NCBI GenBank assembly: GCA_947447955.1
Contig: CANFLS010000008.1
Coordinates: forward strand, 1 to 64,000
DNA length: 64,000 nt
Origin: Flavobacteriales bacterium
GTDB lineage: Bacteria > Bacteroidota > Bacteroidia > NS11-12g > UBA955
Direction: 5' to 3'
Shown here: positions 1 through 64,000 of the stretch, piece after piece
Numbering within the stretch: position 1 is the stretch's first letter
How the letters are laid out: each line of letters starts with the position of its first letter
Program-made: the position numbers and the translations under genes
The notes under the pieces: model-generated
The model's database searches: none
Told to the model about the DNA's origin: nothing
What the model saw: only the letters and a program-made list of their open reading frames with translations

Positions 1-1
1 A

Positions 2-973
2 AACATGTTGGGTGGTACATTGGTAACAATTCAAACCGGTGAAGCAGGCAAATTGGTAAATAAAGTTTTGGTTGCCCAAGATGTATTCTACCCTGGCGCT
101 AACGAACCAAAAGAATATTACATGAGTGTTCTTCTTGACCGTCAAAAGAAACAAAATGTAATCATCTATACTACCGAAGGTGGAATGGATATTGAAGAAG
201 TTGCGGAACACAATCCTGAAAAAATTCACAGAGAATGGATTAACCCAGCAACTGGTTTACAACCTTTCCAAGCGAGAAAAATTGCTTTCAATCTTGGTCT
301 TGAAGGAAAAGCATTCAAAGAAATGGTAACTTTCGTAACTGCCCTTTACAGAGCTTACGATGAAACCGATTCTGCGATGTTTGAAATTAACCCTGTATTA
401 AAAACTTCTGACGATAAAATCATTGCCGTTGACGCCAAAGTAGACCTTGACGACAACGCATTATACCGCCATAAAGACTTCTTAGAATTGCGCGATTTGG
501 CTGAAGAAGACCCAACTGAGGTTGAAGCAGGTAAATACAACCTTAACTATGTAAAACTTGACGGTAACGTGGGTTGCATGGTAAACGGTGCAGGTTTGGC
601 AATGGCTACTATGGACATTATCAAATTAAGCGGTGGTGAACCAGCGAATTTCTTAGACGTTGGAGGTACTGCAAACGCTGAAACGGTTGAAGCTGGCTTT
701 AGAATAATCATGAGCGATCCTAACGTGAAAGCAATTTTGATCAATATCTTTGGTGGTATTGTTCGTTGCGACCGTGTTGCAAATGGTGTTGTGGAAGCTT
801 ACCGTAAAATTGGTGACGTTCAAATTCCTATCATTGTTCGTTTACAAGGAACAAATGCTGAAGAAGCAAAAAGAATCATCGATGAAAGTGGCTTGAAAGT
901 GTACTCTGCAATTGCATTGCACGAAGCTGCTGATTTGGTTGAACAAGTTCTTAACGGTTCTTTAACAGCGTAA
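2..973 (+). CDS. sucC: Succinyl-CoA synthetase beta subunit (5' partial)
   Basis: This is the beta subunit of the TCA-cycle enzyme that interconverts succinyl-CoA and succinate with NTP formation, working with SucD. The frame is open to the window's left edge, so roughly 75-80 N-terminal residues, including the start of the ATP-grasp fold, lie outside. Visible are the metal-binding EINPVL segment, the [15 protein letters not shown] stretch, the ligase-domain motif [11 protein letters not shown] and the loop NIFGGIVRC that faces the phosphohistidine of SucD. The first ATG inside the window is an internal Met, not the start. The gene ends in a clear intrinsic terminator and sucD is not downstream. 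Family assignment is certain from these motifs. Confidence 0.97.
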
Positions 974-994
974 TTTAAAACATAAACATATTCT

Positions 995-1022
995 AAAGGC
1001 CGCCCTTGGGTGGCCTTTTTTT
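995..1022 (+). terminator. Intrinsic terminator after sucC
   Basis: A GC-rich hairpin (AAAGGCCGCCC, loop TT, GGGTGGCCTTT) is followed by a run of seven T residues about 20 nt after the sucC stop. Confidence 0.9.
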
Positions 1023-1100
1023 ATGCAATTCACATTTGTGGAAAGCCTTTGCTATTTGTTTACATAATTTATTACAAACTTTGTAGTACTTTATTCCAAA

Positions 1101-2036
1101 ATGCTGTCGACCCTTCTTTTTTCAGTACTTTCATTTATCCCCACAGATCCGGGAATAAAAGATCGTACCCAAGATAGTTCTAAAAATAAAAGCTGGGTAT
1201 ACGGTGCAGATTTTAAGGCGAATTTTTCATTGGCAAACTCATCACCGAACTGGACGAGTGGAGCGTCAAATAACATTACCATTACAGGTATTGTCAATGC
1301 TTATGCCTATTTGAAAAAAAATAAAATGAGCTGGGATAATTCCTTCAAAATGAACCTAGGTCTTATTGCAAACCGTCAAAGTGATATTTTTGGGGAGGGA
1401 TATTGGAGCATGCGTAAAAATATAGACAACTTATTCCTAGACAGCAAATTCGGTCATGAGTTTCCCGAATATCCTTCATTATCTATTTACGGAGGATTGA
1501 ATTTTCAGACCCAAATGCTGAATGGATTTGTTTATGGGAAGGACATGACAGGCAGAGAAACCAAAACACTTACATCCAGTTTTTTAAGTCAAGGTCAAAC
1601 ACAATTGGCAATTGGAACTGAAAACAAATTCAGCCAAACCTATTATATTCGTTTGGGATATTTGGCTTTAAAGCAAACCTATCTGATTAACCAGAATTTA
1701 TATATCAGCAGACAAGAAGAAACAATTGCCAGGGTAAAAAGAGGCCAGTTTGTTGATAATGAAATTGGAATGCAAGTTCAAATGGGTGCAAATAAATTTC
1801 TTGACGCCAATAAAATCTTTTCAATGAAATTCAACTATTTGGGATTTTTACCTTACCAATCTAAGCAAGCCCTGCTAGATAGCCGTATAGACATGAGTAT
1901 TTTGGCTAAAATTACCAAATATGTCAACTTTAACTATACCCTCATTGCCCTTTTCGATAAGGATTTGGTGAAACCAGGTGCTTCTGCTTGGCAAAACAGT
2001 TGGGTATTCGGAATTGGGTACCTCTACCGAATTTAA
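1101..2036 (+). CDS. DUF3078-type outer-membrane beta-barrel protein
   Basis: A 311-residue protein with a short hydrophobic N-terminus that looks like a signal peptide, followed by alternating aromatic and polar strands typical of an outer-membrane barrel. Recognisable segments are [18 protein letters not shown], the [11 protein letters not shown] strand and a C-terminal strand ending in GIGYLYRI. This pattern matches the Bacteroidota family DUF3078, whose function is unknown. It stands alone between the sucC terminator and prfC, and its stop overlaps the prfC stop as TTAA. A degenerate -7 element (AAACTTTG) lies about 20 nt upstream of the ATG. The family call is from sequence resemblance; the barrel is inferred. 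Confidence 0.75.
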
Positions 2037-3607
2037 TGTTCGCTGGTGGTGTGGAACTTGATATCTGGATATTTGTCAATCGCAGTTCTTAAAATATATC
2101 CAGTTTCAGCCAAAAACACAGGTCTACCATCTTTGTCGTAAGCGATGTTATTTTGACGGTACTTCATAAAGTCTTTCAAATCGGCTTCAGAACCAGTCAT
2201 CCAGCAAGCTTTGTTGATTACCCGCGCTTCAAACCTACATTTTGCATTGTATTCATGCTCAAGTCGATATTGCAATACTTCAAATTGTAGTTCACCCACA
2301 GTTCCAACAAATTTTCTGCTACCCATTTCTTGAACGAACAAACTTGCCAAACCTTCATCGGTTAATTGCTGAATGCCTTTTTCCAATTGCTTGCTTTTCA
2401 TTGGATCAAGATTGATCAACTCTTTGAAAATCTCAGGTGAAAAACTTGGAATTCCTTTGTAAGTGAAGTTTTCGCCTTCGGTTAATGTATCGCCAATTTT
2501 GAAGTTTCCTGTGTCATACAAACCAACAACGTCGCCGGGATATGCATCTTCCATCACCTCCTTTGATTGGGCTAAAAACATATAGGGATTTGCAAATTTG
2601 AATTGCTTTTCCAATCGAACATGTTTGTAGTTTTTATTTCTCTCAAACTTACCAGAGCAAACGCGCAAAAACGCAATTCTATCGCGGTGTTTTGGATCTA
2701 AATTGGCGTGTATTTTAAAAACAAATCCTGAAAATTTAGGTTCGTTTGGTGCAACTTCTCTGAGAGATGTGGCACGAGGCAATGGATTTGGAGCTATTTC
2801 AACAAACGTATCTAGCAATTCTTGAATACCAAAGTTATTCAACGCCGAACCAAAGAAAACAGGAGCAATTTGAGCATCGAGATAATAATCCATATCCAAA
2901 TCGCCGTAAACGCCTTCAATGAGTTCAACATCTTCGCGCAACTTAGAAACGTCTTTGGCATTCAAAATACCGTCTAATTTGGCGTCGTTTACCCCATCAA
3001 TTTTAATCATGTCGTCAGCCTTCTTTGTTTTGTTACTTTCAAACAAATTCAACGTCTGATTATGCAATAAATACACCCCTTTAAAGTCTCTACCGCCATT
3101 AATTGGCCAACTCAACGGGTGTACACCAATATTCAATTTTTCTTCTAATTCATCTAACAAATCGAATGGATCTTTACCATCACGGTCCATTTTATTGATA
3201 AAAACAATCACTGGAGTTTTGCGCATTCTACAAACCTCCATCAAACGTTCGGTTTGTTCCTCTACCCCTTTCACACAGTCAATCACCAAGATTACACTAT
3301 CAACAGCCGTTAAAGTTCTGTAGGTATCTTCAGCAAAATCTTTGTGACCAGGAGTATCCAAAATATTCACCCAGCTATTTTTATACGGAAATGTCATTAC
3401 CGAAGTAGCAACCGAAATACCACGTTGCTTTTCAATTTCCATGAAATCTGAAGCAGCGGTTTTTGTAATTTTATTCGATTTTACCGCACCCGCTGTTTGA
3501 ATTTGACCACCAAATAAAAGAAACTTCTCTGTTAAGGTAGTTTTACCAGCATCAGGATGCGAAATAATAGCAAAGGTTTTTCTTTTGGCAATTTCCGATT
3601 CGTACAT
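2033..3607 (-). CDS. prfC: Peptide chain release factor 3
   Basis: RF3 is a translational GTPase that recycles RF1 and RF2 after peptide release. The 524-residue length is normal. The G domain shows the P-loop SHPDAGKTT (residues 16-24), DTPGH (85-89) and NKMD (139-142), followed by domain II and the RF3 C-terminal domain. The SHPDAGKTT loop with the long insert after NKMD separates it from EF-G, EF-Tu and TypA. The start at 3607 is supported by a perfect -7 element TAACTTTG that ends 7 nt upstream, so the mRNA is probably near-leaderless. It is divergent from the acetyltransferase gene and convergent with the DUF3078 gene. Confidence 0.96.
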
Positions 3608-3614
3608 AAAGGCG

Positions 3615-3622
3615 CAAAGTTA
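3615..3622 (-). promoter_or_regulatory. -7 promoter element of prfC
   Basis: TAACTTTG on the minus strand matches the Bacteroidota consensus TAnnTTTG and ends 7 nt before the prfC ATG. Confidence 0.7.
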
Positions 3623-3644
3623 CATAAATTGATTTAGATGAATT

Positions 3645-3652
3645 TAGTTTTG
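3645..3652 (+). promoter_or_regulatory. -7 promoter element of the GNAT gene
   Basis: TAGTTTTG matches TAnnTTTG. It lies downstream of the ATG at 3638, so that ATG is not transcribed from it; this supports the start at 3677. Confidence 0.65.
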
Positions 3653-3676
3653 TTTCTCTTTCCTTACCTTCGTAGT

Positions 3677-4174
3677 ATGTCATCGGTTATTATTGAAAAT
3701 GCAACAAAAAACGATATCCCTCAAATTTTGGATATTGTAAATCATTATATAGAAAATGATACCTGCATTTACGATTTAGAACCAAGAGCGCTTGAAAAAC
3801 AAATGGAATGGTTTGAAAACCAAACTTCTAACAACTACCCTGTTTTGGTGGCCAAAATCAACAATCAATTGATTGGATTTGCTTCTTATTCGCAATTTAG
3901 ACCCAAGGTGGGATATAAATTCTGCATGGAACATTCAGTTTATGTAGCACATAATCAAAAAGGAAATGGCGTTGGAAAAATGCTTTTGCAAGATTTAATT
4001 AAAATTGCTGAAGAACAAAAAATCCATACACTCATAGGGGGAATTGATGCCAACAACCAAAATAGCATTGAATTTCACAAACAATTTGGATTTGAAATTG
4101 TAGGTCGAATGAACGAAGTTGGTTATAAATTTAACCGTTGGCTCGATTTGGTTTGGATGCAAAAAACGATTTAA
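3677..4174 (+). CDS. GNAT N-acetyltransferase, phosphinothricin acetyltransferase-like
   Basis: A single GNAT domain of 165 residues that transfers an acetyl group from acetyl-CoA to an amine. The pattern resembles the Pat/YncA group: the N-terminal segment NDIPQILDIVNHYI, a strand SVYVAHNQKGNGVGKMLL containing the acetyl-CoA loop (QKGNGVGK), and GGIDANNQNSIEFHKQFGF near the end. The natural substrate is unknown; relatives acetylate phosphinothricin, methionine sulfoximine or other amino-acid analogues. An in-frame ATG at 3638 would add 13 hydrophobic residues, but the -7 element at 3645-3652 lies inside that extension, so I chose 3677. Three nt separate its stop from the convergent AlkB-like gene. 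Confidence 0.85.
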   Translation: MSSVIIENATKNDIPQILDIVNHYIENDTCIYDLEPRALEKQMEWFENQTSNNYPVLVAKINNQLIGFASYSQFRPKVGYKFCMEHSVYVAHNQKGNGVGKMLLQDLIKIAEEQKIHTLIGGIDANNQNSIEFHKQFGFEIVGRMNEVGYKFNRWLDLVWMQKTI

Positions 4175-4177
4175 GAA

Positions 4178-5236
4178 TTACAATCCGTTTTCCGAATTAA
4201 ATTTCTTCACCAAAGGATTCATTACCCTAACCCACAGCGGGTAAACCAAACTCAAAACCATCATTCCAGGATAACCAGTAGGCATTTGCGGCGCATTTTC
4301 AAGACTCCTTAATTCTTGGTATTTCTTGGTAGATTTGGCGTGGTGATCGGAATGCCTCGACAATTCAAACAGCAACAATCGGCCAATAATATGATTGGAA
4401 TTCCATGAATGTTTTTCAGTTACAATTTCATACAACCCCGATTCTGTTTTTTGCCTTACCAATCCGTAGTGTTCGATGTAATTAATGGTTTCTAAAAGAA
4501 TAGCTCCTAAAAAACCAGACAGCCTCATCATTATTGCGGCCTCAAGTCCCCCAAGAAAATAAATCCCTATTAAAAAACCCAACTGAATCAATTGAAATTG
4601 CAACATTTGATTTGAGGGATGAAATTTAGGCAGATTCAATCGTTTTAGCCTTTCAAACTCCAAATTCCACGCCGAAATCCAAACAAAAAACATAGACCTA
4701 AACCAAAACGAGTAAATAGGTTCATTGTAGCGCCCAGAAGAAGGATCTTCAGGAGTACCAACATATTTGTGATGCCCTCGGTTATGTTCAATGAAAAACT
4801 GCATATAAAAAGAGGTCAACAGCAATGTTTTTGCTAAAAATTGATCTAGCCAATTTGGCCTATGGCCGAGTTCATGGGCCACATTGATTCCATAAGTGCC
4901 ACACATAATTCCCATGGCAAATGCTTTTCCAAATAACTCTAAGTAAGAATGATTAATTGACAAATGCGCATCGGTAATATACCAGTAAACAAAAAACAGA
5001 TGAATGGGAACAACTGCATAAATTACGATGTCGTACATTTTGTTGTCTACTGCATTTTGGGCTAAATCGTCTTGACCGAATTTACCACCGTGGTTTAAAA
5101 TTAATTCTAGAATGGGAATGATTCCAAACACAAAAAACGCAGCAAACCAAGTCATGAGTCCTTGCGATTGAAACGAAATTGCCACGGAAGCGGCTGGCAA
5201 TAATGAAATAATATAGCGAAAAGGTATAAAATTCAT
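4178..5236 (-). CDS. alkB: AlkB-type membrane di-iron alkane 1-monooxygenase
   Basis: An integral-membrane non-haem di-iron hydroxylase of 352 residues. It carries the family's histidine boxes: HELGHR, EHNRGHHKYVGTPEDPSS, NYIEHYGL and RHSDHHA, set among hydrophobic helices. Characterised AlkB proteins hydroxylate the terminal carbon of alkanes using electrons from rubredoxin. NYIEHYGL, which distinguishes AlkB from fatty-acid desaturases, is present. No rubredoxin, rubredoxin reductase or AlkS-type regulator lies nearby, so redox partners must be elsewhere. The true substrate, n-alkane or another hydrophobic chain, cannot be read from sequence. The gene is monocistronic, convergent with the GNAT gene and divergent from typA. 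Confidence 0.92.
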   Translation of the reverse strand: MNFIPFRYIISLLPAASVAISFQSQGLMTWFAAFFVFGIIPILELILNHGGKFGQDDLAQNAVDNKMYDIVIYAVVPIHLFFVYWYITDAHLSINHSYLELFGKAFAMGIMCGTYGINVAHELGHRPNWLDQFLAKTLLLTSFYMQFFIEHNRGHHKYVGTPEDPSSGRYNEPIYSFWFRSMFFVWISAWNLEFERLKRLNLPKFHPSNQMLQFQLIQLGFLIGIYFLGGLEAAIMMRLSGFLGAILLETINYIEHYGLVRQKTESGLYEIVTEKHSWNSNHIIGRLLLFELSRHSDHHAKSTKKYQELRSLENAPQMPTGYPGMMVLSLVYPLWVRVMNPLVKKFNSENGL

Positions 5237-5351
5237 AGCGAATACAATAATAGCAAATAAGATAAATATATATTGTTTTTTTATTATTATTCACAAAAAA
5301 GATTGAGTTATGATATAAATTCACGAAATTTGCGCAATTTTTAATTTGAAC

Positions 5352-7163
5352 ATGTCTTCACTGCGCAACATTGCAATCATTGCACACGTTGACCACGGTA
5401 AAACTACTTTGGTCGACAAAATGCTTCACCAAGCCCAACTTTTTCGTGAGAATCAAGAAGTTGGAGAATTAATTCTCGACAACAACGATTTAGAGCGTGA
5501 GCGTGGTATTACCATTCTTGCTAAAAACGTAAGTGTTATTTGGAAGGGTACTAAAATTAACATCATTGACACTCCAGGTCACGCCGATTTCGGTGGTGAG
5601 GTTGAACGTGTGTTAAATATGTGTGATGGTGTATTGCTTTTGGTTGATGCATTTGAAGGCCCAATGCCTCAAACTCGTTTTGTATTGCAAAAAGCTCTTG
5701 CTCTTGGTAAAAAACCTATTGTTGTAATTAACAAAGTAGACAAACCAAACTGCGATCCTGACAAAACCCATGACGATATTTTCGATTTGTTTTTCAATTT
5801 GGAAGCAAACGAAGACCAGTTAGATTTTACTACCGTTTTCGGTTCTGGTAAAAATGGTTGGTTTGGTCCTGACTTCAGAACTCCTACAGAAGATTTATCT
5901 TTTTTGATGGATACGATTATCAACGTAATTCCTGAGCCTATCGTTGAAGAAGGAACAGTTCAATTGCAAATTACTAGCTTAGATTTCAGCAGTTATACGG
6001 GTCGTATTGCGGTTGGTAGATTGAAGCGCGGACATTTGAAAGAGAACATGCCTATTACTTTGGTAAAAAGAGATGGTAAACTTGAGCGTCAGCGTGTTAA
6101 AGAACTTTATACCTTCAGCGGACTTGGTAAATTAAAAACTACTGAAGTTTTTGCGGGGGACATTTGTGCAATTACAGGGATTGAAAACTTTGAAATTGGC
6201 GATACCATTGCCGATTTTGAAAACCCAGAAGCATTGCCAACAATGAAAATTGATGAGCCAACAATGAGTATGTTGTTTGCCATTAATAACTCTCCTTTCT
6301 TTGGTAAAGAAGGAAAACACGTTACTTCACAAAAAATTCGTGAGCGTTTATATAAAGAAACTGAGAAAAACTTGGCATTGAGAGTAGAAGATACAAACAG
6401 TGCAGATCAATTCTTGGTTTTTGGTAGAGGTATTCTTCACTTAGGCGTATTGGTTGAAACCATGCGTAGAGAAGGTTACGAATTACAAGTAGGACAACCT
6501 CGTGTAATCTTGAAAGAAATTGACGGAAAAAAACATGAGCCTATTGAAATTTTAACAGTTGACGTTCCTGAACATCACAGTGGCAAAGTAATTGAATACG
6601 TAAGCCAACGTAAAGGTGAAATGTTGAGTATGTTGCCAAAAGGCGACATGGTAAGATTAGAGTTTGAAATTCCTTCAAGAGGTTTGATGGGATTAAGAAA
6701 CAACTTACTTACAGCTACCCAAGGTGAAGCAATTATGGCCCACCGTTTCAAAGCATTTGAACCATGGAAAGGCACTATGCCAACCCGTATCAATGGTGTT
6801 TTGATTTCTAAAGACAAAGGATTTTCTACTGGATACAGTATGGATAAATTGAAAGACCGTGGAAATTACTTTATCCATCCAGGTGCTGATATTTATACGG
6901 GTCAAATTGTAGGTGAACACATTAAACCAGGAGATTTGGTTTTGAATTTGTGTACTGCAAAACAAATGACCAACTTCCGTGCTGCAGGTAAAGACGATAA
7001 TACCGTTTTGGCGCCACCAAAAGAATTCAACTTAGAAGAGGCAATGGAATACATTCAAGAGGACGAATATGTAGAGGTAACACCTGAAAATATTCGCTTG
7101 AGAAAAATCATCCTTGACGAAAATGAACGCAAACGTGCAGGTAGTAAAGCATTACTTGGATAA
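5352..7163 (+). CDS. typA: Translational GTPase TypA/BipA
   Basis: TypA is a ribosome-associated GTPase with roles in ribosome assembly and stress or low-temperature growth. The protein is 603 residues, the usual size. It begins [19 protein letters not shown], with the P-loop at residues 11-19, followed by the switch I region RERGITI, DTPGH and NKVD, then EF-G-like domains and the TypA-specific C-terminal domain. A TTG six nt upstream is in frame but the ATG at 5352 matches the family start. The gene stands alone, 33 nt before lpdA. Confidence 0.97.
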
Positions 7164-7171
7164 AAATAACT

Positions 7172-7179
7172 TATATTCG
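7172..7179 (+). promoter_or_regulatory. -7-like promoter element of lpdA
   Basis: TATATTCG is a one-base variant of TAnnTTTG, 17 nt before the lpdA ATG in the short typA-lpdA gap. Confidence 0.45.
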
Positions 7180-7196
7180 CAAAAACATAAATAACC

Positions 7197-8585
7197 ATGA
7201 AATTTGATATAGCTGTCATCGGAAGTGGACCTGGTGGTTACGTAGCTGCCATCCGCGCTTCTCAGTTGGGCAAAAAAGTTGCCATCATCGAAAAAGCCGA
7301 CTTGGGCGGAGTTTGCTTAAACTGGGGTTGTATTCCAACCAAAGCACTTTTAAAAAGTGCCCAAGTTTTTGATTACATCAACCACGCTGCAGATTATGGA
7401 ATTACCGTTGGTGAATTCAAATCTGACTTCGATGGTATGGTAAAACGTAGCCGCGGAGTTGCCGATGGAATGAGCAAAGGAATTGCCTTCTTAATGAAGA
7501 AGAACAAAATTGAAGTCATCAAAGGAAGTGCTAAACTGGCCGGAAAAGGCAAAGTTTCTGTTACAGATGCTGATGGAAAATCTTCAATTGTTGAAGCTGA
7601 CCATATTATTTTGGCTACTGGTGCCCGTGCGCGTGAACTTCCAACCGTGAAAATGGATGGCACACACGTAATTGGATACCGTGAAGCTATGGTATTGCCA
7701 AAACAACCTAAAGAAATGGTAATCATTGGTTCAGGTGCAATTGGAATGGAGTTCGCATACTTCTACAATACCATTGGAACTAAAGTAACTATCGTTGAAT
7801 TTATGAACCGCATTCTTCCAATTGAAGACGAAGACGTTTCTAAAGCAATGGCAACAACCTACAAGAAAAAAGGCGTTACAGTAATGACCGAAAGTAGTGT
7901 TGAAAAAGTTGACGTAGTTGGCGATCGTTGTATCGTAACCGTGAAAACTAAAAATGGCGAAGAAAAACTTGAATGTGATATCGTTTTAAGTGCTGCAGGT
8001 ATTCAAACAAATCTTGAAAACCTTGGACTTGAAGAAATGGGCATCAAAACAGACAAAGGAAAAGTTGTGGTAGATGATTTCTATCAAACTTCTGCTCCTG
8101 GCGTTTACGCCATTGGCGATATCGTTCCTGGTCCTGCGTTGGCCCACGTTGCAAGTGCGGAAGGCATTATTTGCGTTGAAGCAATTGCGGGTCATCACCC
8201 AGAACCGTTAAACTATGGCAATATCCCAGGTTGTACTTATACCCACCCTGAAGTTGCAAGTGTTGGTTTAACTGAAGCTCAAGCAAAAGAAAAAGGAATT
8301 GAAATTCGTGTGGGTAAATTCCCATTCAGCGCAAGCGGTAAAGCTGCTGCTAGCGGTGCAAAAGACGGATTTGTAAAAGTAATTTTCGACAAAAAATATG
8401 GCGAATGGTTAGGCTGCCACATGGTAGGCGAAGGCGTCACCGATTTCATTATTGAAGCAGTTGTTGCCCGTAACCTTGAAACTACAGGTCACGAAATACT
8501 TAAATCTGTTCACCCTCACCCTACAATGAGTGAAGCAGTTATGGAAGCTGTGGCTCAAGCGTATGATGAGTGTATCCACTTATAA
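7197..8585 (+). CDS. lpdA: Dihydrolipoyl dehydrogenase
   Basis: The E3 flavoprotein of 2-oxoacid dehydrogenase complexes, which reoxidises dihydrolipoamide with NAD+. The 462-residue sequence has the FAD-binding GSGPGG (residues 9-14), the redox disulfide in CLNWGC (C40 and C45), a second Rossmann motif GSGAIGMEFA, the FAD motif YAIGD, and the C-terminal HPHPTMSE with catalytic H441 and E446. All catalytic residues are present. No E1 or E2 gene is adjacent, so this is probably a stand-alone E3 shared by several complexes. An intrinsic terminator follows. Confidence 0.98.
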   Translation: MKFDIAVIGSGPGGYVAAIRASQLGKKVAIIEKADLGGVCLNWGCIPTKALLKSAQVFDYINHAADYGITVGEFKSDFDGMVKRSRGVADGMSKGIAFLMKKNKIEVIKGSAKLAGKGKVSVTDADGKSSIVEADHIILATGARARELPTVKMDGTHVIGYREAMVLPKQPKEMVIIGSGAIGMEFAYFYNTIGTKVTIVEFMNRILPIEDEDVSKAMATTYKKKGVTVMTESSVEKVDVVGDRCIVTVKTKNGEEKLECDIVLSAAGIQTNLENLGLEEMGIKTDKGKVVVDDFYQTSAPGVYAIGDIVPGPALAHVASAEGIICVEAIAGHHPEPLNYGNIPGCTYTHPEVASVGLTEAQAKEKGIEIRVGKFPFSASGKAAASGAKDGFVKVIFDKKYGEWLGCHMVGEGVTDFIIEAVVARNLETTGHEILKSVHPHPTMSEAVMEAVAQAYDECIHL

Positions 8586-8605
8586 TACAAACTATTTTTA
8601 TAATC

Positions 8606-8634
8606 AAAAAAGGCCGCGTTTGCGGCCTTTTTTG
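8606..8634 (+). terminator. Intrinsic terminator after lpdA
   Basis: AAAAAGGCCGC, loop GTTT, GCGGCC then TTTTTTT. The next promoter (-7 at 8636-8643) begins immediately after the T-tract, so terminator and promoter are abutted. Confidence 0.9.
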
Positions 8635-8635
8635 T

Positions 8636-8643
8636 TAACTTTG
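8636..8643 (+). promoter_or_regulatory. -7 promoter element of the MBL-fold hydrolase gene
   Basis: TAACTTTG, a perfect TAnnTTTG match ending 7 nt before the ATG at 8651. Confidence 0.7.
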
Positions 8644-8650
8644 CTACCCA

Positions 8651-9286
8651 ATGAAAATTCATCGTTTTACCTTTAATCCTTTACAAGAAAACACCTACAT
8701 CGCTTGGTGTGAAGAAACATTGAACTGTGCCATCTTCGATGCTGGTAATTACGATTACTCTGAACATGAACAAATTCGTGCCTTTATTGATAAATTAGGA
8801 CTCACTCCTACCCAATTGCTTGGTACTCACGCACATATTGACCACATTTTTGGAAATTGGTGGATCAAACAAGTGTATAATATTCCCTATTACCTTCACA
8901 AAGACGATGTAATTATGATTGACAGATCTGAAACCATGGCTTCTCTTTGGAATTTAAATTACACCACCTCTCCCCAACCCGACTTCTTTCTAGAAGGCGG
9001 TCAAACCATTCAAATTGGAATTGGAGAATTGGAAGTTCGTTTTGTGCCAGGACATGCGCCTGGACATGTGGTTTTTGTTTCTCACAAAGATGAATGGGCG
9101 GTTGTTGGCGATACCATTTTTGAGGGAAGTATTGGCAGAACCGACTTACCAGGTGGAAACCACGATTTACTCCTTCAGAAAATCAAAGAAGAAATATTTA
9201 CCCTTCCCGATAATTTCACTCTGTACCCAGGGCATGGGGTTGATACCACTGTAGACAATGAAAAACAAAATAATCCGTTTTTCTAA
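8651..9286 (+). CDS. MBL-fold metallohydrolase, glyoxalase II-like
   Basis: A 211-residue metallo-beta-lactamase-fold hydrolase. Metal ligands are visible as THAHIDH (H60, H62, D64, H65), H135 or H139 in GHAPGH, D154 in GDTIFEGSIGRTDLPGG, and the histidine of YPGHG. The GRTDLPGG loop and short length resemble the YcbL / glyoxalase II-like group, which hydrolyse thioesters such as S-lactoylglutathione in vitro; the substrate in a glutathione-poor Bacteroidota cell is uncertain. Probably transcribed with menD 19 nt downstream. Confidence 0.85.
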   Translation: MKIHRFTFNPLQENTYIAWCEETLNCAIFDAGNYDYSEHEQIRAFIDKLGLTPTQLLGTHAHIDHIFGNWWIKQVYNIPYYLHKDDVIMIDRSETMASLWNLNYTTSPQPDFFLEGGQTIQIGIGELEVRFVPGHAPGHVVFVSHKDEWAVVGDTIFEGSIGRTDLPGGNHDLLLQKIKEEIFTLPDNFTLYPGHGVDTTVDNEKQNNPFF

Positions 9287-9305
9287 TTCATAAAATTAAA
9301 AGCCA

Positions 9306-10931
9306 ATGACAAATTTGCGCAACAATCTAGATTTTATTGCTACCCTGTTTTTTGAAGCAGGTGTAACAAACTGGATTGTTAGCCCAGGTTCAAGAAATGC
9401 ACCCATTGTGGCCGGATTTATTCGTCACGGGGGATTTACCTTACACAGTTTTCCCGATGAAAGAGCTGCTGCCTTTGCTGCAATGGGTATGTCAATTGCC
9501 AGTCAATATCCCTGTGGTGTAATTTGCACCAGTGGAACAGCAGCAGCGAATTTTTATCCTGCAGTTTGCGAAGCCTTTTATCAACGCGTGCCAATGGTGG
9601 TTGTTACTGCCGATAGACCTGAGTATTTGATAGATCAGTGGGATGGGCAAACCATCCATCAAAAAGATATTTATAAACCTCATATTCGTTCTTCAATCAA
9701 TATTGATGCAAACGAAGAAGACTTTTTAGAACTTGAAAGTACCATTTACGATGCTGTAAAATCTGCACAATTTCCTGTTACGGGTCCAGTTCATATAAAC
9801 ATTGCATTGGAAGACCCAATTTATAGCGAAATAGATCAACCTTTCTATCAAACGCAACCTTCAAAACCTTTTATTTATCACCATGCTGTTACCCCTCCGG
9901 TGCCAGCCGATTTGATTCAAAAAATCCTTTCTAATAAACATATCCCTGCCAATCCAAAAATATTGATATTGGTAGGACAACACCACCCCTCTGAATCGCT
10001 TTCAAGTGCCCTTAGTTTGATTCAAAACAAATTCCCTACCCTGTGTGACATTTGTAGCCATCAAATTGAGTATGGTTTACAGCAGTGGGATTTGGCCTTG
10101 ACTTCTGAGGGATTCAAAGAAGAATTACTTCCAGATATTCTTGTTACAGTGGGAATGGCAATGATAAGCAAACCACTTAAGAAAGCATTAACCAATGCCA
10201 AACTAACTCACTTACATATTGCAGAATCTGGTGAAGTAGGTAACCCGTTTCATACTATTCCAATTATTCTAACGCACCACGATGCCGATTTTCTAACCGC
10301 ATTGTATTTGCATTCTGAGGAAAATGAATCGTACTTGAATTTATGGAAACAGACTACAACCAAAGCAAATACTAAGAAGTTCGAAGGCCATTACCTCCAA
10401 GAATTTAATGCAGTGAAGCTCATTATGGAGCAATCTTCAGAATCTATGGCATTACATTTTGGGAATTCCATGAGCATTAGATATGCTTCTTGGGTTGGAA
10501 GTACCAAAGCCAAAGTATTTGGAAATAGAGGAACCAGTGGCATTGATGGTAGCTTAAGTACTGCAGCAGGTTATGCAATTGCAAACCCAAATACAACAAC
10601 AGTTTGTACACTTGGCGATATCTCTTTCATTTACGATGCCCACGGTATGTGGACCACACAATTTCCCCCGAATTTAAAAATAGTGGTATTAAACAACAAA
10701 GGTGGACAAATTTTCAATTGGATAGATGGCCCAAGTAAAGAACCTAAAATGATGCCATTTATTGAAACTCCTCAAGATTACAATATATCTAAATTGTGTG
10801 ATTTCTATAAAGTTGAACATCAAAGTACTGAAAATTTAACAATGGATATTTACAACAATTTTATTACAGGCAACATCCAATGCCTTGAAATCGTCTTGAA
10901 ATCATTACAAAATAATTCATACCATGCGTAA
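9306..10931 (+). CDS. menD: 2-succinyl-5-enolpyruvyl-6-hydroxy-3-cyclohexene-1-carboxylate synthase
   Basis: MenD is the thiamin-diphosphate enzyme that joins isochorismate and 2-oxoglutarate in menaquinone synthesis. The 541-residue protein has the N-terminal SPGSRNAP motif, the conserved glutamate of DERAAAF (E52), TSGTAAANFYPAV and TADRP of the Pyr domain, and the C-terminal GNRGTSGIDGS and GDISFIYD segments that hold substrate and ThDP-Mg. The usual men neighbours are absent here. The stop overlaps the start of the next gene by 8 nt, so the two are translationally coupled. Confidence 0.96.
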   Translation: MTNLRNNLDFIATLFFEAGVTNWIVSPGSRNAPIVAGFIRHGGFTLHSFPDERAAAFAAMGMSIASQYPCGVICTSGTAAANFYPAVCEAFYQRVPMVVVTADRPEYLIDQWDGQTIHQKDIYKPHIRSSINIDANEEDFLELESTIYDAVKSAQFPVTGPVHINIALEDPIYSEIDQPFYQTQPSKPFIYHHAVTPPVPADLIQKILSNKHIPANPKILILVGQHHPSESLSSALSLIQNKFPTLCDICSHQIEYGLQQWDLALTSEGFKEELLPDILVTVGMAMISKPLKKALTNAKLTHLHIAESGEVGNPFHTIPIILTHHDADFLTALYLHSEENESYLNLWKQTTTKANTKKFEGHYLQEFNAVKLIMEQSSESMALHFGNSMSIRYASWVGSTKAKVFGNRGTSGIDGSLSTAAGYAIANPNTTTVCTLGDISFIYDAHGMWTTQFPPNLKIVVLNNKGGQIFNWIDGPSKEPKMMPFIETPQDYNISKLCDFYKVEHQSTENLTMDIYNNFITGNIQCLEIVLKSLQNNSYHA

Positions 10932-12198
10932 AATCATTTTCATATTCCTTTTTACAATAAGCACAACCCACCTGGGATTAGGGCAAAACGTTAAAATAAA
11001 AAGTGTGTTGTTTGTTGGAAACAGTTACACAGCGGTAAACGACTTACCAAACTGGGTTCGTTTGGTTGGGGCAAGCCAAGGAGATACTTTTGATGTAACT
11101 AGCTTTGCGCCAGGAGGAAGAACCTTTCAAGGCCATTCTCAAGATCCGCAGCTATTGATGCTCATTCAACAAAAAAATTACGATGCTGTTATTTTACAGG
11201 AGCAAAGCCAAATCCCGTCTTTTCCAATTGACCAAGTTGAAACCGATTGTTATCCATTTGCAAAATCGCTCGTAGACAGCATTCGTGCGAACAATCCATT
11301 TGCTAAAATAGTCTTTTATATGACATGGGGCAGAAAAGATGGAGACGCACAAAATTGTCCAAATTGGCCTCCAGTATGTACTTTTAAAGGCATGAATCTA
11401 TTGTTGCATGACCGATACATACAAATGGCAAAAGACAATTTTACTTGGGTAGCTCCAGTTGGTTCGGTTTGGAGGGACATTCGCGATACAACCACCATCA
11501 ACCTTTACCAAGGCGATGGCAGCCATCCATCATTTGAAGGTACACATTTGGCGGCGCTTACCATTTACCAAGCCCTGTTTCAAAAGAAAATCAATGATAA
11601 TTGCTTTGTTGGTTCGTTGAATCAAACCAACCACATTCAAATTAAAAACACCTCAACTGCCATTTTTAACGATAGCATTCAAAAATGGAATTACGACACT
11701 TGTAAAGTACCCATGCATTTTGAATATACCATGGTAAAGAATGTGAGCACCGACAGTTGCTTTCTCACATTAAATGCCCTTCGCAAAGACCCTAGAGCCG
11801 ACTACAATTGGTATTTAAAAGGATTAGGAAATAAATTCAACAAAATAGGCAGTGGTTTTTCTATTGATTCAATAAAGGCAAGCAAAAACAGCCAAATTTA
11901 TTTAAAGGTAAAGAATGCTTGCGGTACCGATTCAAGTATGCAGAAATTTGTATTTGTATCGGTTCAATCGATCAAAAACACAGTGAAATTGAAATGTATT
12001 GAAACCAGTATTGGTAAGGAAATTTCAATACCAATTAAGTCTAAATCAGGCTCAATTCAATTGGTTGATATTCAAGGTCGAATTGTGGATACAAAAGCAA
12101 TTGGAAATACCAATTTATATACAATTCCCAAAGTAAAATCAGGGATGTATTATTTATTCATCAATAATACTCCGGAAATAAAGCTACTGGTAGATTAA
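10924..12198 (+). CDS. SGNH-like secreted hydrolase with T9SS sorting domain
   Basis: A 424-residue exported protein. A signal peptide covers about residues 1-20 (LGLGQ cleavage region). The body resembles SGNH hydrolases: block I FVGNSY with candidate nucleophile S34, a block II glycine in APGG, an LQEQSQ segment at block III, and a block V DGSHPSFEGT with D198 and H201. Residues ~345-424 form a C-terminal sorting domain (IQLVDIQGRIVD, then KSGMYYLFIN) of the type used by the T9SS. It overlaps menD by 8 nt, although no functional link to menaquinone is obvious. Its ester substrate, perhaps an acetylated polysaccharide, is unknown. Confidence 0.75.
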   Translation: MRKIIFIFLFTISTTHLGLGQNVKIKSVLFVGNSYTAVNDLPNWVRLVGASQGDTFDVTSFAPGGRTFQGHSQDPQLLMLIQQKNYDAVILQEQSQIPSFPIDQVETDCYPFAKSLVDSIRANNPFAKIVFYMTWGRKDGDAQNCPNWPPVCTFKGMNLLLHDRYIQMAKDNFTWVAPVGSVWRDIRDTTTINLYQGDGSHPSFEGTHLAALTIYQALFQKKINDNCFVGSLNQTNHIQIKNTSTAIFNDSIQKWNYDTCKVPMHFEYTMVKNVSTDSCFLTLNALRKDPRADYNWYLKGLGNKFNKIGSGFSIDSIKASKNSQIYLKVKNACGTDSSMQKFVFVSVQSIKNTVKLKCIETSIGKEISIPIKSKSGSIQLVDIQGRIVDTKAIGNTNLYTIPKVKSGMYYLFINNTPEIKLLVD

Positions 12199-12651
12199 TT
12201 ATTTATAACGCTGAATATCGCGGGCAATGTCTTTCTCCTTCAAATCATCGCGTTTGTCGAAGGTTTTCTTACCTTGTCCCAAACCGATTTCCATTTTGAA
12301 AATGCCACGTTCATTTTCATACAAACGGATAGGAAAAACAGTATATCCTTTTGATTTGATTTTCATTTCAATTTTACGCAATTCTCTTTTATTCAATAAA
12401 AGTTTTCTATCGCGCATGGGTTCGTGGCTGTTATAACTAGCCAAGCTAAATTCAGAAATGTGGATGTTTTTCAGGAATAGTTCACCATCTTGCAAAACAC
12501 AATAACCATCGCCCATATTGACCGAATTATTGCGAATAGATTTCACTTCTGTTCCCACCAATTGCATGCCGGCCTCGTAGGTTTCTTCAATATGAAAATT
12601 GAATCTCGCACGTTTATTGGAAATTTCAATTTTCTTTATACCCTTAGCCAT
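12199..12651 (-). CDS. smpB: SsrA-binding protein SmpB
   Basis: SmpB binds tmRNA and positions it in stalled ribosomes for trans-translation. The 150-residue protein has the standard core, with NKRARFNFHIEETYEAG at the N-terminus, GTEVKSIR, and a basic C-terminal tail GQGKKTFDKRDDLKEKD that occupies the mRNA channel. It is the last gene of a four-gene minus-strand operon, overlapping the thioesterase gene by 8 nt. Its stop abuts that of the convergent SGNH gene with no spacer. No tmRNA gene was recognised in the window. Confidence 0.97.
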   Translation of the reverse strand: MAKGIKKIEISNKRARFNFHIEETYEAGMQLVGTEVKSIRNNSVNMGDGYCVLQDGELFLKNIHISEFSLASYNSHEPMRDRKLLLNKRELRKIEMKIKSKGYTVFPIRLYENERGIFKMEIGLGQGKKTFDKRDDLKEKDIARDIQRYK

Positions 12652-13042
12652 TGATGATCTGATTTACAAGCCTTTCGAGCTTTTCCTTTTTTAATATTTT
12701 TTGTCCTTGCTCGCCTTCTGCAACGATTCTTTCTCCCACTTTCGCAACAAAGGTGCAATCGATTTGATGTCCCTCAAGAACAGAAACGGTAGCAATAAAT
12801 TCAACCGTATCACCAAGCATTGCGGGTGACTTATGTCTGATATTCAAAAATGTGCCAATGCCTTCTTCATCTGCTTCTTTCATTTGAAGGACAAATTGGC
12901 GGCAGGCCCATTCGGCATCTCTTCCCAAGGCAAATGTGCTATAAAATGGATGCACATTTCCAGTTTCGAAGGTTGCCAAATCTGATTGTTCAACTAAATG
13001 AACAAACGTTAATTGATTTCCAACTTCGTAAATATTTTTCAT
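12644..13042 (-). CDS. Hotdog-fold thioesterase, fluoroacetyl-CoA thioesterase-like
   Basis: A 132-residue hotdog-fold protein. The pattern of a long central helix with VHPFYSTFALGRDAEWACRQ, followed by LNIRHKSPAMLGDTVEFIA and a strand ending EGEQGQKIL, resembles the FlK-like acyl-CoA thioesterase group. Likely activity is hydrolysis of a small acyl-CoA. It is coupled by overlaps to the bacilliredoxin gene (4 nt) and smpB (8 nt). Substrate is not predictable. Confidence 0.75.
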   Translation of the reverse strand: MKNIYEVGNQLTFVHLVEQSDLATFETGNVHPFYSTFALGRDAEWACRQFVLQMKEADEEGIGTFLNIRHKSPAMLGDTVEFIATVSVLEGHQIDCTFVAKVGERIVAEGEQGQKILKKEKLERLVNQIING

Positions 13043-13380
13043 TTCAGGAGTTCAACGAGCTCTTTGCAGTTGATTTCCATGTGCGAAGCATCGTAAGTGC
13101 AATCACCATTTTCCACCCAAATAACCTGAGGAGATTCGTGGTGAACGCTCAATTTGTCTGCAATGGCATTAGAAACTTCGCGATACGCAATTAAATCTAA
13201 ATAATAAAAATTAGCTTTATCGTAAAAGTCACTTTCTAGTTTCTCCAAGCGATTCAACGCCATCGTACTTATTGAGCAACGCGTTGAATGTTTGAATATT
13301 ACAGATGATTTATTGTTAGAATCTAAAATAATAGCATCTAACTGTTCAATGGAATTTAGCGTTTTCCATTTATTGTTCAT
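13039..13380 (-). CDS. ytxJ: YtxJ/BrxC-like monothiol bacilliredoxin
   Basis: A 113-residue thioredoxin-fold protein of the YtxJ (DUF2847) family. The signature FKHSTRCSIS holds a single cysteine, C35; most relatives read TRCPIS. In Firmicutes the homologue is a bacilliredoxin that removes bacillithiol from modified proteins, and some Bacteroidota also make bacillithiol; that role here is inferred. A C-terminal cis-Pro region (ESPQVIWV) fits a thioredoxin fold. It lies 9 nt after the small lipoprotein gene and overlaps the thioesterase by 4 nt. Confidence 0.8.
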   Translation of the reverse strand: MNNKWKTLNSIEQLDAIILDSNNKSSVIFKHSTRCSISTMALNRLEKLESDFYDKANFYYLDLIAYREVSNAIADKLSVHHESPQVIWVENGDCTYDASHMEINCKELVELLK

Positions 13381-13389
13381 AGCGAACGA

Positions 13390-13509
13390 TTAACGGGTTT
13401 TAAAAGTTTTAGCACCCATAGAAGGACACTGGTTCTTTTTTGAAGTTCCACAAGAAGTGATAAAAAGTGTGGCAATTCCAACAACGACGATTAACTTTGC
13501 AATTTTCAT
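13390..13509 (-). CDS. Small lipoprotein, 39 residues
   Basis: A short frame with a basic N-terminus (MKIAKLIVVVG), a hydrophobic core and a lipobox ending FITSC, so C20 would be lipidated. The mature peptide is only about 20 residues, GTSKKNQCPSMGAKTFKTR after the lipid cysteine, with one further Cys. It sits 9 nt upstream of ytxJ on the same strand and so probably heads that operon. Its ATG overlaps the ATG of the divergent methyltransferase within one CATG at 13507-13510. Similar tiny lipoproteins exist in Bacteroidota; function is unknown. Confidence 0.65.
   Translation of the reverse strand: MKIAKLIVVVGIATLFITSCGTSKKNQCPSMGAKTFKTR
13492..13499 (+). promoter_or_regulatory. -7 promoter element of the SAM methyltransferase gene
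   Basis: TAACTTTG, a perfect TAnnTTTG match ending 8 nt before the ATG at 13508. It lies inside the coding sequence of the divergent small lipoprotein. Confidence 0.65.
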
Positions 13510-14719
13510 GGTATCTTATATTTACTGCAAATTAAACAAATTTGATGCCAAAACAGAAGACATTTCCGAAATAAATTCAAAAATAATCGGTGAACTTCCT
13601 CTGAACCTTGGCAAACTCCAAAAATTACATGGAGATTTCTTTCCTATTGCAGCCACCCAACATGAATTACAGAAGAAAGCACTGAAAAAAATACCGAGTT
13701 TTATTCATGCAGGTTGTATCCTCGAAAAAAGAGCATACGAGCAATGCACCTCTGAAGATGTAGCCCTTTGGAAAGCCCATTTCTTTCCCTCAAAAAAGCT
13801 TTTGAGCCTTACGGGCGGACTTGGCGTTGACGAATGGGCTTGGGCCAAATCTGGAACCCGGGTAACATCCATCGATATTGATTCAAACCTTAACCACTTG
13901 GCGAAATACAATTTCGATAAACTAAAGGTTGAAATTGACCGACAAACATCCGACGCCAACGATTTTATATCTTCTAATGATTTAAGCAATTACGATTTAA
14001 TTTACATTGATCCAGACCGCAGAGACGGCAATACCAGAATCACCAATCAAGTTGCGAGTTACAGTCCCAACATCTTTGAAATTATTCAAAACAATCAAAA
14101 TACAAACCTCAATTGGCTCATCAAATTGAGTCCAATGGTTGACACCGATTTTATTGAAAACCATCTCCCTGGAAATAAAAGCTATTACGCCATTGTTGTA
14201 AGGCAAGAAGTGAAAGAGCTGTTGGTTCATATTCAATTCACAGATAGTCAATCAAAAACAAAAAGAGAAGTCGTTTCAATTGATGGAAGCAAATACAGCT
14301 ATTCAAGTCAAGTTTTTAATCCAGAGAGATTAGCTCCTTCAAACATGGATTACATATTCGAGCCTAACGGAGGAATTATGTGTTTGAAATTGAATCGTGA
14401 TTTACACCAATTGAATGGATTTACTCCACTCAATATTCAGCATACTTTTTTCAAATGCAATGTAATTATTCCCTCAGAAATGGGAAGAACTTTTATGCCC
14501 ATTCACTCCGAGCCTATTATTGGGGGACTGAATAAAATTGGGAAAACAATTAAGTCTGATTACAAAATCGAAGCGGCATCAATTACCGCAAGGGATTGTA
14601 AATTAACCACAGAAGAAATCAGGAAAAGTTTGGGATTACAAGAAAGCAATACCCATTATTTAATTCTTACAAAAAGGGGAAATGAATTTATTGCTTGGAT
14701 ATGCGTAAAACCTACTTAG
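13508..14719 (+). CDS. SAM-dependent methyltransferase with THUMP-like C-terminus
   Basis: A 403-residue class I methyltransferase found across Bacteroidota. The N-terminal part has the family signature QCTSEDVALWKA; the SAM fold follows with motif I LSLTGGLGVDEWAWA, an acidic VTSIDID strand, and the catalytic-type motif YIDPDRRD. The C-terminal ~100 residues resemble the THUMP-like domain of this family and suggest an RNA substrate. An upstream GTG at 13457 would extend the protein across the promoter, so I chose the ATG at 13508, 8 nt after the -7 element. The target nucleoside is unknown. Its stop overlaps that of hemD by 8 nt. Confidence 0.75.
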   Translation: MVSYIYCKLNKFDAKTEDISEINSKIIGELPLNLGKLQKLHGDFFPIAATQHELQKKALKKIPSFIHAGCILEKRAYEQCTSEDVALWKAHFFPSKKLLSLTGGLGVDEWAWAKSGTRVTSIDIDSNLNHLAKYNFDKLKVEIDRQTSDANDFISSNDLSNYDLIYIDPDRRDGNTRITNQVASYSPNIFEIIQNNQNTNLNWLIKLSPMVDTDFIENHLPGNKSYYAIVVRQEVKELLVHIQFTDSQSKTKREVVSIDGSKYSYSSQVFNPERLAPSNMDYIFEPNGGIMCLKLNRDLHQLNGFTPLNIQHTFFKCNVIIPSEMGRTFMPIHSEPIIGGLNKIGKTIKSDYKIEAASITARDCKLTTEEIRKSLGLQESNTHYLILTKRGNEFIAWICVKPT

Positions 14720-15473
14720 AACAGCGACTTACGTAGTCTTCTAATGCTGCAACCATGCTTGGAATTCCTGGAGCAGGGGCAGTAATATCTAAAATTAAGT
14801 TTTGTTCAGCAATGGCAGCTTGTGTACTTGCGCCAAAACCAGCAATTCTGGTTTTATTTTGAACAAAATCTGGAAAGTTATCAGATAAACTTTTGATATC
14901 GGCAGGACTAAAGAAAACCAAGATATCATAAAACACTTCTTTCAAATCGCTCAAGTCAGAGCTCACAGTTCTGTAGATGATGCATTCTGTAAAATCAAAT
15001 CCATTTTCAGTAAAATAATTTGGAATACTTGACTTACGAATATCAGAACATGGAAATAAGAATTTTTCCTTTTTATGCGTTTTAAATAATGTTAAAAAAT
15101 CTTTTTCATTTCCTTTCGACGTAAACATTTTACGTTTTCTAGGAACAATATATTTTTGAACGTAATTAGAAACATTTTCATTGATTGAGAAATATTTTGT
15201 TTCCGCCGACATTTCAATTTTCATTTCAGCAGCCAAAGAAAAGAAGTAATCGACTGCATTTTTCGAATTGAAAATGATGGCTGTAAAATCAGCAAAATTT
15301 ACTTTTTGCTTTCTAATTTCCTTTGGGGTAAGGGGTTCGATGTGAATAAATGCACGAAAATCAATTGTGAGTTTGTGCTTTTTCGCAAACTCCTCATACA
15401 CATTTTTGCCTGGCTCTGGCTGTGGCTGAGTGATCAGAATACTCTTAACTTTAATCTCTCTTTCGGCGGTCAT
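14712..15473 (-). CDS. hemD: Uroporphyrinogen-III synthase
   Basis: HemD closes hydroxymethylbilane to uroporphyrinogen III in haem and sirohaem synthesis. HemD sequences are poorly conserved; the evidence is the 253-residue length, the alternating two-domain Rossmann-like pattern, TAIIFNSKNAVDYFF, the FPCSDIRKSSIPNYF hinge region, YRTVSSD, FFSPADIKSL and the terminal GASTQAAIAE. Position directly after a DUF4271 gene and near hemW is typical for Bacteroidota. Only 2 nt separate it from the upstream DUF4271 gene, so both share a transcript. Confidence 0.88.
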   Translation of the reverse strand: MTAEREIKVKSILITQPQPEPGKNVYEEFAKKHKLTIDFRAFIHIEPLTPKEIRKQKVNFADFTAIIFNSKNAVDYFFSLAAEMKIEMSAETKYFSINENVSNYVQKYIVPRKRKMFTSKGNEKDFLTLFKTHKKEKFLFPCSDIRKSSIPNYFTENGFDFTECIIYRTVSSDLSDLKEVFYDILVFFSPADIKSLSDNFPDFVQNKTRIAGFGASTQAAIAEQNLILDITAPAPGIPSMVAALEDYVSRCSK

Positions 15474-15475
15474 GT

Positions 15476-16435
15476 CTATAAAGTACTTTTAATATATTTG
15501 AAAAGCAATAAGTATGGAATAACTTCCAAGGTGCAAAAATACAAAATTGCAACGAAAGAACGATATTTATCTTGAAATAGCCCAAATAATTGTATAATCA
15601 ACCTTGTAATTACCCAAATAATGAGTATGGTAAGCACAATTAACGATAAGTTGATATTCTGTAATTGAGACCCATTATAATAAATGAGAATAAAAATTGG
15701 AATCATTACAATACCAAAAACAAGATTCACATTTATTTGTCTTTGCATTTGACGTTTCCATAGTTCGGCAACTTCCAAACTCGAAGTAAATGTAAACTGT
15801 ATAAAGTAATGAACGAGAAACAATATTGTAACAAACAACAATGCAACAAAAAAGGTAATTAAACTATTTAAAGAAACATATTCCGATGTAATTACATATA
15901 ACAATACTCCTTGGCAAAAAACCAATAATCCAATGACGTAAGCATGTATACTTCCCGCAACTGAACTTATTTTTTGCTCATTGATTAAATCTTCGAAGTA
16001 ATATTTTTTCAAAAAACTCTTCATTCGCAGCTCTAACTGCTTTGAAAACACTGCCCTAAAATAAATGAAATACAAAATGATAAAAATACTCAAGCCAAAG
16101 AACCAGAATCTACCTCGGGCTACATGCAAATATGTTTCATGAATAAATGGATTAAACGGATCTGGTGAATGTGCTACCCTTTTTTCAGGTAATTTAATGG
16201 TAACGGCATTTTCTAATACTTTCACCAAACTATCTGTCTTGCAAGAATCAATGAATAAATAGGCATGATATTCTGGCCAAGACATTTTATGAACCACTGA
16301 CCCTGTATCACTTATTTGGATATCTAAACTGTCGGTTTGTTGGGCTGAAAACGAATATCCCTCATGAGTAAAAAACAAAAGAAAAACAGCAAAAAGGCAT
16401 TTCAAGCCCCATTTCATTGTTCCACCTTGTTTCAT
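15476..16435 (-). CDS. DUF4271 membrane protein
   Basis: A 319-residue protein with an N-terminal signal sequence (ending near YSFSAQQ), a periplasmic segment of about 80 residues, and seven or so hydrophobic helices between residues 110 and 315. It matches DUF4271, a Bacteroidota family of unknown role that regularly precedes hemD. The start at 16435 is 7 nt downstream of a perfect -7 element; a second ATG six codons later is an alternative. Transcribed with hemD. Confidence 0.8.
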   Translation of the reverse strand: MKQGGTMKWGLKCLFAVFLLFFTHEGYSFSAQQTDSLDIQISDTGSVVHKMSWPEYHAYLFIDSCKTDSLVKVLENAVTIKLPEKRVAHSPDPFNPFIHETYLHVARGRFWFFGLSIFIILYFIYFRAVFSKQLELRMKSFLKKYYFEDLINEQKISSVAGSIHAYVIGLLVFCQGVLLYVITSEYVSLNSLITFFVALLFVTILFLVHYFIQFTFTSSLEVAELWKRQMQRQINVNLVFGIVMIPIFILIYYNGSQLQNINLSLIVLTILIIWVITRLIIQLFGLFQDKYRSFVAILYFCTLEVIPYLLLFKYIKSTL

Positions 16436-16442
16436 ATTGCTG

Positions 16443-16450
16443 CAAAAATA
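16443..16450 (-). promoter_or_regulatory. -7 promoter element of DUF4271-hemD
   Basis: TATTTTTG on the minus strand, a perfect TAnnTTTG match ending 7 nt before the ATG at 16435. Confidence 0.65.
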
Positions 16451-16519
16451 ATCGATAAATATTGAGAATGATATTTTCTGGAATTAGATTTCAATAAATA
16501 TTCAAGACCTTTGCAATCA

Positions 16520-17644
16520 GTGGCTGGTATTTATATCCATATTCCCTTTTGTAGAAAAGCATGTAATTATTGCAATTTCCATTTTAGCACTTCCTTAAAA
16601 GTTGTTGACCAAATGGTAAATGCCATTGCTACGGAGTTGAAATTACGCAGTTTTGAACTTGGAAATTCATCCATTGAAACCATCTATTTTGGTGGCGGAA
16701 CCCCTTCCCTCCTATCTGAAAATCATTTAGATCTAATATTCAATGCCATTGAATCTAATTTTAATTTGAGGGACATTCAAGAAATTACACTTGAAGCCAA
16801 TCCGGAAGATATTACAACGGAATCGCTTAAAACTTGGAAAAAGTTTAAAATAAATAGGCTCAGCATTGGCGTGCAATCACTGAACGAAGCTGAGTTAACC
16901 TTCATGAATAGGAACCACAACGCAGTTCAATCTAAGGCAGCCATTGAACTTGCCTTAAATGCCAACTTTAAAAACATTACCCTAGATTTGATTTATGGGA
17001 GTCCTTGGAAAACGGATGAAGATTGGAAATCTGAATTGACTTGGGCGTTGAATGCTGGCATTACCCATTTATCGGCTTATGCTTTAACCGTTGAGCCCAA
17101 AACACAGTTAGCCAATCAGATTAGCAAAAATATATTGCCATCACCCACCGACGAAAGAATGGAATCGCAATTCAATGTCCTTCAAGAATATATTTCAAAA
17201 AACGGTTGGGATGCCTACGAAATTAGCAATTATTGTAAACCTAGCCACAGGGCAATTCACAATTCAAATTATTGGGCTGGCAAACCTTATTTGGGTGTTG
17301 GTCCTTCGGCCCATTCTTTTGATGGACAAAATAACCGCCGTTGTAATGTTTCAAACAACGCCATGTATATGAAAGGTGTTGAAAACGAAACCGTTTACTG
17401 GGAAAACGAAGAACTTACAATTGAAAATAAATTCAACGAATATTTGATGACGAAACTTCGCACTGCTGAGGGAATCGATTTGAATTATGTTAATTCCATC
17501 AATTCAACGTGGAAAAGCAATAACAACAAAACCATTGAAAAACTGATCAGGAATGAGAATATTGCCATGAATGACAATGGGTTGTATTTAACCAACAGTG
17601 GCAAATTGATTTCCGATTACATTATTTCTTTGCTCATGGTTTAA
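16520..17644 (+). CDS. hemW: Radical SAM haem chaperone HemW
   Basis: HemW carries haem and a radical-SAM [4Fe-4S] cluster and delivers haem to respiratory enzymes; it was long mislabelled coproporphyrinogen III oxidase. The 374-residue protein begins MAGIYIHIPFC and has the cluster motif CxxxCxxC (C11, C15, C18), the SAM motif YFGGGTPS, and LTLEANP-like and LSIGVQS segments. A TTG nine nt upstream is in frame, but its TTG belongs to a -7-like TTTG, so the GTG at 16520, which reproduces the family N-terminus, is preferred. A terminator follows. Confidence 0.93.
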   Translation: MAGIYIHIPFCRKACNYCNFHFSTSLKVVDQMVNAIATELKLRSFELGNSSIETIYFGGGTPSLLSENHLDLIFNAIESNFNLRDIQEITLEANPEDITTESLKTWKKFKINRLSIGVQSLNEAELTFMNRNHNAVQSKAAIELALNANFKNITLDLIYGSPWKTDEDWKSELTWALNAGITHLSAYALTVEPKTQLANQISKNILPSPTDERMESQFNVLQEYISKNGWDAYEISNYCKPSHRAIHNSNYWAGKPYLGVGPSAHSFDGQNNRRCNVSNNAMYMKGVENETVYWENEELTIENKFNEYLMTKLRTAEGIDLNYVNSINSTWKSNNNKTIEKLIRNENIAMNDNGLYLTNSGKLISDYIISLLMV

Positions 17645-17687
17645 TTTTAGTAGAATTCATCAAAAATTAATTCACTTTTATAGAATT

Positions 17688-17719
17688 AAAGCCTCACTTC
17701 AAAGGGGCTTTTCTTTTTT
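17688..17719 (+). terminator. Intrinsic terminator after hemW
   Basis: AAAGCCTC and GGGGCTTT form an 8-bp stem around ACTTCAAA, followed by TTCTTTTTT. Confidence 0.75.
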
Positions 17720-17754
17720 ATGATTTCTGTCATTTTTTTTCATAATTAGAGTTG

Positions 17755-17762
17755 TACCTTTG
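17755..17762 (+). promoter_or_regulatory. -7 promoter element of the universal stress protein gene
   Basis: TACCTTTG matches TAnnTTTG, 20 nt before the ATG at 17783. Confidence 0.65.
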
Positions 17763-17782
17763 AACTATAATTATTTACGATT

Positions 17783-18652
17783 ATGAATAGAAAAACCAAC
17801 AACAACATTTTGGTACCAACAGATTTTTCTGATGTTGCTGAATGTGCTTTACAGCACGCAATTAAAGTAGCTCAAGCCTATAAAAATGAAATCACACTTC
17901 TTTTTATATTCGAAGAAGGAATTTTAGGTGGTTTATTTTCTGGTTCTCAATCTGACGTAATGAAGGATGCAATTGGAACAAAACTTCAATTGAAAGCCGA
18001 TGAAATTACCAAAGCATCTGGAATTAAAACTTCATACAGAATTGGCAAAGGAAAAGTGTACAAAGCTATTTCTGAAATTGCCAATGAAGAGCATTTTGAT
18101 TCTATCATTATGGGTAGCCATGGCGCATCTGGTTTGGAACAAATTGTTGGTTCAAATGCTTCTAGAACAATTCAATATGCAGAGGTTCCTGTAGTTGTTG
18201 TTAAAAATTCTAATATTGGAGCAAAAGGTTATAGCAAAATTGTAATGCCTATTGACTTGACTATTGAAACCCGTCAAAAAGTTGATTGGGCTATTCACTT
18301 GGCTAAAAAATTCGATTCTGAAATTCACGTTGTTTATTCTAAATCTAGCGACGAATATTTAGACCGTAAAATCCAAAACAACATTGCACAAGTTGAATAC
18401 GATTTGAAAGCTAAAAATGTAAAATACCAAATCTATGAATTCAAAGACGGCGTATTAGACAATTTCGCAACTGAAATTCACAATTACGCAAATATCGTAA
18501 ATGCCGACTTGATTTTGGCAATGACACATACAGAAAAAGGAATTTCTGAAATCATCATTGGAACCCTTACCCAACAAATTGTAAATAGAGCCAACAATGT
18601 AGCTGTAATGTGCATTCACCCGCGTGAAACTGCATTCAACTACGATTATTAA
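17783..18652 (+). CDS. Tandem-domain universal stress protein
   Basis: A 289-residue cytoplasmic protein with two UspA domains (about 1-148 and 150-285). Domain 1 begins NNILVPTDFSDVAE and has the nucleotide loop MGSHGASGLEQIVGSNASRT, the G-2x-G-9x-G(S/T) pattern of ATP-binding Usps. Domain 2 starts KIVMPIDLT and its corresponding loop (THTEKGISEIIIGT) has diverged, so it may not bind ATP. Tandem Usps are usually induced by starvation or redox stress; nothing in the sequence shows the signal. The gene is monocistronic and flanked by terminators. Confidence 0.92.
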   Translation: MNRKTNNNILVPTDFSDVAECALQHAIKVAQAYKNEITLLFIFEEGILGGLFSGSQSDVMKDAIGTKLQLKADEITKASGIKTSYRIGKGKVYKAISEIANEEHFDSIIMGSHGASGLEQIVGSNASRTIQYAEVPVVVVKNSNIGAKGYSKIVMPIDLTIETRQKVDWAIHLAKKFDSEIHVVYSKSSDEYLDRKIQNNIAQVEYDLKAKNVKYQIYEFKDGVLDNFATEIHNYANIVNADLILAMTHTEKGISEIIIGTLTQQIVNRANNVAVMCIHPRETAFNYDY

Positions 18653-18669
18653 TTCTGAATAAATCTCAT

Positions 18670-18700
18670 AAAAAAAGGCTGCCATTGGCAGCCTTTTTTG
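18670..18700 (+). terminator. Bidirectional intrinsic terminator
   Basis: AAAAAAGGCTGCC, loop ATT, GGCAGCCTTTTTT. The A-tract and T-tract on both sides let it serve both the usp gene and the convergent TonB receptor gene, although it lies after the stop of only the former. Confidence 0.85.
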
Positions 18701-18723
18701 TTTATCAAAAGATAAAATGTCCC

Positions 18724-21147
18724 TTAAAAATCTAAAATAATACCAATCGTTGGTAACACGTTGCCCGATGAATTTACCAAGTAGTCTGTGGCGTATTGAT
18801 TTGGATTGTTTGAATCCTTAATCAAATTACCCTGCGCATCTTGTCTGGCAATTAAAGTAGATGGACCAACGTATTGATAATTAAAGAAATTCTGAATGTC
18901 GATGTACAAATTCAACGACCATTTCTTTTTGTACCAAACTTTATCTATCCTTAAATCAAATTGATTAAAATTACCCAAACGTTTTGTATTTAATTGGTTA
19001 TAATCCAAAATAGCAACACCCCTAGCGTTCCAATTGGCAACGTTCATTGAAGTTGCAATATCATTTGGCGTATAAGGTCGGCCAGTTACAAATCTCCACT
19101 TCGCTCCTATTTCCCAATTCTTTTTCAATTTTTTACCTGCAACCACCGAAAGGGTATGACGGCTATCCCAAGCGCTGGCTACCATTTTGTCGTTTTTATC
19201 GGCAAACTGCGACCACGCCAAGGTATAACTTAAAATTCCATACAGTCCATTTCTAGACCTGCGTTGTATTAAAAATTCAGTTCCATAAGCCTGCCCTTTG
19301 GCAATAGAACTTACGGGCTCGTTTCCTACCACCGCAAAATCAGCTCCCAAATTACCTAAGCTAATGCTATCGTTCAAAGCCAGAGGATATTGTTCGTAGA
19401 ATTTATAAAATCCCTCCAAAGTAATTTTTGTCTCTTGTCCTTGGTTGTACTGAAATCCCGCAGAAACCATTCTATTCCTGATATATTTTACCCTAGACTG
19501 GTTCACCAAATTAAAGTTAGCATCTCTGTAACCCAAAACGGTATAGGCTGGCAATTGGAAAAATTGACCCACATTGGCATTGAAATACAGTTTATTTTTT
19601 AGAGGGACAGAAACCGACGCAGAAATTGTAGGCTGCGAAAAAGGATTTTTGGTGTTGCTGCCATAAGATGAACCATCTAACCTCCCTGCCAATGAAACCA
19701 TGGTACCGCGATTTCCAACCAACCCAGAAATTCTTGCAAAACCTGCATATTTAAAGGTTTCTAACAAACTTGAAAAATTTACAATGATTGGTGCAGAAAA
19801 TGGTTTTACAATTTTATTGTAGGTATTGACGCTATATTTCACATATTCAACCCCTGTTCCAAGCATCCAATCAAAGCCTTTCAACTTACCAGAATGCTCT
19901 ATACGAAGTTTGTTTTCAGCCTCTCTGCTTTTGTATTTCAAATTCAAATTAGATTCTGAACTTTGATCGTTGTTGGCATACTTTACCGTTTCGTTATTCA
20001 ACATATTTCTGCTGATAAAGTACTGTGTTTTGGTTTTCTCTGAGAAATGCGTGTAAACCATACCGAAGGTATAATTCCATTGAGAGTAAACTGGCAAATA
20101 GCCCAAGATATACTTGTTTGATTTCAATTTGGTGGTATCGGTAATTCCATCGTTTACTTTTTCATTTAACTGAAAATAATCAACTGCACCCACGGTAATA
20201 AAAGACAAATTATCTTTTCCCTTTAATTGTATTTTTACCTTTCCTTGATAGTCAATAAAATTAGGGAAGAACGGAAGTTTCAATAACGTAAACAGCCCTT
20301 TCAAGTAACTTTGACGCGCAGAGAAAATATAACTCACTTTCTTTTTCTTACCAATTGGACCGTCTGCCGTGAATCCCAAATCGCTGCTACCCACAGTAAA
20401 TCTGTATTTGCCTTTTTGCATATTTCCATCAATTTGTTGAAAATCCAGAACGGCGCTCAATCCGTTGGCATAGTTAATTGGAAATGCTCCTGAGAAGAAG
20501 TTCACTTTCTTGATAAAGTTCACATTCAATAACCCTACCGGACCGCCTGTGCTACCTTGAGTTTGAAAATGGTTGATGATTGGAATTTCAATTCCATCTA
20601 AGTAAAATTTATTTTCAACCGGTGATCCCCCGCGAATTACTATGTCGTTTCTAAACCCTGGAATAGAAATCACCCCTGGCAGAGACTGAATAATTTTAGA
20701 AATATCGCGGTTACCCCCTGGATTTTTCTCAATTTCACGAATTGAAAGTTCTTGAGAAGATATTGGACTTTCTGCAGAACGCTTTTGTAGGGCAGAACGA
20801 CTAATATTCACCTGCCCTACTGTTTCGGCAAGTGATTCCATTTCAATAATCACATCATTTTGTTTGTCGTAGGTATATAATTGTTCGTAGCTACTTCCGT
20901 CTTTATAGCCTTCTAATTGGGCTGTAACCGTGTAAAATCCTGGCTCAACCCCTTTAATTTCGAACAATCCATTTTCATCGGAGGTTGCTACAAAATCGGT
21001 TTTAGGCACCAATACTTTTACACCTTTGATGGCTATATTGGTTTGGGCATCGACTACCTTCCCTTTAATGACAACTATTTGCGCTTGAATTTTTGCCATG
21101 AAAGCTATGGCGAAAATTGCGAAAAATAGTTTAATGTTTTTTTGCAT
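18724..21147 (-). CDS. TonB-dependent outer-membrane receptor with carboxypeptidase-like domain
   Basis: An 807-residue receptor for energised import across the outer membrane. Signal peptide ~1-22 (AKIQAQ), a carboxypeptidase-regulatory-like domain ~27-105 (VVIKGKVVDAQTNIAIKGV), plug ~125-240 (SIREIEKNPGGNRDISKII, VIRGGSPVENKFYLDGIEIP), then a 22-strand barrel ending in NVLPTIGIILDF with a terminal Phe. It lacks a SusD partner and is shorter than typical SusC proteins, so a nutrient other than a glycan, such as a metal chelate, vitamin or peptide, is possible. Monocistronic; no regulator adjacent. Confidence 0.9.
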   Translation of the reverse strand: MQKNIKLFFAIFAIAFMAKIQAQIVVIKGKVVDAQTNIAIKGVKVLVPKTDFVATSDENGLFEIKGVEPGFYTVTAQLEGYKDGSSYEQLYTYDKQNDVIIEMESLAETVGQVNISRSALQKRSAESPISSQELSIREIEKNPGGNRDISKIIQSLPGVISIPGFRNDIVIRGGSPVENKFYLDGIEIPIINHFQTQGSTGGPVGLLNVNFIKKVNFFSGAFPINYANGLSAVLDFQQIDGNMQKGKYRFTVGSSDLGFTADGPIGKKKKVSYIFSARQSYLKGLFTLLKLPFFPNFIDYQGKVKIQLKGKDNLSFITVGAVDYFQLNEKVNDGITDTTKLKSNKYILGYLPVYSQWNYTFGMVYTHFSEKTKTQYFISRNMLNNETVKYANNDQSSESNLNLKYKSREAENKLRIEHSGKLKGFDWMLGTGVEYVKYSVNTYNKIVKPFSAPIIVNFSSLLETFKYAGFARISGLVGNRGTMVSLAGRLDGSSYGSNTKNPFSQPTISASVSVPLKNKLYFNANVGQFFQLPAYTVLGYRDANFNLVNQSRVKYIRNRMVSAGFQYNQGQETKITLEGFYKFYEQYPLALNDSISLGNLGADFAVVGNEPVSSIAKGQAYGTEFLIQRRSRNGLYGILSYTLAWSQFADKNDKMVASAWDSRHTLSVVAGKKLKKNWEIGAKWRFVTGRPYTPNDIATSMNVANWNARGVAILDYNQLNTKRLGNFNQFDLRIDKVWYKKKWSLNLYIDIQNFFNYQYVGPSTLIARQDAQGNLIKDSNNPNQYATDYLVNSSGNVLPTIGIILDF

Positions 21148-21305
21148 AAATAGTTTAACAAAGAAATTGCAAAAGGGTTTAAAAATTACACAAAATTTAA
21201 TATTGTGGTTATATTTGAGCGGAAACTATATCGGGTGTGAATAAATCTACGTCAAATAGTCAGTAAATAGCATTTGGCAGACTTTTCGCTAACAGAATAA
21301 AACAT

Positions 21306-21313
21306 TAACTTCG
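21306..21313 (+). promoter_or_regulatory. -7-like promoter element of secA
   Basis: TAACTTCG, one base from TAnnTTTG, 12 nt before the secA ATG. Confidence 0.5.
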
Positions 21314-21325
21314 CAGACTTAACCT

Positions 21326-24300
21326 ATGTTCGGGAATATTATAAACAACATTGCAAAAATTTTTGGTGGAAATGCTGCCGAAAAAGCCATGAAAGAAATC
21401 ATGCCTATAGTGGCTGAAATCAATCAATACTACGATTCATATCAATCAATTAGCACAGATGAACTGCGGAACAAAACCGCAGAGTTCAAATCTAGAATTA
21501 GCGAATATCTTTCTGATATTGATACAGATATTGCTGATGCCCATTCACGCGTGAATGCGCTAACTGCAAGTGAAATCGATGAAAAAGAAGAAATTTATCA
21601 GCAAATTACCGATCTTGAAAAGAAACGTGATGAAAAATTAGAAGAAGTTTTAAAAGAAATTCTTCCTGAAGCGTTTGCCACTGTAAAAGAAGCAGCGCAC
21701 AGATTAACTCTTAATGATGAAATCACTTGTACTGCCTTAGATATTGATAGACAACTTGCTACAAAAAAACCAAACGTGCGCATTGAAGGCGACAAAGCCA
21801 TTTTTGCAAATGAATGGTTGGCAGCAGGTGGTAAAATCAAATGGAACATGGTGCATTACGATGTTCAGTTGATTGGTGGTATTGCATTGCACCAAGGAAA
21901 CATTTCCGAAATGTCTACGGGTGAAGGTAAAACCTTGGTAAGTACTTTGCCTGCATATTTGAATGCACTTGGTGGACGTGGTGTTCACATGGTTACCGTG
22001 AACGACTATTTGGCTCGTCGTGACTGCGAATGGAACGGCCCTTTGTTTAATTTCTTAGGACTTACTGTCGATTGCTTAGAATATCACAGTCCGAACAGCG
22101 AAGAACGCCGTATGGCTTACAAAGCCGATATTACGTATGGTACAAACAACGAGTTTGGTTTTGACTACCTACGTGACAATATGGCACACGAAACTGACGA
22201 GTTGGTACAAGGCAAACACCATTTTGCAATGATTGATGAGGTAGATAGCGTATTAATTGACGATGCAAGAACCCCATTGATTATTAGCGGACCAACACCA
22301 AAAGGCGATATTCAAGAATTTGAAGCATTAAAACCAAGAATTCAATCTTTGGTAGATGCACAAAAGAAATACATTAACAATGCCCTTTCAGATGCAAGAA
22401 AATTAATTGCTGAAGGAAAGAGCGGACATAAAGAAGGTGAAGGCGGATTGGCCTTATTGCGTGCACACAGAGGTTTGCCAAAAAACAAAGCGTTGATCAA
22501 ATTCTTAGGTGAATCTGGAATGCGCAATGTTTTAACCAAAACTGAAAACAATTACATGCAGGACCAACAAAAAGAAATGCCGTTGGCCGACGCTCCTTTA
22601 TTCTTTACCATTGACGAGAAAACCAACTCTGTTGACTTAACAGAAAAAGGGATTGAATTGATCACGGGTAACGGTGAAGACTCTCAATTCTTTATTTTGC
22701 CTGATGTAGGAAATGAAATTGCTGAAATTGAAAAATCAACAGCTTCTGCAGAAGAGAAAATCAGATTGAAAGATATTCTTATGCAAGAATTTGCTGAAAA
22801 GAGCGAACGTATTCATTCTGTTCAACAATTATTAAAAGCGTATACATTATTTGAAATTGACGTAGAATACATCCTTCAAGATGGAAAAGTAAAGATTGTT
22901 GATGAGCAAACTGGACGTATCATGGAAGGACGTAGATACTCAGACGGTTTGCATCAAGCAATTGAAGCAAAAGAAAACGTTAGGGTTGAAGCAGCTACGC
23001 AAACTTATGCAACCATTACATTGCAAAACTATTTCAGAATGTACCACAAGTTAGCGGGTATGACAGGTACTGCTGAAACGGAAGCACAAGAATTGTGGGA
23101 TATTTACAAATTGGGGGTTAAGGTTATTCCAACCAACAAACCTGTAATAAGAATTGACAAAGAAGACTTGGTTTACAAAACCAAACGTGAAAAATACAAT
23201 GCGGTAATTGATGAAGTTGTTGCCTTGAGCCAAGCGGGTCGTCCGGTGTTGGTGGGTACTACTTCTGTTGAGGTAAGTGAGTTGTTGGCAAGAATGCTTA
23301 AAATTAGAGGCATCAAGCACAATGTATTGAATGCAAAACAGCACCAAAGAGAAGCTGAAATTGTAGCAGAAGCGGGTTACCCTTCAGCTGTTACCATTGC
23401 AACCAACATGGCTGGACGTGGTACAGATATTAAAATTTCCGACGAAGTAAAAGCTTCAGGTGGTTTGGCTATTATTGGTACAGAACGTCACGATTCTCGT
23501 CGTGTTGACCGTCAGTTAAGAGGTCGTGCAGGACGTCAAGGTGATCCAGGAAGTTCTCGTTTCTACGTGAGTTTGGAAGATGACTTGATGCGTATTTTTG
23601 GTGCAGAAAGAGTATCTAATTTGATGGATAAAATTGGTTACAAAGAAGGCGATGTAATTGAACACAGCTGGATGACCAAAACCATTGAACGCAATCAAAA
23701 GCGTATGGAACAAAATAACTTTGGTATCCGTAAACGTTTGTTGGAATATGATGATGTAATGAACAAACAACGTTCTAACATCTACAGAATGAGAAAAAAT
23801 GCCCTTTGGGGTGACAAATTGAGCATCGATTTGCGCAATATGTTGTTCAACTGGTGTAACGATACTGTAATAAATTGCAAAGATCAAGGCAGTTATGAAG
23901 AATTAGAATTAGAAGTAATTCGCACGTTGGCAGCAGGATTGCCATTCGATGAAGCCACTTTCGATTCAACAAAAACTGACGATTTGGTAGATATGTTATT
24001 TGCCGACTTATCTTCGAAATACAGAAATAAACTTGAAAAAATTGCAGAACAGGCCTACCCTGTTTTCCAACATATCAGAAGCGAACAAGGCGATAGAATT
24101 GAAAATGTAGTGGTTCCAATGACCGACGGAACCCACCAATTCCAATTAACAGTTTCCATGCAAAAAGCGTTGGATACCCAATGCCGTTCGTTAAGTAATG
24201 ACTTTGAAAAATCTACTACGCTTCAAACCATTGACGATGAATGGAAAGAACATTTACGTGAATTGGATGAATTGAAACAAAGTACTGGAAATGCACAATA

Positions 24301-24643
24301 CGAGCAAAAAGATCCTTTGCTAATTTATAAAATTGAGAGTTTTGAATTGTTTGGCAAAATGCTACAACGCATTAACCACAAAGTGCTTGGATTGTTATTT
24401 AGAACCAGAATTTTAGACGACAATCAAGTGGGTGAAGCGCGCAAACCAATGCGCAAAGACACCCCAAAAGTGGTTGCTAGCAAAGAAGAATTCAGCAATG
24501 GTTCAGATAGCCAAGAAGCCATTGAAAATTCTGCACCTAAAGTCCCTCAAAATCCAATTAGAAATGAACTTAAAGTAGGCCGCAACGACGCTTGTCCTTG
24601 TGGTAGCGGCAAAAAATTCAAATCTTGTCACGGCAAAGATTAA
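21326..24643 (+). CDS. secA: Protein translocase ATPase SecA
   Basis: SecA drives preproteins through SecYEG. At 1105 residues it is longer than E. coli SecA (901), as is usual in Bacteroidota. Visible are Walker A MSTGEGKT, DEVDSVLID (Walker B / DEAD box), the preprotein-crosslinking region, NMAGRGTDI and QLRGRAGRQGDPG of the second nucleotide-binding fold, helical scaffold and wing domains, and the C-terminal zinc motif CPCGSGKKFKSCHG for SecB or lipid contact. An extra segment follows NBF1 with YGTNNEFGFDYLRDNMA. Its stop lies 3 nt before a DUF5522 gene, so the two are co-transcribed. Confidence 0.98.
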   Translation: MFGNIINNIAKIFGGNAAEKAMKEIMPIVAEINQYYDSYQSISTDELRNKTAEFKSRISEYLSDIDTDIADAHSRVNALTASEIDEKEEIYQQITDLEKKRDEKLEEVLKEILPEAFATVKEAAHRLTLNDEITCTALDIDRQLATKKPNVRIEGDKAIFANEWLAAGGKIKWNMVHYDVQLIGGIALHQGNISEMSTGEGKTLVSTLPAYLNALGGRGVHMVTVNDYLARRDCEWNGPLFNFLGLTVDCLEYHSPNSEERRMAYKADITYGTNNEFGFDYLRDNMAHETDELVQGKHHFAMIDEVDSVLIDDARTPLIISGPTPKGDIQEFEALKPRIQSLVDAQKKYINNALSDARKLIAEGKSGHKEGEGGLALLRAHRGLPKNKALIKFLGESGMRNVLTKTENNYMQDQQKEMPLADAPLFFTIDEKTNSVDLTEKGIELITGNGEDSQFFILPDVGNEIAEIEKSTASAEEKIRLKDILMQEFAEKSERIHSVQQLLKAYTLFEIDVEYILQDGKVKIVDEQTGRIMEGRRYSDGLHQAIEAKENVRVEAATQTYATITLQNYFRMYHKLAGMTGTAETEAQELWDIYKLGVKVIPTNKPVIRIDKEDLVYKTKREKYNAVIDEVVALSQAGRPVLVGTTSVEVSELLARMLKIRGIKHNVLNAKQHQREAEIVAEAGYPSAVTIATNMAGRGTDIKISDEVKASGGLAIIGTERHDSRRVDRQLRGRAGRQGDPGSSRFYVSLEDDLMRIFGAERVSNLMDKIGYKEGDVIEHSWMTKTIERNQKRMEQNNFGIRKRLLEYDDVMNKQRSNIYRMRKNALWGDKLSIDLRNMLFNWCNDTVINCKDQGSYEELELEVIRTLAAGLPFDEATFDSTKTDDLVDMLFADLSSKYRNKLEKIAEQAYPVFQHIRSEQGDRIENVVVPMTDGTHQFQLTVSMQKALDTQCRSLSNDFEKSTTLQTIDDEWKEHLRELDELKQSTGNAQYEQKDPLLIYKIESFELFGKMLQRINHKVLGLLFRTRILDDNQVGEARKPMRKDTPKVVASKEEFSNGSDSQEAIENSAPKVPQNPIRNELKVGRNDACPCGSGKKFKSCHGKD

Positions 24644-24646
24644 TCG

Positions 24647-24841
24647 ATGTCTGAAACAAACAATAACCAATCAAAACCCATTGAAGAATATTACTTCGAC
24701 AATGGGTTTTGTGTTTTTAAAAAGTCGTTTTTGATCAAAAGAGGCACTTGTTGTGGAAATGGTTGCAGGCATTGTCCGTACCAACCAAAACACCAAAAGG
24801 GAAATGTGGTTTTATTTCCTGAATTTGTGCAAAAGTTGTAA
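24647..24841 (+). CDS. DUF5522 cysteine-rich small protein
   Basis: A 64-residue protein with four cysteines in GTCCGNGCRHCPY and a fifth at the start of the conserved region (FCVFKKSFLIKRG). This matches DUF5522, of unknown function; the cysteine cluster suggests a zinc or Fe-S site. It starts 3 nt after the secA stop, and both proteins end or centre on a Cys-rich metal motif, but no link in function is known to me. No terminator separates it from the purH promoter. Confidence 0.75.
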   Translation: MSETNNNQSKPIEEYYFDNGFCVFKKSFLIKRGTCCGNGCRHCPYQPKHQKGNVVLFPEFVQKL

Positions 24842-24873
24842 AAACCTTTTTGGCATTGGCCATTATTGAGTTG

Positions 24874-24881
24874 TAAATTTG
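24874..24881 (+). promoter_or_regulatory. -7 promoter element of purH
   Basis: TAAATTTG, a perfect TAnnTTTG match. It ends only 4 nt before the purH GTG, implying a leaderless message. Confidence 0.65.
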
Positions 24882-24885
24882 CCAT

Positions 24886-26385
24886 GTGAATTCGAAAATT
24901 CAATCAGCACTCATTTCTGTATTTTACAAAGATGGTTTAGAGCCAATTATTCAGGCGCTCCATAATAATAACGTAACACTTTATTCTACCGGTGGAACCC
25001 GTAAATTTATTGAAGATTTGGGTATTCCTTGTGTGGCAGTTGAAGATGTAACTGGATATCCAAGTATTTTGGGTGGTCGTGTAAAAACACTTCATCCGAA
25101 AGTTTTTGGGGGAATTTTGGCCCGCAGAGAATTGGATACCGACATGAAAGAAATTGCTGAGTATCAAATTCCATTATACGACCTTGTAATTGTTGACCTT
25201 TATCCTTTCGCTGAAACAGTTGCGGCTGGTGGTACCGAACAAGATATCATTGAAAAAATTGATATTGGAGGTGTTTCTTTAATTAGGGCAGCTGCCAAAA
25301 ATCATGCACATACTTGTATCGTTGCCGACAAATCTGATTACAGCACTTTCTTAACTGCCTACAACAATGGCAACGGAAGTTTGTCATTAGAAACAAGAAA
25401 AATGTTGGCAGGAAATGCATTTGGTGTTACTTCAAAATACGATACCCAAATTGCAAATTGGTTCAATGGCGACAATGTGTATGCATTGCGTTATGGAGAA
25501 AATCCACACCAAAAAGCAACTTTCAATGGTAATTTAGAAGCTATTTTCGAAAAAATACAAGGCAAAGAATTATCTTACAACAACTTACTTGATGTTGATA
25601 GCGCAATTTGTTTGTTAAATGAATTTAAAGAAACTCCAGGAAGCACATTTGTAATTATCAAACATAACAACGCTTGCGGTGTTGCTACCAGAACGGATGT
25701 TTTCGATGCTTGGATTGATGCATTGTCATGCGATCCAGTAAGCGCTTTCGGTGGAATTTTGGCTACCAATTCTGAAATTGATGAAAAAACCGCGATTGAA
25801 ATCAACAATTTGTTTTTTGAAGTATTGATAGCTCCTAGCTATTCTGAAAAAGCCAAAGAAATATTATCGGGCAAAACCAACCGCATTATTTTACAAAGTA
25901 AAAATCCTATTCAATTGAAAAACCCATTAACACGCACCGTGTTAAATGGAGAACTTGTTCAAGAACGCGATACCATTACCGATGTAAAAGCAAACATGAC
26001 TGTGGTAACCAATACCACTCCAACGGATGCCCAATTCCACGACCTTGAAATTGCCATTAAATTGGTAAAACAAACCAAAAGCAATACCATTGTATTGGTG
26101 AAAAATGGTCAATTGTTGGCAAGTGGAACCGGTCAAACAAGCCGCGTTGATGCACTGCAACAAGCCATTGACAAGGCAAACCGTTTTAGATTTGATTTAG
26201 AAGGTGCTGTGATGGCAAGCGATGCGTTTTTCCCTTTCCCAGATTGTGTTGAAATTGCCGACAAAGCAGGAATCAGGGCAGTTGTTCAACCAGGAGGAAG
26301 TGTAAAAGACCAATTGAGCATTGATTATTGTAATGAAAATGCAATATCTATGGTATTTACAGGTGTTCGTCACTTTAAACACTAA
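24886..26385 (+). CDS. purH: Bifunctional AICAR transformylase / IMP cyclohydrolase
   Basis: PurH carries out the last two steps of IMP synthesis: formylation of AICAR with 10-formyl-THF, then ring closure. The 499-residue protein has the MGS-like cyclohydrolase domain (~1-145; YSTGGTRKFIEDLGIPC, GGRVKTLHPKVFGG) and the transformylase domain with LRYGENPHQ and the catalytic KHNNACGVA. The GTG at 24886 gives MNSKIQSALISVF, the family N-terminus. An ATG two nt upstream is out of frame. The 4-nt gap to the -7 element makes leaderless GTG initiation likely. Confidence 0.97.
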   Translation: MNSKIQSALISVFYKDGLEPIIQALHNNNVTLYSTGGTRKFIEDLGIPCVAVEDVTGYPSILGGRVKTLHPKVFGGILARRELDTDMKEIAEYQIPLYDLVIVDLYPFAETVAAGGTEQDIIEKIDIGGVSLIRAAAKNHAHTCIVADKSDYSTFLTAYNNGNGSLSLETRKMLAGNAFGVTSKYDTQIANWFNGDNVYALRYGENPHQKATFNGNLEAIFEKIQGKELSYNNLLDVDSAICLLNEFKETPGSTFVIIKHNNACGVATRTDVFDAWIDALSCDPVSAFGGILATNSEIDEKTAIEINNLFFEVLIAPSYSEKAKEILSGKTNRIILQSKNPIQLKNPLTRTVLNGELVQERDTITDVKANMTVVTNTTPTDAQFHDLEIAIKLVKQTKSNTIVLVKNGQLLASGTGQTSRVDALQQAIDKANRFRFDLEGAVMASDAFFPFPDCVEIADKAGIRAVVQPGGSVKDQLSIDYCNENAISMVFTGVRHFKH

Positions 26386-26420
26386 TTTGGTACGGTTTTC
26401 GCAATTGCAGATTACACAAT

Positions 26421-27449
26421 ATGTATTCTTTAATTAAGTTTTTCCTCTTTCTTCTTCCACCCGAAAAAGCGCACAATGTTGCGTTAGATTTGATGGAAAA
26501 AGCACTTAAATTTCCCTTGCTCGGATCATACCTCAAACATAGTTTTAAAAGCGACAAACAAGTACCCGTTACCGTTGCCGGAATTACCTTTCCAAATATG
26601 ATTGGTTTGGCAGCCGGATTTGATAAAGATGCAAAACGATTGCATCTTCTCAAAGAATTCGGTTTTGGCTTTGTTGAAGTTGGTACCGTTACCCCTAAAC
26701 CCCAAGCCGGAAATCCCAAGCCCCGACTTTTCCGTATCCCTCAAGATTATGCCCTCATCAATAGAATGGGCTTCAATAATAGAGGCGTGGAAGATATGGT
26801 GGATCGTTTGAAAAATAGACCTGAAGGACTCATTGTAGGCGGGAATATTGGTAAAAACAAAGCCACACCAAACGAAAAAGCAATCATTGATTACGTTTAT
26901 TGCTTTGAAATGCTCTACGACCATGTTGATTACATTGCCGTAAATATTTCTAGCCCAAATACGCCTGGCCTTCGCGACCTTCAAGAAGAGTCGTTCATTG
27001 TGGGATTGTTTGAACAACTTCATGTAATTAGAAATAAAAAAGAAATATCTAAACCTATTTTCTTGAAATTGGCTCCTGATTTCCAAATGAACGCCATCAA
27101 AGAACTTGTGAGAATTATTAAAATTGCAAAAGTAGACGGACTTATTGCAACCAATACTACCGTTTCAAGAGAAAAATTATCAATTTCTAGTGATGAAATT
27201 GATAAAATTGGGGCAGGTGGATTATCTGGTCAACCCGTTTTTGAAGCCAGTAACGCCATGCTCGCCGCCTTGAGTATTGAATTGGGTGGAAAAATTCCAA
27301 TTATTGGAGTAGGCGGTATTTTTAACAGTCAAGATGCTTCTGAAAAGTTAATGCGTGGCGCCAACCTCATTCAAGTGTATACTGGTTTTGTTTATGAGGG
27401 ACCTTGGATTGTGAAAAATATTTTAAATTCTATCAATTATAACGATTAA
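26421..27449 (+). CDS. pyrD: Dihydroorotate dehydrogenase (quinone), class 2
   Basis: A membrane-associated flavoenzyme that oxidises dihydroorotate to orotate and passes electrons to quinone. The 342-residue length, the N-terminal amphipathic helices (SLIKFFLFLLPPEKAHNVAL) and the serine in NISSPNTPGLR mark class 2. FMN contacts include GLAAGFDKDAK, NRMGFNN and IGVGGIF. It lies 35 nt after purH and 18 nt before the nuclease gene, so pur-pyr genes may share a transcript. Menaquinone from the MenD pathway would be the likely acceptor. Confidence 0.97.
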   Translation: MYSLIKFFLFLLPPEKAHNVALDLMEKALKFPLLGSYLKHSFKSDKQVPVTVAGITFPNMIGLAAGFDKDAKRLHLLKEFGFGFVEVGTVTPKPQAGNPKPRLFRIPQDYALINRMGFNNRGVEDMVDRLKNRPEGLIVGGNIGKNKATPNEKAIIDYVYCFEMLYDHVDYIAVNISSPNTPGLRDLQEESFIVGLFEQLHVIRNKKEISKPIFLKLAPDFQMNAIKELVRIIKIAKVDGLIATNTTVSREKLSISSDEIDKIGAGGLSGQPVFEASNAMLAALSIELGGKIPIIGVGGIFNSQDASEKLMRGANLIQVYTGFVYEGPWIVKNILNSINYND

Positions 27450-27467
27450 ATTGCCGTTATAAATTGA

Positions 27468-28238
27468 GTGAAAAAAATCATCCCATTTGCCATTCTTTGT
27501 GTTGTTCTGCTTTTTAGCGGCTTCTCTTTTATTGGCCCACAAAAATCATCCCTTCCTCTAGAATGCCCTGCCCTTTTAGTAGGAGAAACCCCAACCAAGC
27601 ATATTGGGTATATCACTTCTTATAACCACCAACACGAACAATCAAATTGGGTAGCCTATACCCTCTCCCCTCAAAAATTAATGGGAGTTGTTGAACGAAG
27701 CAATAAGTTTTCACCCGACCCACTCATTGCTCCAGAAACTGCCAATACCCACGATTATACCAAATCGGGATTTGACAGAGGACATTTGGCTCCCGCTGCC
27801 GATATGAAATATTCCGAAACCGCAATGAAAGAATGTTTTTACATGAGTAATATTTCTCCCCAAGCACCCAAATTCAATCGTGGAATTTGGAAAAAACTTG
27901 AAGAAAAAGTAAGAGACTGGGCCAGTCAAACCTCACAAATATTTATTGTTACAGGTCCAATACTAAACAATCGCCTGGTAAATAAAATAGGCAGAGAACA
28001 TCAAATTTCAGTTCCTGAGTATTTTTTCAAAGCCGTTGTTGATACCTCCAAGTCTGGAAATGGCATTGCCTTTCTCATGAAAAACCAAGGAAGCCAACTT
28101 CCCTTAAAATCATTTGTAATTACCATCGACAGTTTGGAACACCTCACCGGCCGTAATTTCTATTCCCAAATCCCTCAAAAGAAACAAGAAAAAATAGAAA
28201 AAACTGTGCACTTTGAGCACTGGGATTTAAACGATTAA
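27468..28238 (+). CDS. Secreted DNA/RNA non-specific endonuclease (NUC1 family)
   Basis: A 256-residue nuclease with an N-terminal export signal (about residues 1-22, CVVLLFSGFSF). The beta-beta-alpha metal motif is present: FDRGHLAPAADM with catalytic H106, N128 in FYMSNISPQ and N137 in KFNRGIW. Family members cut DNA and RNA without strong specificity and are usually extracellular or periplasmic, so a scavenging role is likely. The start is a GTG. Its stop overlaps that of the convergent downstream gene as TTAA. Confidence 0.92.
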   Translation: MKKIIPFAILCVVLLFSGFSFIGPQKSSLPLECPALLVGETPTKHIGYITSYNHQHEQSNWVAYTLSPQKLMGVVERSNKFSPDPLIAPETANTHDYTKSGFDRGHLAPAADMKYSETAMKECFYMSNISPQAPKFNRGIWKKLEEKVRDWASQTSQIFIVTGPILNNRLVNKIGREHQISVPEYFFKAVVDTSKSGNGIAFLMKNQGSQLPLKSFVITIDSLEHLTGRNFYSQIPQKKQEKIEKTVHFEHWDLND

Positions 28239-28834
28239 TCGTTTTCGTAATACCGAAAATCGTTGTTCCAATAAGCCCTTCCGTTTACCCACCACAATTC
28301 GTATTGTAAAATAAATTTAAATTTGCGCTTGATAATTTCCACCTCGTAACGGGTAACATTAAAGGCATTTCCTTTGCTTTTGTAAACCACCGGTGGCCAA
28401 GAAATTAACGCAGGAAGTCCGTTGGTGGTATCCTTCTTTTTTAAATTCAACGTATGCTCCTTTAAGTACTTGCGAAATTTCAACACCCCTTTTTGAACCC
28501 GGTATTTGTATTGCACATACTGCGCATGAACCATCACCAAAGGAGTTAATGTATCAACCCTTCTCACCTGAGCAACGAATGAATCTTCAGATAAAAATCC
28601 ATAATTCATGGTCAGTTTGGGACTGATTAAATAGTGCACCAAGGTATCCAATGCTTCGCGCTCAGATGCAAATCCATTTTGTTGAGGAATTGCGTTAGAA
28701 TCGGTAGCGGCATACTGCAATTGCCCAATAAATATTATCTTCGAACGGTGGTTTTGCGAGATTGCAGAAAGCTGGTTGATTGTGATCAACACGCCAACAA
28801 GAAACAATCCAATGCCAAACCGTAATTTCAACAT
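28235..28834 (-). CDS. Secreted protein of unknown function
   Basis: A 199-residue protein with an N-terminal hydrophobic segment, MLKLRFGIGLFLVGVLITIN, likely a signal peptide. The rest is soluble, rich in Lys and Tyr, with segments FASEREALDTLVHYLISPKLT and LPALISWPPVVYKSKGN. I do not recognise the family. The frame is open a further 62 codons upstream, but that extension is antisense to the start of the YyaL-like gene and is Cys- and Trp-rich nonsense-like sequence, so the start at 28834 is chosen. It is divergent from the YyaL-like gene with only 20 nt between starts. Confidence 0.65.
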   Translation of the reverse strand: MLKLRFGIGLFLVGVLITINQLSAISQNHRSKIIFIGQLQYAATDSNAIPQQNGFASEREALDTLVHYLISPKLTMNYGFLSEDSFVAQVRRVDTLTPLVMVHAQYVQYKYRVQKGVLKFRKYLKEHTLNLKKKDTTNGLPALISWPPVVYKSKGNAFNVTRYEVEIIKRKFKFILQYELWWVNGRAYWNNDFRYYEND

Positions 28835-28854
28835 AATACAAAATAACATCAATT

Positions 28855-30897
28855 GTGAAACATTCCAACAATGCACCCAATAAATTAATTCACAGCAAAA
28901 GTCCTTACCTCTTGCAACATGCCTACAACCCTGTTGAATGGCAATCTTGGAGCGAGGAAGCTTGGACCGAAGCAAAAACCAAAAACAAATTGGTGTTGGT
29001 GAGCATTGGCTACAGTGCATGCCATTGGTGCCATGTAATGGAACACGAAAGTTTTGAAGATTACCAAACCGCCGAAATGATGAATTTGGCCTTGGTTAAT
29101 ATCAAAGTTGACCGCGAAGAACGCCCCGATGTAGACATGGTTTATATGGATGCTTGTCAACTCATGACAGGCCGAGGCGGCTGGCCTCTCAACGTCATTT
29201 GCTTGCCCGATGGCCGTCCTGTTTATGCCGGAACATATTTCCCTATGGCGCAATGGCAACAAATTGTGATGGAACTCAGTACCCAATTCCAATCAGATCC
29301 TGCAAAATTTGAAGATTACGCGTCGAAATTATTTGAAGATCTTCAAAAATTGAATGCAGCCCTACCGAGTAAAGATTTGCAGTTTTCGCGAAAAAATATC
29401 TACGATTTTTTTGAACTTTACGCAAAAGACATCGATTGGCAAGAAGGTGGACTCAACCGGTCTCCTAAGTTCATGTTGCCAAATCAGTATGAATATGTGC
29501 TCGATTATTTTTTAATTTCTGAAGATACCCAAGCCAAAGAATTCTTGCATTTGTCGCTGCTAAAAATGTTCAATGGGGGCATTTACGACACCCTCAGAGG
29601 CGGTTTTTACCGTTATAGCACCGATAAAAAATGGTTTGCTCCGCATTTTGAAAAAATGCTGTACGACAATGCCCAACTGATTTCTCTGTATGCAAGGGCA
29701 AATAGTTGGAGCAATGCCTCTGTTTACAGAGATGTGGCCATGGAGTCAATTGCATTCTGCAACAGAGAACTCAAAGCACCCAATGGGGCTTATTATGCCG
29801 CTTTGGATGCAGATAGCGAAGGTATTGAGGGACGTTTTTATGTGTTTACCAAAGCCGAACTTTTGCGAGTGCTGTCACCTGAAGAATTCGAATTTGCTGA
29901 AAATTTATACGGCATTACCGAGTCTGGAAATTGGGAACACGGGCTAAACATTCTGCATACCCAATTGGCGCCTTTGCAAATGATTGAAAAATTGAACTTA
30001 AGTAGCCATCACTATCTTGCCCTAATGGAATCAATGAAACAAAAATTGTTTCAATTGCAAGAAAAAAGAGAGCGACCAGGGTTGGATGATAAAATTATTT
30101 TAAGCTGGAATGGGTTGATGCTCAAAGCGCTTTCGGTGGCTGCCTTGCATCTGAAAGACAATGATATTCTACAACAAGCCATTGCTCTAGAAAATGTGCT
30201 TTGGAATACTTTTTACAACGAATCAACCCAAAAGTTAATGCGCATTCACGCGAAGGGAGAAACCTATATTGATGCGTTTTTAGAAGATTATGCGTGTTTT
30301 ATTGAGGGACAAATTGAGTTGTACCAAAGTTCGGGCAACGAAATCTACATTGAACGCGCAAAAATATTGACCAACAAGGCATTGGAATTGTTTTACAACG
30401 CGGATACCCAACAACTTTATTTTGCCTCGAACGCGGGAGAGCAATTGATTATCAATAAATCTGACAACACCGACGACGTTATTTCCAGTCCGAATAGCAT
30501 TTTCGCGCATTGCTTACAGGCATTGTCGGTGCACGATTTCAATACTACTTATGCCGAAATTGCCAAGGGTTTATTGTCGCAAAGCATGAATCAGTTAGAG
30601 AAATATCCTGCTTGGAATTCCAATTGGATCCGTTTGTACATGGAAAATGCAATTGGACAAATTACAGTTGCCTTGTCTGATCATTTTGGGGATGCCGATA
30701 TTTTCAAATTCAAATCGGGATTACCGTCATGGGTGCATGTGGGCAAGATCAATGCGAAGAGTGCAATTTCATGGCTTCAGCATACTGGCTCTAGCGAACC
30801 TTCAATTTACATCTGTGCTGGCAATCAATGTTTCGAAGCGGTTCACACCCTAGAACACGCCTTCGAAATCATTGAGGAAGTTGTATCGATGGGTTAG
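28855..30897 (+). CDS. YyaL/SPATA20-like thioredoxin-domain protein
   Basis: A 680-residue protein of the DUF255 / YyaL family. An N-terminal thioredoxin-like domain carries SACHWCHVM (C56, C59) after the hallmark [21 protein letters not shown] region; the remainder is an alpha/alpha-toroid related to glycoside hydrolase and epimerase folds, with [21 protein letters not shown] and [17 protein letters not shown]. Function is unknown in bacteria; a redox or carbohydrate role is speculative. The start is GTG at 28855. It contains two copies of the TTGAGGGAC motif, 477 nt apart. Confidence 0.9.
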
Positions 30898-30966
30898 TTC
30901 AATACAATTCTGGCTTTGAAAGCTGGATTTGGTGAAATTTCTGTTTTGTTTTCTATGGATACACAA

Positions 30967-30995
30967 AAAAAAGAGGAACCTCTCGGTTCCTCTTT
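30967..30995 (+). terminator. Bidirectional intrinsic terminator
   Basis: AAAAGAGGAACC, loop TCTC, GGTTCCTCTTTTT. Flanking A and T tracts serve the convergent YyaL-like and pntB genes. Confidence 0.9.
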
Positions 30996-31018
30996 TTGAT
31001 TATTAGATAAATTCTTAA

Positions 31019-32476
31019 TTACAAAGCTTTTACTTCGTTCACAAGTTTTTGTAAACTGTCTTTTGCATCGCCAAAAAGCATTCCGCACTTAGGATCGAAG
31101 AACAATGCGTTTTCAATACCGGCATAACCAGATTTCATTGAACGCTTCAATACCACAATTTGCTTAGCTTGATCTACATCCAAAATAGGCATTCCATAAA
31201 TTGGAGATGTAGGATCGGTTTTAGCAGCTGGATTCACAACGTCGTTTGCGCCTACTACCAACACTACATCGGTGGTTGGGAACTCAGAGTTGATGTGCTC
31301 CATTTCAATTAACTTATCGTATTCTACATTACTTTCAGCCAACAATACGTTCATGTGACCAGGCATACGACCCGCAACAGGGTGAATGGCATATTTCACA
31401 TCAACACCTTCTTCTGTCAATATGTTTTCTAACTCATGGCAAACGTGTTGTGCTTGCGCAACCGCCAAACCATAACCAGGAACAATAATTACTTTAGATG
31501 CATATTTCATCATAACAGCAACGTCGGTAGCCTGAACTTCTCTAACATTACCAGAAACAGCAGCACCACCAGATGATGAATTAGAACCCGCCATACCAAT
31601 CAATACATTGGTTAAAGAACGGTTCATTGCTTTACACATAACCACTGTTAAAATGGTACCCGCAGAACCTACCAATACACCACCCATCAACATTACGTTG
31701 TTGTCGTACAAGAAACCACCACAAGCTGCAGCAACCCCTGTAAACGAGTTCAACAAAGAAATAACAACAGGCATGTCGGCACCGCCAATTGGAAATACGA
31801 ACAATAATCCGTATATTATAGCTAAGCCCATGGTAACATAGAACCAAACATTTGTACCTGCTTCTAAGGTATTGACATGATGATAATTCATGTAAGCAGC
31901 AGCCATAATGGCAATCAATACAATGGCATTGATAAATTGTTGACCCGCAAAACGGAAATCGCCAATTTTACCATTCAATTTACCCCAAGCGATGATACTT
32001 CCCACAAAAGAAATGGTACCAATAATTAAGCCCGCAATAATTGGCAAGTAATGTGACATTGGAACAATGGTAAATCCTTCAGGAAGACCGAAGTTAGCTA
32101 CCATTTCAGCCACATTGCTTTCAATAATCTCGTGTTCAATGTTACGCCATTCAATGATAGAGATCAAAGCCGCAGCCAAACCTCCCATACCATTAAAAAT
32201 AGACACCATTTCAGGCATGGCGGTCATTTGTACGCGTTTTGCCATAAGTGTTCCCACGACAGTACCCAACAAAATGGCAGCCAAAATATACCCAATGTTT
32301 CCAATTACTTGGAAACCAGTTTTACTCAAAAATAACGTTGCAAAAACCGCAACAGCCATACCAAAAGCAGCAATCAAGTTTCCTTTTCTAGCGCTGTCTG
32401 GTTGACCCATTAATTTTAGTCCAATGATAAATCCAAAAGAACCAATTAAGTAACAAATTTCTAATAAGTGTTGCAT
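31019..32476 (-). CDS. pntB: NAD(P) transhydrogenase subunit beta
   Basis: PntB is the membrane and NADP(H)-binding subunit of proton-translocating transhydrogenase, which uses the proton gradient to make NADPH from NADH. The 485-residue protein has about nine transmembrane helices (~1-270) and the cytoplasmic NADP domain with GYGLAVAQAQH, HPVAGRMPGHMNVLLAE and VLVVGANDVVNPAA. It is third in the pntAa-pntAb-pntB operon, 2 nt after pntAb. The family is complete. Confidence 0.97.
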   Translation of the reverse strand: MQHLLEICYLIGSFGFIIGLKLMGQPDSARKGNLIAAFGMAVAVFATLFLSKTGFQVIGNIGYILAAILLGTVVGTLMAKRVQMTAMPEMVSIFNGMGGLAAALISIIEWRNIEHEIIESNVAEMVANFGLPEGFTIVPMSHYLPIIAGLIIGTISFVGSIIAWGKLNGKIGDFRFAGQQFINAIVLIAIMAAAYMNYHHVNTLEAGTNVWFYVTMGLAIIYGLLFVFPIGGADMPVVISLLNSFTGVAAACGGFLYDNNVMLMGGVLVGSAGTILTVVMCKAMNRSLTNVLIGMAGSNSSSGGAAVSGNVREVQATDVAVMMKYASKVIIVPGYGLAVAQAQHVCHELENILTEEGVDVKYAIHPVAGRMPGHMNVLLAESNVEYDKLIEMEHINSEFPTTDVVLVVGANDVVNPAAKTDPTSPIYGMPILDVDQAKQIVVLKRSMKSGYAGIENALFFDPKCGMLFGDAKDSLQKLVNEVKAL

Positions 32477-32478
32477 GA

Positions 32479-32802
32479 TTATTTATTACCTCCTTTTGGT
32501 TTTTTCTTAAACATTTCCAACATACGGTCGGTAACTACAAATCCACCAATCACGTTTAACGTTCCTACAAATACCCCAACAAATCCAACAACAATTGAAA
32601 AATAGTCGGTAGCTTCTGCTTTCCCTAAAACGATGATGGCTCCAATTAACACAACTCCGTGAATGGCATTGGCACCGCTCATCAAAGGCGTATGCAATAC
32701 ACTTGGCACGTGAGAAATCAATTCAATACCCACAAAAATCATCAAACCAATAAGGTAGATGTAAGTGATATTATTTCCTATAAAGCTTAAAATTTGTTCC
32801 AT
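32479..32802 (-). CDS. pntAb: NAD(P) transhydrogenase subunit alpha, membrane part
   Basis: A 107-residue protein with three transmembrane helices (IYLIGLMIFVGIELIS, IHGVVLIGAIIVLG, FSIVVGFVGVFVGTLNVIGG) corresponding to the C-terminal membrane domain of E. coli PntA. In many bacteria PntA is split in two, as here. It lies between pntAa and pntB with 2-nt gaps on each side, so all three are translated from one message. Confidence 0.95.
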   Translation of the reverse strand: MEQILSFIGNNITYIYLIGLMIFVGIELISHVPSVLHTPLMSGANAIHGVVLIGAIIVLGKAEATDYFSIVVGFVGVFVGTLNVIGGFVVTDRMLEMFKKKPKGGNK

Positions 32803-32804
32803 AA

Positions 32805-33908
32805 TTAATTCGATGTTAATAATATAGTACCTTCATGGGCAACCAAACAACCTTGAACAATTTCGTCGTTCATGTCAAAGGCAACGTCGCCTTTTGGTGC
32901 CATTAATTTCAATAGTTCCCAGATATTTCTTGCAAACAATTCACTTGCATTGGCCGATAAAGCCGATGGCAAATTCACTGAACCAACAATTTTCACACCG
33001 TTTACATCAATAATTTCACCGGTTTTGGTTTGGGTACAGTTACCACCTTGTTCGGCAGCCATATCAATTAAAACAGATCCAGTTTTCATGAGGGACAATT
33101 GTTCGTCGTCGATCAATACAGGAGCTTTTCTACCAGGAACAAGCGCGGTGGTGATAACCAAGTCGGCTTGCGCCAAAGACTTGTTCACGGCATCGCGTTG
33201 TGCTTTGCGGTATTCTTCAGAAGCTTCTTTTGCGTAACCGCCTTCAGAACCAACTTCTACCCCTTTTACTTCGATAAATTTTCCGCCCAAACTTTGAACC
33301 TGTTCTTTTGTTTCAGGACGAACGTCTGTTGCTTCAACTACAGCACCCAAACGTTTTGCAGTTGCAATGGCTTGTAAACCAGCAACCCCAACTCCAAAGA
33401 TCAACACTTTTGAAGGGGTAACGGTTCCGGCCGCTGTCATCAGCATTGGGAAGATTTTATCTAAGTGGTATGCCCCTTCAATAACCGCCCTATATCCTGC
33501 CAAATTTGCTTGAGAACTCAAAATATCCATACTTTGAGCACGAGAAATTCTAGGAATGGCGTCTAATGAAATTGCAGAAATATTCTTTTTGTTAAGCGCA
33601 TCAATAACATCGGCATTGGTGCGGTAGTACAAAGAAGAAATCCAAATTTTGCCTGCTGGCAATTCATTGATTTTTTCTGTTGTTGGAACGTTAATTTGAA
33701 CAAAAACATCGGCAGAAAGTAAATCAGCAGCTGATTTTACCGTTGCTCCGGTTTGTTCATACATTTCGTTGGTGAAGTGGGCACTTTTACCGGCGTCTTT
33801 TTCGACCCAAACTTCAAAGCCCATTTTTTGAAGACTGGTACAAACTTGTGGGCTTATTGCAACCCTGTTTTCTCCTGGCCTTGATTCTTTAAATACAGCG
33901 ATTTTCAC
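32805..33908 (-). CDS. pntAa: NAD(P) transhydrogenase subunit alpha, NAD-binding part
   Basis: The 367-residue cytosolic NAD(H)-binding domain I of the transhydrogenase, related to alanine dehydrogenase. It begins MKIAVFKESRPGENRVAISP and has the catalytic RISRAQSMDILSSQ region, the Rossmann motif GVGVAGLQAIATAKRLGA and DVRPETKEQVQS. Translation starts at a GTG; a -7-like TATATTCG lies 28 nt upstream. It is the first gene of the pnt operon. Confidence 0.97.
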   Translation of the reverse strand: MKIAVFKESRPGENRVAISPQVCTSLQKMGFEVWVEKDAGKSAHFTNEMYEQTGATVKSAADLLSADVFVQINVPTTEKINELPAGKIWISSLYYRTNADVIDALNKKNISAISLDAIPRISRAQSMDILSSQANLAGYRAVIEGAYHLDKIFPMLMTAAGTVTPSKVLIFGVGVAGLQAIATAKRLGAVVEATDVRPETKEQVQSLGGKFIEVKGVEVGSEGGYAKEASEEYRKAQRDAVNKSLAQADLVITTALVPGRKAPVLIDDEQLSLMKTGSVLIDMAAEQGGNCTQTKTGEIIDVNGVKIVGSVNLPSALSANASELFARNIWELLKLMAPKGDVAFDMNDEIVQGCLVAHEGTILLTSN

Positions 33909-33936
33909 TTGGCACTAATCATTAATTGATTTGATG

Positions 33937-33944
33937 CGAATATA
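33937..33944 (-). promoter_or_regulatory. -7-like promoter element of the pnt operon
   Basis: TATATTCG on the minus strand, one base from TAnnTTTG and identical to the lpdA element, 28 nt before the pntAa GTG. Confidence 0.45.
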
Positions 33945-34002
33945 ATGAAAACCAATTAGGAATCCATAAAACGAGGCAAATAATACGCTGTAAACTGAAA
34001 CT

Positions 34003-35343
34003 TTATTGCTGTTTTACAATGCGATAAACCGAATTGTTCAACTCTACAAAATAAACACCATCAGGCAATGAGGCAATATCAATCTGCAATATGTTATTGT
34101 TTACAACATAAGAGAACTGCTTTTTAGATATCACTTTACCCAAAACATCCACGATTTGAATATTTTCAACGCTAGCATATCCCTCAAAAAACACCTTGCC
34201 TTTGGCAGGGTTCGGATAAATTTTTACACTTTTCACAATGGTTTTGTTGCCAACGCCCCATCCAATAAAAATCATATCGTTGATGGTTGTATCGCCAGAC
34301 AAAGGACCAGATGTAGCCTTCAAATTCACGGTATACAAACCGCCATTCGAAAACACAACACTTGGATTTGCACTTGCTGCAGAAGAACCTTTTACGTATC
34401 GAACTCCAGCAGAAGGAGTAATTTTCCATGCATTGGTAAATGCAAAAGGCTGAGTCAAATTGGTAAAATTAAATGTATCGGTGTTAACAGTTCCAGTATC
34501 GCGATCAACTGAAAAGTCAACAGCCAATCCGTTATTTCCACCTGGGGTAGACAAATATTTATCTCTATAATTAATTACGGTTGGGGTAAAGACGCCTTTT
34601 GCAGATAGTGTTCCCACAACTTCAAGAACTGGGATTTTTTCTGAGGTAGCCAAAAACTTGTAGCTCACTTGTTTTCTTGCAATTGGAAATTTGGTAAACT
34701 GCGAAACCAAGGTGTCAACTTCATCAACAAAAGTCATTACACGAATTACGTCTGAATACGTTTTGTAGGGCGTTTTGATGCTTCCCCAAGCGTCAACCAC
34801 GTTTGTGCGTTTGCCTGCTTGAACAAATGAAAACAACGTTTGACCTGGTATTGAAAACACGAAGCGGAACGTTGATACGTCGCTATCGTTGTATTGCAAA
34901 GGGAATTGGTATATTTCGTCTTCGTCGGTATACTTCGAAGCCAATGGAATACCCGAGTATGAATAGCCCAATCCTTCAGTTTTAAATACAGTAGAAGATT
35001 TGCTATAGAATGAATAAATATTTTTGAATACGAAAGGACCACCACCCAAACTATCTGCAGTTTTTTGTCCTATTTGGCCAAAGAAATAAAACGCATAAGG
35101 CGTTTTGTTGGCACTTTTGTATTCATACAAACCTTGTCCATTTGATGTAAGCGTTGAAAAATCCCAACTTTGGCTGCCACCTCGGACCATCCAAGCGGTT
35201 CCAATATTTGCGGGAGAAGCGGTAGAGTATCTTAAGGTATCACCTGCTGAAGGCATTGATGAAGAAGTAATTGTAATTTGTGCGTTCAAAAAGCCAAAAC
35301 TTATTGAATAAATTACAATGATTGCTCTTACTAATTTTCTCAT
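34003..35343 (-). CDS. Secreted T9SS substrate with PKD-like domain
   Basis: A 446-residue exported protein. Signal peptide ~1-21 (GFLNAQ). Residues ~25-270 are a strand-rich domain with no recognised family. Residues ~275-360 look like a PKD or Ig-like fold (VDFSVDRDTGTVNTDTFNFTN, GGLYTVNLKATSG). The C-terminus (~370-446) is a type A T9SS sorting domain: VKIYPNPAKGKVFFEG, IVDVLGKVISKK and DGVYFVEL. It is probably released or anchored at the cell surface. No neighbour suggests its role. Confidence 0.82.
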   Translation of the reverse strand: MRKLVRAIIVIYSISFGFLNAQITITSSSMPSAGDTLRYSTASPANIGTAWMVRGGSQSWDFSTLTSNGQGLYEYKSANKTPYAFYFFGQIGQKTADSLGGGPFVFKNIYSFYSKSSTVFKTEGLGYSYSGIPLASKYTDEDEIYQFPLQYNDSDVSTFRFVFSIPGQTLFSFVQAGKRTNVVDAWGSIKTPYKTYSDVIRVMTFVDEVDTLVSQFTKFPIARKQVSYKFLATSEKIPVLEVVGTLSAKGVFTPTVINYRDKYLSTPGGNNGLAVDFSVDRDTGTVNTDTFNFTNLTQPFAFTNAWKITPSAGVRYVKGSSAASANPSVVFSNGGLYTVNLKATSGPLSGDTTINDMIFIGWGVGNKTIVKSVKIYPNPAKGKVFFEGYASVENIQIVDVLGKVISKKQFSYVVNNNILQIDIASLPDGVYFVELNNSVYRIVKQQ

Positions 35344-35418
35344 GAAAACAAATATAAGTAAAATTTTCTTGTTAATTTATTTTTCTATACCCTAAAAATT
35401 ACCGATTTTTGCAAGAAT

Positions 35419-37119
35419 ATGGAAAATAGATGGAGTGCAAAGCAAATACCCAATCAAGAAGTTGTTGCCCGTCTGTCTAAAGAAATCAATGTTTCTATCC
35501 ATATTGCCAATATTTTGGTACAACGTGGCATCGATACTTTCGAAAAAGCCAAACAATATTTCCGCCCTAGTTTGAGTGATTTGCATGATCCTTTTTTATT
35601 GAAGGACATGGATGTGGCTTATGCCCGAATCAAAGATGCGGTAACCAAACAAGAAAAAATGATGGTCTACGGCGATTACGACGTAGACGGAACCACTGCC
35701 GTTTCAATTGTTTATTCTTATTTCAAAACTTTAAATCAAAATATTGAATACTACATCCCTGACCGTTACAAAGAGGGTTATGGAATTAGTAAAATAGGCA
35801 TCGATTTTGCCGCAGAAAATAACATCCACCTCATTATTGCACTTGACTGTGGAATTCGCTCCAATGATTTAATTGATTATGCCAATTCAAAAGGTGTTGA
35901 CTTTATCATTTGCGACCACCATTTGCCAGGTGAAAAATTACCAAATGCCGCAGCAATATTGAATCCCAAAAGATTCGATTGCACCTACCCTTACAAAGAA
36001 CTTTCAGGCGCTGGAATTGGGTTTAAACTCATTCAAGGTTACTCTAAAAAAGAAGGTTTCAGCGAAGAAAAAATACTCGAATACATAGATCTTGTAGCCG
36101 TAAGTATTGCTTCCGATTTGGTTGAAATGCGCGGCGAAAATAGGGTTTTGGCATTCTTTGGATTGAAAAAACTCAATGAAAATCCTTCTATTGGTTTGCA
36201 ATCCCTTCTTGAAAGCGCTGCCGCAAAAAGCAAGTACAGCATCCAAGACATCATTTTTGGCATTGGTCCAAAAATCAACGCAGCAGGACGTGTTGCCGAT
36301 GCAAAATCGGCTGTTAAAGTACTCATTGAACAAGATTTTTCTACTGCTCGACAACTCTCTCGCATATTAAACGACAGAAACGACGAACGAAAGGAACTCG
36401 ACACCGACATTACCAAAGATGCGGTAAATATTGTTGAAAATACTCCTGGCCTCCTAGACCGCAAAAGCATTGTATTGCGCGGCGAAGATTGGCACAAAGG
36501 CGTTGTTGGAATTGTGGCAAGCCGCATGGTTGAACAGTTTTACAAACCAACCATTATATTTTCTCTCAACGACGGTATGTATACCGGCTCTGCAAGAAGC
36601 GTAAAAAACTTTGATATCCACGAAGCCATTCAATGTTGTTCAGAGTATGTTGATCAATTTGGGGGACATAAATACGCAGCAGGGTTGAGTGTGAAACTTG
36701 AAAACTTTGAGGTGTTTGCAGAAGCATTTGAAAAATATGTAGCTGCCAATATTACAGAAAGTTCGTTGACACCAGAAGTGGAATACGATTTGGAAATAGA
36801 ATTGTCTGACATCAATGAAAATATGATGAAGTTGGTTTCTCAAATGGCGCCCTTCGGCCCAGGAAACACCATGCCAATTTTCAAAACCGACAATGTAAAA
36901 GCCCAAAACACCGCTAGGGTTTTGAAAGACAAACATTTGAAACTTCAATTGTCGGGCAACACCCGACATACATTTGATGCCATTGGATTTGGTTTGGCAG
37001 AACACTACCACACTGTTTCAAATGGAAATATTTTCAACGCATGTTACAGCATTGAAGAAAACAATTACAACGGTAGAATCTCGGTTCAATTGAGATTGAG
37101 AGACATCAAACCTCTTTAA
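35419..37119 (+). CDS. recJ: Single-stranded-DNA-specific exonuclease RecJ
   Basis: RecJ digests single-stranded DNA 5' to 3' in recombination and mismatch repair. The 566-residue protein has the DHH phosphoesterase motifs GDYDVDGTT (D86, D88, D90), ALDCGIR, CDHHLPG and SGAGIGFKL, the DHHA1 motif GGHKYAAG, and an OB-like C-terminal domain (~455-566). All metal ligands are present. It stands alone, 7 nt from the convergent membrane protein gene with no terminator. Confidence 0.97.
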   Translation: MENRWSAKQIPNQEVVARLSKEINVSIHIANILVQRGIDTFEKAKQYFRPSLSDLHDPFLLKDMDVAYARIKDAVTKQEKMMVYGDYDVDGTTAVSIVYSYFKTLNQNIEYYIPDRYKEGYGISKIGIDFAAENNIHLIIALDCGIRSNDLIDYANSKGVDFIICDHHLPGEKLPNAAAILNPKRFDCTYPYKELSGAGIGFKLIQGYSKKEGFSEEKILEYIDLVAVSIASDLVEMRGENRVLAFFGLKKLNENPSIGLQSLLESAAAKSKYSIQDIIFGIGPKINAAGRVADAKSAVKVLIEQDFSTARQLSRILNDRNDERKELDTDITKDAVNIVENTPGLLDRKSIVLRGEDWHKGVVGIVASRMVEQFYKPTIIFSLNDGMYTGSARSVKNFDIHEAIQCCSEYVDQFGGHKYAAGLSVKLENFEVFAEAFEKYVAANITESSLTPEVEYDLEIELSDINENMMKLVSQMAPFGPGNTMPIFKTDNVKAQNTARVLKDKHLKLQLSGNTRHTFDAIGFGLAEHYHTVSNGNIFNACYSIEENNYNGRISVQLRLRDIKPL

Positions 37120-37126
37120 GTTCGTC

Positions 37127-38605
37127 TTATTTCTGAGGGACTTTTAAAAACAACCTTACATCGTAAAGCGTATCCAATTTACTTGGAAAGTATGCAATTT
37201 CTTTGTACTGCTTCAACGACCGCATTACATGCAAGGGCATGGGTCCATCACGCCTTGCGTGAACATTGTCCCACAAAACCACACAAGAATCTGGCATCCA
37301 ATCTTTCCCTTCGTGGGTATCGATGCTCCACACATAAAATGATTTGGCGTTTTCGGCGGTTGCCCAAGGATCAAAATTTAATTGCACATCCAAAGCGGGT
37401 AATTGATGCACCAACACTTTATTGTTTAAATGGTTGTGCTGAATATAATTAAGTGCTGAATCTACATTAGATTGCCCTGGAAAGCCTTCAATTGATGGAC
37501 CTTTTTGCCAAGGATAAGGCATATGTGCTCCAGAAAATGCAATAAAAAACGAAGCTGCTATGATTACAATCTTCATCATTTGATTCATTTTTTTGATATT
37601 GAAGGACATTAACCGGTGCAGTGCAAATTGTGCAATGATTGCGGCAATAGGTGCTACAACCACAAAAACCCGAATTAAACCATGCGAACCCATGGTTCCA
37701 GTGTACCAAATTACGGTATGTGCAATGAAAAAGGAGAAAAACAAAGGCAAGAACAACCATAATACATATTGCGATATTTCATTGGGCGTTTTTTTGTTGA
37801 TGCGCTGCTTGACATAAATGGCGGTTAAAACAAGTGCAACAATAAGTAGCAAAGTAATAAGTACTCCGGTAATTTCACGTTGGGAATTTACATAGTGAAA
37901 CAATGCACCGCTTCCTGGATCAAATCGGCCAACCAATTCATGTCTAATGTAAGGATTGTTGTGGTAAAAGTATTTCCAATCGCCACTTACAAAACCTGCA
38001 AAGATGGCAAATACCGCAGTTCCAGAGAAGAGCAATGGCAAATACTTCCAATATCCCCTAATAAAAATAAATGGAATAATGGCGAGAAGTAATATCATTC
38101 CTTCGGAACGAACCAGCGGCAAGAAGGAGGCAACAAAAATGGCTGATTTAATTTTGTGCGAAACAAACAAATAGCACATCAAAACCAGAATCAATGCGTT
38201 GGTAGGTTCGGTGAGCGAAGAATGGAAATTAGCAAAAACTATGGGTTGCCAACCAAAAAGTATGATAAGTAACCAAGGATTTCTCAAACTTAACTTTCTA
38301 CCCGTGAGGTAGCAAATCCATGCGGTTCCAAGGGTGGATATGAAATTCAAAAAATATACGCTGTTCAATCCAAATGGAGCAAATGGCAGTGCAACGAGGG
38401 TAAAAAAAGGTTTACCCCATTGGTCTAACAAGAGTTTTGGATGATGGGGAGCCCATCGGGCATAGAGATAGTGGTTCCAACTATCTTGACCACCTGCAGG
38501 CGCATCGGCCATAAACCATACCCAAAGATAAGTAACAGCAACGGCCAAAAGTGCCAAGATGGCGGCATTGCTATTCTTTTGAACTTTGGAAATGGCGTTA
38601 AGCAT
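37127..38605 (-). CDS. Polytopic membrane protein, GT-C glycosyltransferase-like
   Basis: A 492-residue protein with about 11 transmembrane helices and a soluble C-terminal ~110 residues. The first outer loop has acidic QDSWNHYLYARWAPHHPKLL followed by WGKPFFTLVALPFAPFG, like the Asp-containing first loop of GT-C enzymes such as mannosyltransferases that use lipid-linked sugars; LVRSEGMILLLAIIPF resembles their later helices. The exact transfer is unknown. A start at 38650 would place the N-terminus across the terminator hairpin of the upstream leucine dehydrogenase gene, so the ATG at 38605 is preferred. Confidence 0.65.
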   Translation of the reverse strand: MLNAISKVQKNSNAAILALLAVAVTYLWVWFMADAPAGGQDSWNHYLYARWAPHHPKLLLDQWGKPFFTLVALPFAPFGLNSVYFLNFISTLGTAWICYLTGRKLSLRNPWLLIILFGWQPIVFANFHSSLTEPTNALILVLMCYLFVSHKIKSAIFVASFLPLVRSEGMILLLAIIPFIFIRGYWKYLPLLFSGTAVFAIFAGFVSGDWKYFYHNNPYIRHELVGRFDPGSGALFHYVNSQREITGVLITLLLIVALVLTAIYVKQRINKKTPNEISQYVLWLFLPLFFSFFIAHTVIWYTGTMGSHGLIRVFVVVAPIAAIIAQFALHRLMSFNIKKMNQMMKIVIIAASFFIAFSGAHMPYPWQKGPSIEGFPGQSNVDSALNYIQHNHLNNKVLVHQLPALDVQLNFDPWATAENAKSFYVWSIDTHEGKDWMPDSCVVLWDNVHARRDGPMPLHVMRSLKQYKEIAYFPSKLDTLYDVRLFLKVPQK

Positions 38606-38620
38606 AAAGCGAAAATAAAG

Positions 38621-38645
38621 AAAATGCCGGCTAACGCCGGCATTT
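38621..38645 (-). terminator. Intrinsic terminator after leucine dehydrogenase gene
   Basis: A perfect 10-bp stem AAATGCCGGC / GCCGGCATTT with a 4-nt loop, followed on the minus strand by a T-rich tract. Confidence 0.85.
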
Positions 38646-38675
38646 ATCATATAAAATTTCTATTTTATTTTAAAA

Positions 38676-39779
38676 TTAGTAAGTGCTGTGCACCAACATC
38701 ATATCGTGAATACGTTTTTCTGCATGTTTAATTGCAGCTTGTTGGTTGTTCAAGTTGTGCACGTCGGCCATTTTGTAAATATCTAAAATTGTATTGTAGA
38801 TATTCTCAGTTTGCGCCATTGCTTGCTCTCTTACATAACCATTGTATTCGCTGTAAACATTGATTAATCCACCTGCATTGATTACAAAATCAGGAGCATA
38901 AATAATGCCTTTTTCGCGTAAAATGTTTCCGTGAATATTTTCGTCTTCCAATTGGTTATTGGCAGCACCTGCAATAATTTGACATTTTAATTTTGGCAAA
39001 GTATTGTCGTTCAAGATAGCACCCAACGCACATGGAGCAAAAATGTCAACTTCTAGGTTTAACATATCGTCATTTGAAACCACAGTAGCACCAAAATGGT
39101 CCGCAGCATATTTCAAAGCACCTTCGTTAATGTCGGCAACATACAATTTCACACCTTCTTTGTGCAAGTATTCACACAAGTGCATTCCTACTTTACCAAT
39201 ACCCATAACTGCAACAGATTTACCTGAAAGGCTATCGTTTCCGTAGGCTTGTTTCGCAGAAGATTTGATACCCATATAAACACCATAAGCAGTAACAGGA
39301 GAAGGATCTCCGCCACCACCCATGCTTTCTGGCAAACCAACCACATGGTCAGTTTCCATATTTACATATTCCATATCGCGGGTTGTTGTTCCTACGTCTT
39401 CAGCGGTGATGTATTTACCATTTAAGTTTTCAACGAAACGACCAAATTTTCTCATAAGCGCTTCGCTCTTTTGAGTTTTAGGATCGCCAATGATAACCGC
39501 TTTGGCACCACCAAGATTTAAACCAGCTACTGAAGCTTTGTAAGTCATACCACGTGACAAACGCAACGCATCTCTTACTGCATCTTTTTCATGTGCATAA
39601 TACCACATTCTTGTTCCTCCCAATCCTGGGCCAAGAACTGTATTATGAACCGCAATAATAGCCTTAAGGCCAGTTGCGTGATCCTGACAAAATACGATTT
39701 GTTCGTGTTGTGTTGTCTCTAAACCTGCAAACAAGTCAAATGTAGTTACAGGGACATTTTGAGTTTGAATTTCTGCCAT
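38676..39779 (-). CDS. ldh: Leucine dehydrogenase (Leu/Val/Phe dehydrogenase)
   Basis: An NAD-dependent branched-chain amino-acid dehydrogenase that makes 2-oxoacids, the first step toward branched-chain fatty acids. The 367-residue length and motifs fit: GPGLGGTRMW, catalytic Lys in GLNLGGAKAVI, ITAEDVGTT, Rossmann GIGKVGMHL, and FAPCALGAILN. The shorter length and GGTRMW separate it from glutamate dehydrogenase, of which the window has a separate copy. A perfect -7 element lies 14 nt upstream and a terminator follows. The gene symbol ldh is used by analogy with Bacillus leucine dehydrogenase. Confidence 0.93.
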   Translation of the reverse strand: MAEIQTQNVPVTTFDLFAGLETTQHEQIVFCQDHATGLKAIIAVHNTVLGPGLGGTRMWYYAHEKDAVRDALRLSRGMTYKASVAGLNLGGAKAVIIGDPKTQKSEALMRKFGRFVENLNGKYITAEDVGTTTRDMEYVNMETDHVVGLPESMGGGGDPSPVTAYGVYMGIKSSAKQAYGNDSLSGKSVAVMGIGKVGMHLCEYLHKEGVKLYVADINEGALKYAADHFGATVVSNDDMLNLEVDIFAPCALGAILNDNTLPKLKCQIIAGAANNQLEDENIHGNILREKGIIYAPDFVINAGGLINVYSEYNGYVREQAMAQTENIYNTILDIYKMADVHNLNNQQAAIKHAEKRIHDMMLVHSTY

Positions 39780-39793
39780 TGATTTTCTGGGTG

Positions 39794-39801
39794 CAAAGAT
39801 A
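39794..39801 (-). promoter_or_regulatory. -7 promoter element of leucine dehydrogenase gene
   Basis: TATCTTTG on the minus strand, a perfect TAnnTTTG match ending 14 nt before the ATG. Confidence 0.7.
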
Positions 39802-39849
39802 CGTAGTTTTTTAATATAAAAATCATTTTTACAAGTGTCAAAAAGACAC

Positions 39850-40848
39850 TTAAGCTATAGTAGGCAATGGCCTAGGAGAAAATTGCTTACAAGCCTTTGA
39901 AATTGCTGCAATGTGATCAGGTGTTGTACCACAACATCCCCCAACAATATTCACCCAACCGTTTTCACACCATTCTGAAATAACCTTGCTCATTCCTTCT
40001 GGGGTATCGTCGTATTCACCAAATTCGTTTGGCAAACCTGCATTTGGGTAGCAACTTACATAAATTTCAGAAACTCCCGCTAATTCTGCAATGTACTGAC
40101 GCATTTGATCTGCCCCAAGCGCGCAATTAAAACCTACGCTCAACAAATCCCCATGCGAAATACTGTTGTAGAAAGCTTCAGGCGTTTGTCCTGACAATGT
40201 TCTACCAGAATTATCGGTAATGGTACCGCTCACCATTACTGGAATATCTAAACATCTCTCCTCTTTTATTGTATTCACCGCAAATAGCGCAGCTTTGCAA
40301 TTCAAGGTATCAAATACGGTTTCAATAAGCAGTATATCTGCACCTGCGTCTATCAAAGCAATGGCTTGTTCCGTATAACAGGCAACCAAATCATCGAAGC
40401 TAACAGCACGGTAACCAGGATTGTTTACATCGGGACTTAAACTTGCGGTTTTATTGGTAGGGCCCATTGCGCCCGCCACAAACAAAGGTCTGTTTTCCAC
40501 TTCGCTTTGATATTCTGAAATGGCTTGCTTGGCTAATTTCACGGCTTCTACGTTCAGCTCAACTACCAAATGCTCCATGTGGTAATCGGCCATTGAAATT
40601 ACGTTGGCATTAAAGGTATTGGTTTCTAAGATATCGGAACCAGCCATTAAAAATTCTTTGTGAATGTCTTTAATTATTTGTGGTTGGGTTAACGTCAACA
40701 AATCATTATTGCCTTTTAAAGGATGATCAAAGTTTGCAAAACGGGTTCCACGATAATCTTCTTCAGTATATTTATATTTCTGAATCATGGTACCCATGGC
40801 ACCATCAATAATTACAATACGTTGACTTAATAAATCTGTAATTTTCAT
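39850..40848 (-). CDS. metH: Homocysteine S-methyltransferase module of split MetH
   Basis: This 332-residue protein equals the N-terminal homocysteine-binding barrel of cobalamin-dependent methionine synthase: VIIDGAMGTMIQ, ETNTFNAN, AGAMGPTNKTASLSPDV, the zinc cysteine in GFNCALGADQM, and the two zinc cysteines in VGGCCGTTPDHI. It stops just after that domain, as in many Bacteroidota where MetH is encoded as two genes. The second gene (folate, cobalamin and reactivation domains) is not adjacent, and the next gene is leucine dehydrogenase. It overlaps the upstream gene by 4 nt. A stand-alone S-methylmethionine-type methyltransferase is the alternative, but the sequence is MetH-like. Confidence 0.85.
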   Translation of the reverse strand: MKITDLLSQRIVIIDGAMGTMIQKYKYTEEDYRGTRFANFDHPLKGNNDLLTLTQPQIIKDIHKEFLMAGSDILETNTFNANVISMADYHMEHLVVELNVEAVKLAKQAISEYQSEVENRPLFVAGAMGPTNKTASLSPDVNNPGYRAVSFDDLVACYTEQAIALIDAGADILLIETVFDTLNCKAALFAVNTIKEERCLDIPVMVSGTITDNSGRTLSGQTPEAFYNSISHGDLLSVGFNCALGADQMRQYIAELAGVSEIYVSCYPNAGLPNEFGEYDDTPEGMSKVISEWCENGWVNIVGGCCGTTPDHIAAISKACKQFSPRPLPTIA

Positions 40849-41783
40849 TTTAATATTTTCAAATAGTCGTACATCCCTCTAAATAAAGAATTGAGGTAAT
40901 ACGATGATGTTTGTTGCGTTTGAATGGTTGAACTTTGACTTGAGTTTGCCAATTCACTGGCTCTTGTACCGAAGTGTAAATATTTGGCATCATACAAATT
41001 GCTTCCGGTGAATTTTGCGCAATCGAATTGAGATAAACTCTTTAAATTTTCGTTGTTTTCAAAAACCGAAAAAACTTGAATTTGCTCATTTGCAAGATTG
41101 ATTCCATTGGCAAATACAATTGGGTTTTTCTTATTGGCCAATAAATGTTTGTGGTACCAAATTACATGGGCTTTTTTATCGTAGAGTGTTTGAATGGCCT
41201 TCGATTGAATGAATTTTGATTCCTTACCAGAAAAAACATTATCCAAAGCAGATTCATTGAATTTAATATTTTCAGATGTATCGAAAGGCCTCATGATTAC
41301 CATTGCCTTGTACTTGTAAGCGATATAAATATTTTTTCCAATTACCTTGGTATAGGTATAATTGGGTTTCACCACTTTTCCATGAAGCACATTGATTTTT
41401 TTCAATGTATCTAAATACACATCGAACTTGGTATCGGAAGTAACTGACAACGATAAAAACTGCGCTTTGTCTGTTTCAAACAGCACCACATCGGAAAAAA
41501 GTCCTACCCCAGGCGTTGCGGGATCTGTACAATGTTTAAATATTTTGGCACTTTTAAAAAGATTAAAAACACTATCATAGTATTGTGGTTGTTTGCCTTT
41601 ATAATCTTCTTTGAGTTTTTTGGTTTGAATTTGCACAAACCAGGTTGTATTGTTGGGAACAATGAGGGGCAATCGGCTTTGCGAATTAAAGTTAAAGTAG
41701 AGATAAACTCCAACCGCCACGGCCGAAATAGCAACCAAGGCAATGAGTCCTGTTGCAATTTTCATAAAACCCTTATCAACCAT
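40845..41783 (-). CDS. Single-pass membrane protein of unknown function
   Basis: A 312-residue protein with one N-terminal transmembrane helix (IATGLIALVAISAVAVGVYL, about residues 8-27) and a large outside domain rich in Lys and aromatic residues. I do not recognise the family. The start at 41783 (MVDKGFMKIA) is fixed by a perfect -7 element ending 4 nt upstream; an ATG at 41810 would precede the predicted transcript. It overlaps the metH gene by 4 nt, so the two are co-translated, but the sequence gives no functional link to methionine. Confidence 0.7.
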   Translation of the reverse strand: MVDKGFMKIATGLIALVAISAVAVGVYLYFNFNSQSRLPLIVPNNTTWFVQIQTKKLKEDYKGKQPQYYDSVFNLFKSAKIFKHCTDPATPGVGLFSDVVLFETDKAQFLSLSVTSDTKFDVYLDTLKKINVLHGKVVKPNYTYTKVIGKNIYIAYKYKAMVIMRPFDTSENIKFNESALDNVFSGKESKFIQSKAIQTLYDKKAHVIWYHKHLLANKKNPIVFANGINLANEQIQVFSVFENNENLKSLSQFDCAKFTGSNLYDAKYLHFGTRASELANSSQSSTIQTQQTSSYYLNSLFRGMYDYLKILK

Positions 41784-41787
41784 GTTG

Positions 41788-41795
41788 CAAAGGTA
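41788..41795 (-). promoter_or_regulatory. -7 promoter element of the membrane protein-metH operon
   Basis: TACCTTTG on the minus strand, a perfect TAnnTTTG match ending 4 nt before the ATG at 41783. Confidence 0.65.
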
Positions 41796-41840
41796 AATAA
41801 ACCCAAGCACAATTTATGGAAATTGAAAATGTTTGGGCAT

Positions 41841-41871
41841 AAAAAAAGCCCCTGAAATTCAAGGGCTTTTT
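41841..41871 (-). terminator. Intrinsic terminator after the Cys-rich protein gene
   Basis: AAAAAGCCC and GGGCTTTTT with an inner TGAA/TTCA pairing form one long hairpin with A and T tracts on either side. Confidence 0.85.
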
Positions 41872-41887
41872 CATTAAATAAATGTGA

Positions 41888-42190
41888 TTATACTTTAGCT
41901 TTAGCACTTGCTTTAGCAGATGCTTTGCCTGAAGTTTTGTTAGAAGCAGGTTTGCTACACTCAGCTTTTTTGCCTTCGCAACCTTCTTTTTTACCTTCTT
42001 TGTGCTCGCAATTGTGGCCTTCTGCAGATGCAGTTTTGCCTTTGCAACAAGATTTTGTTTCACCAGCACCGGCAGTTTTGCTTTTGCAGCAAGATTTAAC
42101 TGGCGCTTCTTGCGCTGGACCTTCTGTTTGTGCGGTTGCCATCAAAGAGAACCCAATTACAAACATTCCTAATAAAATAATTTTTTTCAT
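41888..42190 (-). CDS. Small secreted Cys/Lys/Ala-rich protein
   Basis: A 100-residue protein with a signal peptide (MKKIILLGMFVIGFSLMATAQ, cleaved near residue 21). The mature part has two KSCCK repeats, then isolated cysteines in NCEHKEGKKEGCEGKKAEC, and ends in a low-complexity KASAKASAKAKV tail. Seven cysteines in about 80 residues suggest metal or thiol binding at the cell envelope, but the histidine content is low and no known metallothionein family is recognised. The start at 42190 follows a -33/-7 promoter; a preceding ATG at 42205 overlaps the -7 element. Confidence 0.75.
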   Translation of the reverse strand: MKKIILLGMFVIGFSLMATAQTEGPAQEAPVKSCCKSKTAGAGETKSCCKGKTASAEGHNCEHKEGKKEGCEGKKAECSKPASNKTSGKASAKASAKAKV

Positions 42191-42194
42191 GTGA

Positions 42195-42226
42195 TAAAGA
42201 TACAATTGTTTTTACAAATATACAAA
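42195..42226 (-). promoter_or_regulatory. -33/-7 promoter of the Cys-rich protein gene
   Basis: On the minus strand TTTG (42223-42226) is separated by 20 nt from TATCTTTA (42195-42202), the classical Bacteroidota spacing with one mismatch in the -7 element. Confidence 0.6.
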
Positions 42227-42850
42227 TTATTGAGAATTCAATTCAGTTGCTGCTTTTAAATTTTCAGCAGTCTGTTTCGATGTGTTTTTTAACAAATCTA
42301 ATGCTTTTTGTGTTGCATCAATTTCAGACAATACTTTGTCTTTCTGCGATTTGGCAGTAGTTATTTGCTTGGCCACCGCGGTTTTAGCAGCACCTTTTGA
42401 TAGCGCCAACTTCGATTCTAACGATTTGATAGCCGCATTCTTTTGTTCGACCAACGATTGATTGTTTAACAAAGAGGTTGTGGTTGTTTTTATCTTCGCA
42501 TTTACCTTGGCATCTTCATCTTTGGCAACTTTCAATACTTCTAACTTTTTTGCAGAAAACTCAGTTTGTGCCTTTTCTTTTTCAATTTTGGCAGTAGCCA
42601 AAGTTTGGGCAAACTTTAGTTTCTCGGTTGGAAGCACAGTATTGTCGAGATTGGTTTGTGCCGCTTTTACTTCCTGATTCTTATTGTCTAAAATCACTTT
42701 TGCATTGTAGTATTTCAACAATGCGATGTCGTAAGCACTTGCTGTATCAATTGTTGACGCAGCAGGAGTTATTGGGGTTAAGCTGGTAGTTTGGGCAGTT
42801 ACCTGAAATGCCACAAATGAAATAATGAGGGTCAATACTATTTTTTTCAT
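42227..42850 (-). CDS. Secreted coiled-coil protein
   Basis: A 207-residue protein with signal peptide MKKIVLTLIISFVAFQVTAQ and a mature region that is almost entirely Lys/Ala/Glu-rich coiled coil (about residues 45-200). No enzymatic motif. The protein may be periplasmic and structural; similar proteins are common and poorly characterised in Bacteroidota. The start at 42850 is preferred to 42883, which would translate the terminator of the upstream PSD-family gene. A TTGAGGGAT motif lies between its start and that terminator. Confidence 0.7.
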   Translation of the reverse strand: MKKIVLTLIISFVAFQVTAQTTSLTPITPAASTIDTASAYDIALLKYYNAKVILDNKNQEVKAAQTNLDNTVLPTEKLKFAQTLATAKIEKEKAQTEFSAKKLEVLKVAKDEDAKVNAKIKTTTTSLLNNQSLVEQKNAAIKSLESKLALSKGAAKTAVAKQITTAKSQKDKVLSEIDATQKALDLLKNTSKQTAENLKAATELNSQ

Positions 42851-42861
42851 TGTTTTTATTT

Positions 42862-42870
42862 TTGAGGGAT
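42862..42870 (+). other. Intergenic copy of TTGAGGGAT motif
   Basis: One of three intergenic copies of the over-represented 8-mer TTGAGGGA. It lies 11 nt upstream of the coiled-coil gene start and next to a terminator. Confidence 0.5.
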
Positions 42871-42900
42871 AAAAAAAGGCCACACAAGTGTGACCTTTTC
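42871..42900 (-). terminator. Intrinsic terminator after psd
   Basis: On the minus strand AAAAGGTCACAC, loop TT, GTGTGGCCTTTT with one mismatch and a run of seven T. Confidence 0.8.
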
Positions 42901-42918
42901 AAATGTACATATTTTAGA

Positions 42919-43569
42919 TTACCATTTGGCAACGATAGTTTCGCCACCTACAGTTTTTTGATTCATTTCTACACAGATTTCCGCGTCTAGAGGCAAGAAC
43001 AAATCGATTCTTGATCCAAATTTAATAAATCCATATTCTGCACCCATTTTGGCTTCTGCGCCTTCTTTTGCGTAACAAACAATTCTTTTAGCCAAGGCAC
43101 CAGCAATTTGTCTAAACAAAATAGAACCTTTTGCCGATTCCACAACCACCGTTGTTCTTTCGTTTTCGGTACTGCTTTTGGGATGCCAAGCTACCAAGTA
43201 TTTCCCTGGATGGTATTTTTGATATGCCACCTTACCAGAAACCGGGTAACGGTTTACATGGACGTTGATTGGCGACATAAAAATACTCACTTGACGGCGT
43301 TTGTCTTTGTAGTATTCGCTTTCCACTACTTCTTCAATTACAACTACTTTTCCATCGGCTGGGGCAATAATTAAATTTTCGCCAGTTGGAATATTTCTAT
43401 TCGGATGCCTAAAGAATTGTACAATTGTAAGATAAAGCAACAATGAAATAACAAGTACAATTGTTGAAGCGATATTATCGCTAAAATAAATTTGCAGGGG
43501 AACATTAATTGCTCCCAACACCAATGTGGTGATTAAAATAATGGTAAAACCTTCTTTGTGTAACTTCAT
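42919..43569 (-). CDS. psd: Phosphatidylserine decarboxylase family protein
   Basis: The enzyme makes phosphatidylethanolamine from phosphatidylserine. The 216-residue protein is of the short PSD type: two N-terminal transmembrane segments (~7-50), APADGKVV, INVHVNRYPVSG, and the self-cleavage site KFGSRID, whose serine becomes the pyruvoyl group. All are intact. It lies 6 nt after gdhA on the same strand and ends in a terminator, so gdhA and psd are probably co-transcribed, with no obvious metabolic link. Confidence 0.94.
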   Translation of the reverse strand: MKLHKEGFTIILITTLVLGAINVPLQIYFSDNIASTIVLVISLLLYLTIVQFFRHPNRNIPTGENLIIAPADGKVVVIEEVVESEYYKDKRRQVSIFMSPINVHVNRYPVSGKVAYQKYHPGKYLVAWHPKSSTENERTTVVVESAKGSILFRQIAGALAKRIVCYAKEGAEAKMGAEYGFIKFGSRIDLFLPLDAEICVEMNQKTVGGETIVAKW

Positions 43570-43575
43570 ATTTAA

Positions 43576-44850
43576 TTAGAAAGAACCACGAAGCTTCAAT
43601 GTGCTAGACACTTTTTCAAGCGCTACTACGTAAGCCGCAATTCTCATATTGATTTTATATTTTTCCGAACAAGCATAAACATTATCGAACGATTGTTTCA
43701 TCACACGGTCAGCTCTTCTATTCACACGTTCTTCTGTCCAATAATAACCCAAACGATTTTGTACCCACTCAAAGTAAGATACAGTAACACCACCGGCATT
43801 TGCCAAAATATCTGGAACTACTAAAATTCCTTTTTCTTGTAAAATTGCATCCGCTGCTGCTGTAGTTGGTCCGTTTGCACCTTCTACTATCAATTTCGCT
43901 TTGATGTTGTGTGCATTTTCTGGAGTAATTTGATCTTCCATAGCTGCAGGCACCAAAACGTCGCATTCTAGTTCTAACAATTCAGCGTTTGTAACTTTTT
44001 TACCGATGTTACAACCTTCTAAATTTCTATTTGGGCTATTTGCAATGAATTCAATAGCCGCATTTACATCAATTCCATCGGTATTGTAATATCCACCAGT
44101 AACATCGCTGATACCAATAATTTTAACACCCATTTGAGAAATCAACTTCGCAGAAATACTTCCTACATTACCAAATCCTTGAACCACACAAGTAACATCG
44201 GTTGGTTTTAATCCCAACTTAGCCAAAGCGCTTCTGGTACTCACCATCACCCCTCTACCTGTTGCTTCAACCCTACCTAAGCTACCACCCAAAACCAACG
44301 GTTTACCGGTAACAACACCCCAAGCATTGTGGCCTTTGATTTTGCTGTATTCATCAACAATCCAAGCCATTTCTTGTTGTCCTGTTCCCATATCTGGTGC
44401 AGGAATATCATTTTCTGGACCAAATACATTCTTCATAGCCAAGGTGTAGGCACGCGTTAAGCGCTCCAACTCACCTTTGCTCATAGAACGAGGATCGCAT
44501 TTAATACCACCCTTTGCTCCACCATAAGGAATATTTACTACGGCACACTTCCAGGTCATCCAAGCAGCAAGTGCTTTAACCTCATCGAGGTTAACGTCCA
44601 TACTGTAACGGATACCACCTTTCGATGGACCTAAGTGTACGCTGTGAACTACACGATATCCTTCAAAAACTTTTATAGTACCATTATCCATTGTAACTGG
44701 CATGTTAGCCATTACAACCTTATCTGGCACACGTAAAACGTTTGCAAATTGTTCATCTAGACCTAAAATCTCCACGGCCGCATCGAAGCGACGATTCATA
44801 CTTTCAAGCGGATTGTACCTTGGTGATCCGCCGTTCATTGGTGCTGACAT
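43576..44850 (-). CDS. gdhA: Glutamate dehydrogenase
   Basis: A 424-residue Glu/Leu/Phe/Val dehydrogenase that interconverts glutamate and 2-oxoglutarate plus ammonia. Motifs are GPSKGGIRY, catalytic Lys in VNIPYGGAKGGI, PAPDMGTG with the catalytic Asp, the Rossmann GFGNVGS, and NAGGVTVSYFEW. The length fits the hexameric bacterial NAD-type enzymes of ~420 residues rather than the ~450-residue NADP type; coenzyme choice is an inference. The -7 element lies 32 nt upstream. Confidence 0.93.
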   Translation of the reverse strand: MSAPMNGGSPRYNPLESMNRRFDAAVEILGLDEQFANVLRVPDKVVMANMPVTMDNGTIKVFEGYRVVHSVHLGPSKGGIRYSMDVNLDEVKALAAWMTWKCAVVNIPYGGAKGGIKCDPRSMSKGELERLTRAYTLAMKNVFGPENDIPAPDMGTGQQEMAWIVDEYSKIKGHNAWGVVTGKPLVLGGSLGRVEATGRGVMVSTRSALAKLGLKPTDVTCVVQGFGNVGSISAKLISQMGVKIIGISDVTGGYYNTDGIDVNAAIEFIANSPNRNLEGCNIGKKVTNAELLELECDVLVPAAMEDQITPENAHNIKAKLIVEGANGPTTAAADAILQEKGILVVPDILANAGGVTVSYFEWVQNRLGYYWTEERVNRRADRVMKQSFDNVYACSEKYKINMRIAAYVVALEKVSSTLKLRGSF

Positions 44851-44882
44851 ATTCTGTACAAAATCTTTAGTGATTTGAATGG

Positions 44883-44890
44883 CAAAATTA
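44883..44890 (-). promoter_or_regulatory. -7 promoter element of gdhA-psd
   Basis: TAATTTTG on the minus strand, a perfect TAnnTTTG match 32 nt before the ATG. Confidence 0.6.
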
Positions 44891-44949
44891 GATGATAGTT
44901 TTGGGGTAAAAAATATTTTTTACCACCAATACAAAATAATGGACAGTAG

Positions 44950-46230
44950 TTAAAATTTACTAAACCATTTCATCATCGCCAATCTTTTAATCAACAATAG
45001 GTTAAACCCTAACTGTAGACGGCTTTTAAATAACCAATTTATAGAAATTAAATTCGAAATCAGCAAAACAAGCAAGGCAAAATCCATACTTATTATCACC
45101 GAATTCAAACCAAAACCTAGCTTATTTCCTATTGAAACCACCAATATTAAGGCAATAAATGCAATAAAATGGTTCTTAAATAATGCTTTGAAACGGTTCA
45201 TGCCATGCAAATAATTGCCAATTGCAGTTGACATCGCCGAAAAAATAATTCCTGGAATTAACCAAATAAATTCCATTTTTAACATGGCGAAATTTTCACC
45301 AAAGACCATAATAAAAAGATCATTCGGAATGATTATCACAACCATACAAATAACCAATGTTCCTAATAGTGAAAAATCAATATATCTGCGGATAAGCCTT
45401 TCATGAAAAACCTTACTTGAATTCCTTAACACCCTTGAATGAATTACGGTGCCAAAACTTCCTGAAAATATCCAAACCGTATCTGCAATTAGTAAGGCAT
45501 TTGCAAATACTCCCGCTTCTGAATCCCCCAATAAATAAGCGATGAACCACAGAGGCGACTTCATTACTAAAAACAGCATGAAATGTCCTAACTGAGCCCA
45601 AAGTCCCTCAAAAAAAACACCCTTAGGAGGCGACAAAACAGGAAATGCCGATTTCCACATATTTCTAGTTTTAACCATTGAAAAACATAGTACTCCAAAG
45701 GTTACAGTAGCCAAAACCTCAAGCATAGATTGTATGTTTAATGATACCACATCTTGCGCTGGAATTAAAAATGCCACCAACAAAAGCGACAATAATTTCA
45801 ATCCTTCTAACACCACTTGCAACTTATTTCTGCGACCAATCCAACTCTGACTTTGATAGATGTTGTACTGAATATTTAACCAAGCCAAAGACAATCCTTG
45901 AACCAACAACGGAATCAACAATGCCCATGAAATGTGAAATACAAAGTGAAGAACAGTTCCTGAAATACCCAAAACTCCGAGTGAAAATAAGGCTACCCAA
46001 GGCAAAATTTGAGCCGGACTATATTTCACCAACCAATTTGCCATGGCGCTGCCGGCTAAGAGTTCGCCAAACATCAAAGACACTTGCAAATACAGCAAAA
46101 GGATGCTCATTTGCCCTCTTCCCGAAGCCCCCAAATACCGCGAATAAACCACAACCACTCCAAAGGATATTGCCGCTTTGGCAATTTGCCAACCGTAGGT
46201 TTTTAAAGGACTATTTTCGCTCATTGTCAA
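44950..46230 (-). CDS. Polysaccharide flippase-like membrane protein (Wzx/MOP)
   Basis: A 426-residue protein with 12 or so transmembrane helices, starting with KTYGWQIAKAAISFGVVVVYSRYLGASGRGQMS, the N-terminal signature of O-antigen and polysaccharide flippases. These flip undecaprenyl-linked glycans across the inner membrane. It overlaps the asparagine-synthase-like gene by 20 nt and is last of a three-gene minus-strand unit with a glycosyltransferase. Substrate is unknown. An ATG two codons downstream (46224) is an alternative start. Confidence 0.82.
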   Translation of the reverse strand: MTMSENSPLKTYGWQIAKAAISFGVVVVYSRYLGASGRGQMSILLLYLQVSLMFGELLAGSAMANWLVKYSPAQILPWVALFSLGVLGISGTVLHFVFHISWALLIPLLVQGLSLAWLNIQYNIYQSQSWIGRRNKLQVVLEGLKLLSLLLVAFLIPAQDVVSLNIQSMLEVLATVTFGVLCFSMVKTRNMWKSAFPVLSPPKGVFFEGLWAQLGHFMLFLVMKSPLWFIAYLLGDSEAGVFANALLIADTVWIFSGSFGTVIHSRVLRNSSKVFHERLIRRYIDFSLLGTLVICMVVIIIPNDLFIMVFGENFAMLKMEFIWLIPGIIFSAMSTAIGNYLHGMNRFKALFKNHFIAFIALILVVSIGNKLGFGLNSVIISMDFALLVLLISNLISINWLFKSRLQLGFNLLLIKRLAMMKWFSKF

Positions 46231-48136
46231 GTTCTAACTTAAAATATCCCAACGAAGCAATTCTAAAATAATGCTGTAACTCTCTGGCATTTAATGCAGA
46301 AAAATGCTGCAAAAGTTTATTTCGATAATCGCGTTTAATAAAACCATCCAAACCTTCATACATCAAAGCATCTTTCCATGCCATACCATGTTTTTGGGTC
46401 AACCAAGTTTCCGGCACAGAAAATCCTTTTTTATCGGTTCTGGCGTATAAATCAGGAGGCAAGAGGTCTTTAAAAGCATTTCTTAAAATCCCTTTTGGCA
46501 ACCCACCTTCCATCAATTCATGTAATTTAAAATTCCCTAAATATTTTTGAGGGATATGCAAATCGTCGGCAAATGGGTTTCTGCTTTCCAATTGGAATGC
46601 CATTCCATTGCGGTCTTCCCATGCCAACATTTGATGCAATTTTCCGTAAAATTGATCACCTTGCAACGACCCATAATAATCGCCCAACATCATCTCCTCC
46701 ACCCCATTCAATTTCGGGTGAAGCATGATTAACGGATCTTCTAATAAATTGGCAGTGACTTTATTTCCCCAAACAGATTTTTCTATTTTCTGTTTTTGAG
46801 AATCCGAAAGGGCATTTCTCAACTTCCTTTTCAAGAAGAATTTCAATGCTTCCTTATAAGTTATTGGCCAATTATTTTGAGATTTCGATAAGTGTTTTCT
46901 TTCACTAAAAAGTGATTGAATAAAGTAATCGGGATAACCCCCAAACAACTCATCGGCTCCTTGCCCATTGAACAAAACGGTTACTCCAGTTTGACGAACC
47001 CTTTCGCATAAAGCAAAGTGAGCCAAATTATTCCAAGCTACAGGGGCTCGATTTGTATATGAAATCATTTTTGGCAGCAATTCTGAATCAAATGATTCAA
47101 CCAAAATTTCATGGTGAATCCCCCCATTTTTTGCTACCACCATTTTCTGCCAATTAGATTCATTGCCAGCTAAATTATTCGATGCCACAGAAAATAAATC
47201 CAATTTAGCCTCATTGCCTAATAAATGTCGGGCAATGCCAACCAAAACTGCGCTATCTATTCCACCGCTTACTGCAAATCCCAAACGGACATCACTCCTG
47301 AGTCTACTTTTCATAGATTCAAGAAGCATTTCTCTGAGAGAACTATTGTTTTGAAGGATGTTCCTTTCAGGGTAATACCACTGCGAAACTTTGAATTCAC
47401 GGCTAGTGGGAAACCATTTTATCAAATGACCCGCTGTTAACGTTTGAATATTTTCAAACCATGGATAAACATCGGTCATGCCGTGTTTCAAATGGGCAAA
47501 AACAGCTTTGTTATTGAGTTCGTTTTTACCTAAAATAAATCTCAAGGGTTGCTCTTCGCTCGCAAACGCAAATATTTCATTGGTTTTGGTGTAAAACAAA
47601 GGCTTAACACCTGTTCTATCGCGAACAACAGTGTAAGAATTTTCCAAGCTATCGTAAATGCAAAAAGCAAAAAAACCATCCAACAATTTCAAACATTTTT
47701 CTTGTTTGAATGCCCAAAGCTGAACGAGAATTTCCGAATCCGTATTGCTGTAATTGGTTAATCCAAATTGCGACTGAAGTTCTAAATAGTTAAAAATCTC
47801 TCCGTTGTAGGTCAACCAATATCTACCTGATGGGTCACAAATAGGTTGATGTCCCAAATGCCCCAACCCAATAATAGACAAACGTTTGTGCATCAACATG
47901 CCATTTATACTCAACGATAAAGACTCAACCAAATGTTGCTTAGGAAGGTAGTTTGTATTTTCAGAAGGGTAAATTTTATGACCTACAGGAATTGGTGTCG
48001 ACTTGTTTGAAATTAGGAGAAAACCTTCATCATCTGGGCCTCTATGTGCCAAGGCACTACCCAAAATATTGGAATTTCTCAACCAAAATTCGGCAGATTG
48101 AGCAACCGTAGACGATATTCCTCCAATGCCACACAT
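46211..48136 (-). CDS. asnB: Asparagine synthase (glutamine-hydrolysing)-like amidotransferase
   Basis: A 641-residue class II glutamine amidotransferase fused to an ATP-pyrophosphatase synthase domain. The catalytic Cys2 (MCGIGG), RGPDDEG, YNGEIFNY and glutaminase loop are present, and the synthetase P-loop is AVSGGIDS. Members in polysaccharide clusters often amidate a uronic acid or other sugar rather than aspartate; the placement between a GT4 glycosyltransferase and a flippase makes that reading plausible. It overlaps both neighbours (1 nt and 20 nt). The name asnB denotes the family, not proven asparagine synthesis. Confidence 0.85.
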   Translation of the reverse strand: MCGIGGISSTVAQSAEFWLRNSNILGSALAHRGPDDEGFLLISNKSTPIPVGHKIYPSENTNYLPKQHLVESLSLSINGMLMHKRLSIIGLGHLGHQPICDPSGRYWLTYNGEIFNYLELQSQFGLTNYSNTDSEILVQLWAFKQEKCLKLLDGFFAFCIYDSLENSYTVVRDRTGVKPLFYTKTNEIFAFASEEQPLRFILGKNELNNKAVFAHLKHGMTDVYPWFENIQTLTAGHLIKWFPTSREFKVSQWYYPERNILQNNSSLREMLLESMKSRLRSDVRLGFAVSGGIDSAVLVGIARHLLGNEAKLDLFSVASNNLAGNESNWQKMVVAKNGGIHHEILVESFDSELLPKMISYTNRAPVAWNNLAHFALCERVRQTGVTVLFNGQGADELFGGYPDYFIQSLFSERKHLSKSQNNWPITYKEALKFFLKRKLRNALSDSQKQKIEKSVWGNKVTANLLEDPLIMLHPKLNGVEEMMLGDYYGSLQGDQFYGKLHQMLAWEDRNGMAFQLESRNPFADDLHIPQKYLGNFKLHELMEGGLPKGILRNAFKDLLPPDLYARTDKKGFSVPETWLTQKHGMAWKDALMYEGLDGFIKRDYRNKLLQHFSALNARELQHYFRIASLGYFKLELDNERK

Positions 48137-49362
48137 TAGCTAATCGACAAGTACAATTGGTTTAACTCCTGAGAAATGGATGAAGCACTATATTTTGCTT
48201 TGGCTGCAATTTCAATATTTTCATATTTGCCACTGAGCACATTTTGCTTCATTATTTTCATTGACTGATATAACGTTTCTATGTTGCGATTGTTGTATGC
48301 CGACCAAGTTTTTTCATTGATTTCTAAATCGAATAATATTCCGTTAGAATCGTTAACCATGTTCGAAATACCACCTACATTCGATGAAATCACCGGTAAA
48401 CTGGTACAAAGTGCTTCCGCAATGACGCAAGGTGCATTTTCAGAGGATGAAGCCATAAGAAGACAATGGCTTTTTCTGAAAATTTCATTGATTCTTGAGG
48501 GACTTTCCTTTTCGTGAATTTCCCAAACGAACTGATCTTGACTGTTTGACAATTCAGCAGACATTTGAGTTGAAAATTGGGTTTGATAATATTCCTTGGT
48601 TGATTTATCTGCACCTATAAATTCAATGCTTATAGCATTATCTTCGGCATATAGTTTTAAAAACGCTGCAAAAATGAGTGGAATATTTTTCCTGTTTTCA
48701 AAGTTTGAAACATGAACAAAATTGAATTTTTCGTATTTCGCATTCTCTGTTGGTACAAAAAAATCTGAGGGAACCACGTTTGCAAATTCAATCGTTGGAA
48801 TGGTTTTGCCCAATAATTTTTGCATTTCATGATGCAAAGGCAAACTCACTTGTGCTGCATAATCAGTATATTTCCAAGTTTGCTTGATTGCAAATTGAAA
48901 CCATTGATTTCTGGTTAAAAAATGGTCAGGGACGTGACTATTATAAATTGCCCAATGTTCGGTGAGCACCATTTTGTTTATTTTCAATTTTCGTTTTATC
49001 CAAGTTGCCAAAATTCCGCATTTATCAGGGGCATGAACATGAAGGATATCAAAAACGTTGTTTCTTTTAACCTGTTTTAGCAATTGAACATAAAACCAGC
49101 AGTAATAGATGACCAAATTTAGCGGCTTTAATAAGCCCGACTGAAATTGGGGTATTGGAATCCAAATAAGAGGAAAGGGATACTTTTCTGTTACAGGCAT
49201 GTTCTTCTCTTGACCAATAAAGTAGGTTGCACCATGAACTACGGTAATATCTATTTGGGAACTGCAGGCAAGTGCATGTCTGTAAATAAAATTGCCGGCA
49301 TATGGATTGGCTTTAGATGGAAACCAACCTACAATCCAAAGGGCCGACAGTTTTTTGTGCAT
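48136..49362 (-). CDS. Glycosyltransferase family 4
   Basis: A 408-residue GT-B-fold retaining glycosyltransferase. The N-terminal Rossmann region starts LSALWIVGWFPSKANPYAGNFI; the nucleotide-sugar domain has FVHVSNFENRKNIPLIFAAF, and the GT4 motif SSSENAPCVIAEALCTSLPVISS with a conserved acidic residue. It probably adds a sugar to a lipid-linked glycan. It is first of the GT4-asnB-flippase unit and shares 1 nt with asnB. A perfect -7 element ends 5 nt before the ATG. Confidence 0.88.
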   Translation of the reverse strand: MHKKLSALWIVGWFPSKANPYAGNFIYRHALACSSQIDITVVHGATYFIGQEKNMPVTEKYPFPLIWIPIPQFQSGLLKPLNLVIYYCWFYVQLLKQVKRNNVFDILHVHAPDKCGILATWIKRKLKINKMVLTEHWAIYNSHVPDHFLTRNQWFQFAIKQTWKYTDYAAQVSLPLHHEMQKLLGKTIPTIEFANVVPSDFFVPTENAKYEKFNFVHVSNFENRKNIPLIFAAFLKLYAEDNAISIEFIGADKSTKEYYQTQFSTQMSAELSNSQDQFVWEIHEKESPSRINEIFRKSHCLLMASSSENAPCVIAEALCTSLPVISSNVGGISNMVNDSNGILFDLEINEKTWSAYNNRNIETLYQSMKIMKQNVLSGKYENIEIAAKAKYSASSISQELNQLYLSIS

Positions 49363-49367
49363 AGCAA

Positions 49368-49375
49368 CAAAAGTA
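49368..49375 (-). promoter_or_regulatory. -7 promoter element of the GT4-asnB-flippase operon
   Basis: TACTTTTG on the minus strand, a perfect TAnnTTTG match ending 5 nt before the GT4 ATG. Confidence 0.65.
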
Positions 49376-49428
49376 AGGGAGTAAAAACGTACCGCAAAAG
49401 AGTTTTAAAATAATTCAACATTTTTGAG

Positions 49429-49459
49429 TTGATATTTGAAAAAAAACTCATTATCTTTG
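49429..49459 (+). promoter_or_regulatory. Promoter of tRNA-His
   Basis: -7 element TATCTTTG (49452-49459) with TTG at 49429-49431, 20 nt upstream, 13 nt before the mature 5' end of the tRNA. Confidence 0.65.
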
Positions 49460-49472
49460 CAGCCGTTTAAAT

Positions 49473-49550
49473 GGCGGTCTTAGCTCAGTTGGTTAGAGTG
49501 CTAGTTTGTGGTGCTGGAAGTCGCCGGTTCGAGCCCGGTAGGCCGCCCCA
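49473..49550 (+). tRNA. tRNA-His (GTG anticodon)
   Basis: A full cloverleaf: 7-bp acceptor GCGGTCT/AGGCCGC with an encoded G at -1 opposite C73, D stem GCTC/GAGT, anticodon stem CTAGT/GCTGG with loop TTGTGGT, T stem GCCGG/CCGGT with TTCGAGC loop, and an encoded CCA end. The G at -1 and GTG anticodon identify histidine. It is a lone tRNA, with a terminator just after. Confidence 0.96.
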
Positions 49551-49558
49551 ATTAAACC

Positions 49559-49588
49559 AAAAAACCCAGATTCATCTGGGTTTTTTTA
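49559..49588 (+). terminator. Intrinsic terminator after tRNA-His
   Basis: AAAAACCCAGA, loop TTCA, TCTGGGTTTTTTT. Confidence 0.9.
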
Positions 49589-49663
49589 TTTTACATCCCT
49601 AATTTTCCCAATTATATCCCTAACGCATTGATTGTAATTGCTTTTATTTGTAATATTGCAAAT

Positions 49664-50323
49664 ATGAAAACAATAAAAAGTTTTTACATCATTTGTTTAT
49701 TGTGTGTAACTAGCCTTAATCTACAAGGACAAGACACAACCGCTTCAAAAAAGATTCAAGACATTCCTAAAAATGTCACAGACACCATTGTCTTTTATAA
49801 TTTAGAAAAAATACCTTGTGCTGTATCAAAAATCACAAGTTCATTAATCCAATACAGCAAACAAAATCTGTCGCATTTGCCAATTTATGAAATCGACATT
49901 CAAAATGTAGATCATATCAAATACAGCAATGGGGTTATTGAATATTACAATCCGAACAAGGGAGATTCAAGCAACAATCCATTTTTACAAAAAACCAAAA
50001 TGGAAGCGCAGTTATTTAAAGCAGGTTACGACGATGGAATGGATACAGATTTTCACTTAGAAATAACAGGCACCCTCTTCTTTGTTTATGGTTTTGTTTT
50101 ACCGACGGCTTCCATAATTCCAGCCATTATTACAAGTTGCTTTGCACCAAAAATTCCGGCAGCATCGAATAAGAACTACTACCCAACCTCCTATAAGAAT
50201 GGGATGAAAGTTGCAGGCAAACAAAAAAAGAAAGAGATTATTTGGTATAATACTCTAGGCGGAACCCTCTTTGGCAGTGCCTTTTATTTGCTTTTATGGC
50301 AAATGATAAATGCACCCAAATAA
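49664..50323 (+). CDS. Exported protein of unknown function with C-terminal membrane helices
   Basis: A 219-residue protein with a signal peptide (MKTIKSFYIICLLCVTSLNLQGQ, cleaved near residue 23), a domain VFYNLEKIPCAVSKITSSLIQYSK and VDHIKYSNGVIEYYN that resembles the many Bacteroidota proteins with a KNGxxIxAKVxEI / IKYxNGxxE strand pattern, and two hydrophobic segments near residues 120-150 and 190-212. Function is unknown. An upstream ATG at 49628 is rejected because the Met at 49664 starts a perfect signal peptide with a -7-like TAATATTG just before it. Convergent with folE, 13 nt apart. Confidence 0.65.
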   Translation: MKTIKSFYIICLLCVTSLNLQGQDTTASKKIQDIPKNVTDTIVFYNLEKIPCAVSKITSSLIQYSKQNLSHLPIYEIDIQNVDHIKYSNGVIEYYNPNKGDSSNNPFLQKTKMEAQLFKAGYDDGMDTDFHLEITGTLFFVYGFVLPTASIIPAIITSCFAPKIPAASNKNYYPTSYKNGMKVAGKQKKKEIIWYNTLGGTLFGSAFYLLLWQMINAPK

Positions 50324-50336
50324 AACAAATTTTATT

Positions 50337-51017
50337 TTAAACTTCACCAAATCCAATATACTTTAGAAACTCATTTCTGGTTTCCATTTCATTGAATTTA
50401 CCGTGATAACTCGCAGTTACGGTAGCACTAGAAATATCTTTGATGCCTCTACTTGCAACACATAAGTGTTTTGCATCCATTACAACAGCAACATGTTCAG
50501 TTTGAAGCACTTCTTTTAACTCTTCAGCAACCTGAATGGTTAAACGCTCTTGAACTTGTGGACGTTTTGAATAATAATCAACAATTCTATTCAATTTAGA
50601 CAAACCAATTACCTTGCCACTTGCAATATAGGCAACATGTGCTTTTCCGAAAATTGGCACAAAGTGATGTTCGCAAGTACTATAGAAACTGATATCCTTT
50701 TCTACCAACATCTCTGAATAACCAAAGTTATTGTCGAACAAGGTAGGATGTGGTTTGTTTTTAGGATCTAATCCTTTGAAATGCTCATTAATAAACATCT
50801 TTGCAACACGCTGTGGCGTTCCTTTCAAACTTTCGTCAGATAGGTCAAGTCCCAACACATGCATAATTTCTTTAAAATGTTTGGCAATCAATTCAATTTT
50901 AATTTGATCGTCCATGACAAAAGCATCTTCTCTCAAAGGGGTTTCCTTTGAACTTCCAACGTGCGAATCGCCCATTTCTTCAAATTGTGAAAGGAGTTTA
51001 TTTATTTTATTTTCCAT
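50337..51017 (-). CDS. folE: GTP cyclohydrolase I
   Basis: FolE converts GTP to dihydroneopterin triphosphate, the entry to folate, biopterin and queuosine. The 226-residue protein has the core EMLVEKDISFYSTCEHHFVPIFGKAHVAYI with the zinc Cys and His, GLSKLNRIVDYYSKRPQVQERLT, and the second zinc Cys in AKHLCVASRGI. The residues for type IA activity are present. It overlaps the upstream queD by 11 nt, so they form a two-gene operon making carboxytetrahydropterin. Confidence 0.97.
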   Translation of the reverse strand: MENKINKLLSQFEEMGDSHVGSSKETPLREDAFVMDDQIKIELIAKHFKEIMHVLGLDLSDESLKGTPQRVAKMFINEHFKGLDPKNKPHPTLFDNNFGYSEMLVEKDISFYSTCEHHFVPIFGKAHVAYIASGKVIGLSKLNRIVDYYSKRPQVQERLTIQVAEELKEVLQTEHVAVVMDAKHLCVASRGIKDISSATVTASYHGKFNEMETRNEFLKYIGFGEV

Positions 51018-51423
51018 TAAATTCTACAAAATTACGTGGTGTTTCATAAAGTCGAACACTTAACTCGAATTGATTGTCAATTCTTTTTCTCAGTTTTTCC
51101 CAAATTACCCAAACGATGTTTTCGGCACTTGGATTTAAAGATGCAAAATCTGGAACATCTAAATTCAAATTTTTATGATCAAAAGGTTCAATCACTTCTT
51201 CATCAATAAAAGTTTTTAACACTTTCATGTCAATTACATAACCCGAAACTTCATCAACAGCACCTTCAACTTTTACTTCTAGTTCATAGTTGTGACCGTG
51301 ATAATTTGCGTTGTTACACAACCCAAAAAAAGCCTTGTTTTGCTCGTCTGTCCACTGAGGAACATGTAAGCGGTGTGCCGCATTAAAGTGGGCGGTGCGA
51401 AAAACTGCAACTTTTCTTGTCAT
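51007..51423 (-). CDS. queD: 6-carboxytetrahydropterin synthase / PTPS family
   Basis: A 138-residue T-fold enzyme that uses dihydroneopterin triphosphate from FolE. Zinc ligands are the His of FNAAHRL and the two His of YHGHNYELEV; the catalytic Cys lies in GLCNNANYHGHNY. The C-terminal RLYETPRNFVEF strand is typical. QueD feeds queuosine (with Tgt at 62-63 kb completing tRNA insertion); a biopterin-type 6-pyruvoyl synthase is the alternative, since these cannot be separated by motif. It is the first gene of the queD-folE unit. Confidence 0.9.
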   Translation of the reverse strand: MTRKVAVFRTAHFNAAHRLHVPQWTDEQNKAFFGLCNNANYHGHNYELEVKVEGAVDEVSGYVIDMKVLKTFIDEEVIEPFDHKNLNLDVPDFASLNPSAENIVWVIWEKLRKRIDNQFELSVRLYETPRNFVEFNGK

Positions 51424-51527
51424 GTGAATTGAATAAACATTGAATGAGATAAATAGTTTTGAAAAAATATGAATTATTTACATTTTTTCAAGACTCCAAA
51501 GCAAATCAATGTTCAAAGTTAAATCTT

Positions 51528-51536
51528 GTCCCTCAA
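51528..51536 (-). other. Intergenic copy of TTGAGGGAC motif
   Basis: One of three intergenic copies of TTGAGGGA. The 221-nt gap between the divergent queD and fsa starts otherwise holds only the fsa promoter; no gene or hairpin was seen. Confidence 0.5.
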
Positions 51537-51629
51537 AAAACACGAAATAAACGACAAACGCCATAAGAATTCCATAAGGATATTGAAAAATTGTGTATGA
51601 CTTTCTAAAAGACTGTTTAAAAGGTTTTG

Positions 51630-51637
51630 TAATTTTG
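51630..51637 (+). promoter_or_regulatory. -7 promoter element of fsa
   Basis: TAATTTTG, a perfect TAnnTTTG match ending 7 nt before the ATG. Confidence 0.7.
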
Positions 51638-51644
51638 TAACATT

Positions 51645-52301
51645 ATGAAATTCTTTATTGATACCGCAAATTTAGAACAAATTAGAGAAGCCAATGATTT
51701 AGGCATCTTAGATGGTGTAACCACCAATCCTTCGTTAATGGCCAAAGAAGGCATTGTTGGCGAAGCTGCTGTTATGCAACACTACAAAGACATTTGTGCC
51801 ATTGTTGATGGCGATGTATCTGCAGAAGTTATTTCTACTGATTATGCAGGAATGATTGCCGAAGGTGAAAAACTAGCGGCATTGCACGAGAATATCGTTG
51901 TAAAAGTTCCAATGATCAAAGACGGTATCAAAGCAATTTCATATTTCACCAGAAAAGGAATTCGTACCAATTGCACTTTGGTTTTTAGCGCAGGTCAAGC
52001 TATTTTGGCTGCAAAAGCAGGTGCTACCTACCTTTCTCCATTTATTGGCCGTATTGACGACATCAGCTGGGATGGCATGGACTTAATCAAGAGCATTGCT
52101 GAAATTTATGCAGTTCAAGGTTATGAAACACAAATCTTGGCAGCCAGCGTGCGTACGCCATTGCACATCGTGCAATCTGCTACAAACGGTGCCGATGTTG
52201 TAACTTGTCCGTTGAGTGCAATTTTAGGATTGTTAAAACACCCATTGACCGACATAGGTTTGGCTCAATTCTTGGCCGATCACGCCAAAGCAAATAAGTA
52301 A
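51645..52301 (+). CDS. fsa: Fructose-6-phosphate aldolase / transaldolase-like
   Basis: A 218-residue small transaldolase (TalC/FSA group). The Schiff-base lysine is K87 in IVVKVPM, and D6, N28 and the DGVTTNPSL loop match the group, as do NCTLVFSAGQA and AASVRT. Members either cleave fructose 6-phosphate to dihydroxyacetone and glyceraldehyde 3-phosphate or act as transaldolase; Bacteroidota copies have often been read as transaldolase in the pentose phosphate pathway. The two activities cannot be separated here. A bidirectional terminator follows. Confidence 0.92.
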   Translation: MKFFIDTANLEQIREANDLGILDGVTTNPSLMAKEGIVGEAAVMQHYKDICAIVDGDVSAEVISTDYAGMIAEGEKLAALHENIVVKVPMIKDGIKAISYFTRKGIRTNCTLVFSAGQAILAAKAGATYLSPFIGRIDDISWDGMDLIKSIAEIYAVQGYETQILAASVRTPLHIVQSATNGADVVTCPLSAILGLLKHPLTDIGLAQFLADHAKANK

Positions 52302-52323
52302 AATTTTCAACCACACATAAAAC

Positions 52324-52354
52324 AAAAATGGCTACCCAAGGGTAGCCATTTTTG
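52324..52354 (+). terminator. Bidirectional intrinsic terminator
   Basis: AAAAATGGCTACCC, loop AA, GGGTAGCCATTTTT between convergent fsa and the lipoprotein gene. Confidence 0.9.
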
Positions 52355-52377
52355 TTTGGAATCACTTTCCGGTAAAG

Positions 52378-52992
52378 TTATTTTGCCAATTCCTTATCCA
52401 ATACAAAATGGAAGTCAGGAATCAACTGAAATATTTTTTCTTTTGGAATTCCTGTAATGTCAATAAAGTAAATATCCTTACCCAGATTTAATGTTTGGCC
52501 AGCCAACCATTGCACCCTAAAATCCTTAGGATTGTTGGTTATCCACCTTCTTACCGGCATCAAACAATACCATCCAGCTACTTTTCCTTTAGGATCAACC
52601 GCCGGTTCTACCCTCTTCACAGGACCTGTAATCATTTTTGCAAATTTGAAGGTATCCATTTTCATGAAAGGACCTACTTTGGCAATAAACTTATCCATTC
52701 CCCCATTCATTTTCACAATGGCAGGATGAGAATATTTCACATAAATTTTAGCGTCTTTGTTTTTATACCCAGTGGTAAATTCGTTGGCAGCCGTTTGAAA
52801 TGCCGCACACATTTTTAAACTATCAACACTCAACAATGCCAAATTGGAAGTATCAATTTGATTCAAATCCAACACCGCGGCTGTGTCTTTGTCGCGATTG
52901 TCGGTTTCCGTTTCAACTTCTTTTTTATTGCCTTGGCAAGCCACAAAAATCAAAGCGACTGCCACCCAACTGAATTTTAATTTCAATTTCAT
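52378..52992 (-). CDS. Lipoprotein of unknown function
   Basis: A 204-residue lipoprotein with basic start (MKLKLKFS), hydrophobic stretch and lipobox ending FVAC, then an acidic linker (KKEVETETDNRDKD) and a domain of ~150 residues (AANEFTTGYKNKDAKIYVKYSHPAIVK, then WYCLMPVRRWI, then FHFVLDKEL). The domain resembles SnoaL/NTF2-like folds in layout, but this is a guess. The start at 52992 is chosen over 53001 because the -7 element overlaps the latter. Divergence: the terminator of dnaK lies on the opposite side. Confidence 0.7.
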   Translation of the reverse strand: MKLKLKFSWVAVALIFVACQGNKKEVETETDNRDKDTAAVLDLNQIDTSNLALLSVDSLKMCAAFQTAANEFTTGYKNKDAKIYVKYSHPAIVKMNGGMDKFIAKVGPFMKMDTFKFAKMITGPVKRVEPAVDPKGKVAGWYCLMPVRRWITNNPKDFRVQWLAGQTLNLGKDIYFIDITGIPKEKIFQLIPDFHFVLDKELAK

Positions 52993-52998
52993 CGGAAA

Positions 52999-53006
52999 CA
53001 AAGATA
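52999..53006 (-). promoter_or_regulatory. -7 promoter element of the lipoprotein gene
   Basis: TATCTTTG on the minus strand, a perfect TAnnTTTG match ending 6 nt before the ATG at 52992. Confidence 0.65.
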
Positions 53007-53024
53007 GTTTGAAGTTTGGTAAAC

Positions 53025-53055
53025 AAAAAGAGCCACCCTAGGGCAGCTCTTTTTT
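53025..53055 (-). terminator. Intrinsic terminator after dnaK
   Basis: AAAAAGAGC and GCTCTTTTT with inner palindrome CCCTAGGG and CA/CA bulges. The A and T tracts make it strong on the minus strand. Confidence 0.8.
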
Positions 53056-53071
53056 ATGGAACAATTAAAAA

Positions 53072-54994
53072 TTATTTTACTTCTTCGAAGTCAACATCTT
53101 GAACTTCGTCGGCAGCTTTTCCGCCATTTGCATTACCTGCATTTGGGTTTTCTTGTCCTGGTTGTCCTTCAGCACCTGGTTCACCACCTGTTGCGTTGTA
53201 CATATCCTGACTAGCCGCTTGCCAAGCATCATTCAATGCAGCACTATGGGTATCTATATCGGCAAAGTTCTTCGCAGCAACCGCTTCTTTCAATTTGGCA
53301 ACAGCCTCTTCGATTGCAGTCTTTTTCTCTGCTGGAATTTTGTCGCCATACTCTTTCAATTGTTTTTCAGTACTGAAAACCAAAGAATCGGCACCATTCA
53401 CTTTATCGGCTTCTTCTTTGCGCTTCATATCCGCTTCAGCGTTCATTTCAGCGTCTTTTTTCATTTTCTCGATATCTTCCTTGCTCAATCCGCTACTTGC
53501 TTCAATTCTGATTTTTTGCTCTTTTCCAGTTGCTTTGTCTTTTGCACTTACGTTCAAAATACCGTTGGCATCAATATCAAATGTTACTTCAATTTGAGGG
53601 ACACCACGTGGTGCAGGAGGAATGCTATCTAAAATGAATCTACCAATTGTTTTGTTATCGGCAGCCATTGGGCGTTCACCTTGAATGATATGAATTTCAA
53701 CCGATGGTTGATTGTCCATAGCTGTACTAAACGTTTCTGTTTTTCTTGAAGGAATGGTTGTGTTTGATTCAATCATTTTGGTCATTACAGCACCCATTGT
53801 TTCAATTCCCAAACTCAAAGGAGATACATCTAAAAGAACGATATCTTTAACTTCACCTGTTAACACACCTCCTTGAATAGCTGCACCAATTGCAACAACT
53901 TCATCTGGGTTAACCCCTTTGCTTGGTGCTTTACCAAAGAATTCTTCAACCAATTTTTGAATTGCAGGGATACGTGTAGAACCACCTACCAAAATTACTT
54001 CGTCAATTTGGCTTGAACTCAAACGGGCATCAGCCAACGCTTTTTTACAAGGCTCTAATGTTCTTTGAATCAAAGATTCAGCCAATTGCTCAAACTTACT
54101 TCTGGTCATTTTTCTAACCAAATGCTTAGGCACACCGTCAACTGCAGTTACATAAGGTAAGTTGATATCAGTTTCCGTGCTGCTCGACAATTCAATTTTC
54201 GCTTTTTCAGCCGCTTCTTTCAAACGTTGTAAAGCCATTGGATCTTTGCGCAAATCTATATTTTCGTCAGACTTAAATTCGTCTGCCAACCAATCAATAA
54301 TTACTTGGTCAAAATCGTCACCACCTAAGTGAGTATCACCATTGGTAGATTTAACTTCAAACACACCGTCTCCCAATTCAAGGATAGAAACGTCGAATGT
54401 TCCACCACCTAAATCGTAAACAGCAATTTTAATATCACGGTCAAGTTTATCCAAACCATAAGCCAACGCTGCAGCTGTTGGTTCGTTGATAATACGTTCT
54501 ACTTTCAAACCAGCAATTTCACCTGCTTCTTTGGTAGCTTGACGTTGAGAGTCATTAAAGTATGCAGGAACAGTAATAACCGCTCTTGTCACTTCTTGAC
54601 CCAAATAATCTTCAGCAGTTTTCTTCATTTTCTGAAGAATCATCGCACTCACTTCTTGTGGGGTAAAGTTACGATCGCCAATTTTCACACGAGGAGTATC
54701 GTTGTCACCTTTGGTTAATTCATAAGGTACACGTTCCATTTCTTTCAACATAGAAGAATATTTTTCTCCCATGAATCTTTTGATAGACTGCACAGTATGG
54801 GTTGGGTTGGTAATGGCTTGACGTTTTGCAGGGTCTCCTACTTTACGCTCGCCGTTTCCGTTGTCCATAAAAGCAACAATTGATGGTGTTGTTCTACGAC
54901 CTTCGCTGTTTGCAATTACTACAGGTTCGTTACCCTCTAACACTGCTACACAACTGTTGGTTGTTCCTAAGTCAATTCCTATTATTTTACTCAT
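53072..54994 (-). CDS. dnaK: Molecular chaperone DnaK (Hsp70)
   Basis: DnaK uses ATP to bind and release unfolded proteins with DnaJ and GrpE. The 640-residue protein has the actin-like ATPase (~1-385: [47 protein letters not shown]), the linker [16 protein letters not shown], the substrate-binding domain, and a helical lid with a Gly/Asn-rich spacer before the terminal acidic [11 protein letters not shown]. dnaJ and grpE are not adjacent. Near the motif at 53594-53602 its valine is encoded by GTC, as required by the TTGAGGGAC motif on the other strand. Confidence 0.99.
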
Positions 54995-55130
54995 GATTTT
55001 TATTTTCCTTTCCTTCCATCTATCAAAGTAAGTGCCAATGCAAAAAAGACATAAATTGGCTGACGAATTGTCATAATTTGTCAGTAATTCTCATATTCGG
55101 CGAACAAATTCGCCATCATGACATAAAATT

Positions 55131-55139
55131 TTGAGGGAT
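55131..55139 (+). other. Intergenic copy of TTGAGGGAT motif
   Basis: One of three intergenic copies of TTGAGGGA, 20 nt after the stop of the DUF4249 gene, in the 165-nt gap before dnaK. Confidence 0.5.
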
Positions 55140-55159
55140 ATTATAAAAACTGAAAAGCC

Positions 55160-56161
55160 TTATCTTACAAAGTTCAGCTTCTTTGTCAAAGGATGTACCT
55201 GAATAAACGACAATGACGAAGGCTCGAATTTGATTCCGCGAATGGATTGAACGCAACGACTTGCAAACAAACCAAGTCCACCTTCAATATTGGAATACTC
55301 TGCTTGTTTTTGCACGATGCCAATGGCTGGAACATTCACAGACATGTAATCAATTAAATTTTGACTTCCAGAATAATAGGTAACGCCAAACGAAACAAAG
55401 CGGTGTTTTAAGTTTGGACCCGATGTCAACGTATTTGCCATGAATTGGAAAAACGCTTCTTTTTCAACTTGTCGAATTAAATCGCCTTGATCTACTTGAT
55501 AATTCGACATTACCTTCCAAAATGCAGTTTTGGTTGATTTGATGGTGGTATCAACCACATCGAATTCATCATAGGTAACTTCTAGCACCACATCATAGGC
55601 TTTTACATTTGCACCAGGTGTTGCACGAAAGGTTATGTATTCTGGAGCCAATGAGAACAAAGATTTGTTATTGAAAAAGGGTGCCCTGATTAACGATGGC
55701 GAAACGGTATTGGTATGTGATGTAACAGCCTGCTTGCTAATTGGATTCTTTACAGTAACCTCATACAAATCGTTTCCGTTAATTTTTTCGGTGGTTTGCC
55801 ACAAGTAATTTACGTCGGACGCAAAAATACCTGGCTGTTTTTTCACTTTATTGGTACGAATCAGATTGATTACACGACCTGTATTTACCTGCCTCAATGA
55901 AACTTCGGTAGAATCTAAATACAAACTGTCAGAAATTTGAGCCACGGTGTAGGCGCTGGTATTCTGATTCAAAAAGGCTTTGTTCACCTTGATGTATTGT
56001 ACTGAATCGTTTGGATCTAACAATCCGTAAACCACAATGGTTTCTTTCCAATCGGCATTGATATCGACTGTGTTTTCACAAGAAGAAAATGCCAATAACA
56101 CCAAAATGATTCCGAGGGAATTTATATACGTCCTGGCTTTATTGTAACAATTTTTAATCAT
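55160..56161 (-). CDS. DUF4249-type lipoprotein
   Basis: A 333-residue lipoprotein. The start MIKNCYNKARTYINSLGIIL leads into a lipobox LAFSSC, with the mature part beginning CENTVDINADWKETIVVYG, then LLDPNDSVQYIKVNKAFL, the usual start of DUF4249 proteins. The family is restricted to Bacteroidota and usually sits beside a TonB-dependent receptor; here no receptor is adjacent (one is at 18.7 kb). The upstream ATG at 56257 would place the protein start beyond the promoter (-7 element 56170-56177), so 56161 is chosen. Confidence 0.8.
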   Translation of the reverse strand: MIKNCYNKARTYINSLGIILVLLAFSSCENTVDINADWKETIVVYGLLDPNDSVQYIKVNKAFLNQNTSAYTVAQISDSLYLDSTEVSLRQVNTGRVINLIRTNKVKKQPGIFASDVNYLWQTTEKINGNDLYEVTVKNPISKQAVTSHTNTVSPSLIRAPFFNNKSLFSLAPEYITFRATPGANVKAYDVVLEVTYDEFDVVDTTIKSTKTAFWKVMSNYQVDQGDLIRQVEKEAFFQFMANTLTSGPNLKHRFVSFGVTYYSGSQNLIDYMSVNVPAIGIVQKQAEYSNIEGGLGLFASRCVQSIRGIKFEPSSLSFIQVHPLTKKLNFVR

Positions 56162-56169
56162 GGAAAGCA

Positions 56170-56177
56170 CAAAGATA
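56170..56177 (-). promoter_or_regulatory. -7 promoter element of the DUF4249 gene
   Basis: TATCTTTG on the minus strand, a perfect TAnnTTTG match ending 8 nt before the ATG at 56161. Confidence 0.65.
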
Positions 56178-56280
56178 AATGAAAAGTATGATGAATATAA
56201 GGTCAGATATATCGAATTCGATGAAACTTCTTTTTTTTTACCATTTATAATGTACAAATTTGCAGTCCAATCATAAAAGA

Positions 56281-57096
56281 ATGTCTGTACACAGAGAAGA
56301 TAAAAAAATCACCACGCACGTGCTTCATGAAATGAAGTCAAGGGGTGAAAAAATTTCGATGCTTACCGCATACGATTATTCAACAGCTCAAATTATTGAT
56401 GATGCTGGCATCGATGTTATTCTTGTGGGTGACAGTGCTTCGAATGTAATGGCGGGACATCAAACTACCCTTCCAATTACGTTAGACCAAATGATTTACC
56501 ATGCGAGCAGTGTGGTAAGGGGTGTAGACAGGGCGTTGGTAGTGGTTGATTTGCCATTTGGTAGTTACCAAGGAAACTCCAAAGAAGCCTTAAACAGCAC
56601 CATTCGCATCATGAAGGAAAGCGGAGCCCATGCCATTAAAATGGAAGGTGGCGAAGAAATTATTGAAAGTATCAAAAGGATTCTAACAGCAGGTGTTCCA
56701 GTAATGGGACATTTGGGATTAACTCCTCAAAGTATATACAAATTCGGAACCTATACTGTTCGAGCTACGGAAGATGAAGAAGCGGAAAAATTGATTCGCG
56801 ATTCTAAATTATTGGAAGAAGCGGGTTGCTTTGCGTTGGTTTTAGAAAAGATTCCAGCACATTTGGCTAAACGCGTGGCAGAGAACTTAACCATTCCTGT
56901 TATAGGAATTGGCGCAGGAAACGGCGTTGATGGACAAGTTTTGGTAGTTCACGACATGATGGGAATAACCAAACAATTTAATCCTAGATTTTTACGTCGC
57001 TACTTAAACCTCTATGACGAGATGAAGGGAGCAGTTCAGCAATACATTTCAGATGTGAAGTCGGTTGACTTTCCGAATGAGAAGGAGCAGTATTAA
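56281..57096 (+). CDS. panB: 3-Methyl-2-oxobutanoate hydroxymethyltransferase
   Basis: PanB makes ketopantoate from 2-oxoisovalerate and methylene-THF, the first committed step to pantothenate and CoA. The 271-residue protein has [48 protein letters not shown] with metal Asp, the catalytic KMEGG, and [13 protein letters not shown] at 56260 is in frame, but it forms the end of a -7-like CAAATTTG, so the ATG at 56281, matching the family start, is used. The downstream 341 nt hold repeats and a terminator, not a gene. Confidence 0.96.
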
Positions 57097-57100
57097 AGAG

Positions 57101-57136
57101 GGTTAGACGGATTAGACAGGTTAGACGGGTTAGACA
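57101..57136 (+). repeat. 9-bp tandem repeat, GGTTAGACN, four units
   Basis: Units GGTTAGACG, GATTAGACA, GGTTAGACG, GGTTAGACA run head to tail right after panB. The 9-nt spacing continues in decayed form (GGTTTATTA, GGTTTGTCA, GGTTTAATT) up to the first hairpin array. Confidence 0.85.
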
Positions 57137-57167
57137 GATTTTTTGGTTTATTAGGTTTGTCAGGTTT

Positions 57168-57240
57168 AATTAAACAGGCGATAATCGTAAACAGCCTAAG
57201 CCGTCAACAGCGAAGTGTAAACAGCCGATAGGCGTCAACT
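57168..57240 (+). repeat. Mini-hairpin array 1 with 7-nt linkers
   Basis: Five 7-nt linkers (TTAAACA, GTAAACA, GTCAACA, GTAAACA, GTCAACT) alternate with four short modules of 7-10 nt: GGCGATAATC, GCCTAAGCC, GCGAAGT and GCCGATAGGC. Most modules can fold into tiny hairpins (CGAT-A-ATCG, GCC-GATA-GGC). The last 35 nt are 34/35 identical to the end of array 2. Confidence 0.75.
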
Positions 57241-57245
57241 AATTG

Positions 57246-57263
57246 GGTTAGACAGGTTAGACG
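57246..57263 (+). repeat. 9-bp tandem repeat, two further units
   Basis: GGTTAGACA and GGTTAGACG, the same unit as at 57101-57136, now between the two hairpin arrays. Confidence 0.8.
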
Positions 57264-57310
57264 AATGGGTTTATAAAAGGTTGAAAGGGTTATTTTTAGC
57301 ACCTACCATT

Positions 57311-57366
57311 AATTAAACAGCCGAAGGCGTAAACAGCGAAGCGTAAACAGCCGATAGGCGTCAACT
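57311..57366 (+). repeat. Mini-hairpin array 2 with 7-nt linkers
   Basis: Linkers TTAAACA, GTAAACA, GTAAACA, GTCAACT alternate with three modules that fold perfectly: GCC-GAA-GGC (57320-57328), GC-GAA-GC (57336-57342) and GCC-GATA-GGC (57350-57359). Begins with AATTAAACAG as does array 1. Confidence 0.8.
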
Positions 57367-57385
57367 GGCGTTAGTCATAAACTCT

Positions 57386-57421
57386 AAAAAAAAAGGTGCG
57401 AATTTCTTCGCACCTTTTTTT
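57386..57421 (-). terminator. Bidirectional intrinsic terminator
   Basis: AAAGGTGCGAA, loop TTTC, TTCGCACCTTT with long A and T tracts, serving the zinc-ribbon protein gene and reads from panB. Confidence 0.9.
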
Positions 57422-57437
57422 ATTCCTAACGCTACTA

Positions 57438-58235
57438 TTACTTAGCGGTAGTCAAACGCATTTTTCTGCGTGTTGGTTTTTCTTCTTTTACTTCGGCAAA
57501 TGCAGCGATACCGCTTACATGTTGATCCACCATAATACGACCGCAATGTTCACAGTCAATAATTTTATAATGGGCACGAATGTCAGAGTGACGTTGAGGT
57601 GGAATTTTAGAGAAACAACCACCGCAAGATCCACGAACAATAGGAGCAACAGCAACCCCGTTTTTCATATTTTCACGAATTCTGTGGTAAGCACGGAAAT
57701 AACGCTCATCTAATTTCTTAGCAGCATTTTCACGGTCTTTGTTTAACTTTTGAATTTCCTCTTCGTTCTCTTTCTCAATTTCAGTCAATTCTGCTTTTTT
57801 GAATTCCAAATCCGCTTTGCGACTTTCTAACGCAGCTTTTGTGCTTGTTAAAACTTCATTTTTAGCATCAATTTGTTTTACAAAATCGCGAATTTTCTTT
57901 TCAGCAGAAAGAATTTCTAAGCCAGCAATTTCTTTTTCTTTGTCAATTGCTTCGAATTCACGGCTGTTTTTAATATTGTTTAATTGATCTTCATATTTAT
58001 CAATTAATCTTTGGAAATCTTTAATTGCTAATTTTTTGTTGGCAACCTCTGTATCTAAAGAAGTAATTTCTTCTTGAATATGATTTACTCTGGTTTCAAA
58101 ACCAGCGATATCATCTTCCAAATCCGATACTTCCATCGGTAGTTCACCCAATACAGCTTTCAAATTGTCTAATTTATTGTCAATTTGTTGTAGCTTCCAA
58201 AGGTCTTGTAGTTTTTTCTCAACGGTTACGTCCAT
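57438..58235 (-). CDS. Coiled-coil protein with C4-type zinc ribbon
   Basis: A 265-residue cytoplasmic protein. Residues ~10-185 are a long antiparallel coiled coil; the C-terminus has a four-Cys zinc ribbon, CGGC (SCGGCF) and CEHC (DCEHCGR), about 20 residues apart. It matches the CdsZ / zf-RING_7 family, which is linked to type III secretion chaperoning in Chlamydia but of unknown function in Bacteroidota. It ends near the terminator and lies 5 nt after the NIF3 gene on the same strand, the usual pairing in Bacteroidota. Confidence 0.85.
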   Translation of the reverse strand: MDVTVEKKLQDLWKLQQIDNKLDNLKAVLGELPMEVSDLEDDIAGFETRVNHIQEEITSLDTEVANKKLAIKDFQRLIDKYEDQLNNIKNSREFEAIDKEKEIAGLEILSAEKKIRDFVKQIDAKNEVLTSTKAALESRKADLEFKKAELTEIEKENEEEIQKLNKDRENAAKKLDERYFRAYHRIRENMKNGVAVAPIVRGSCGGCFSKIPPQRHSDIRAHYKIIDCEHCGRIMVDQHVSGIAAFAEVKEEKPTRRKMRLTTAK

Positions 58236-58240
58236 GTTGT

Positions 58241-59347
58241 TTATCGATAATATTGAATAGGGTTGGTATTAGTTTGTGCAAAAATGGTTGCAAAATTACG
58301 GAATTTTTTTGACAAAATCTCGCTAAACAAATCAATCGTGTATTTTTCACTCTCAAAATGCCCAATATCGCAAATCATTAACTGCTTTTCCGCTGCAAAG
58401 AATTCGTGATATTTTATGTCCGAAGTTATGTAAACATCGACCTGTGCTGACTTTGCTGCGTTTATCAAAAATGAACCCGCACCACCACAAACCGCAACTT
58501 TGCGAATATTTTCTCCGAAAAATTCTGTATGCTTCACCACTTCCAATTCCATATTCTGCTTTAAATGCGCCAAAAACTCAGATTTCGACATCTCTTTCGG
58601 TAACATTCCCACGGCACCACTTCCATAACCGACCACTTCGTTGTTCAATGTTACCAAGTCATAAGCAACTTCTTCATACGGATGGGCTTCCCTCAAAACT
58701 TGCAACATTTCACTCGTTTGCCACTTCATAAAAACAACCTCTAAGCGCATTTCATTTCCGGTTTCTCGCTTGCCCAAACTTCCAGAATACGGATTAGAAC
58801 CTTCCATTGGTGTAAATGTTCCCTGTCCCTCAAAAGAAAAACCACATTCACCATAATTGCCAATGTTTCCAGCTCCAGCCGTAAACAAAGCATCTTGCAC
58901 CGCGGTGAAATGCGACGACGGAACATATACCCCCAACTTTACCAACAATCCCGTTTTAGGCTCAATTACAGATAGTTGACTCAAATGAAGCTTTTCGGCA
59001 ATTTTTTCATTCACTCCGTTTCTCAACACATTGTCGAGATTGGTATGGCAGGCATAAATGGAAATATTATTTTTGATGGCTTTGATCACCGCACGTTGCA
59101 CATCATTTTGTCCGGTTAGTCGTTTTAATCCCGAAAAAATAAGTGGATGGTGCGCAATTATCAAATTGCAGTTCTTTTCAATTGCTTCATCAACAATGGC
59201 TTCGGTACAATCTAAGCAAATGAGCGCTTGTTGTATGATTGCATTCTTATCTCCCACCAACAATCCGCTGTTGTCGTAGGACTCTTGCAAACTGGGTGGT
59301 GCTACCCTTTCAATTTCATGAATTATTTCGAATAGTTTTACAGACAT
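58241..59347 (-). CDS. NIF3-family dinuclear metal protein
   Basis: A 368-residue YbgI/NIF3 protein. Metal ligands are visible in AHHPLIF, CHTNLD and DIGHFESE. The inserted YqfO-type PII-like domain (~130-240) makes it longer than E. coli YbgI (247). The family, sometimes annotated as GTP cyclohydrolase type 2-like, has no agreed activity; hydrolase roles have been proposed. It is co-transcribed with the zinc-ribbon gene. A pair of TTGAGGGA motifs lies in its coding sequence 129 nt apart. Confidence 0.93.
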   Translation of the reverse strand: MSVKLFEIIHEIERVAPPSLQESYDNSGLLVGDKNAIIQQALICLDCTEAIVDEAIEKNCNLIIAHHPLIFSGLKRLTGQNDVQRAVIKAIKNNISIYACHTNLDNVLRNGVNEKIAEKLHLSQLSVIEPKTGLLVKLGVYVPSSHFTAVQDALFTAGAGNIGNYGECGFSFEGQGTFTPMEGSNPYSGSLGKRETGNEMRLEVVFMKWQTSEMLQVLREAHPYEEVAYDLVTLNNEVVGYGSGAVGMLPKEMSKSEFLAHLKQNMELEVVKHTEFFGENIRKVAVCGGAGSFLINAAKSAQVDVYITSDIKYHEFFAAEKQLMICDIGHFESEKYTIDLFSEILSKKFRNFATIFAQTNTNPIQYYR

Positions 59348-59389
59348 TTTTCAAATCTCTAACTTTTAATTGAACTTTGTACCTTCATT

Positions 59390-60553
59390 GTGAAAAAAGC
59401 AATCTTAAAAAAGGGAAAAGAAATTGCCATTGGCAGAAAACATCCTTGGATATTTAGCGGGGCCTTAGAAAGCATTGACCCTTGTACAACTGGCGATTTG
59501 GTTCAGGTTTACGACTATAAAAACAACTGGTTGGCCTGTGGTCATGTGGGAGATGGCAGCATTGCCATTCGCATTCTGTCATTTACACAACAAGAAATTG
59601 ACGCTCAATTTTGGGTAAATCGTATTCAAAACTGCAAAGATTTAAGAAATAAATTGTCGTTGGGAATGAATTTTCCTACTAACGCCTACCGTTTGGTGCA
59701 TGGTGAAGGCGATTTGTTGCCGGGATTGATTATTGACATCTATGCAAATACCGCTGTCATTCAAGCCCATACCGATGGAATGTATTTGAATCTTGATGCC
59801 ATTGCCGAGGCCATTAAAACCGTTTTTGGCGATGAAATTGCCCATATTTACAGTAAAAGCAGCGCCGCAATGCACGACGCCGAAATTGAAGATGAATTTT
59901 TGTTAGGCGATCAACACGAAGTTATTGCCACCGAAAACAACATGAAATTCAAAGTAAATTGGGTAACAGGACAAAAAACAGGCTTCTTTTTAGATCAAAG
60001 AGAAAACAGACAGCTGTTGGGACATTACTCCAAAGGCAAGTCGGTATTGAATACTTTTTCTTATTCTGGGGGATTTAGTGTCGCTGCCTTAATTGGTGGT
60101 GCTACCAAAGTAGTTTCGGTAGATATTTCACAAACAGCTGTGACCCTAGGCGATGAAAACGTGGCTTTGAACAACCTAACAGAAAATCACCAATCCGTTC
60201 AAGCCGATGTTATGAAAAACTTGAAGGATGAACCCGAAATGTTTGACATTGTGGTACTTGACCCTCCGGCGTTTGCCAAAAGCTTAACCAAAAAGCACCA
60301 AGCAACCATGGGTTACAAGCGATTGAACATGTTGGGATTAGAAAGAGTGAAGCCAGGCGGATTGTTGTTTACCTTTTCTTGCAGCCAAGTAATTGACGAA
60401 AAACTTTTTGCCAATACTGTTACTGCGGCAGCCATTGAAGTGGGCAGAAATTGTAGAATCTTACACCGATTGGGACAAGGTCCGGATCATCCTGTAAATA
60501 TTTTTCATCCTGAGGGACATTATCTCAAGGGATTGGTATTGGAAGTGGAATAG
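59390..60553 (+). CDS. rlmI: RlmI-like rRNA cytosine methyltransferase
   Basis: A 387-residue class I SAM-dependent rRNA methyltransferase. An N-terminal PUA-like domain (KAILKKGKEIAIGRKHPWIFSGALESI) precedes the methyltransferase fold with motif I NTFSYSGGFSVAA, VVSVDIS, and VVLDPPAFAKS. E. coli RlmI makes m5C1962 of 23S rRNA; several relatives exist, so the exact site here is uncertain. It starts at a GTG with a -7-like element 21 nt upstream. The stop is 3 nt from the convergent downstream gene. Confidence 0.88.
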   Translation: MKKAILKKGKEIAIGRKHPWIFSGALESIDPCTTGDLVQVYDYKNNWLACGHVGDGSIAIRILSFTQQEIDAQFWVNRIQNCKDLRNKLSLGMNFPTNAYRLVHGEGDLLPGLIIDIYANTAVIQAHTDGMYLNLDAIAEAIKTVFGDEIAHIYSKSSAAMHDAEIEDEFLLGDQHEVIATENNMKFKVNWVTGQKTGFFLDQRENRQLLGHYSKGKSVLNTFSYSGGFSVAALIGGATKVVSVDISQTAVTLGDENVALNNLTENHQSVQADVMKNLKDEPEMFDIVVLDPPAFAKSLTKKHQATMGYKRLNMLGLERVKPGGLLFTFSCSQVIDEKLFANTVTAAAIEVGRNCRILHRLGQGPDHPVNIFHPEGHYLKGLVLEVE

Positions 60554-60556
60554 AAA

Positions 60557-61087
60557 TTACGGAGCGAAAACGCTTTGGCCTTCTTGCAGTTTGGGAATAA
60601 CCATGTATTGTTTTTTCCCGTTGCAACTGAATCTAATTAACATATCGCCTTTGTAGGCAATTGGAGACTTTGTAGGCACTTCGGTTGGAATGGTGACTCC
60701 ATTTACTTGTGGAACGCCTTCATCTCTTGTAGGGATTTCTAAATGCCCCATTCCCCTAAAATGCGAACCTTTCTTTAATGGATCCATATTTTTGTATGTA
60801 ACTAGATTGAATTGACCACCTCTATTGCCCATCCAAAATGAATCGAGTTGCAAGTTCACCTTTGATTTTACAGTTCCACAATTGGTTTTTGTTACGGCGT
60901 ACAGCGTGATATTATTGATAATGGCAGCACCATAAACACCAGGATATAAACGATTGATTACAACAGAATCAATCTTGAAATATTTATTTTCAGGAAACTT
61001 AATTTTGGCAGTTGCCTTTTTCTTATTGGGTTGGGCATTTGCTTGAATGGCAAACAAAGAAATTGCAAAAAGGAAAAAATATCTCAT
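60557..61087 (-). CDS. Secreted protein of unknown function
   Basis: A 176-residue protein with signal peptide MRYFFLFAISLFAIQANAQ and a strand-rich mature part (INRLYPGVYGAAIINNITLYAV, GMGHLEIPTRDEGV, MLIRFSCNGKKQYMVIPKLQEG) that looks like a single beta-sandwich. No family recognised. It lies 22 nt after lptF/G on the same strand, and a -7-like element TATATTCG in that gap gives it its own promoter. Confidence 0.6.
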   Translation of the reverse strand: MRYFFLFAISLFAIQANAQPNKKKATAKIKFPENKYFKIDSVVINRLYPGVYGAAIINNITLYAVTKTNCGTVKSKVNLQLDSFWMGNRGGQFNLVTYKNMDPLKKGSHFRGMGHLEIPTRDEGVPQVNGVTIPTEVPTKSPIAYKGDMLIRFSCNGKKQYMVIPKLQEGQSVFAP

Positions 61088-61092
61088 TTAAA

Positions 61093-61100
61093 CGAATATA
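61093..61100 (-). promoter_or_regulatory. -7-like promoter element of the secreted protein gene
   Basis: TATATTCG on the minus strand, one base from TAnnTTTG, the same variant as at lpdA and pntAa, 5 nt before the ATG. Confidence 0.45.
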
Positions 61101-61109
61101 CACAAAAAA

Positions 61110-62198
61110 TTACTTTTGTGCAAATCGGTAAAAAACGTAAGCCACCGGCACAAAGACCAAATTGGGCAACCAAACAGATAAATTGGGATCCAACACATTG
61201 GTTTCCCCCAAGCTAATAAAATAACGACTGAAAAATAGGAAAAACAAGATTACAAAAATTCCAACACCGAGCGCAATTCCAAGTCCTCCCCTCGATTTTC
61301 TTCCGGCTACAGAAACTGCAATCACAATTAAAATAAAGGTACTAAACGGCGAGGCATACCGTCGGTATTTCTCGGTTTGTAGGGCTGCCACGTTGCTAGA
61401 ACCCCGCATGCGTTCCTTTTCAATAAAGGCAGTGAGTTCATTCTGATTCAAAGATTGAACGTCCTCCACCCTAAAGAAAAAAGCGTCGGGATTAAATCCT
61501 ATGGCAGTATCAATGTAAGGGAAATTCTTTATTTTTTGGGTACCGTCGGCCATAAACTCGCGGCTGGTAACCATTTCTAAGCGCCACGTTTTCAAATTGG
61601 GTTCCCAACGCATAAACCGCCCAAACAAAGAGCTCGTTAACTTTTTATCCTTGAATTGATTGAGGGTAACGCCTATTCCAGAACTGTCGTGGTTGCTGAA
61701 ATATTCCATGTACATAATTACCCCGGGTTTAATTTGACGAAAAATGGTTGAACGCGATTCAGACCAATAATTTCGGAGGTATGTATTTTCAAACTTTACC
61801 CTTTTTTTGTCGGAGATTGGAATGATCCAGGCATTCAGCAAATAACTGCCAAAAGCAAGCAGCGCACCCACCGCCAAATAGGGAACCAAAATTCTGCGCA
61901 ACGACATTCCACCTGCCAGCATAGAAATAATTTCGGTTCTAGACGCCAAACGAGACGTCATGTAAAGCACTGAAATGAAAATAAATATAGGACTAAATGT
62001 ATTGAGCAATGTGGGAATAAAACTCACATAATACACCGAGAATATTTCTGAAACTTGGGCATGACGTTGTAAAAAGTCATCCAATTTTTCTGCAATATCA
62101 AATATGATAATGATGATAATAAAAAGCAAGATTGTAACGAAAAAAGTTCTCAAGAACTTCTTTGCGATATACATATCTAATTCTTTAAATATCTTCAT
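61110..62198 (-). CDS. LptF/LptG-family permease (YjgP/YjgQ)
   Basis: A 362-residue inner-membrane permease of the LPS-export ABC transporter LptB2FG. Three N-terminal helices (LRTFFVTILLFIIIIIIFDIAEKL, FSPIFIFISVLYMTS, ILVPYLAVGALLAFGSYLL), a periplasmic beta-jellyroll (~125-255) and three C-terminal helices are visible. The motif SRTEIISMLAGGMSLRRIL is the coupling region. Whether this is LptF or LptG cannot be told; in Bacteroidota the pair can be encoded apart. It follows tgt by 1 nt on the same strand. Confidence 0.9.
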   Translation of the reverse strand: MKIFKELDMYIAKKFLRTFFVTILLFIIIIIIFDIAEKLDDFLQRHAQVSEIFSVYYVSFIPTLLNTFSPIFIFISVLYMTSRLASRTEIISMLAGGMSLRRILVPYLAVGALLAFGSYLLNAWIIPISDKKRVKFENTYLRNYWSESRSTIFRQIKPGVIMYMEYFSNHDSSGIGVTLNQFKDKKLTSSLFGRFMRWEPNLKTWRLEMVTSREFMADGTQKIKNFPYIDTAIGFNPDAFFFRVEDVQSLNQNELTAFIEKERMRGSSNVAALQTEKYRRYASPFSTFILIVIAVSVAGRKSRGGLGIALGVGIFVILFFLFFSRYFISLGETNVLDPNLSVWLPNLVFVPVAYVFYRFAQK

Positions 62199-62199
62199 A

Positions 62200-63318
62200 T
62201 TACAATTTCCTACCTACAGTTTGAAGTACAGATTTTTTCCAAATATGGAATTCGTTGCTTAAAATATGTTTGCGGGCTTCACGCACCAACCAAAGGTAGA
62301 AACGCAAGTTTTGCAAACTTGCCACGATTGGTCCCAACATTTCGCCGGCTACAAACAAATGGCGTAAATATGCCAAAGAATATTCTGGAGTTAACCAAGA
62401 GTCAACAGGTTCAAAAACATCGGCCCATTTTTTATTGCGAATGTTGATGATTCCCTCACGGGTAAAAATCATTCCATTTCTACCATTTCTGGTAGGCATT
62501 ACGCAATCAAACATATCAACCCCCAATTCTATAGAATTCAAAATATTTTCAGGAGTACCCACGCCCATCAAATAACGGGGTTTGTCTGCTGGTAAAATAT
62601 CGCAAACCAATTCGGTCATGGAATACATGTCTTCATGGGGTTCACCCACACTCAAACCGCCAATGGCATAGCCACCTGCTTCGTGTTGGATTACATATTC
62701 CGCGCTTTGCTTGCGCAAATCGGGGTACACACTGCCCTGAACAATTGGAAACAATTCTTGGTGATATCCGTATTTTGGTTCCGTTTCATGGAAACGTTTC
62801 ATGCAACGATCCAACCAGCGGTGGGTCATGTGCATGCTTTTTTCGGCATAGGGTTTTTCGCAAGGATAAGGTGTACACTCATCGAAGGCCATGATAATGT
62901 CGGCCCCAATGGTGCGCTGAATATCCATCACATACTCTGGGCTAAAAAGGTGTTTCGAGCCATCAATATGGCTTTTAAAGGTAGCGCCTTCTTCTTTGAT
63001 TTTTCTGGTTCCAGAAAGTGAGTAAACCTGATATCCCCCACTGTCAGACAAAACAGGTCGGTTCCAATTCGAAAACTTATGAATACCTCCTGCTTTTTCC
63101 ATGATTTCTAAACCTGGACGCAAATAAAGGTGGTAAGTATTTCCGAGAATGATATCGGCATTGATGTCTTTTTCAATGAAATCGCGGTGCACTCCTTTAA
63201 CGGTTGCCGCGGTGCCAACAGGCATGAAAATTGGTGTTTGAATTTTTCCGTGATCGGTTTCTATGACACCTGCCCTAGCTTTGGAGTAGGGATCTCTATG
63301 TTGTACTGTAAAATTCAA
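62200..63318 (-). CDS. tgt: Queuine tRNA-ribosyltransferase
   Basis: Tgt exchanges guanine 34 for preQ1 in GUN-anticodon tRNAs, the last common step to queuosine. The 372-residue TIM barrel begins FTVQHRDPYSKARAGVI, has GNTYHLYLRPG, LSDSGGYQVYSL with the active-site Asp region, GGLSVGEP and the nucleophile region GVDMFDCVMPTRNGRNG. The C-terminal zinc site is altered: the stretch between PVDS and YLRHL has WLTPEYSLA in place of CxCxxC, so three cysteines are missing while the histidine remains. The gene is coupled to lptF/G and follows the PorT-like gene with a 4-nt overlap. Confidence 0.95.
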   Translation of the reverse strand: MNFTVQHRDPYSKARAGVIETDHGKIQTPIFMPVGTAATVKGVHRDFIEKDINADIILGNTYHLYLRPGLEIMEKAGGIHKFSNWNRPVLSDSGGYQVYSLSGTRKIKEEGATFKSHIDGSKHLFSPEYVMDIQRTIGADIIMAFDECTPYPCEKPYAEKSMHMTHRWLDRCMKRFHETEPKYGYHQELFPIVQGSVYPDLRKQSAEYVIQHEAGGYAIGGLSVGEPHEDMYSMTELVCDILPADKPRYLMGVGTPENILNSIELGVDMFDCVMPTRNGRNGMIFTREGIINIRNKKWADVFEPVDSWLTPEYSLAYLRHLFVAGEMLGPIVASLQNLRFYLWLVREARKHILSNEFHIWKKSVLQTVGRKL

Positions 63319-64000
63319 TTTTGAGCCATTAAGGTAATACTAAAAAGTCGAGGAAAAATGGCACTCAACGATCCAGAGTAATAGCTATCTGGAACCCGTA
63401 CCAAGGCATTTGTGATGCCGTTCGACATTTTTAATTCGATGGATAAATCCACATAATCCATTCTAAATTCAAATCCACCACCAAATTCGTAGTAGTATGT
63501 ATCTTGTTTTAATGCAACCAAGGGTTTGGATGCACCAATAACCATGTCTTCATTGCTTTGAAAATCGTGAGACCACCTTACACCACCCAGCACAAAAAAG
63601 CCAGTGTTGTTTGGCATGTCGGAACGGTATTTAATGGTAAGCGGAATATCAAAGCAGATTGATTCAATTTTGATGGTAGGACCGGGTTTGCTTTGCCAGG
63701 TGTATTTCAAATTGCGGTTGTGCAATTGCAACATGGTAAGCATTTTCATTTCCCAGTGACGCCCTATTCTCAAGGCCACACTTCCCCCAAAACCACCACC
63801 CATTTGATCTTCGGGAGCAATATTGGCAATTGAATCGGTTCTATCCCAAAACGTTTTGTCTAATTGCATTTTCATTTTTGCTTGGGTTGCAGAAAATGCA
63901 ATTCCCCAGAAAAAATGTTTTCGGTATATGCGGTTGGGATCCTTTGGTGTTGCAGATTCAACCAAACGATCAACAATAGGATCGGCATTTGATCCTATTG
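63315..64000 (-). CDS. PorT-like outer-membrane protein (5' partial)
   Basis: A C-terminal fragment of an outer-membrane beta-barrel. The frame runs open to the right edge of the window, so the signal peptide and first strands lie outside. The visible part has FFWGIAFSATQAKMKMQLD, then GGGFGGSVALRIGRHWEMK, LKYTWQSKPG and a final strand FSITLMAQN with the pattern of PorT-family proteins. PorT is needed for T9SS function, fitting the two T9SS substrates in this window. Identity as PorT itself is not certain; related barrels share this layout. It overlaps tgt by 4 nt. Confidence 0.6.
   Translation of the reverse strand, partial: IGSNADPIVDRLVESATPKDPNRIYRKHFFWGIAFSATQAKMKMQLDKTFWDRTDSIANIAPEDQMGGGFGGSVALRIGRHWEMKMLTMLQLHNRNLKYTWQSKPGPTIKIESICFDIPLTIKYRSDMPNNTGFFVLGGVRWSHDFQSNEDMVIGASKPLVALKQDTYYYEFGGGFEFRMDYVDLSIELKMSNGITNALVRVPDSYYSGSLSAIFPRLFSITLMAQN

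Follow-up and report, generated by a model that had tools for sequence, protein, structure and literature searches.

The window analysed here, a stretch of 64,000 nt, has a GC content of 38.0%, slightly below the approximately 39% estimated in an earlier sequence-only reading. By exact matching, 21 copies of the octamer TTGAGGGA were located in it, 10 on the plus strand and 11 on the minus strand. In the context TTTGAGGGAT, the word was present at 4612..4619, 42862..42869, 46547..46554 and 55131..55138 on the plus strand and at 3717..3724, 28171..28178 and 34180..34187 on the minus strand. The context TTTGAGGGAC was found at 16766..16773 and 53594..53601 (plus) and at 24543..24550, 45604..45611, 51529..51536 and 58826..58833 (minus). 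The remaining copies were in the contexts TTTGAGGGAA (9120..9127, plus; 13786..13793 and 58689..58696, minus), CTTGAGGGAC (48495..48502, plus; 12770..12777, minus), ATTGAGGGAC (29825..29832 and 30302..30309, both plus) and CTTGAGGGAT (26737..26744, minus). The sequence-only reading had likewise counted 21 copies against about two expected, and 100 dinucleotide shuffles of the window gave a mean of 2.1 and a maximum of 7. Its plus-strand coordinates were exact; those on the minus strand had been placed one base too low.

Under an order-2 Markov model, TGAGGGA and its one-base extensions exceeded expectation more than any other 7-, 8- or 9-mer in the window. TGAGGGA was counted 31 times, matching the earlier estimate, and GAGGGA 38 times, leaving seven copies that lack the preceding T rather than the four or so proposed. 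A C or T followed 18 of the 21 octamers and a further T preceded 16, both as first reported, and TTTGAGGGA occurred 16 times. The extended form of the word consists of a T-rich upstream segment, TTGAGGGA itself and then YWT, written TTTTGAGGGAYWT. The fraction of T was 0.60–0.70 at positions −1 to −3, and the sequence was T-rich out to −9. Such T-tracts upstream and YWT downstream suit a protein that reads double-stranded DNA. Beyond them, the sequences around the sites were unrelated to one another, which ruled out a dispersed or mobile repeat or a transposon.

Genome-wide statistics were obtained from pattern counts and from 464 kb of sequence read directly. By pattern counts, the genome contains 889 copies of TTGAGGGA (strands 443:446), approximately one per 3.2 kb, compared with 41 (14+27) of the reversed word used as a mirror control, a ratio above 20. 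In the 464 kb, 153 copies were observed against 14.4 expected under an order-3 Markov model. The possibility that the octamer would prove no more frequent genome-wide than a Markov model predicts, raised when the word was first noticed, is thereby dismissed. DNA uptake sequences (DUS/USS) are short words that are strongly over-represented across the genome, as this one is. As a short, asymmetric, GA-rich word, TTGAGGGA also resembles the targets of type III or type IIG enzymes and might be methylated in restriction-modification or phage defence. However, restriction selects for avoidance and not for 20-fold enrichment, modification gives no reason for over-representation, and a core of 8 bp flanked by degenerate T-tracts is atypical. 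A methyltransferase target is very improbable.

The same 153 sites were used to assess whether the word is a codon-pair or mutational by-product, or a dispersed repeat element. The frame that reads GAG-GGA holds 46 of them, which is the most that a common codon pair could explain. The 80 antisense copies were split 24/31/25 across the three frames, and since TTGAGGGA was found in both orientations relative to genes and in all the frames open to it, it is not codon-driven; a codon-pair origin was ruled out by this frame and strand distribution. The flanks are unrelated, and the enrichment is lacking in some of the sister species within the genus. For the bulk of the sites the by-product or repeat reading is refuted, and as an account of the word it is scarcely credible.

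With respect to replication, the ratio of leading to lagging copies was 82:71 (p=0.42; 153 sites in 464 kb), so that the check for replichore skew proposed earlier revealed none. Together with the 443:446 strand ratio, this corresponds to the use of both strands without replichore polarity seen for DUS/USS. The strict origin-to-terminus polarity of the translocase-orienting KOPS/SRS motifs was absent from TTGAGGGA, and a KOPS-type polar motif is disfavoured by the lack of strand skew. The copies had been described as evenly spread; their spacing was instead random (Poisson; CV 1.00, KS p=0.60). A binding site for a non-polar chromosome-organising, segregation or global regulatory protein would be in keeping with hundreds of sites on both strands that are kept between species. 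Nevertheless, there was no positional clustering and no KOPS-like polarity, the intergenic preference was slight (10.5% of sites vs 7.1% noncoding DNA), and neither a switch of dialect at hundreds of sites nor scarcity in a laterally variable island, both presented below, would be expected of it. We consider such a protein improbable.

The main rival is a Chi site, at which an AddAB/RecBCD-type nuclease would stop degrading and load RecA, with enrichment of the word on the core chromosome. TTGAGGGA is an octamer with a G-rich 3′ half, and known RecBCD/AddAB Chi sites are likewise over-represented octamers, enriched in the core genome at approximately one per 3–5 kb. The density found here is similar to that of Chi in E. 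coli (one per 4.5 kb) and P. syringae (one per ~3 kb) (PMC5959072). The leading-strand skew of the E. coli type was not found, but a Chi site need not show it, since genuine Chi is unskewed in some species, namely B. subtilis, S. aureus, H. influenzae and P. syringae (PMC5959072). In addition, a PDDEXK_1 protein was present in every genome of the genus (g1) and was of AddA-like size (~1,057–1,106 aa) in nearly all. Against Chi, a short word recognised along one DNA strand would not be expected to extend into T-tracts and YWT.

Comparison sets of 57 relatives and 395 genomes of the class were scanned. Within g1, the word exists as dialects with balanced strands and a common core, TYGRGGGA. Six species were enriched in TTGAGGGA. 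TTGGGGGA was enriched mainly in one species, G012 (462 vs 24 for the control), and TCGGGGGA in four others, with word/control counts of 215/7 (G002), 181/12 (G011), 135/10 (G010) and 177/29 (G005); in G000 the corresponding counts were 20/3. The enrichment of the word was 10- to 22-fold, and three species of the genus (G001, G003 and G008) were at background. Enrichment of TCGGGGGA like that of the genus was absent from 13 other genera of the family, and no enrichment of the word was seen in these 13 genera or in the class-wide sample; among the 395 class genomes sampled, the nine-mer was high only in G000. A class-wide bias was ruled out by these scans. Lineage-specific dialects with a common core, as found here, are a further trait of DUS/USS. 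Both the change of dialect within one genus and an enrichment exceeding the 4–8-fold quoted for E. coli Chi speak against a Chi site. In Haemophilus and Neisseria, the enrichment of uptake sequences is stronger than the 10- to 22-fold observed here, a point against the uptake reading.

Conservation in related genomes, another of the checks suggested earlier, was evident between G000 and G007, where 23/37 (p=8e-5) and 23/28 (p=2e-7) sites were kept compared with 30–33% for permuted words, a retention approximately twice that of the controls. Within one 98-kb region, the DNA not common to G007 contained 3 sites in 43.3 kb and the DNA elsewhere 20 in 55.1 kb (p=0.0025), corresponding to 0.069 and 0.363 sites per kb, with Markov expectations of 0.92 and 1.62, respectively. 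Two large blocks unshared with G007 encode an O-antigen-type cluster, and in these the word was near background. Fewer sites in horizontally acquired islands, again a DUS/USS trait, were thus observed in this one 98-kb region. Enrichment on core DNA fits Chi too. Given the species dialects and the scarcity in a foreign-looking island, the word looks like an own-kind uptake tag.

Natural competence genes, which are expected of a host with DUS/USS, were identified: ComEC in this genome, ComF across the family and DprA in most species of the genus. For the type IV pilus/type II secretion ATPase (PF00437), no match over the cut-off was obtained in the g1 genomes, and a type IV pilus receptor was rejected. 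Type IV pilus machinery, a trait of the known DUS/USS systems and not of their definition, was accordingly not found, and a pilus-independent route is proposed, in which the word would work like a DUS by means of a different machine. Of the background species, G001 gave no DprA match at 98% completeness, G008 has a DprA broken by an in-frame stop, and in G003 DprA is intact and the word almost absent. DprA was present in nine enriched species, two incomplete enriched genomes being without a match. With these two dropped, DprA accompanied the word in 9/9 enriched vs 1/3 background species (p=0.045; draft MAGs), a small correlation. The PDDEXK_1 protein, in contrast, was also present in all three background species, in two of which DprA is missing or broken. 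With its extended flanks, within-genus dialects and partial co-loss with DprA, TTGAGGGA differs from known Chi sites, and a Chi function is unlikely.

In most of the family genomes seen, comF adjoins the gene of a T9SS-secreted protein of ~1,060 aa with a weak DUF5689 match. As the DUF5689 Pfam search by itself was too weak for orthologue calls, a whole-protein search was used instead. The AlphaFold model of the protein (pLDDT 89.5) has tandem OB-folds at about residues 645–868, and Foldseek matched these to the tandem OB-folds of HIN-dsDNA, Teb1 and POT1 proteins, at low TM-scores (0.3–0.4). A sequence search gave no significant PDB relative, and a fold search with the N-terminal domain returned only generic Ig-like and pilus-chaperone matches. 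This tandem-OB protein is put forward as a candidate DNA receptor. It was also found in genera, and in species, that lack the word, and is therefore no predictor of it. Divergence of the candidate receptor as a sign of co-evolution with the dialects was rejected, as the adjacent comF diverges equally fast and the pattern follows the phylogeny.

We propose that TTGAGGGA is a DNA uptake sequence, a self-recognition word used in natural transformation without pili, and regard this reading as probable. Among the four options named in the sequence-only reading, the uptake word is the best supported, on account of strand symmetry, dialects, T-tract flanks, island scarcity and partial DprA co-loss; a modification target and a polar chromosome-organising site are disfavoured, and Chi is the main competitor. 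The host belongs to the uncultured freshwater Bacteroidota, and the uptake reading rests on computation. From these data we infer uptake, a sequence preference and a receptor role. A candidate cell-surface receptor would prefer double-stranded DNA bearing the word, and same-species DNA would thereby be taken up preferentially. This DNA would then pass inward via ComEC, and DprA and RecA would assist in its recombination. Over evolutionary time, biased uptake would enrich the word on both strands, and the species may have diverged into the TYGRGGGA dialects TTGAGGGA, TTGGGGGA and TCGGGGGA. More tentatively, the T9SS-exported tandem-OB protein beside comF may be what reads the TYGRGGGA-dialect word on double-stranded DNA, providing self-selective transformation without pili.

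Uptake sequences are known from the Neisseriaceae and the Pasteurellaceae, two families of Proteobacteria that possess type IV pili. The DUS of the Neisseriaceae (GCCGTCTGAA family; receptor, the minor pilin ComP) are also short asymmetric words in hundreds of copies on both strands, with dialects along the phylogeny around an invariant core, an in-frame TGA that limits one reading frame, a reduced number of sites in islands and occasional inverted pairs in intergenic DNA. The Neisseriaceae dialects track the phylogeny, TGA is part of most of them, and islands are depleted of the sites (PMC3630211, PMC7371117). Unlike them, TTGAGGGA is unrelated in sequence, resides in Bacteroidota and is less dense (one per 3.2 kb vs one per 0.4–1.1 kb); as the search for a type IV pilus ATPase gave no match, a ComP-type pilin receptor is not expected. 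The USS of the Pasteurellaceae (AAGTGCGGT and the Apl type) have a core plus flanking A/T tracts, as in TTGAGGGA, and are similar in their use of both strands and in varying between clades; they differ in their unrelated sequence, pilus-based machinery and higher copy number.

Within the Bacteroidota, natural transformation of Riemerella involves ComEC, DprA, ComF and a surface protein with DUF5689 (PMC8459023), and self DNA is preferred in R. columbina (PMC7965970). That system, which also includes RecA, an outer-membrane protein and an HhH protein, shares with the present one the lack of recognised pilus proteins, the presence of ComEC, DprA and ComF, and a surface protein, here adjoining comF and likened by its weak DUF5689 match. 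It differs in locus arrangement, and only A/T-rich k-mers, and no uptake word, have been identified there.

No earlier description of an uptake sequence in Bacteroidota was found in the literature. If the uptake reading is true, self-recognition in transformation would have arisen once more from different components; if the comF-linked protein is also the receptor, this would be a third uptake-sequence system, independently evolved and with an unrelated receptor. The uptake reading would further account for how recombination stays within species in an uncultured freshwater lineage, and would give work on transformation in Bacteroidota a testable word.

The window contains 21 copies of TTGAGGGA (10 on the plus strand, 11 on the minus), as the sequence-only reading had claimed, and its expectation of about two copies agreed with 100 dinucleotide shuffles of the window (mean 2.1, maximum 7). 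The coordinates it had listed were correct except those on the minus strand, which were one base low. TGAGGGA occurred 31 times as stated, but GAGGGA without the preceding T was present seven times rather than about four (38 GAGGGA in total). The top over-represented 7-, 8- and 9-mers in the window (order-2 Markov model) were TGAGGGA and its one-base extensions. Across the whole genome holding the window (G000; 2.81 Mb, 70 contigs), 443 + 446 copies were found compared to 14 + 27 for the reversed word. The Markov comparison proposed in that reading was performed with an order-3 model on 464 kb read directly, giving 153 copies against 14.4 expected.

The contexts around the sites were unrelated to one another. 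T-tracts preceded TGAGGGA, with T at 0.60-0.70 at positions -1 to -3 and fainter out to -9, and the core was followed by Y, W and T, with G reduced to 3% at the first base. Single-base variants were also enriched, namely at the first T (C foremost) and at the fourth base (A to G). The 153 sites in 464 kb comprised 57 sense, 80 antisense and 16 intergenic copies, the latter corresponding to 10.5% compared to a noncoding share of 7.1%. Antisense sites were spread over the three frames (24/31/25), and sense sites occupied both frames free of a TGA stop (46 and 11). Based on this strand and frame spread, codon pairs account for at most 46 of the 153 sites, and a codon-pair origin was ruled out for the bulk. 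Spacing between sites was Poisson (CV 1.00). With strand assigned by local GC skew, the leading:lagging ratio was 82:71 (p=0.42, no bias), whereas genes were strand-biased (236:158). This missing skew is compatible with the main rival reading, that TTGAGGGA is a Chi site, since some Chi sites are unskewed (PMC5959072).

Two close inverted pairs, intergenic and ~15 bp apart, were observed near 220,709 in G000:C1 and near 646 in G000:C4. Judged by sequence, both could form terminator-like stem-loops; such inverted pairs are likewise known for Neisseria uptake words.

Other repeats were also seen. Interspersed GATTAGACAG/GATTAGACGG units were present at about 60-187 kb of G000:C1 and at 57101-57137 of the window, and TTAGACAGATT matched 59 times in G000:C1, four times within 60 kb at the start of C2 and once in the window. 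A repeat with CGTCCAGAAGGTGGCGGATTCA, ~15 copies in 40 kb sampled from the congeneric genome G007 (L025 or L026; C1/C2, first 20 kb), is probably repetitive coding sequence. Further over-represented words (GGTACCGGGT, GTCCATAGTC and CGGTGATCGG) were seen in the G002 C1 and G011 C1 samples and may derive from protein repeats or have a regulatory role.

The relatives compared were uncultured Bacteroidota MAGs, several of them recovered from lakes, ponds and reservoirs; most are recorded as Flavobacteriales bacterium or Bacteroidetes bacterium. TTGAGGGA was high within the genus of G000 (G000 889, G007 780, G013 760, G006 558, G004 494, G009 477); counts in the other genera scanned were close to background. 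TTTGAGGGA reached 577 in G000 (control 24). Of 394 other genomes of the class, almost all had it at roughly the control level, and the best ratios among them were few-fold on tens of copies. Sister words were found in other congeners: TTGGGGGA in G012 (462 vs 24), with a faint signal in G003 (46 vs 15), and TCGGGGGA in G002 (215/7), G011 (181/12), G005 (177/29), G010 (135/10) and G012 (93/4), compared to 20/3 in G000. In the family's 13 other genera TCGGGGGA was at background, bar one genome (82 vs 47). Strands were balanced for every dialect word, the common core was TYGRGGGA, and the T-tract was retained (TTTGGGGGAT in G012, TTTCGGGGG in G002, TTTCGGGGGA in G011). No enriched dialect member was found in G001, G003 or G008 at the sampled depth.

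G000 and G007 were compared over 95 kb at 84.6% identity. Exact sites were retained for 23/37 in G000 and 23/28 in G007, compared to 30% and 33% for permuted words (p=8e-5 and 2e-7), and mean column identity was 0.945 in the motif vs 0.865 in the outer flanks. Within a single region collinear with G007 (G000:C1 29,113-127,517), TTGAGGGA occurred 3 times in 43.3 kb of G007-unaligned DNA and 20 times in 55.1 kb of aligned DNA (p=0.0025; Markov expectations 0.92 and 1.62). Such core-genome enrichment suits a Chi site as well.

A motif-poor O-antigen/polysaccharide-type cluster missing from G007's collinear segment was observed at G000:C1 93000-121100. Within it, the 93-109 kb and 112-121 kb blocks carry predicted genes for glycosyltransferases, sugar aminotransferases and an O-antigen ligase (Wzy_C), as is typical of surface-polysaccharide clusters of the exchanged type.

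G000 encodes ComEC, and a DprA match was present in 11 of the 14 genomes of the genus, including 9 of the 11 enriched species; the other two, 74% and 58% complete, had no match. Among the background species, G001 (98% complete) was without a match, the G008 match (G008:C12 55911-56513) carries one in-frame TAA, either a real loss or an assembly error, and DprA was intact in G003. Excluding the two incomplete genomes, DprA was found in 9/9 enriched vs 1/3 background species (p=0.045), in a small sample of draft MAGs. A PDDEXK_1 protein was present in all genomes of the genus, G001, G003 and G008 included, and was of AddA-like size in nearly all. Dialects inside one genus, the T-tract flanks, and word loss that tracks DprA and not the AddA-like protein stand against a Chi site and speak for uptake.

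Within the genus, nothing exceeded the PF00437 cut-off for a type II secretion/type IV pilus ATPase, which leaves no ground to expect a pilin receptor of the ComP type. In most of the family genomes seen, the same-strand gene after comF encodes a ~1,060-aa protein that begins with a signal-like segment, contains Calx-beta domains and ends in a T9SS C-terminal sorting domain. It also matches DUF5689 weakly; this domain is named as well in a surface protein that Riemerella needs for transformation (PMC8459023). No significant PDB relative was found by sequence search. Residues 645-868, modelled from the L180 orthologue (92% identical), gave pLDDT 89.5 and pTM 0.84, and the best PDB folds were the OB-fold DNA binders p204 HINab with double-stranded DNA, Teb1, CST and POT1, at low TM-scores of 0.3-0.4. 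This secreted protein is hypothesized to be a candidate DNA receptor. Because it is also encoded in genera and species that lack the word, and comF diverges at the same pace, any specificity for the word is hypothetical.

The simplest reading of TTGAGGGA is a DNA uptake sequence. R. columbina favours its own DNA, although what was listed for it were raw counts of A/T-rich k-mers only (PMC7965970). The Neisseriaceae have eight dialects tracking phylogeny, with an invariant core and TGA in all but one (PMC3630211), and islands at lower uptake-word density (PMC7371117); the word here shows the same formal behaviour. A surface protein would favour DNA bearing the word, and ComEC and DprA would complete transformation. 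Biased uptake and recombination would keep the word on both strands of shared DNA, and recently exchanged DNA would be without it.
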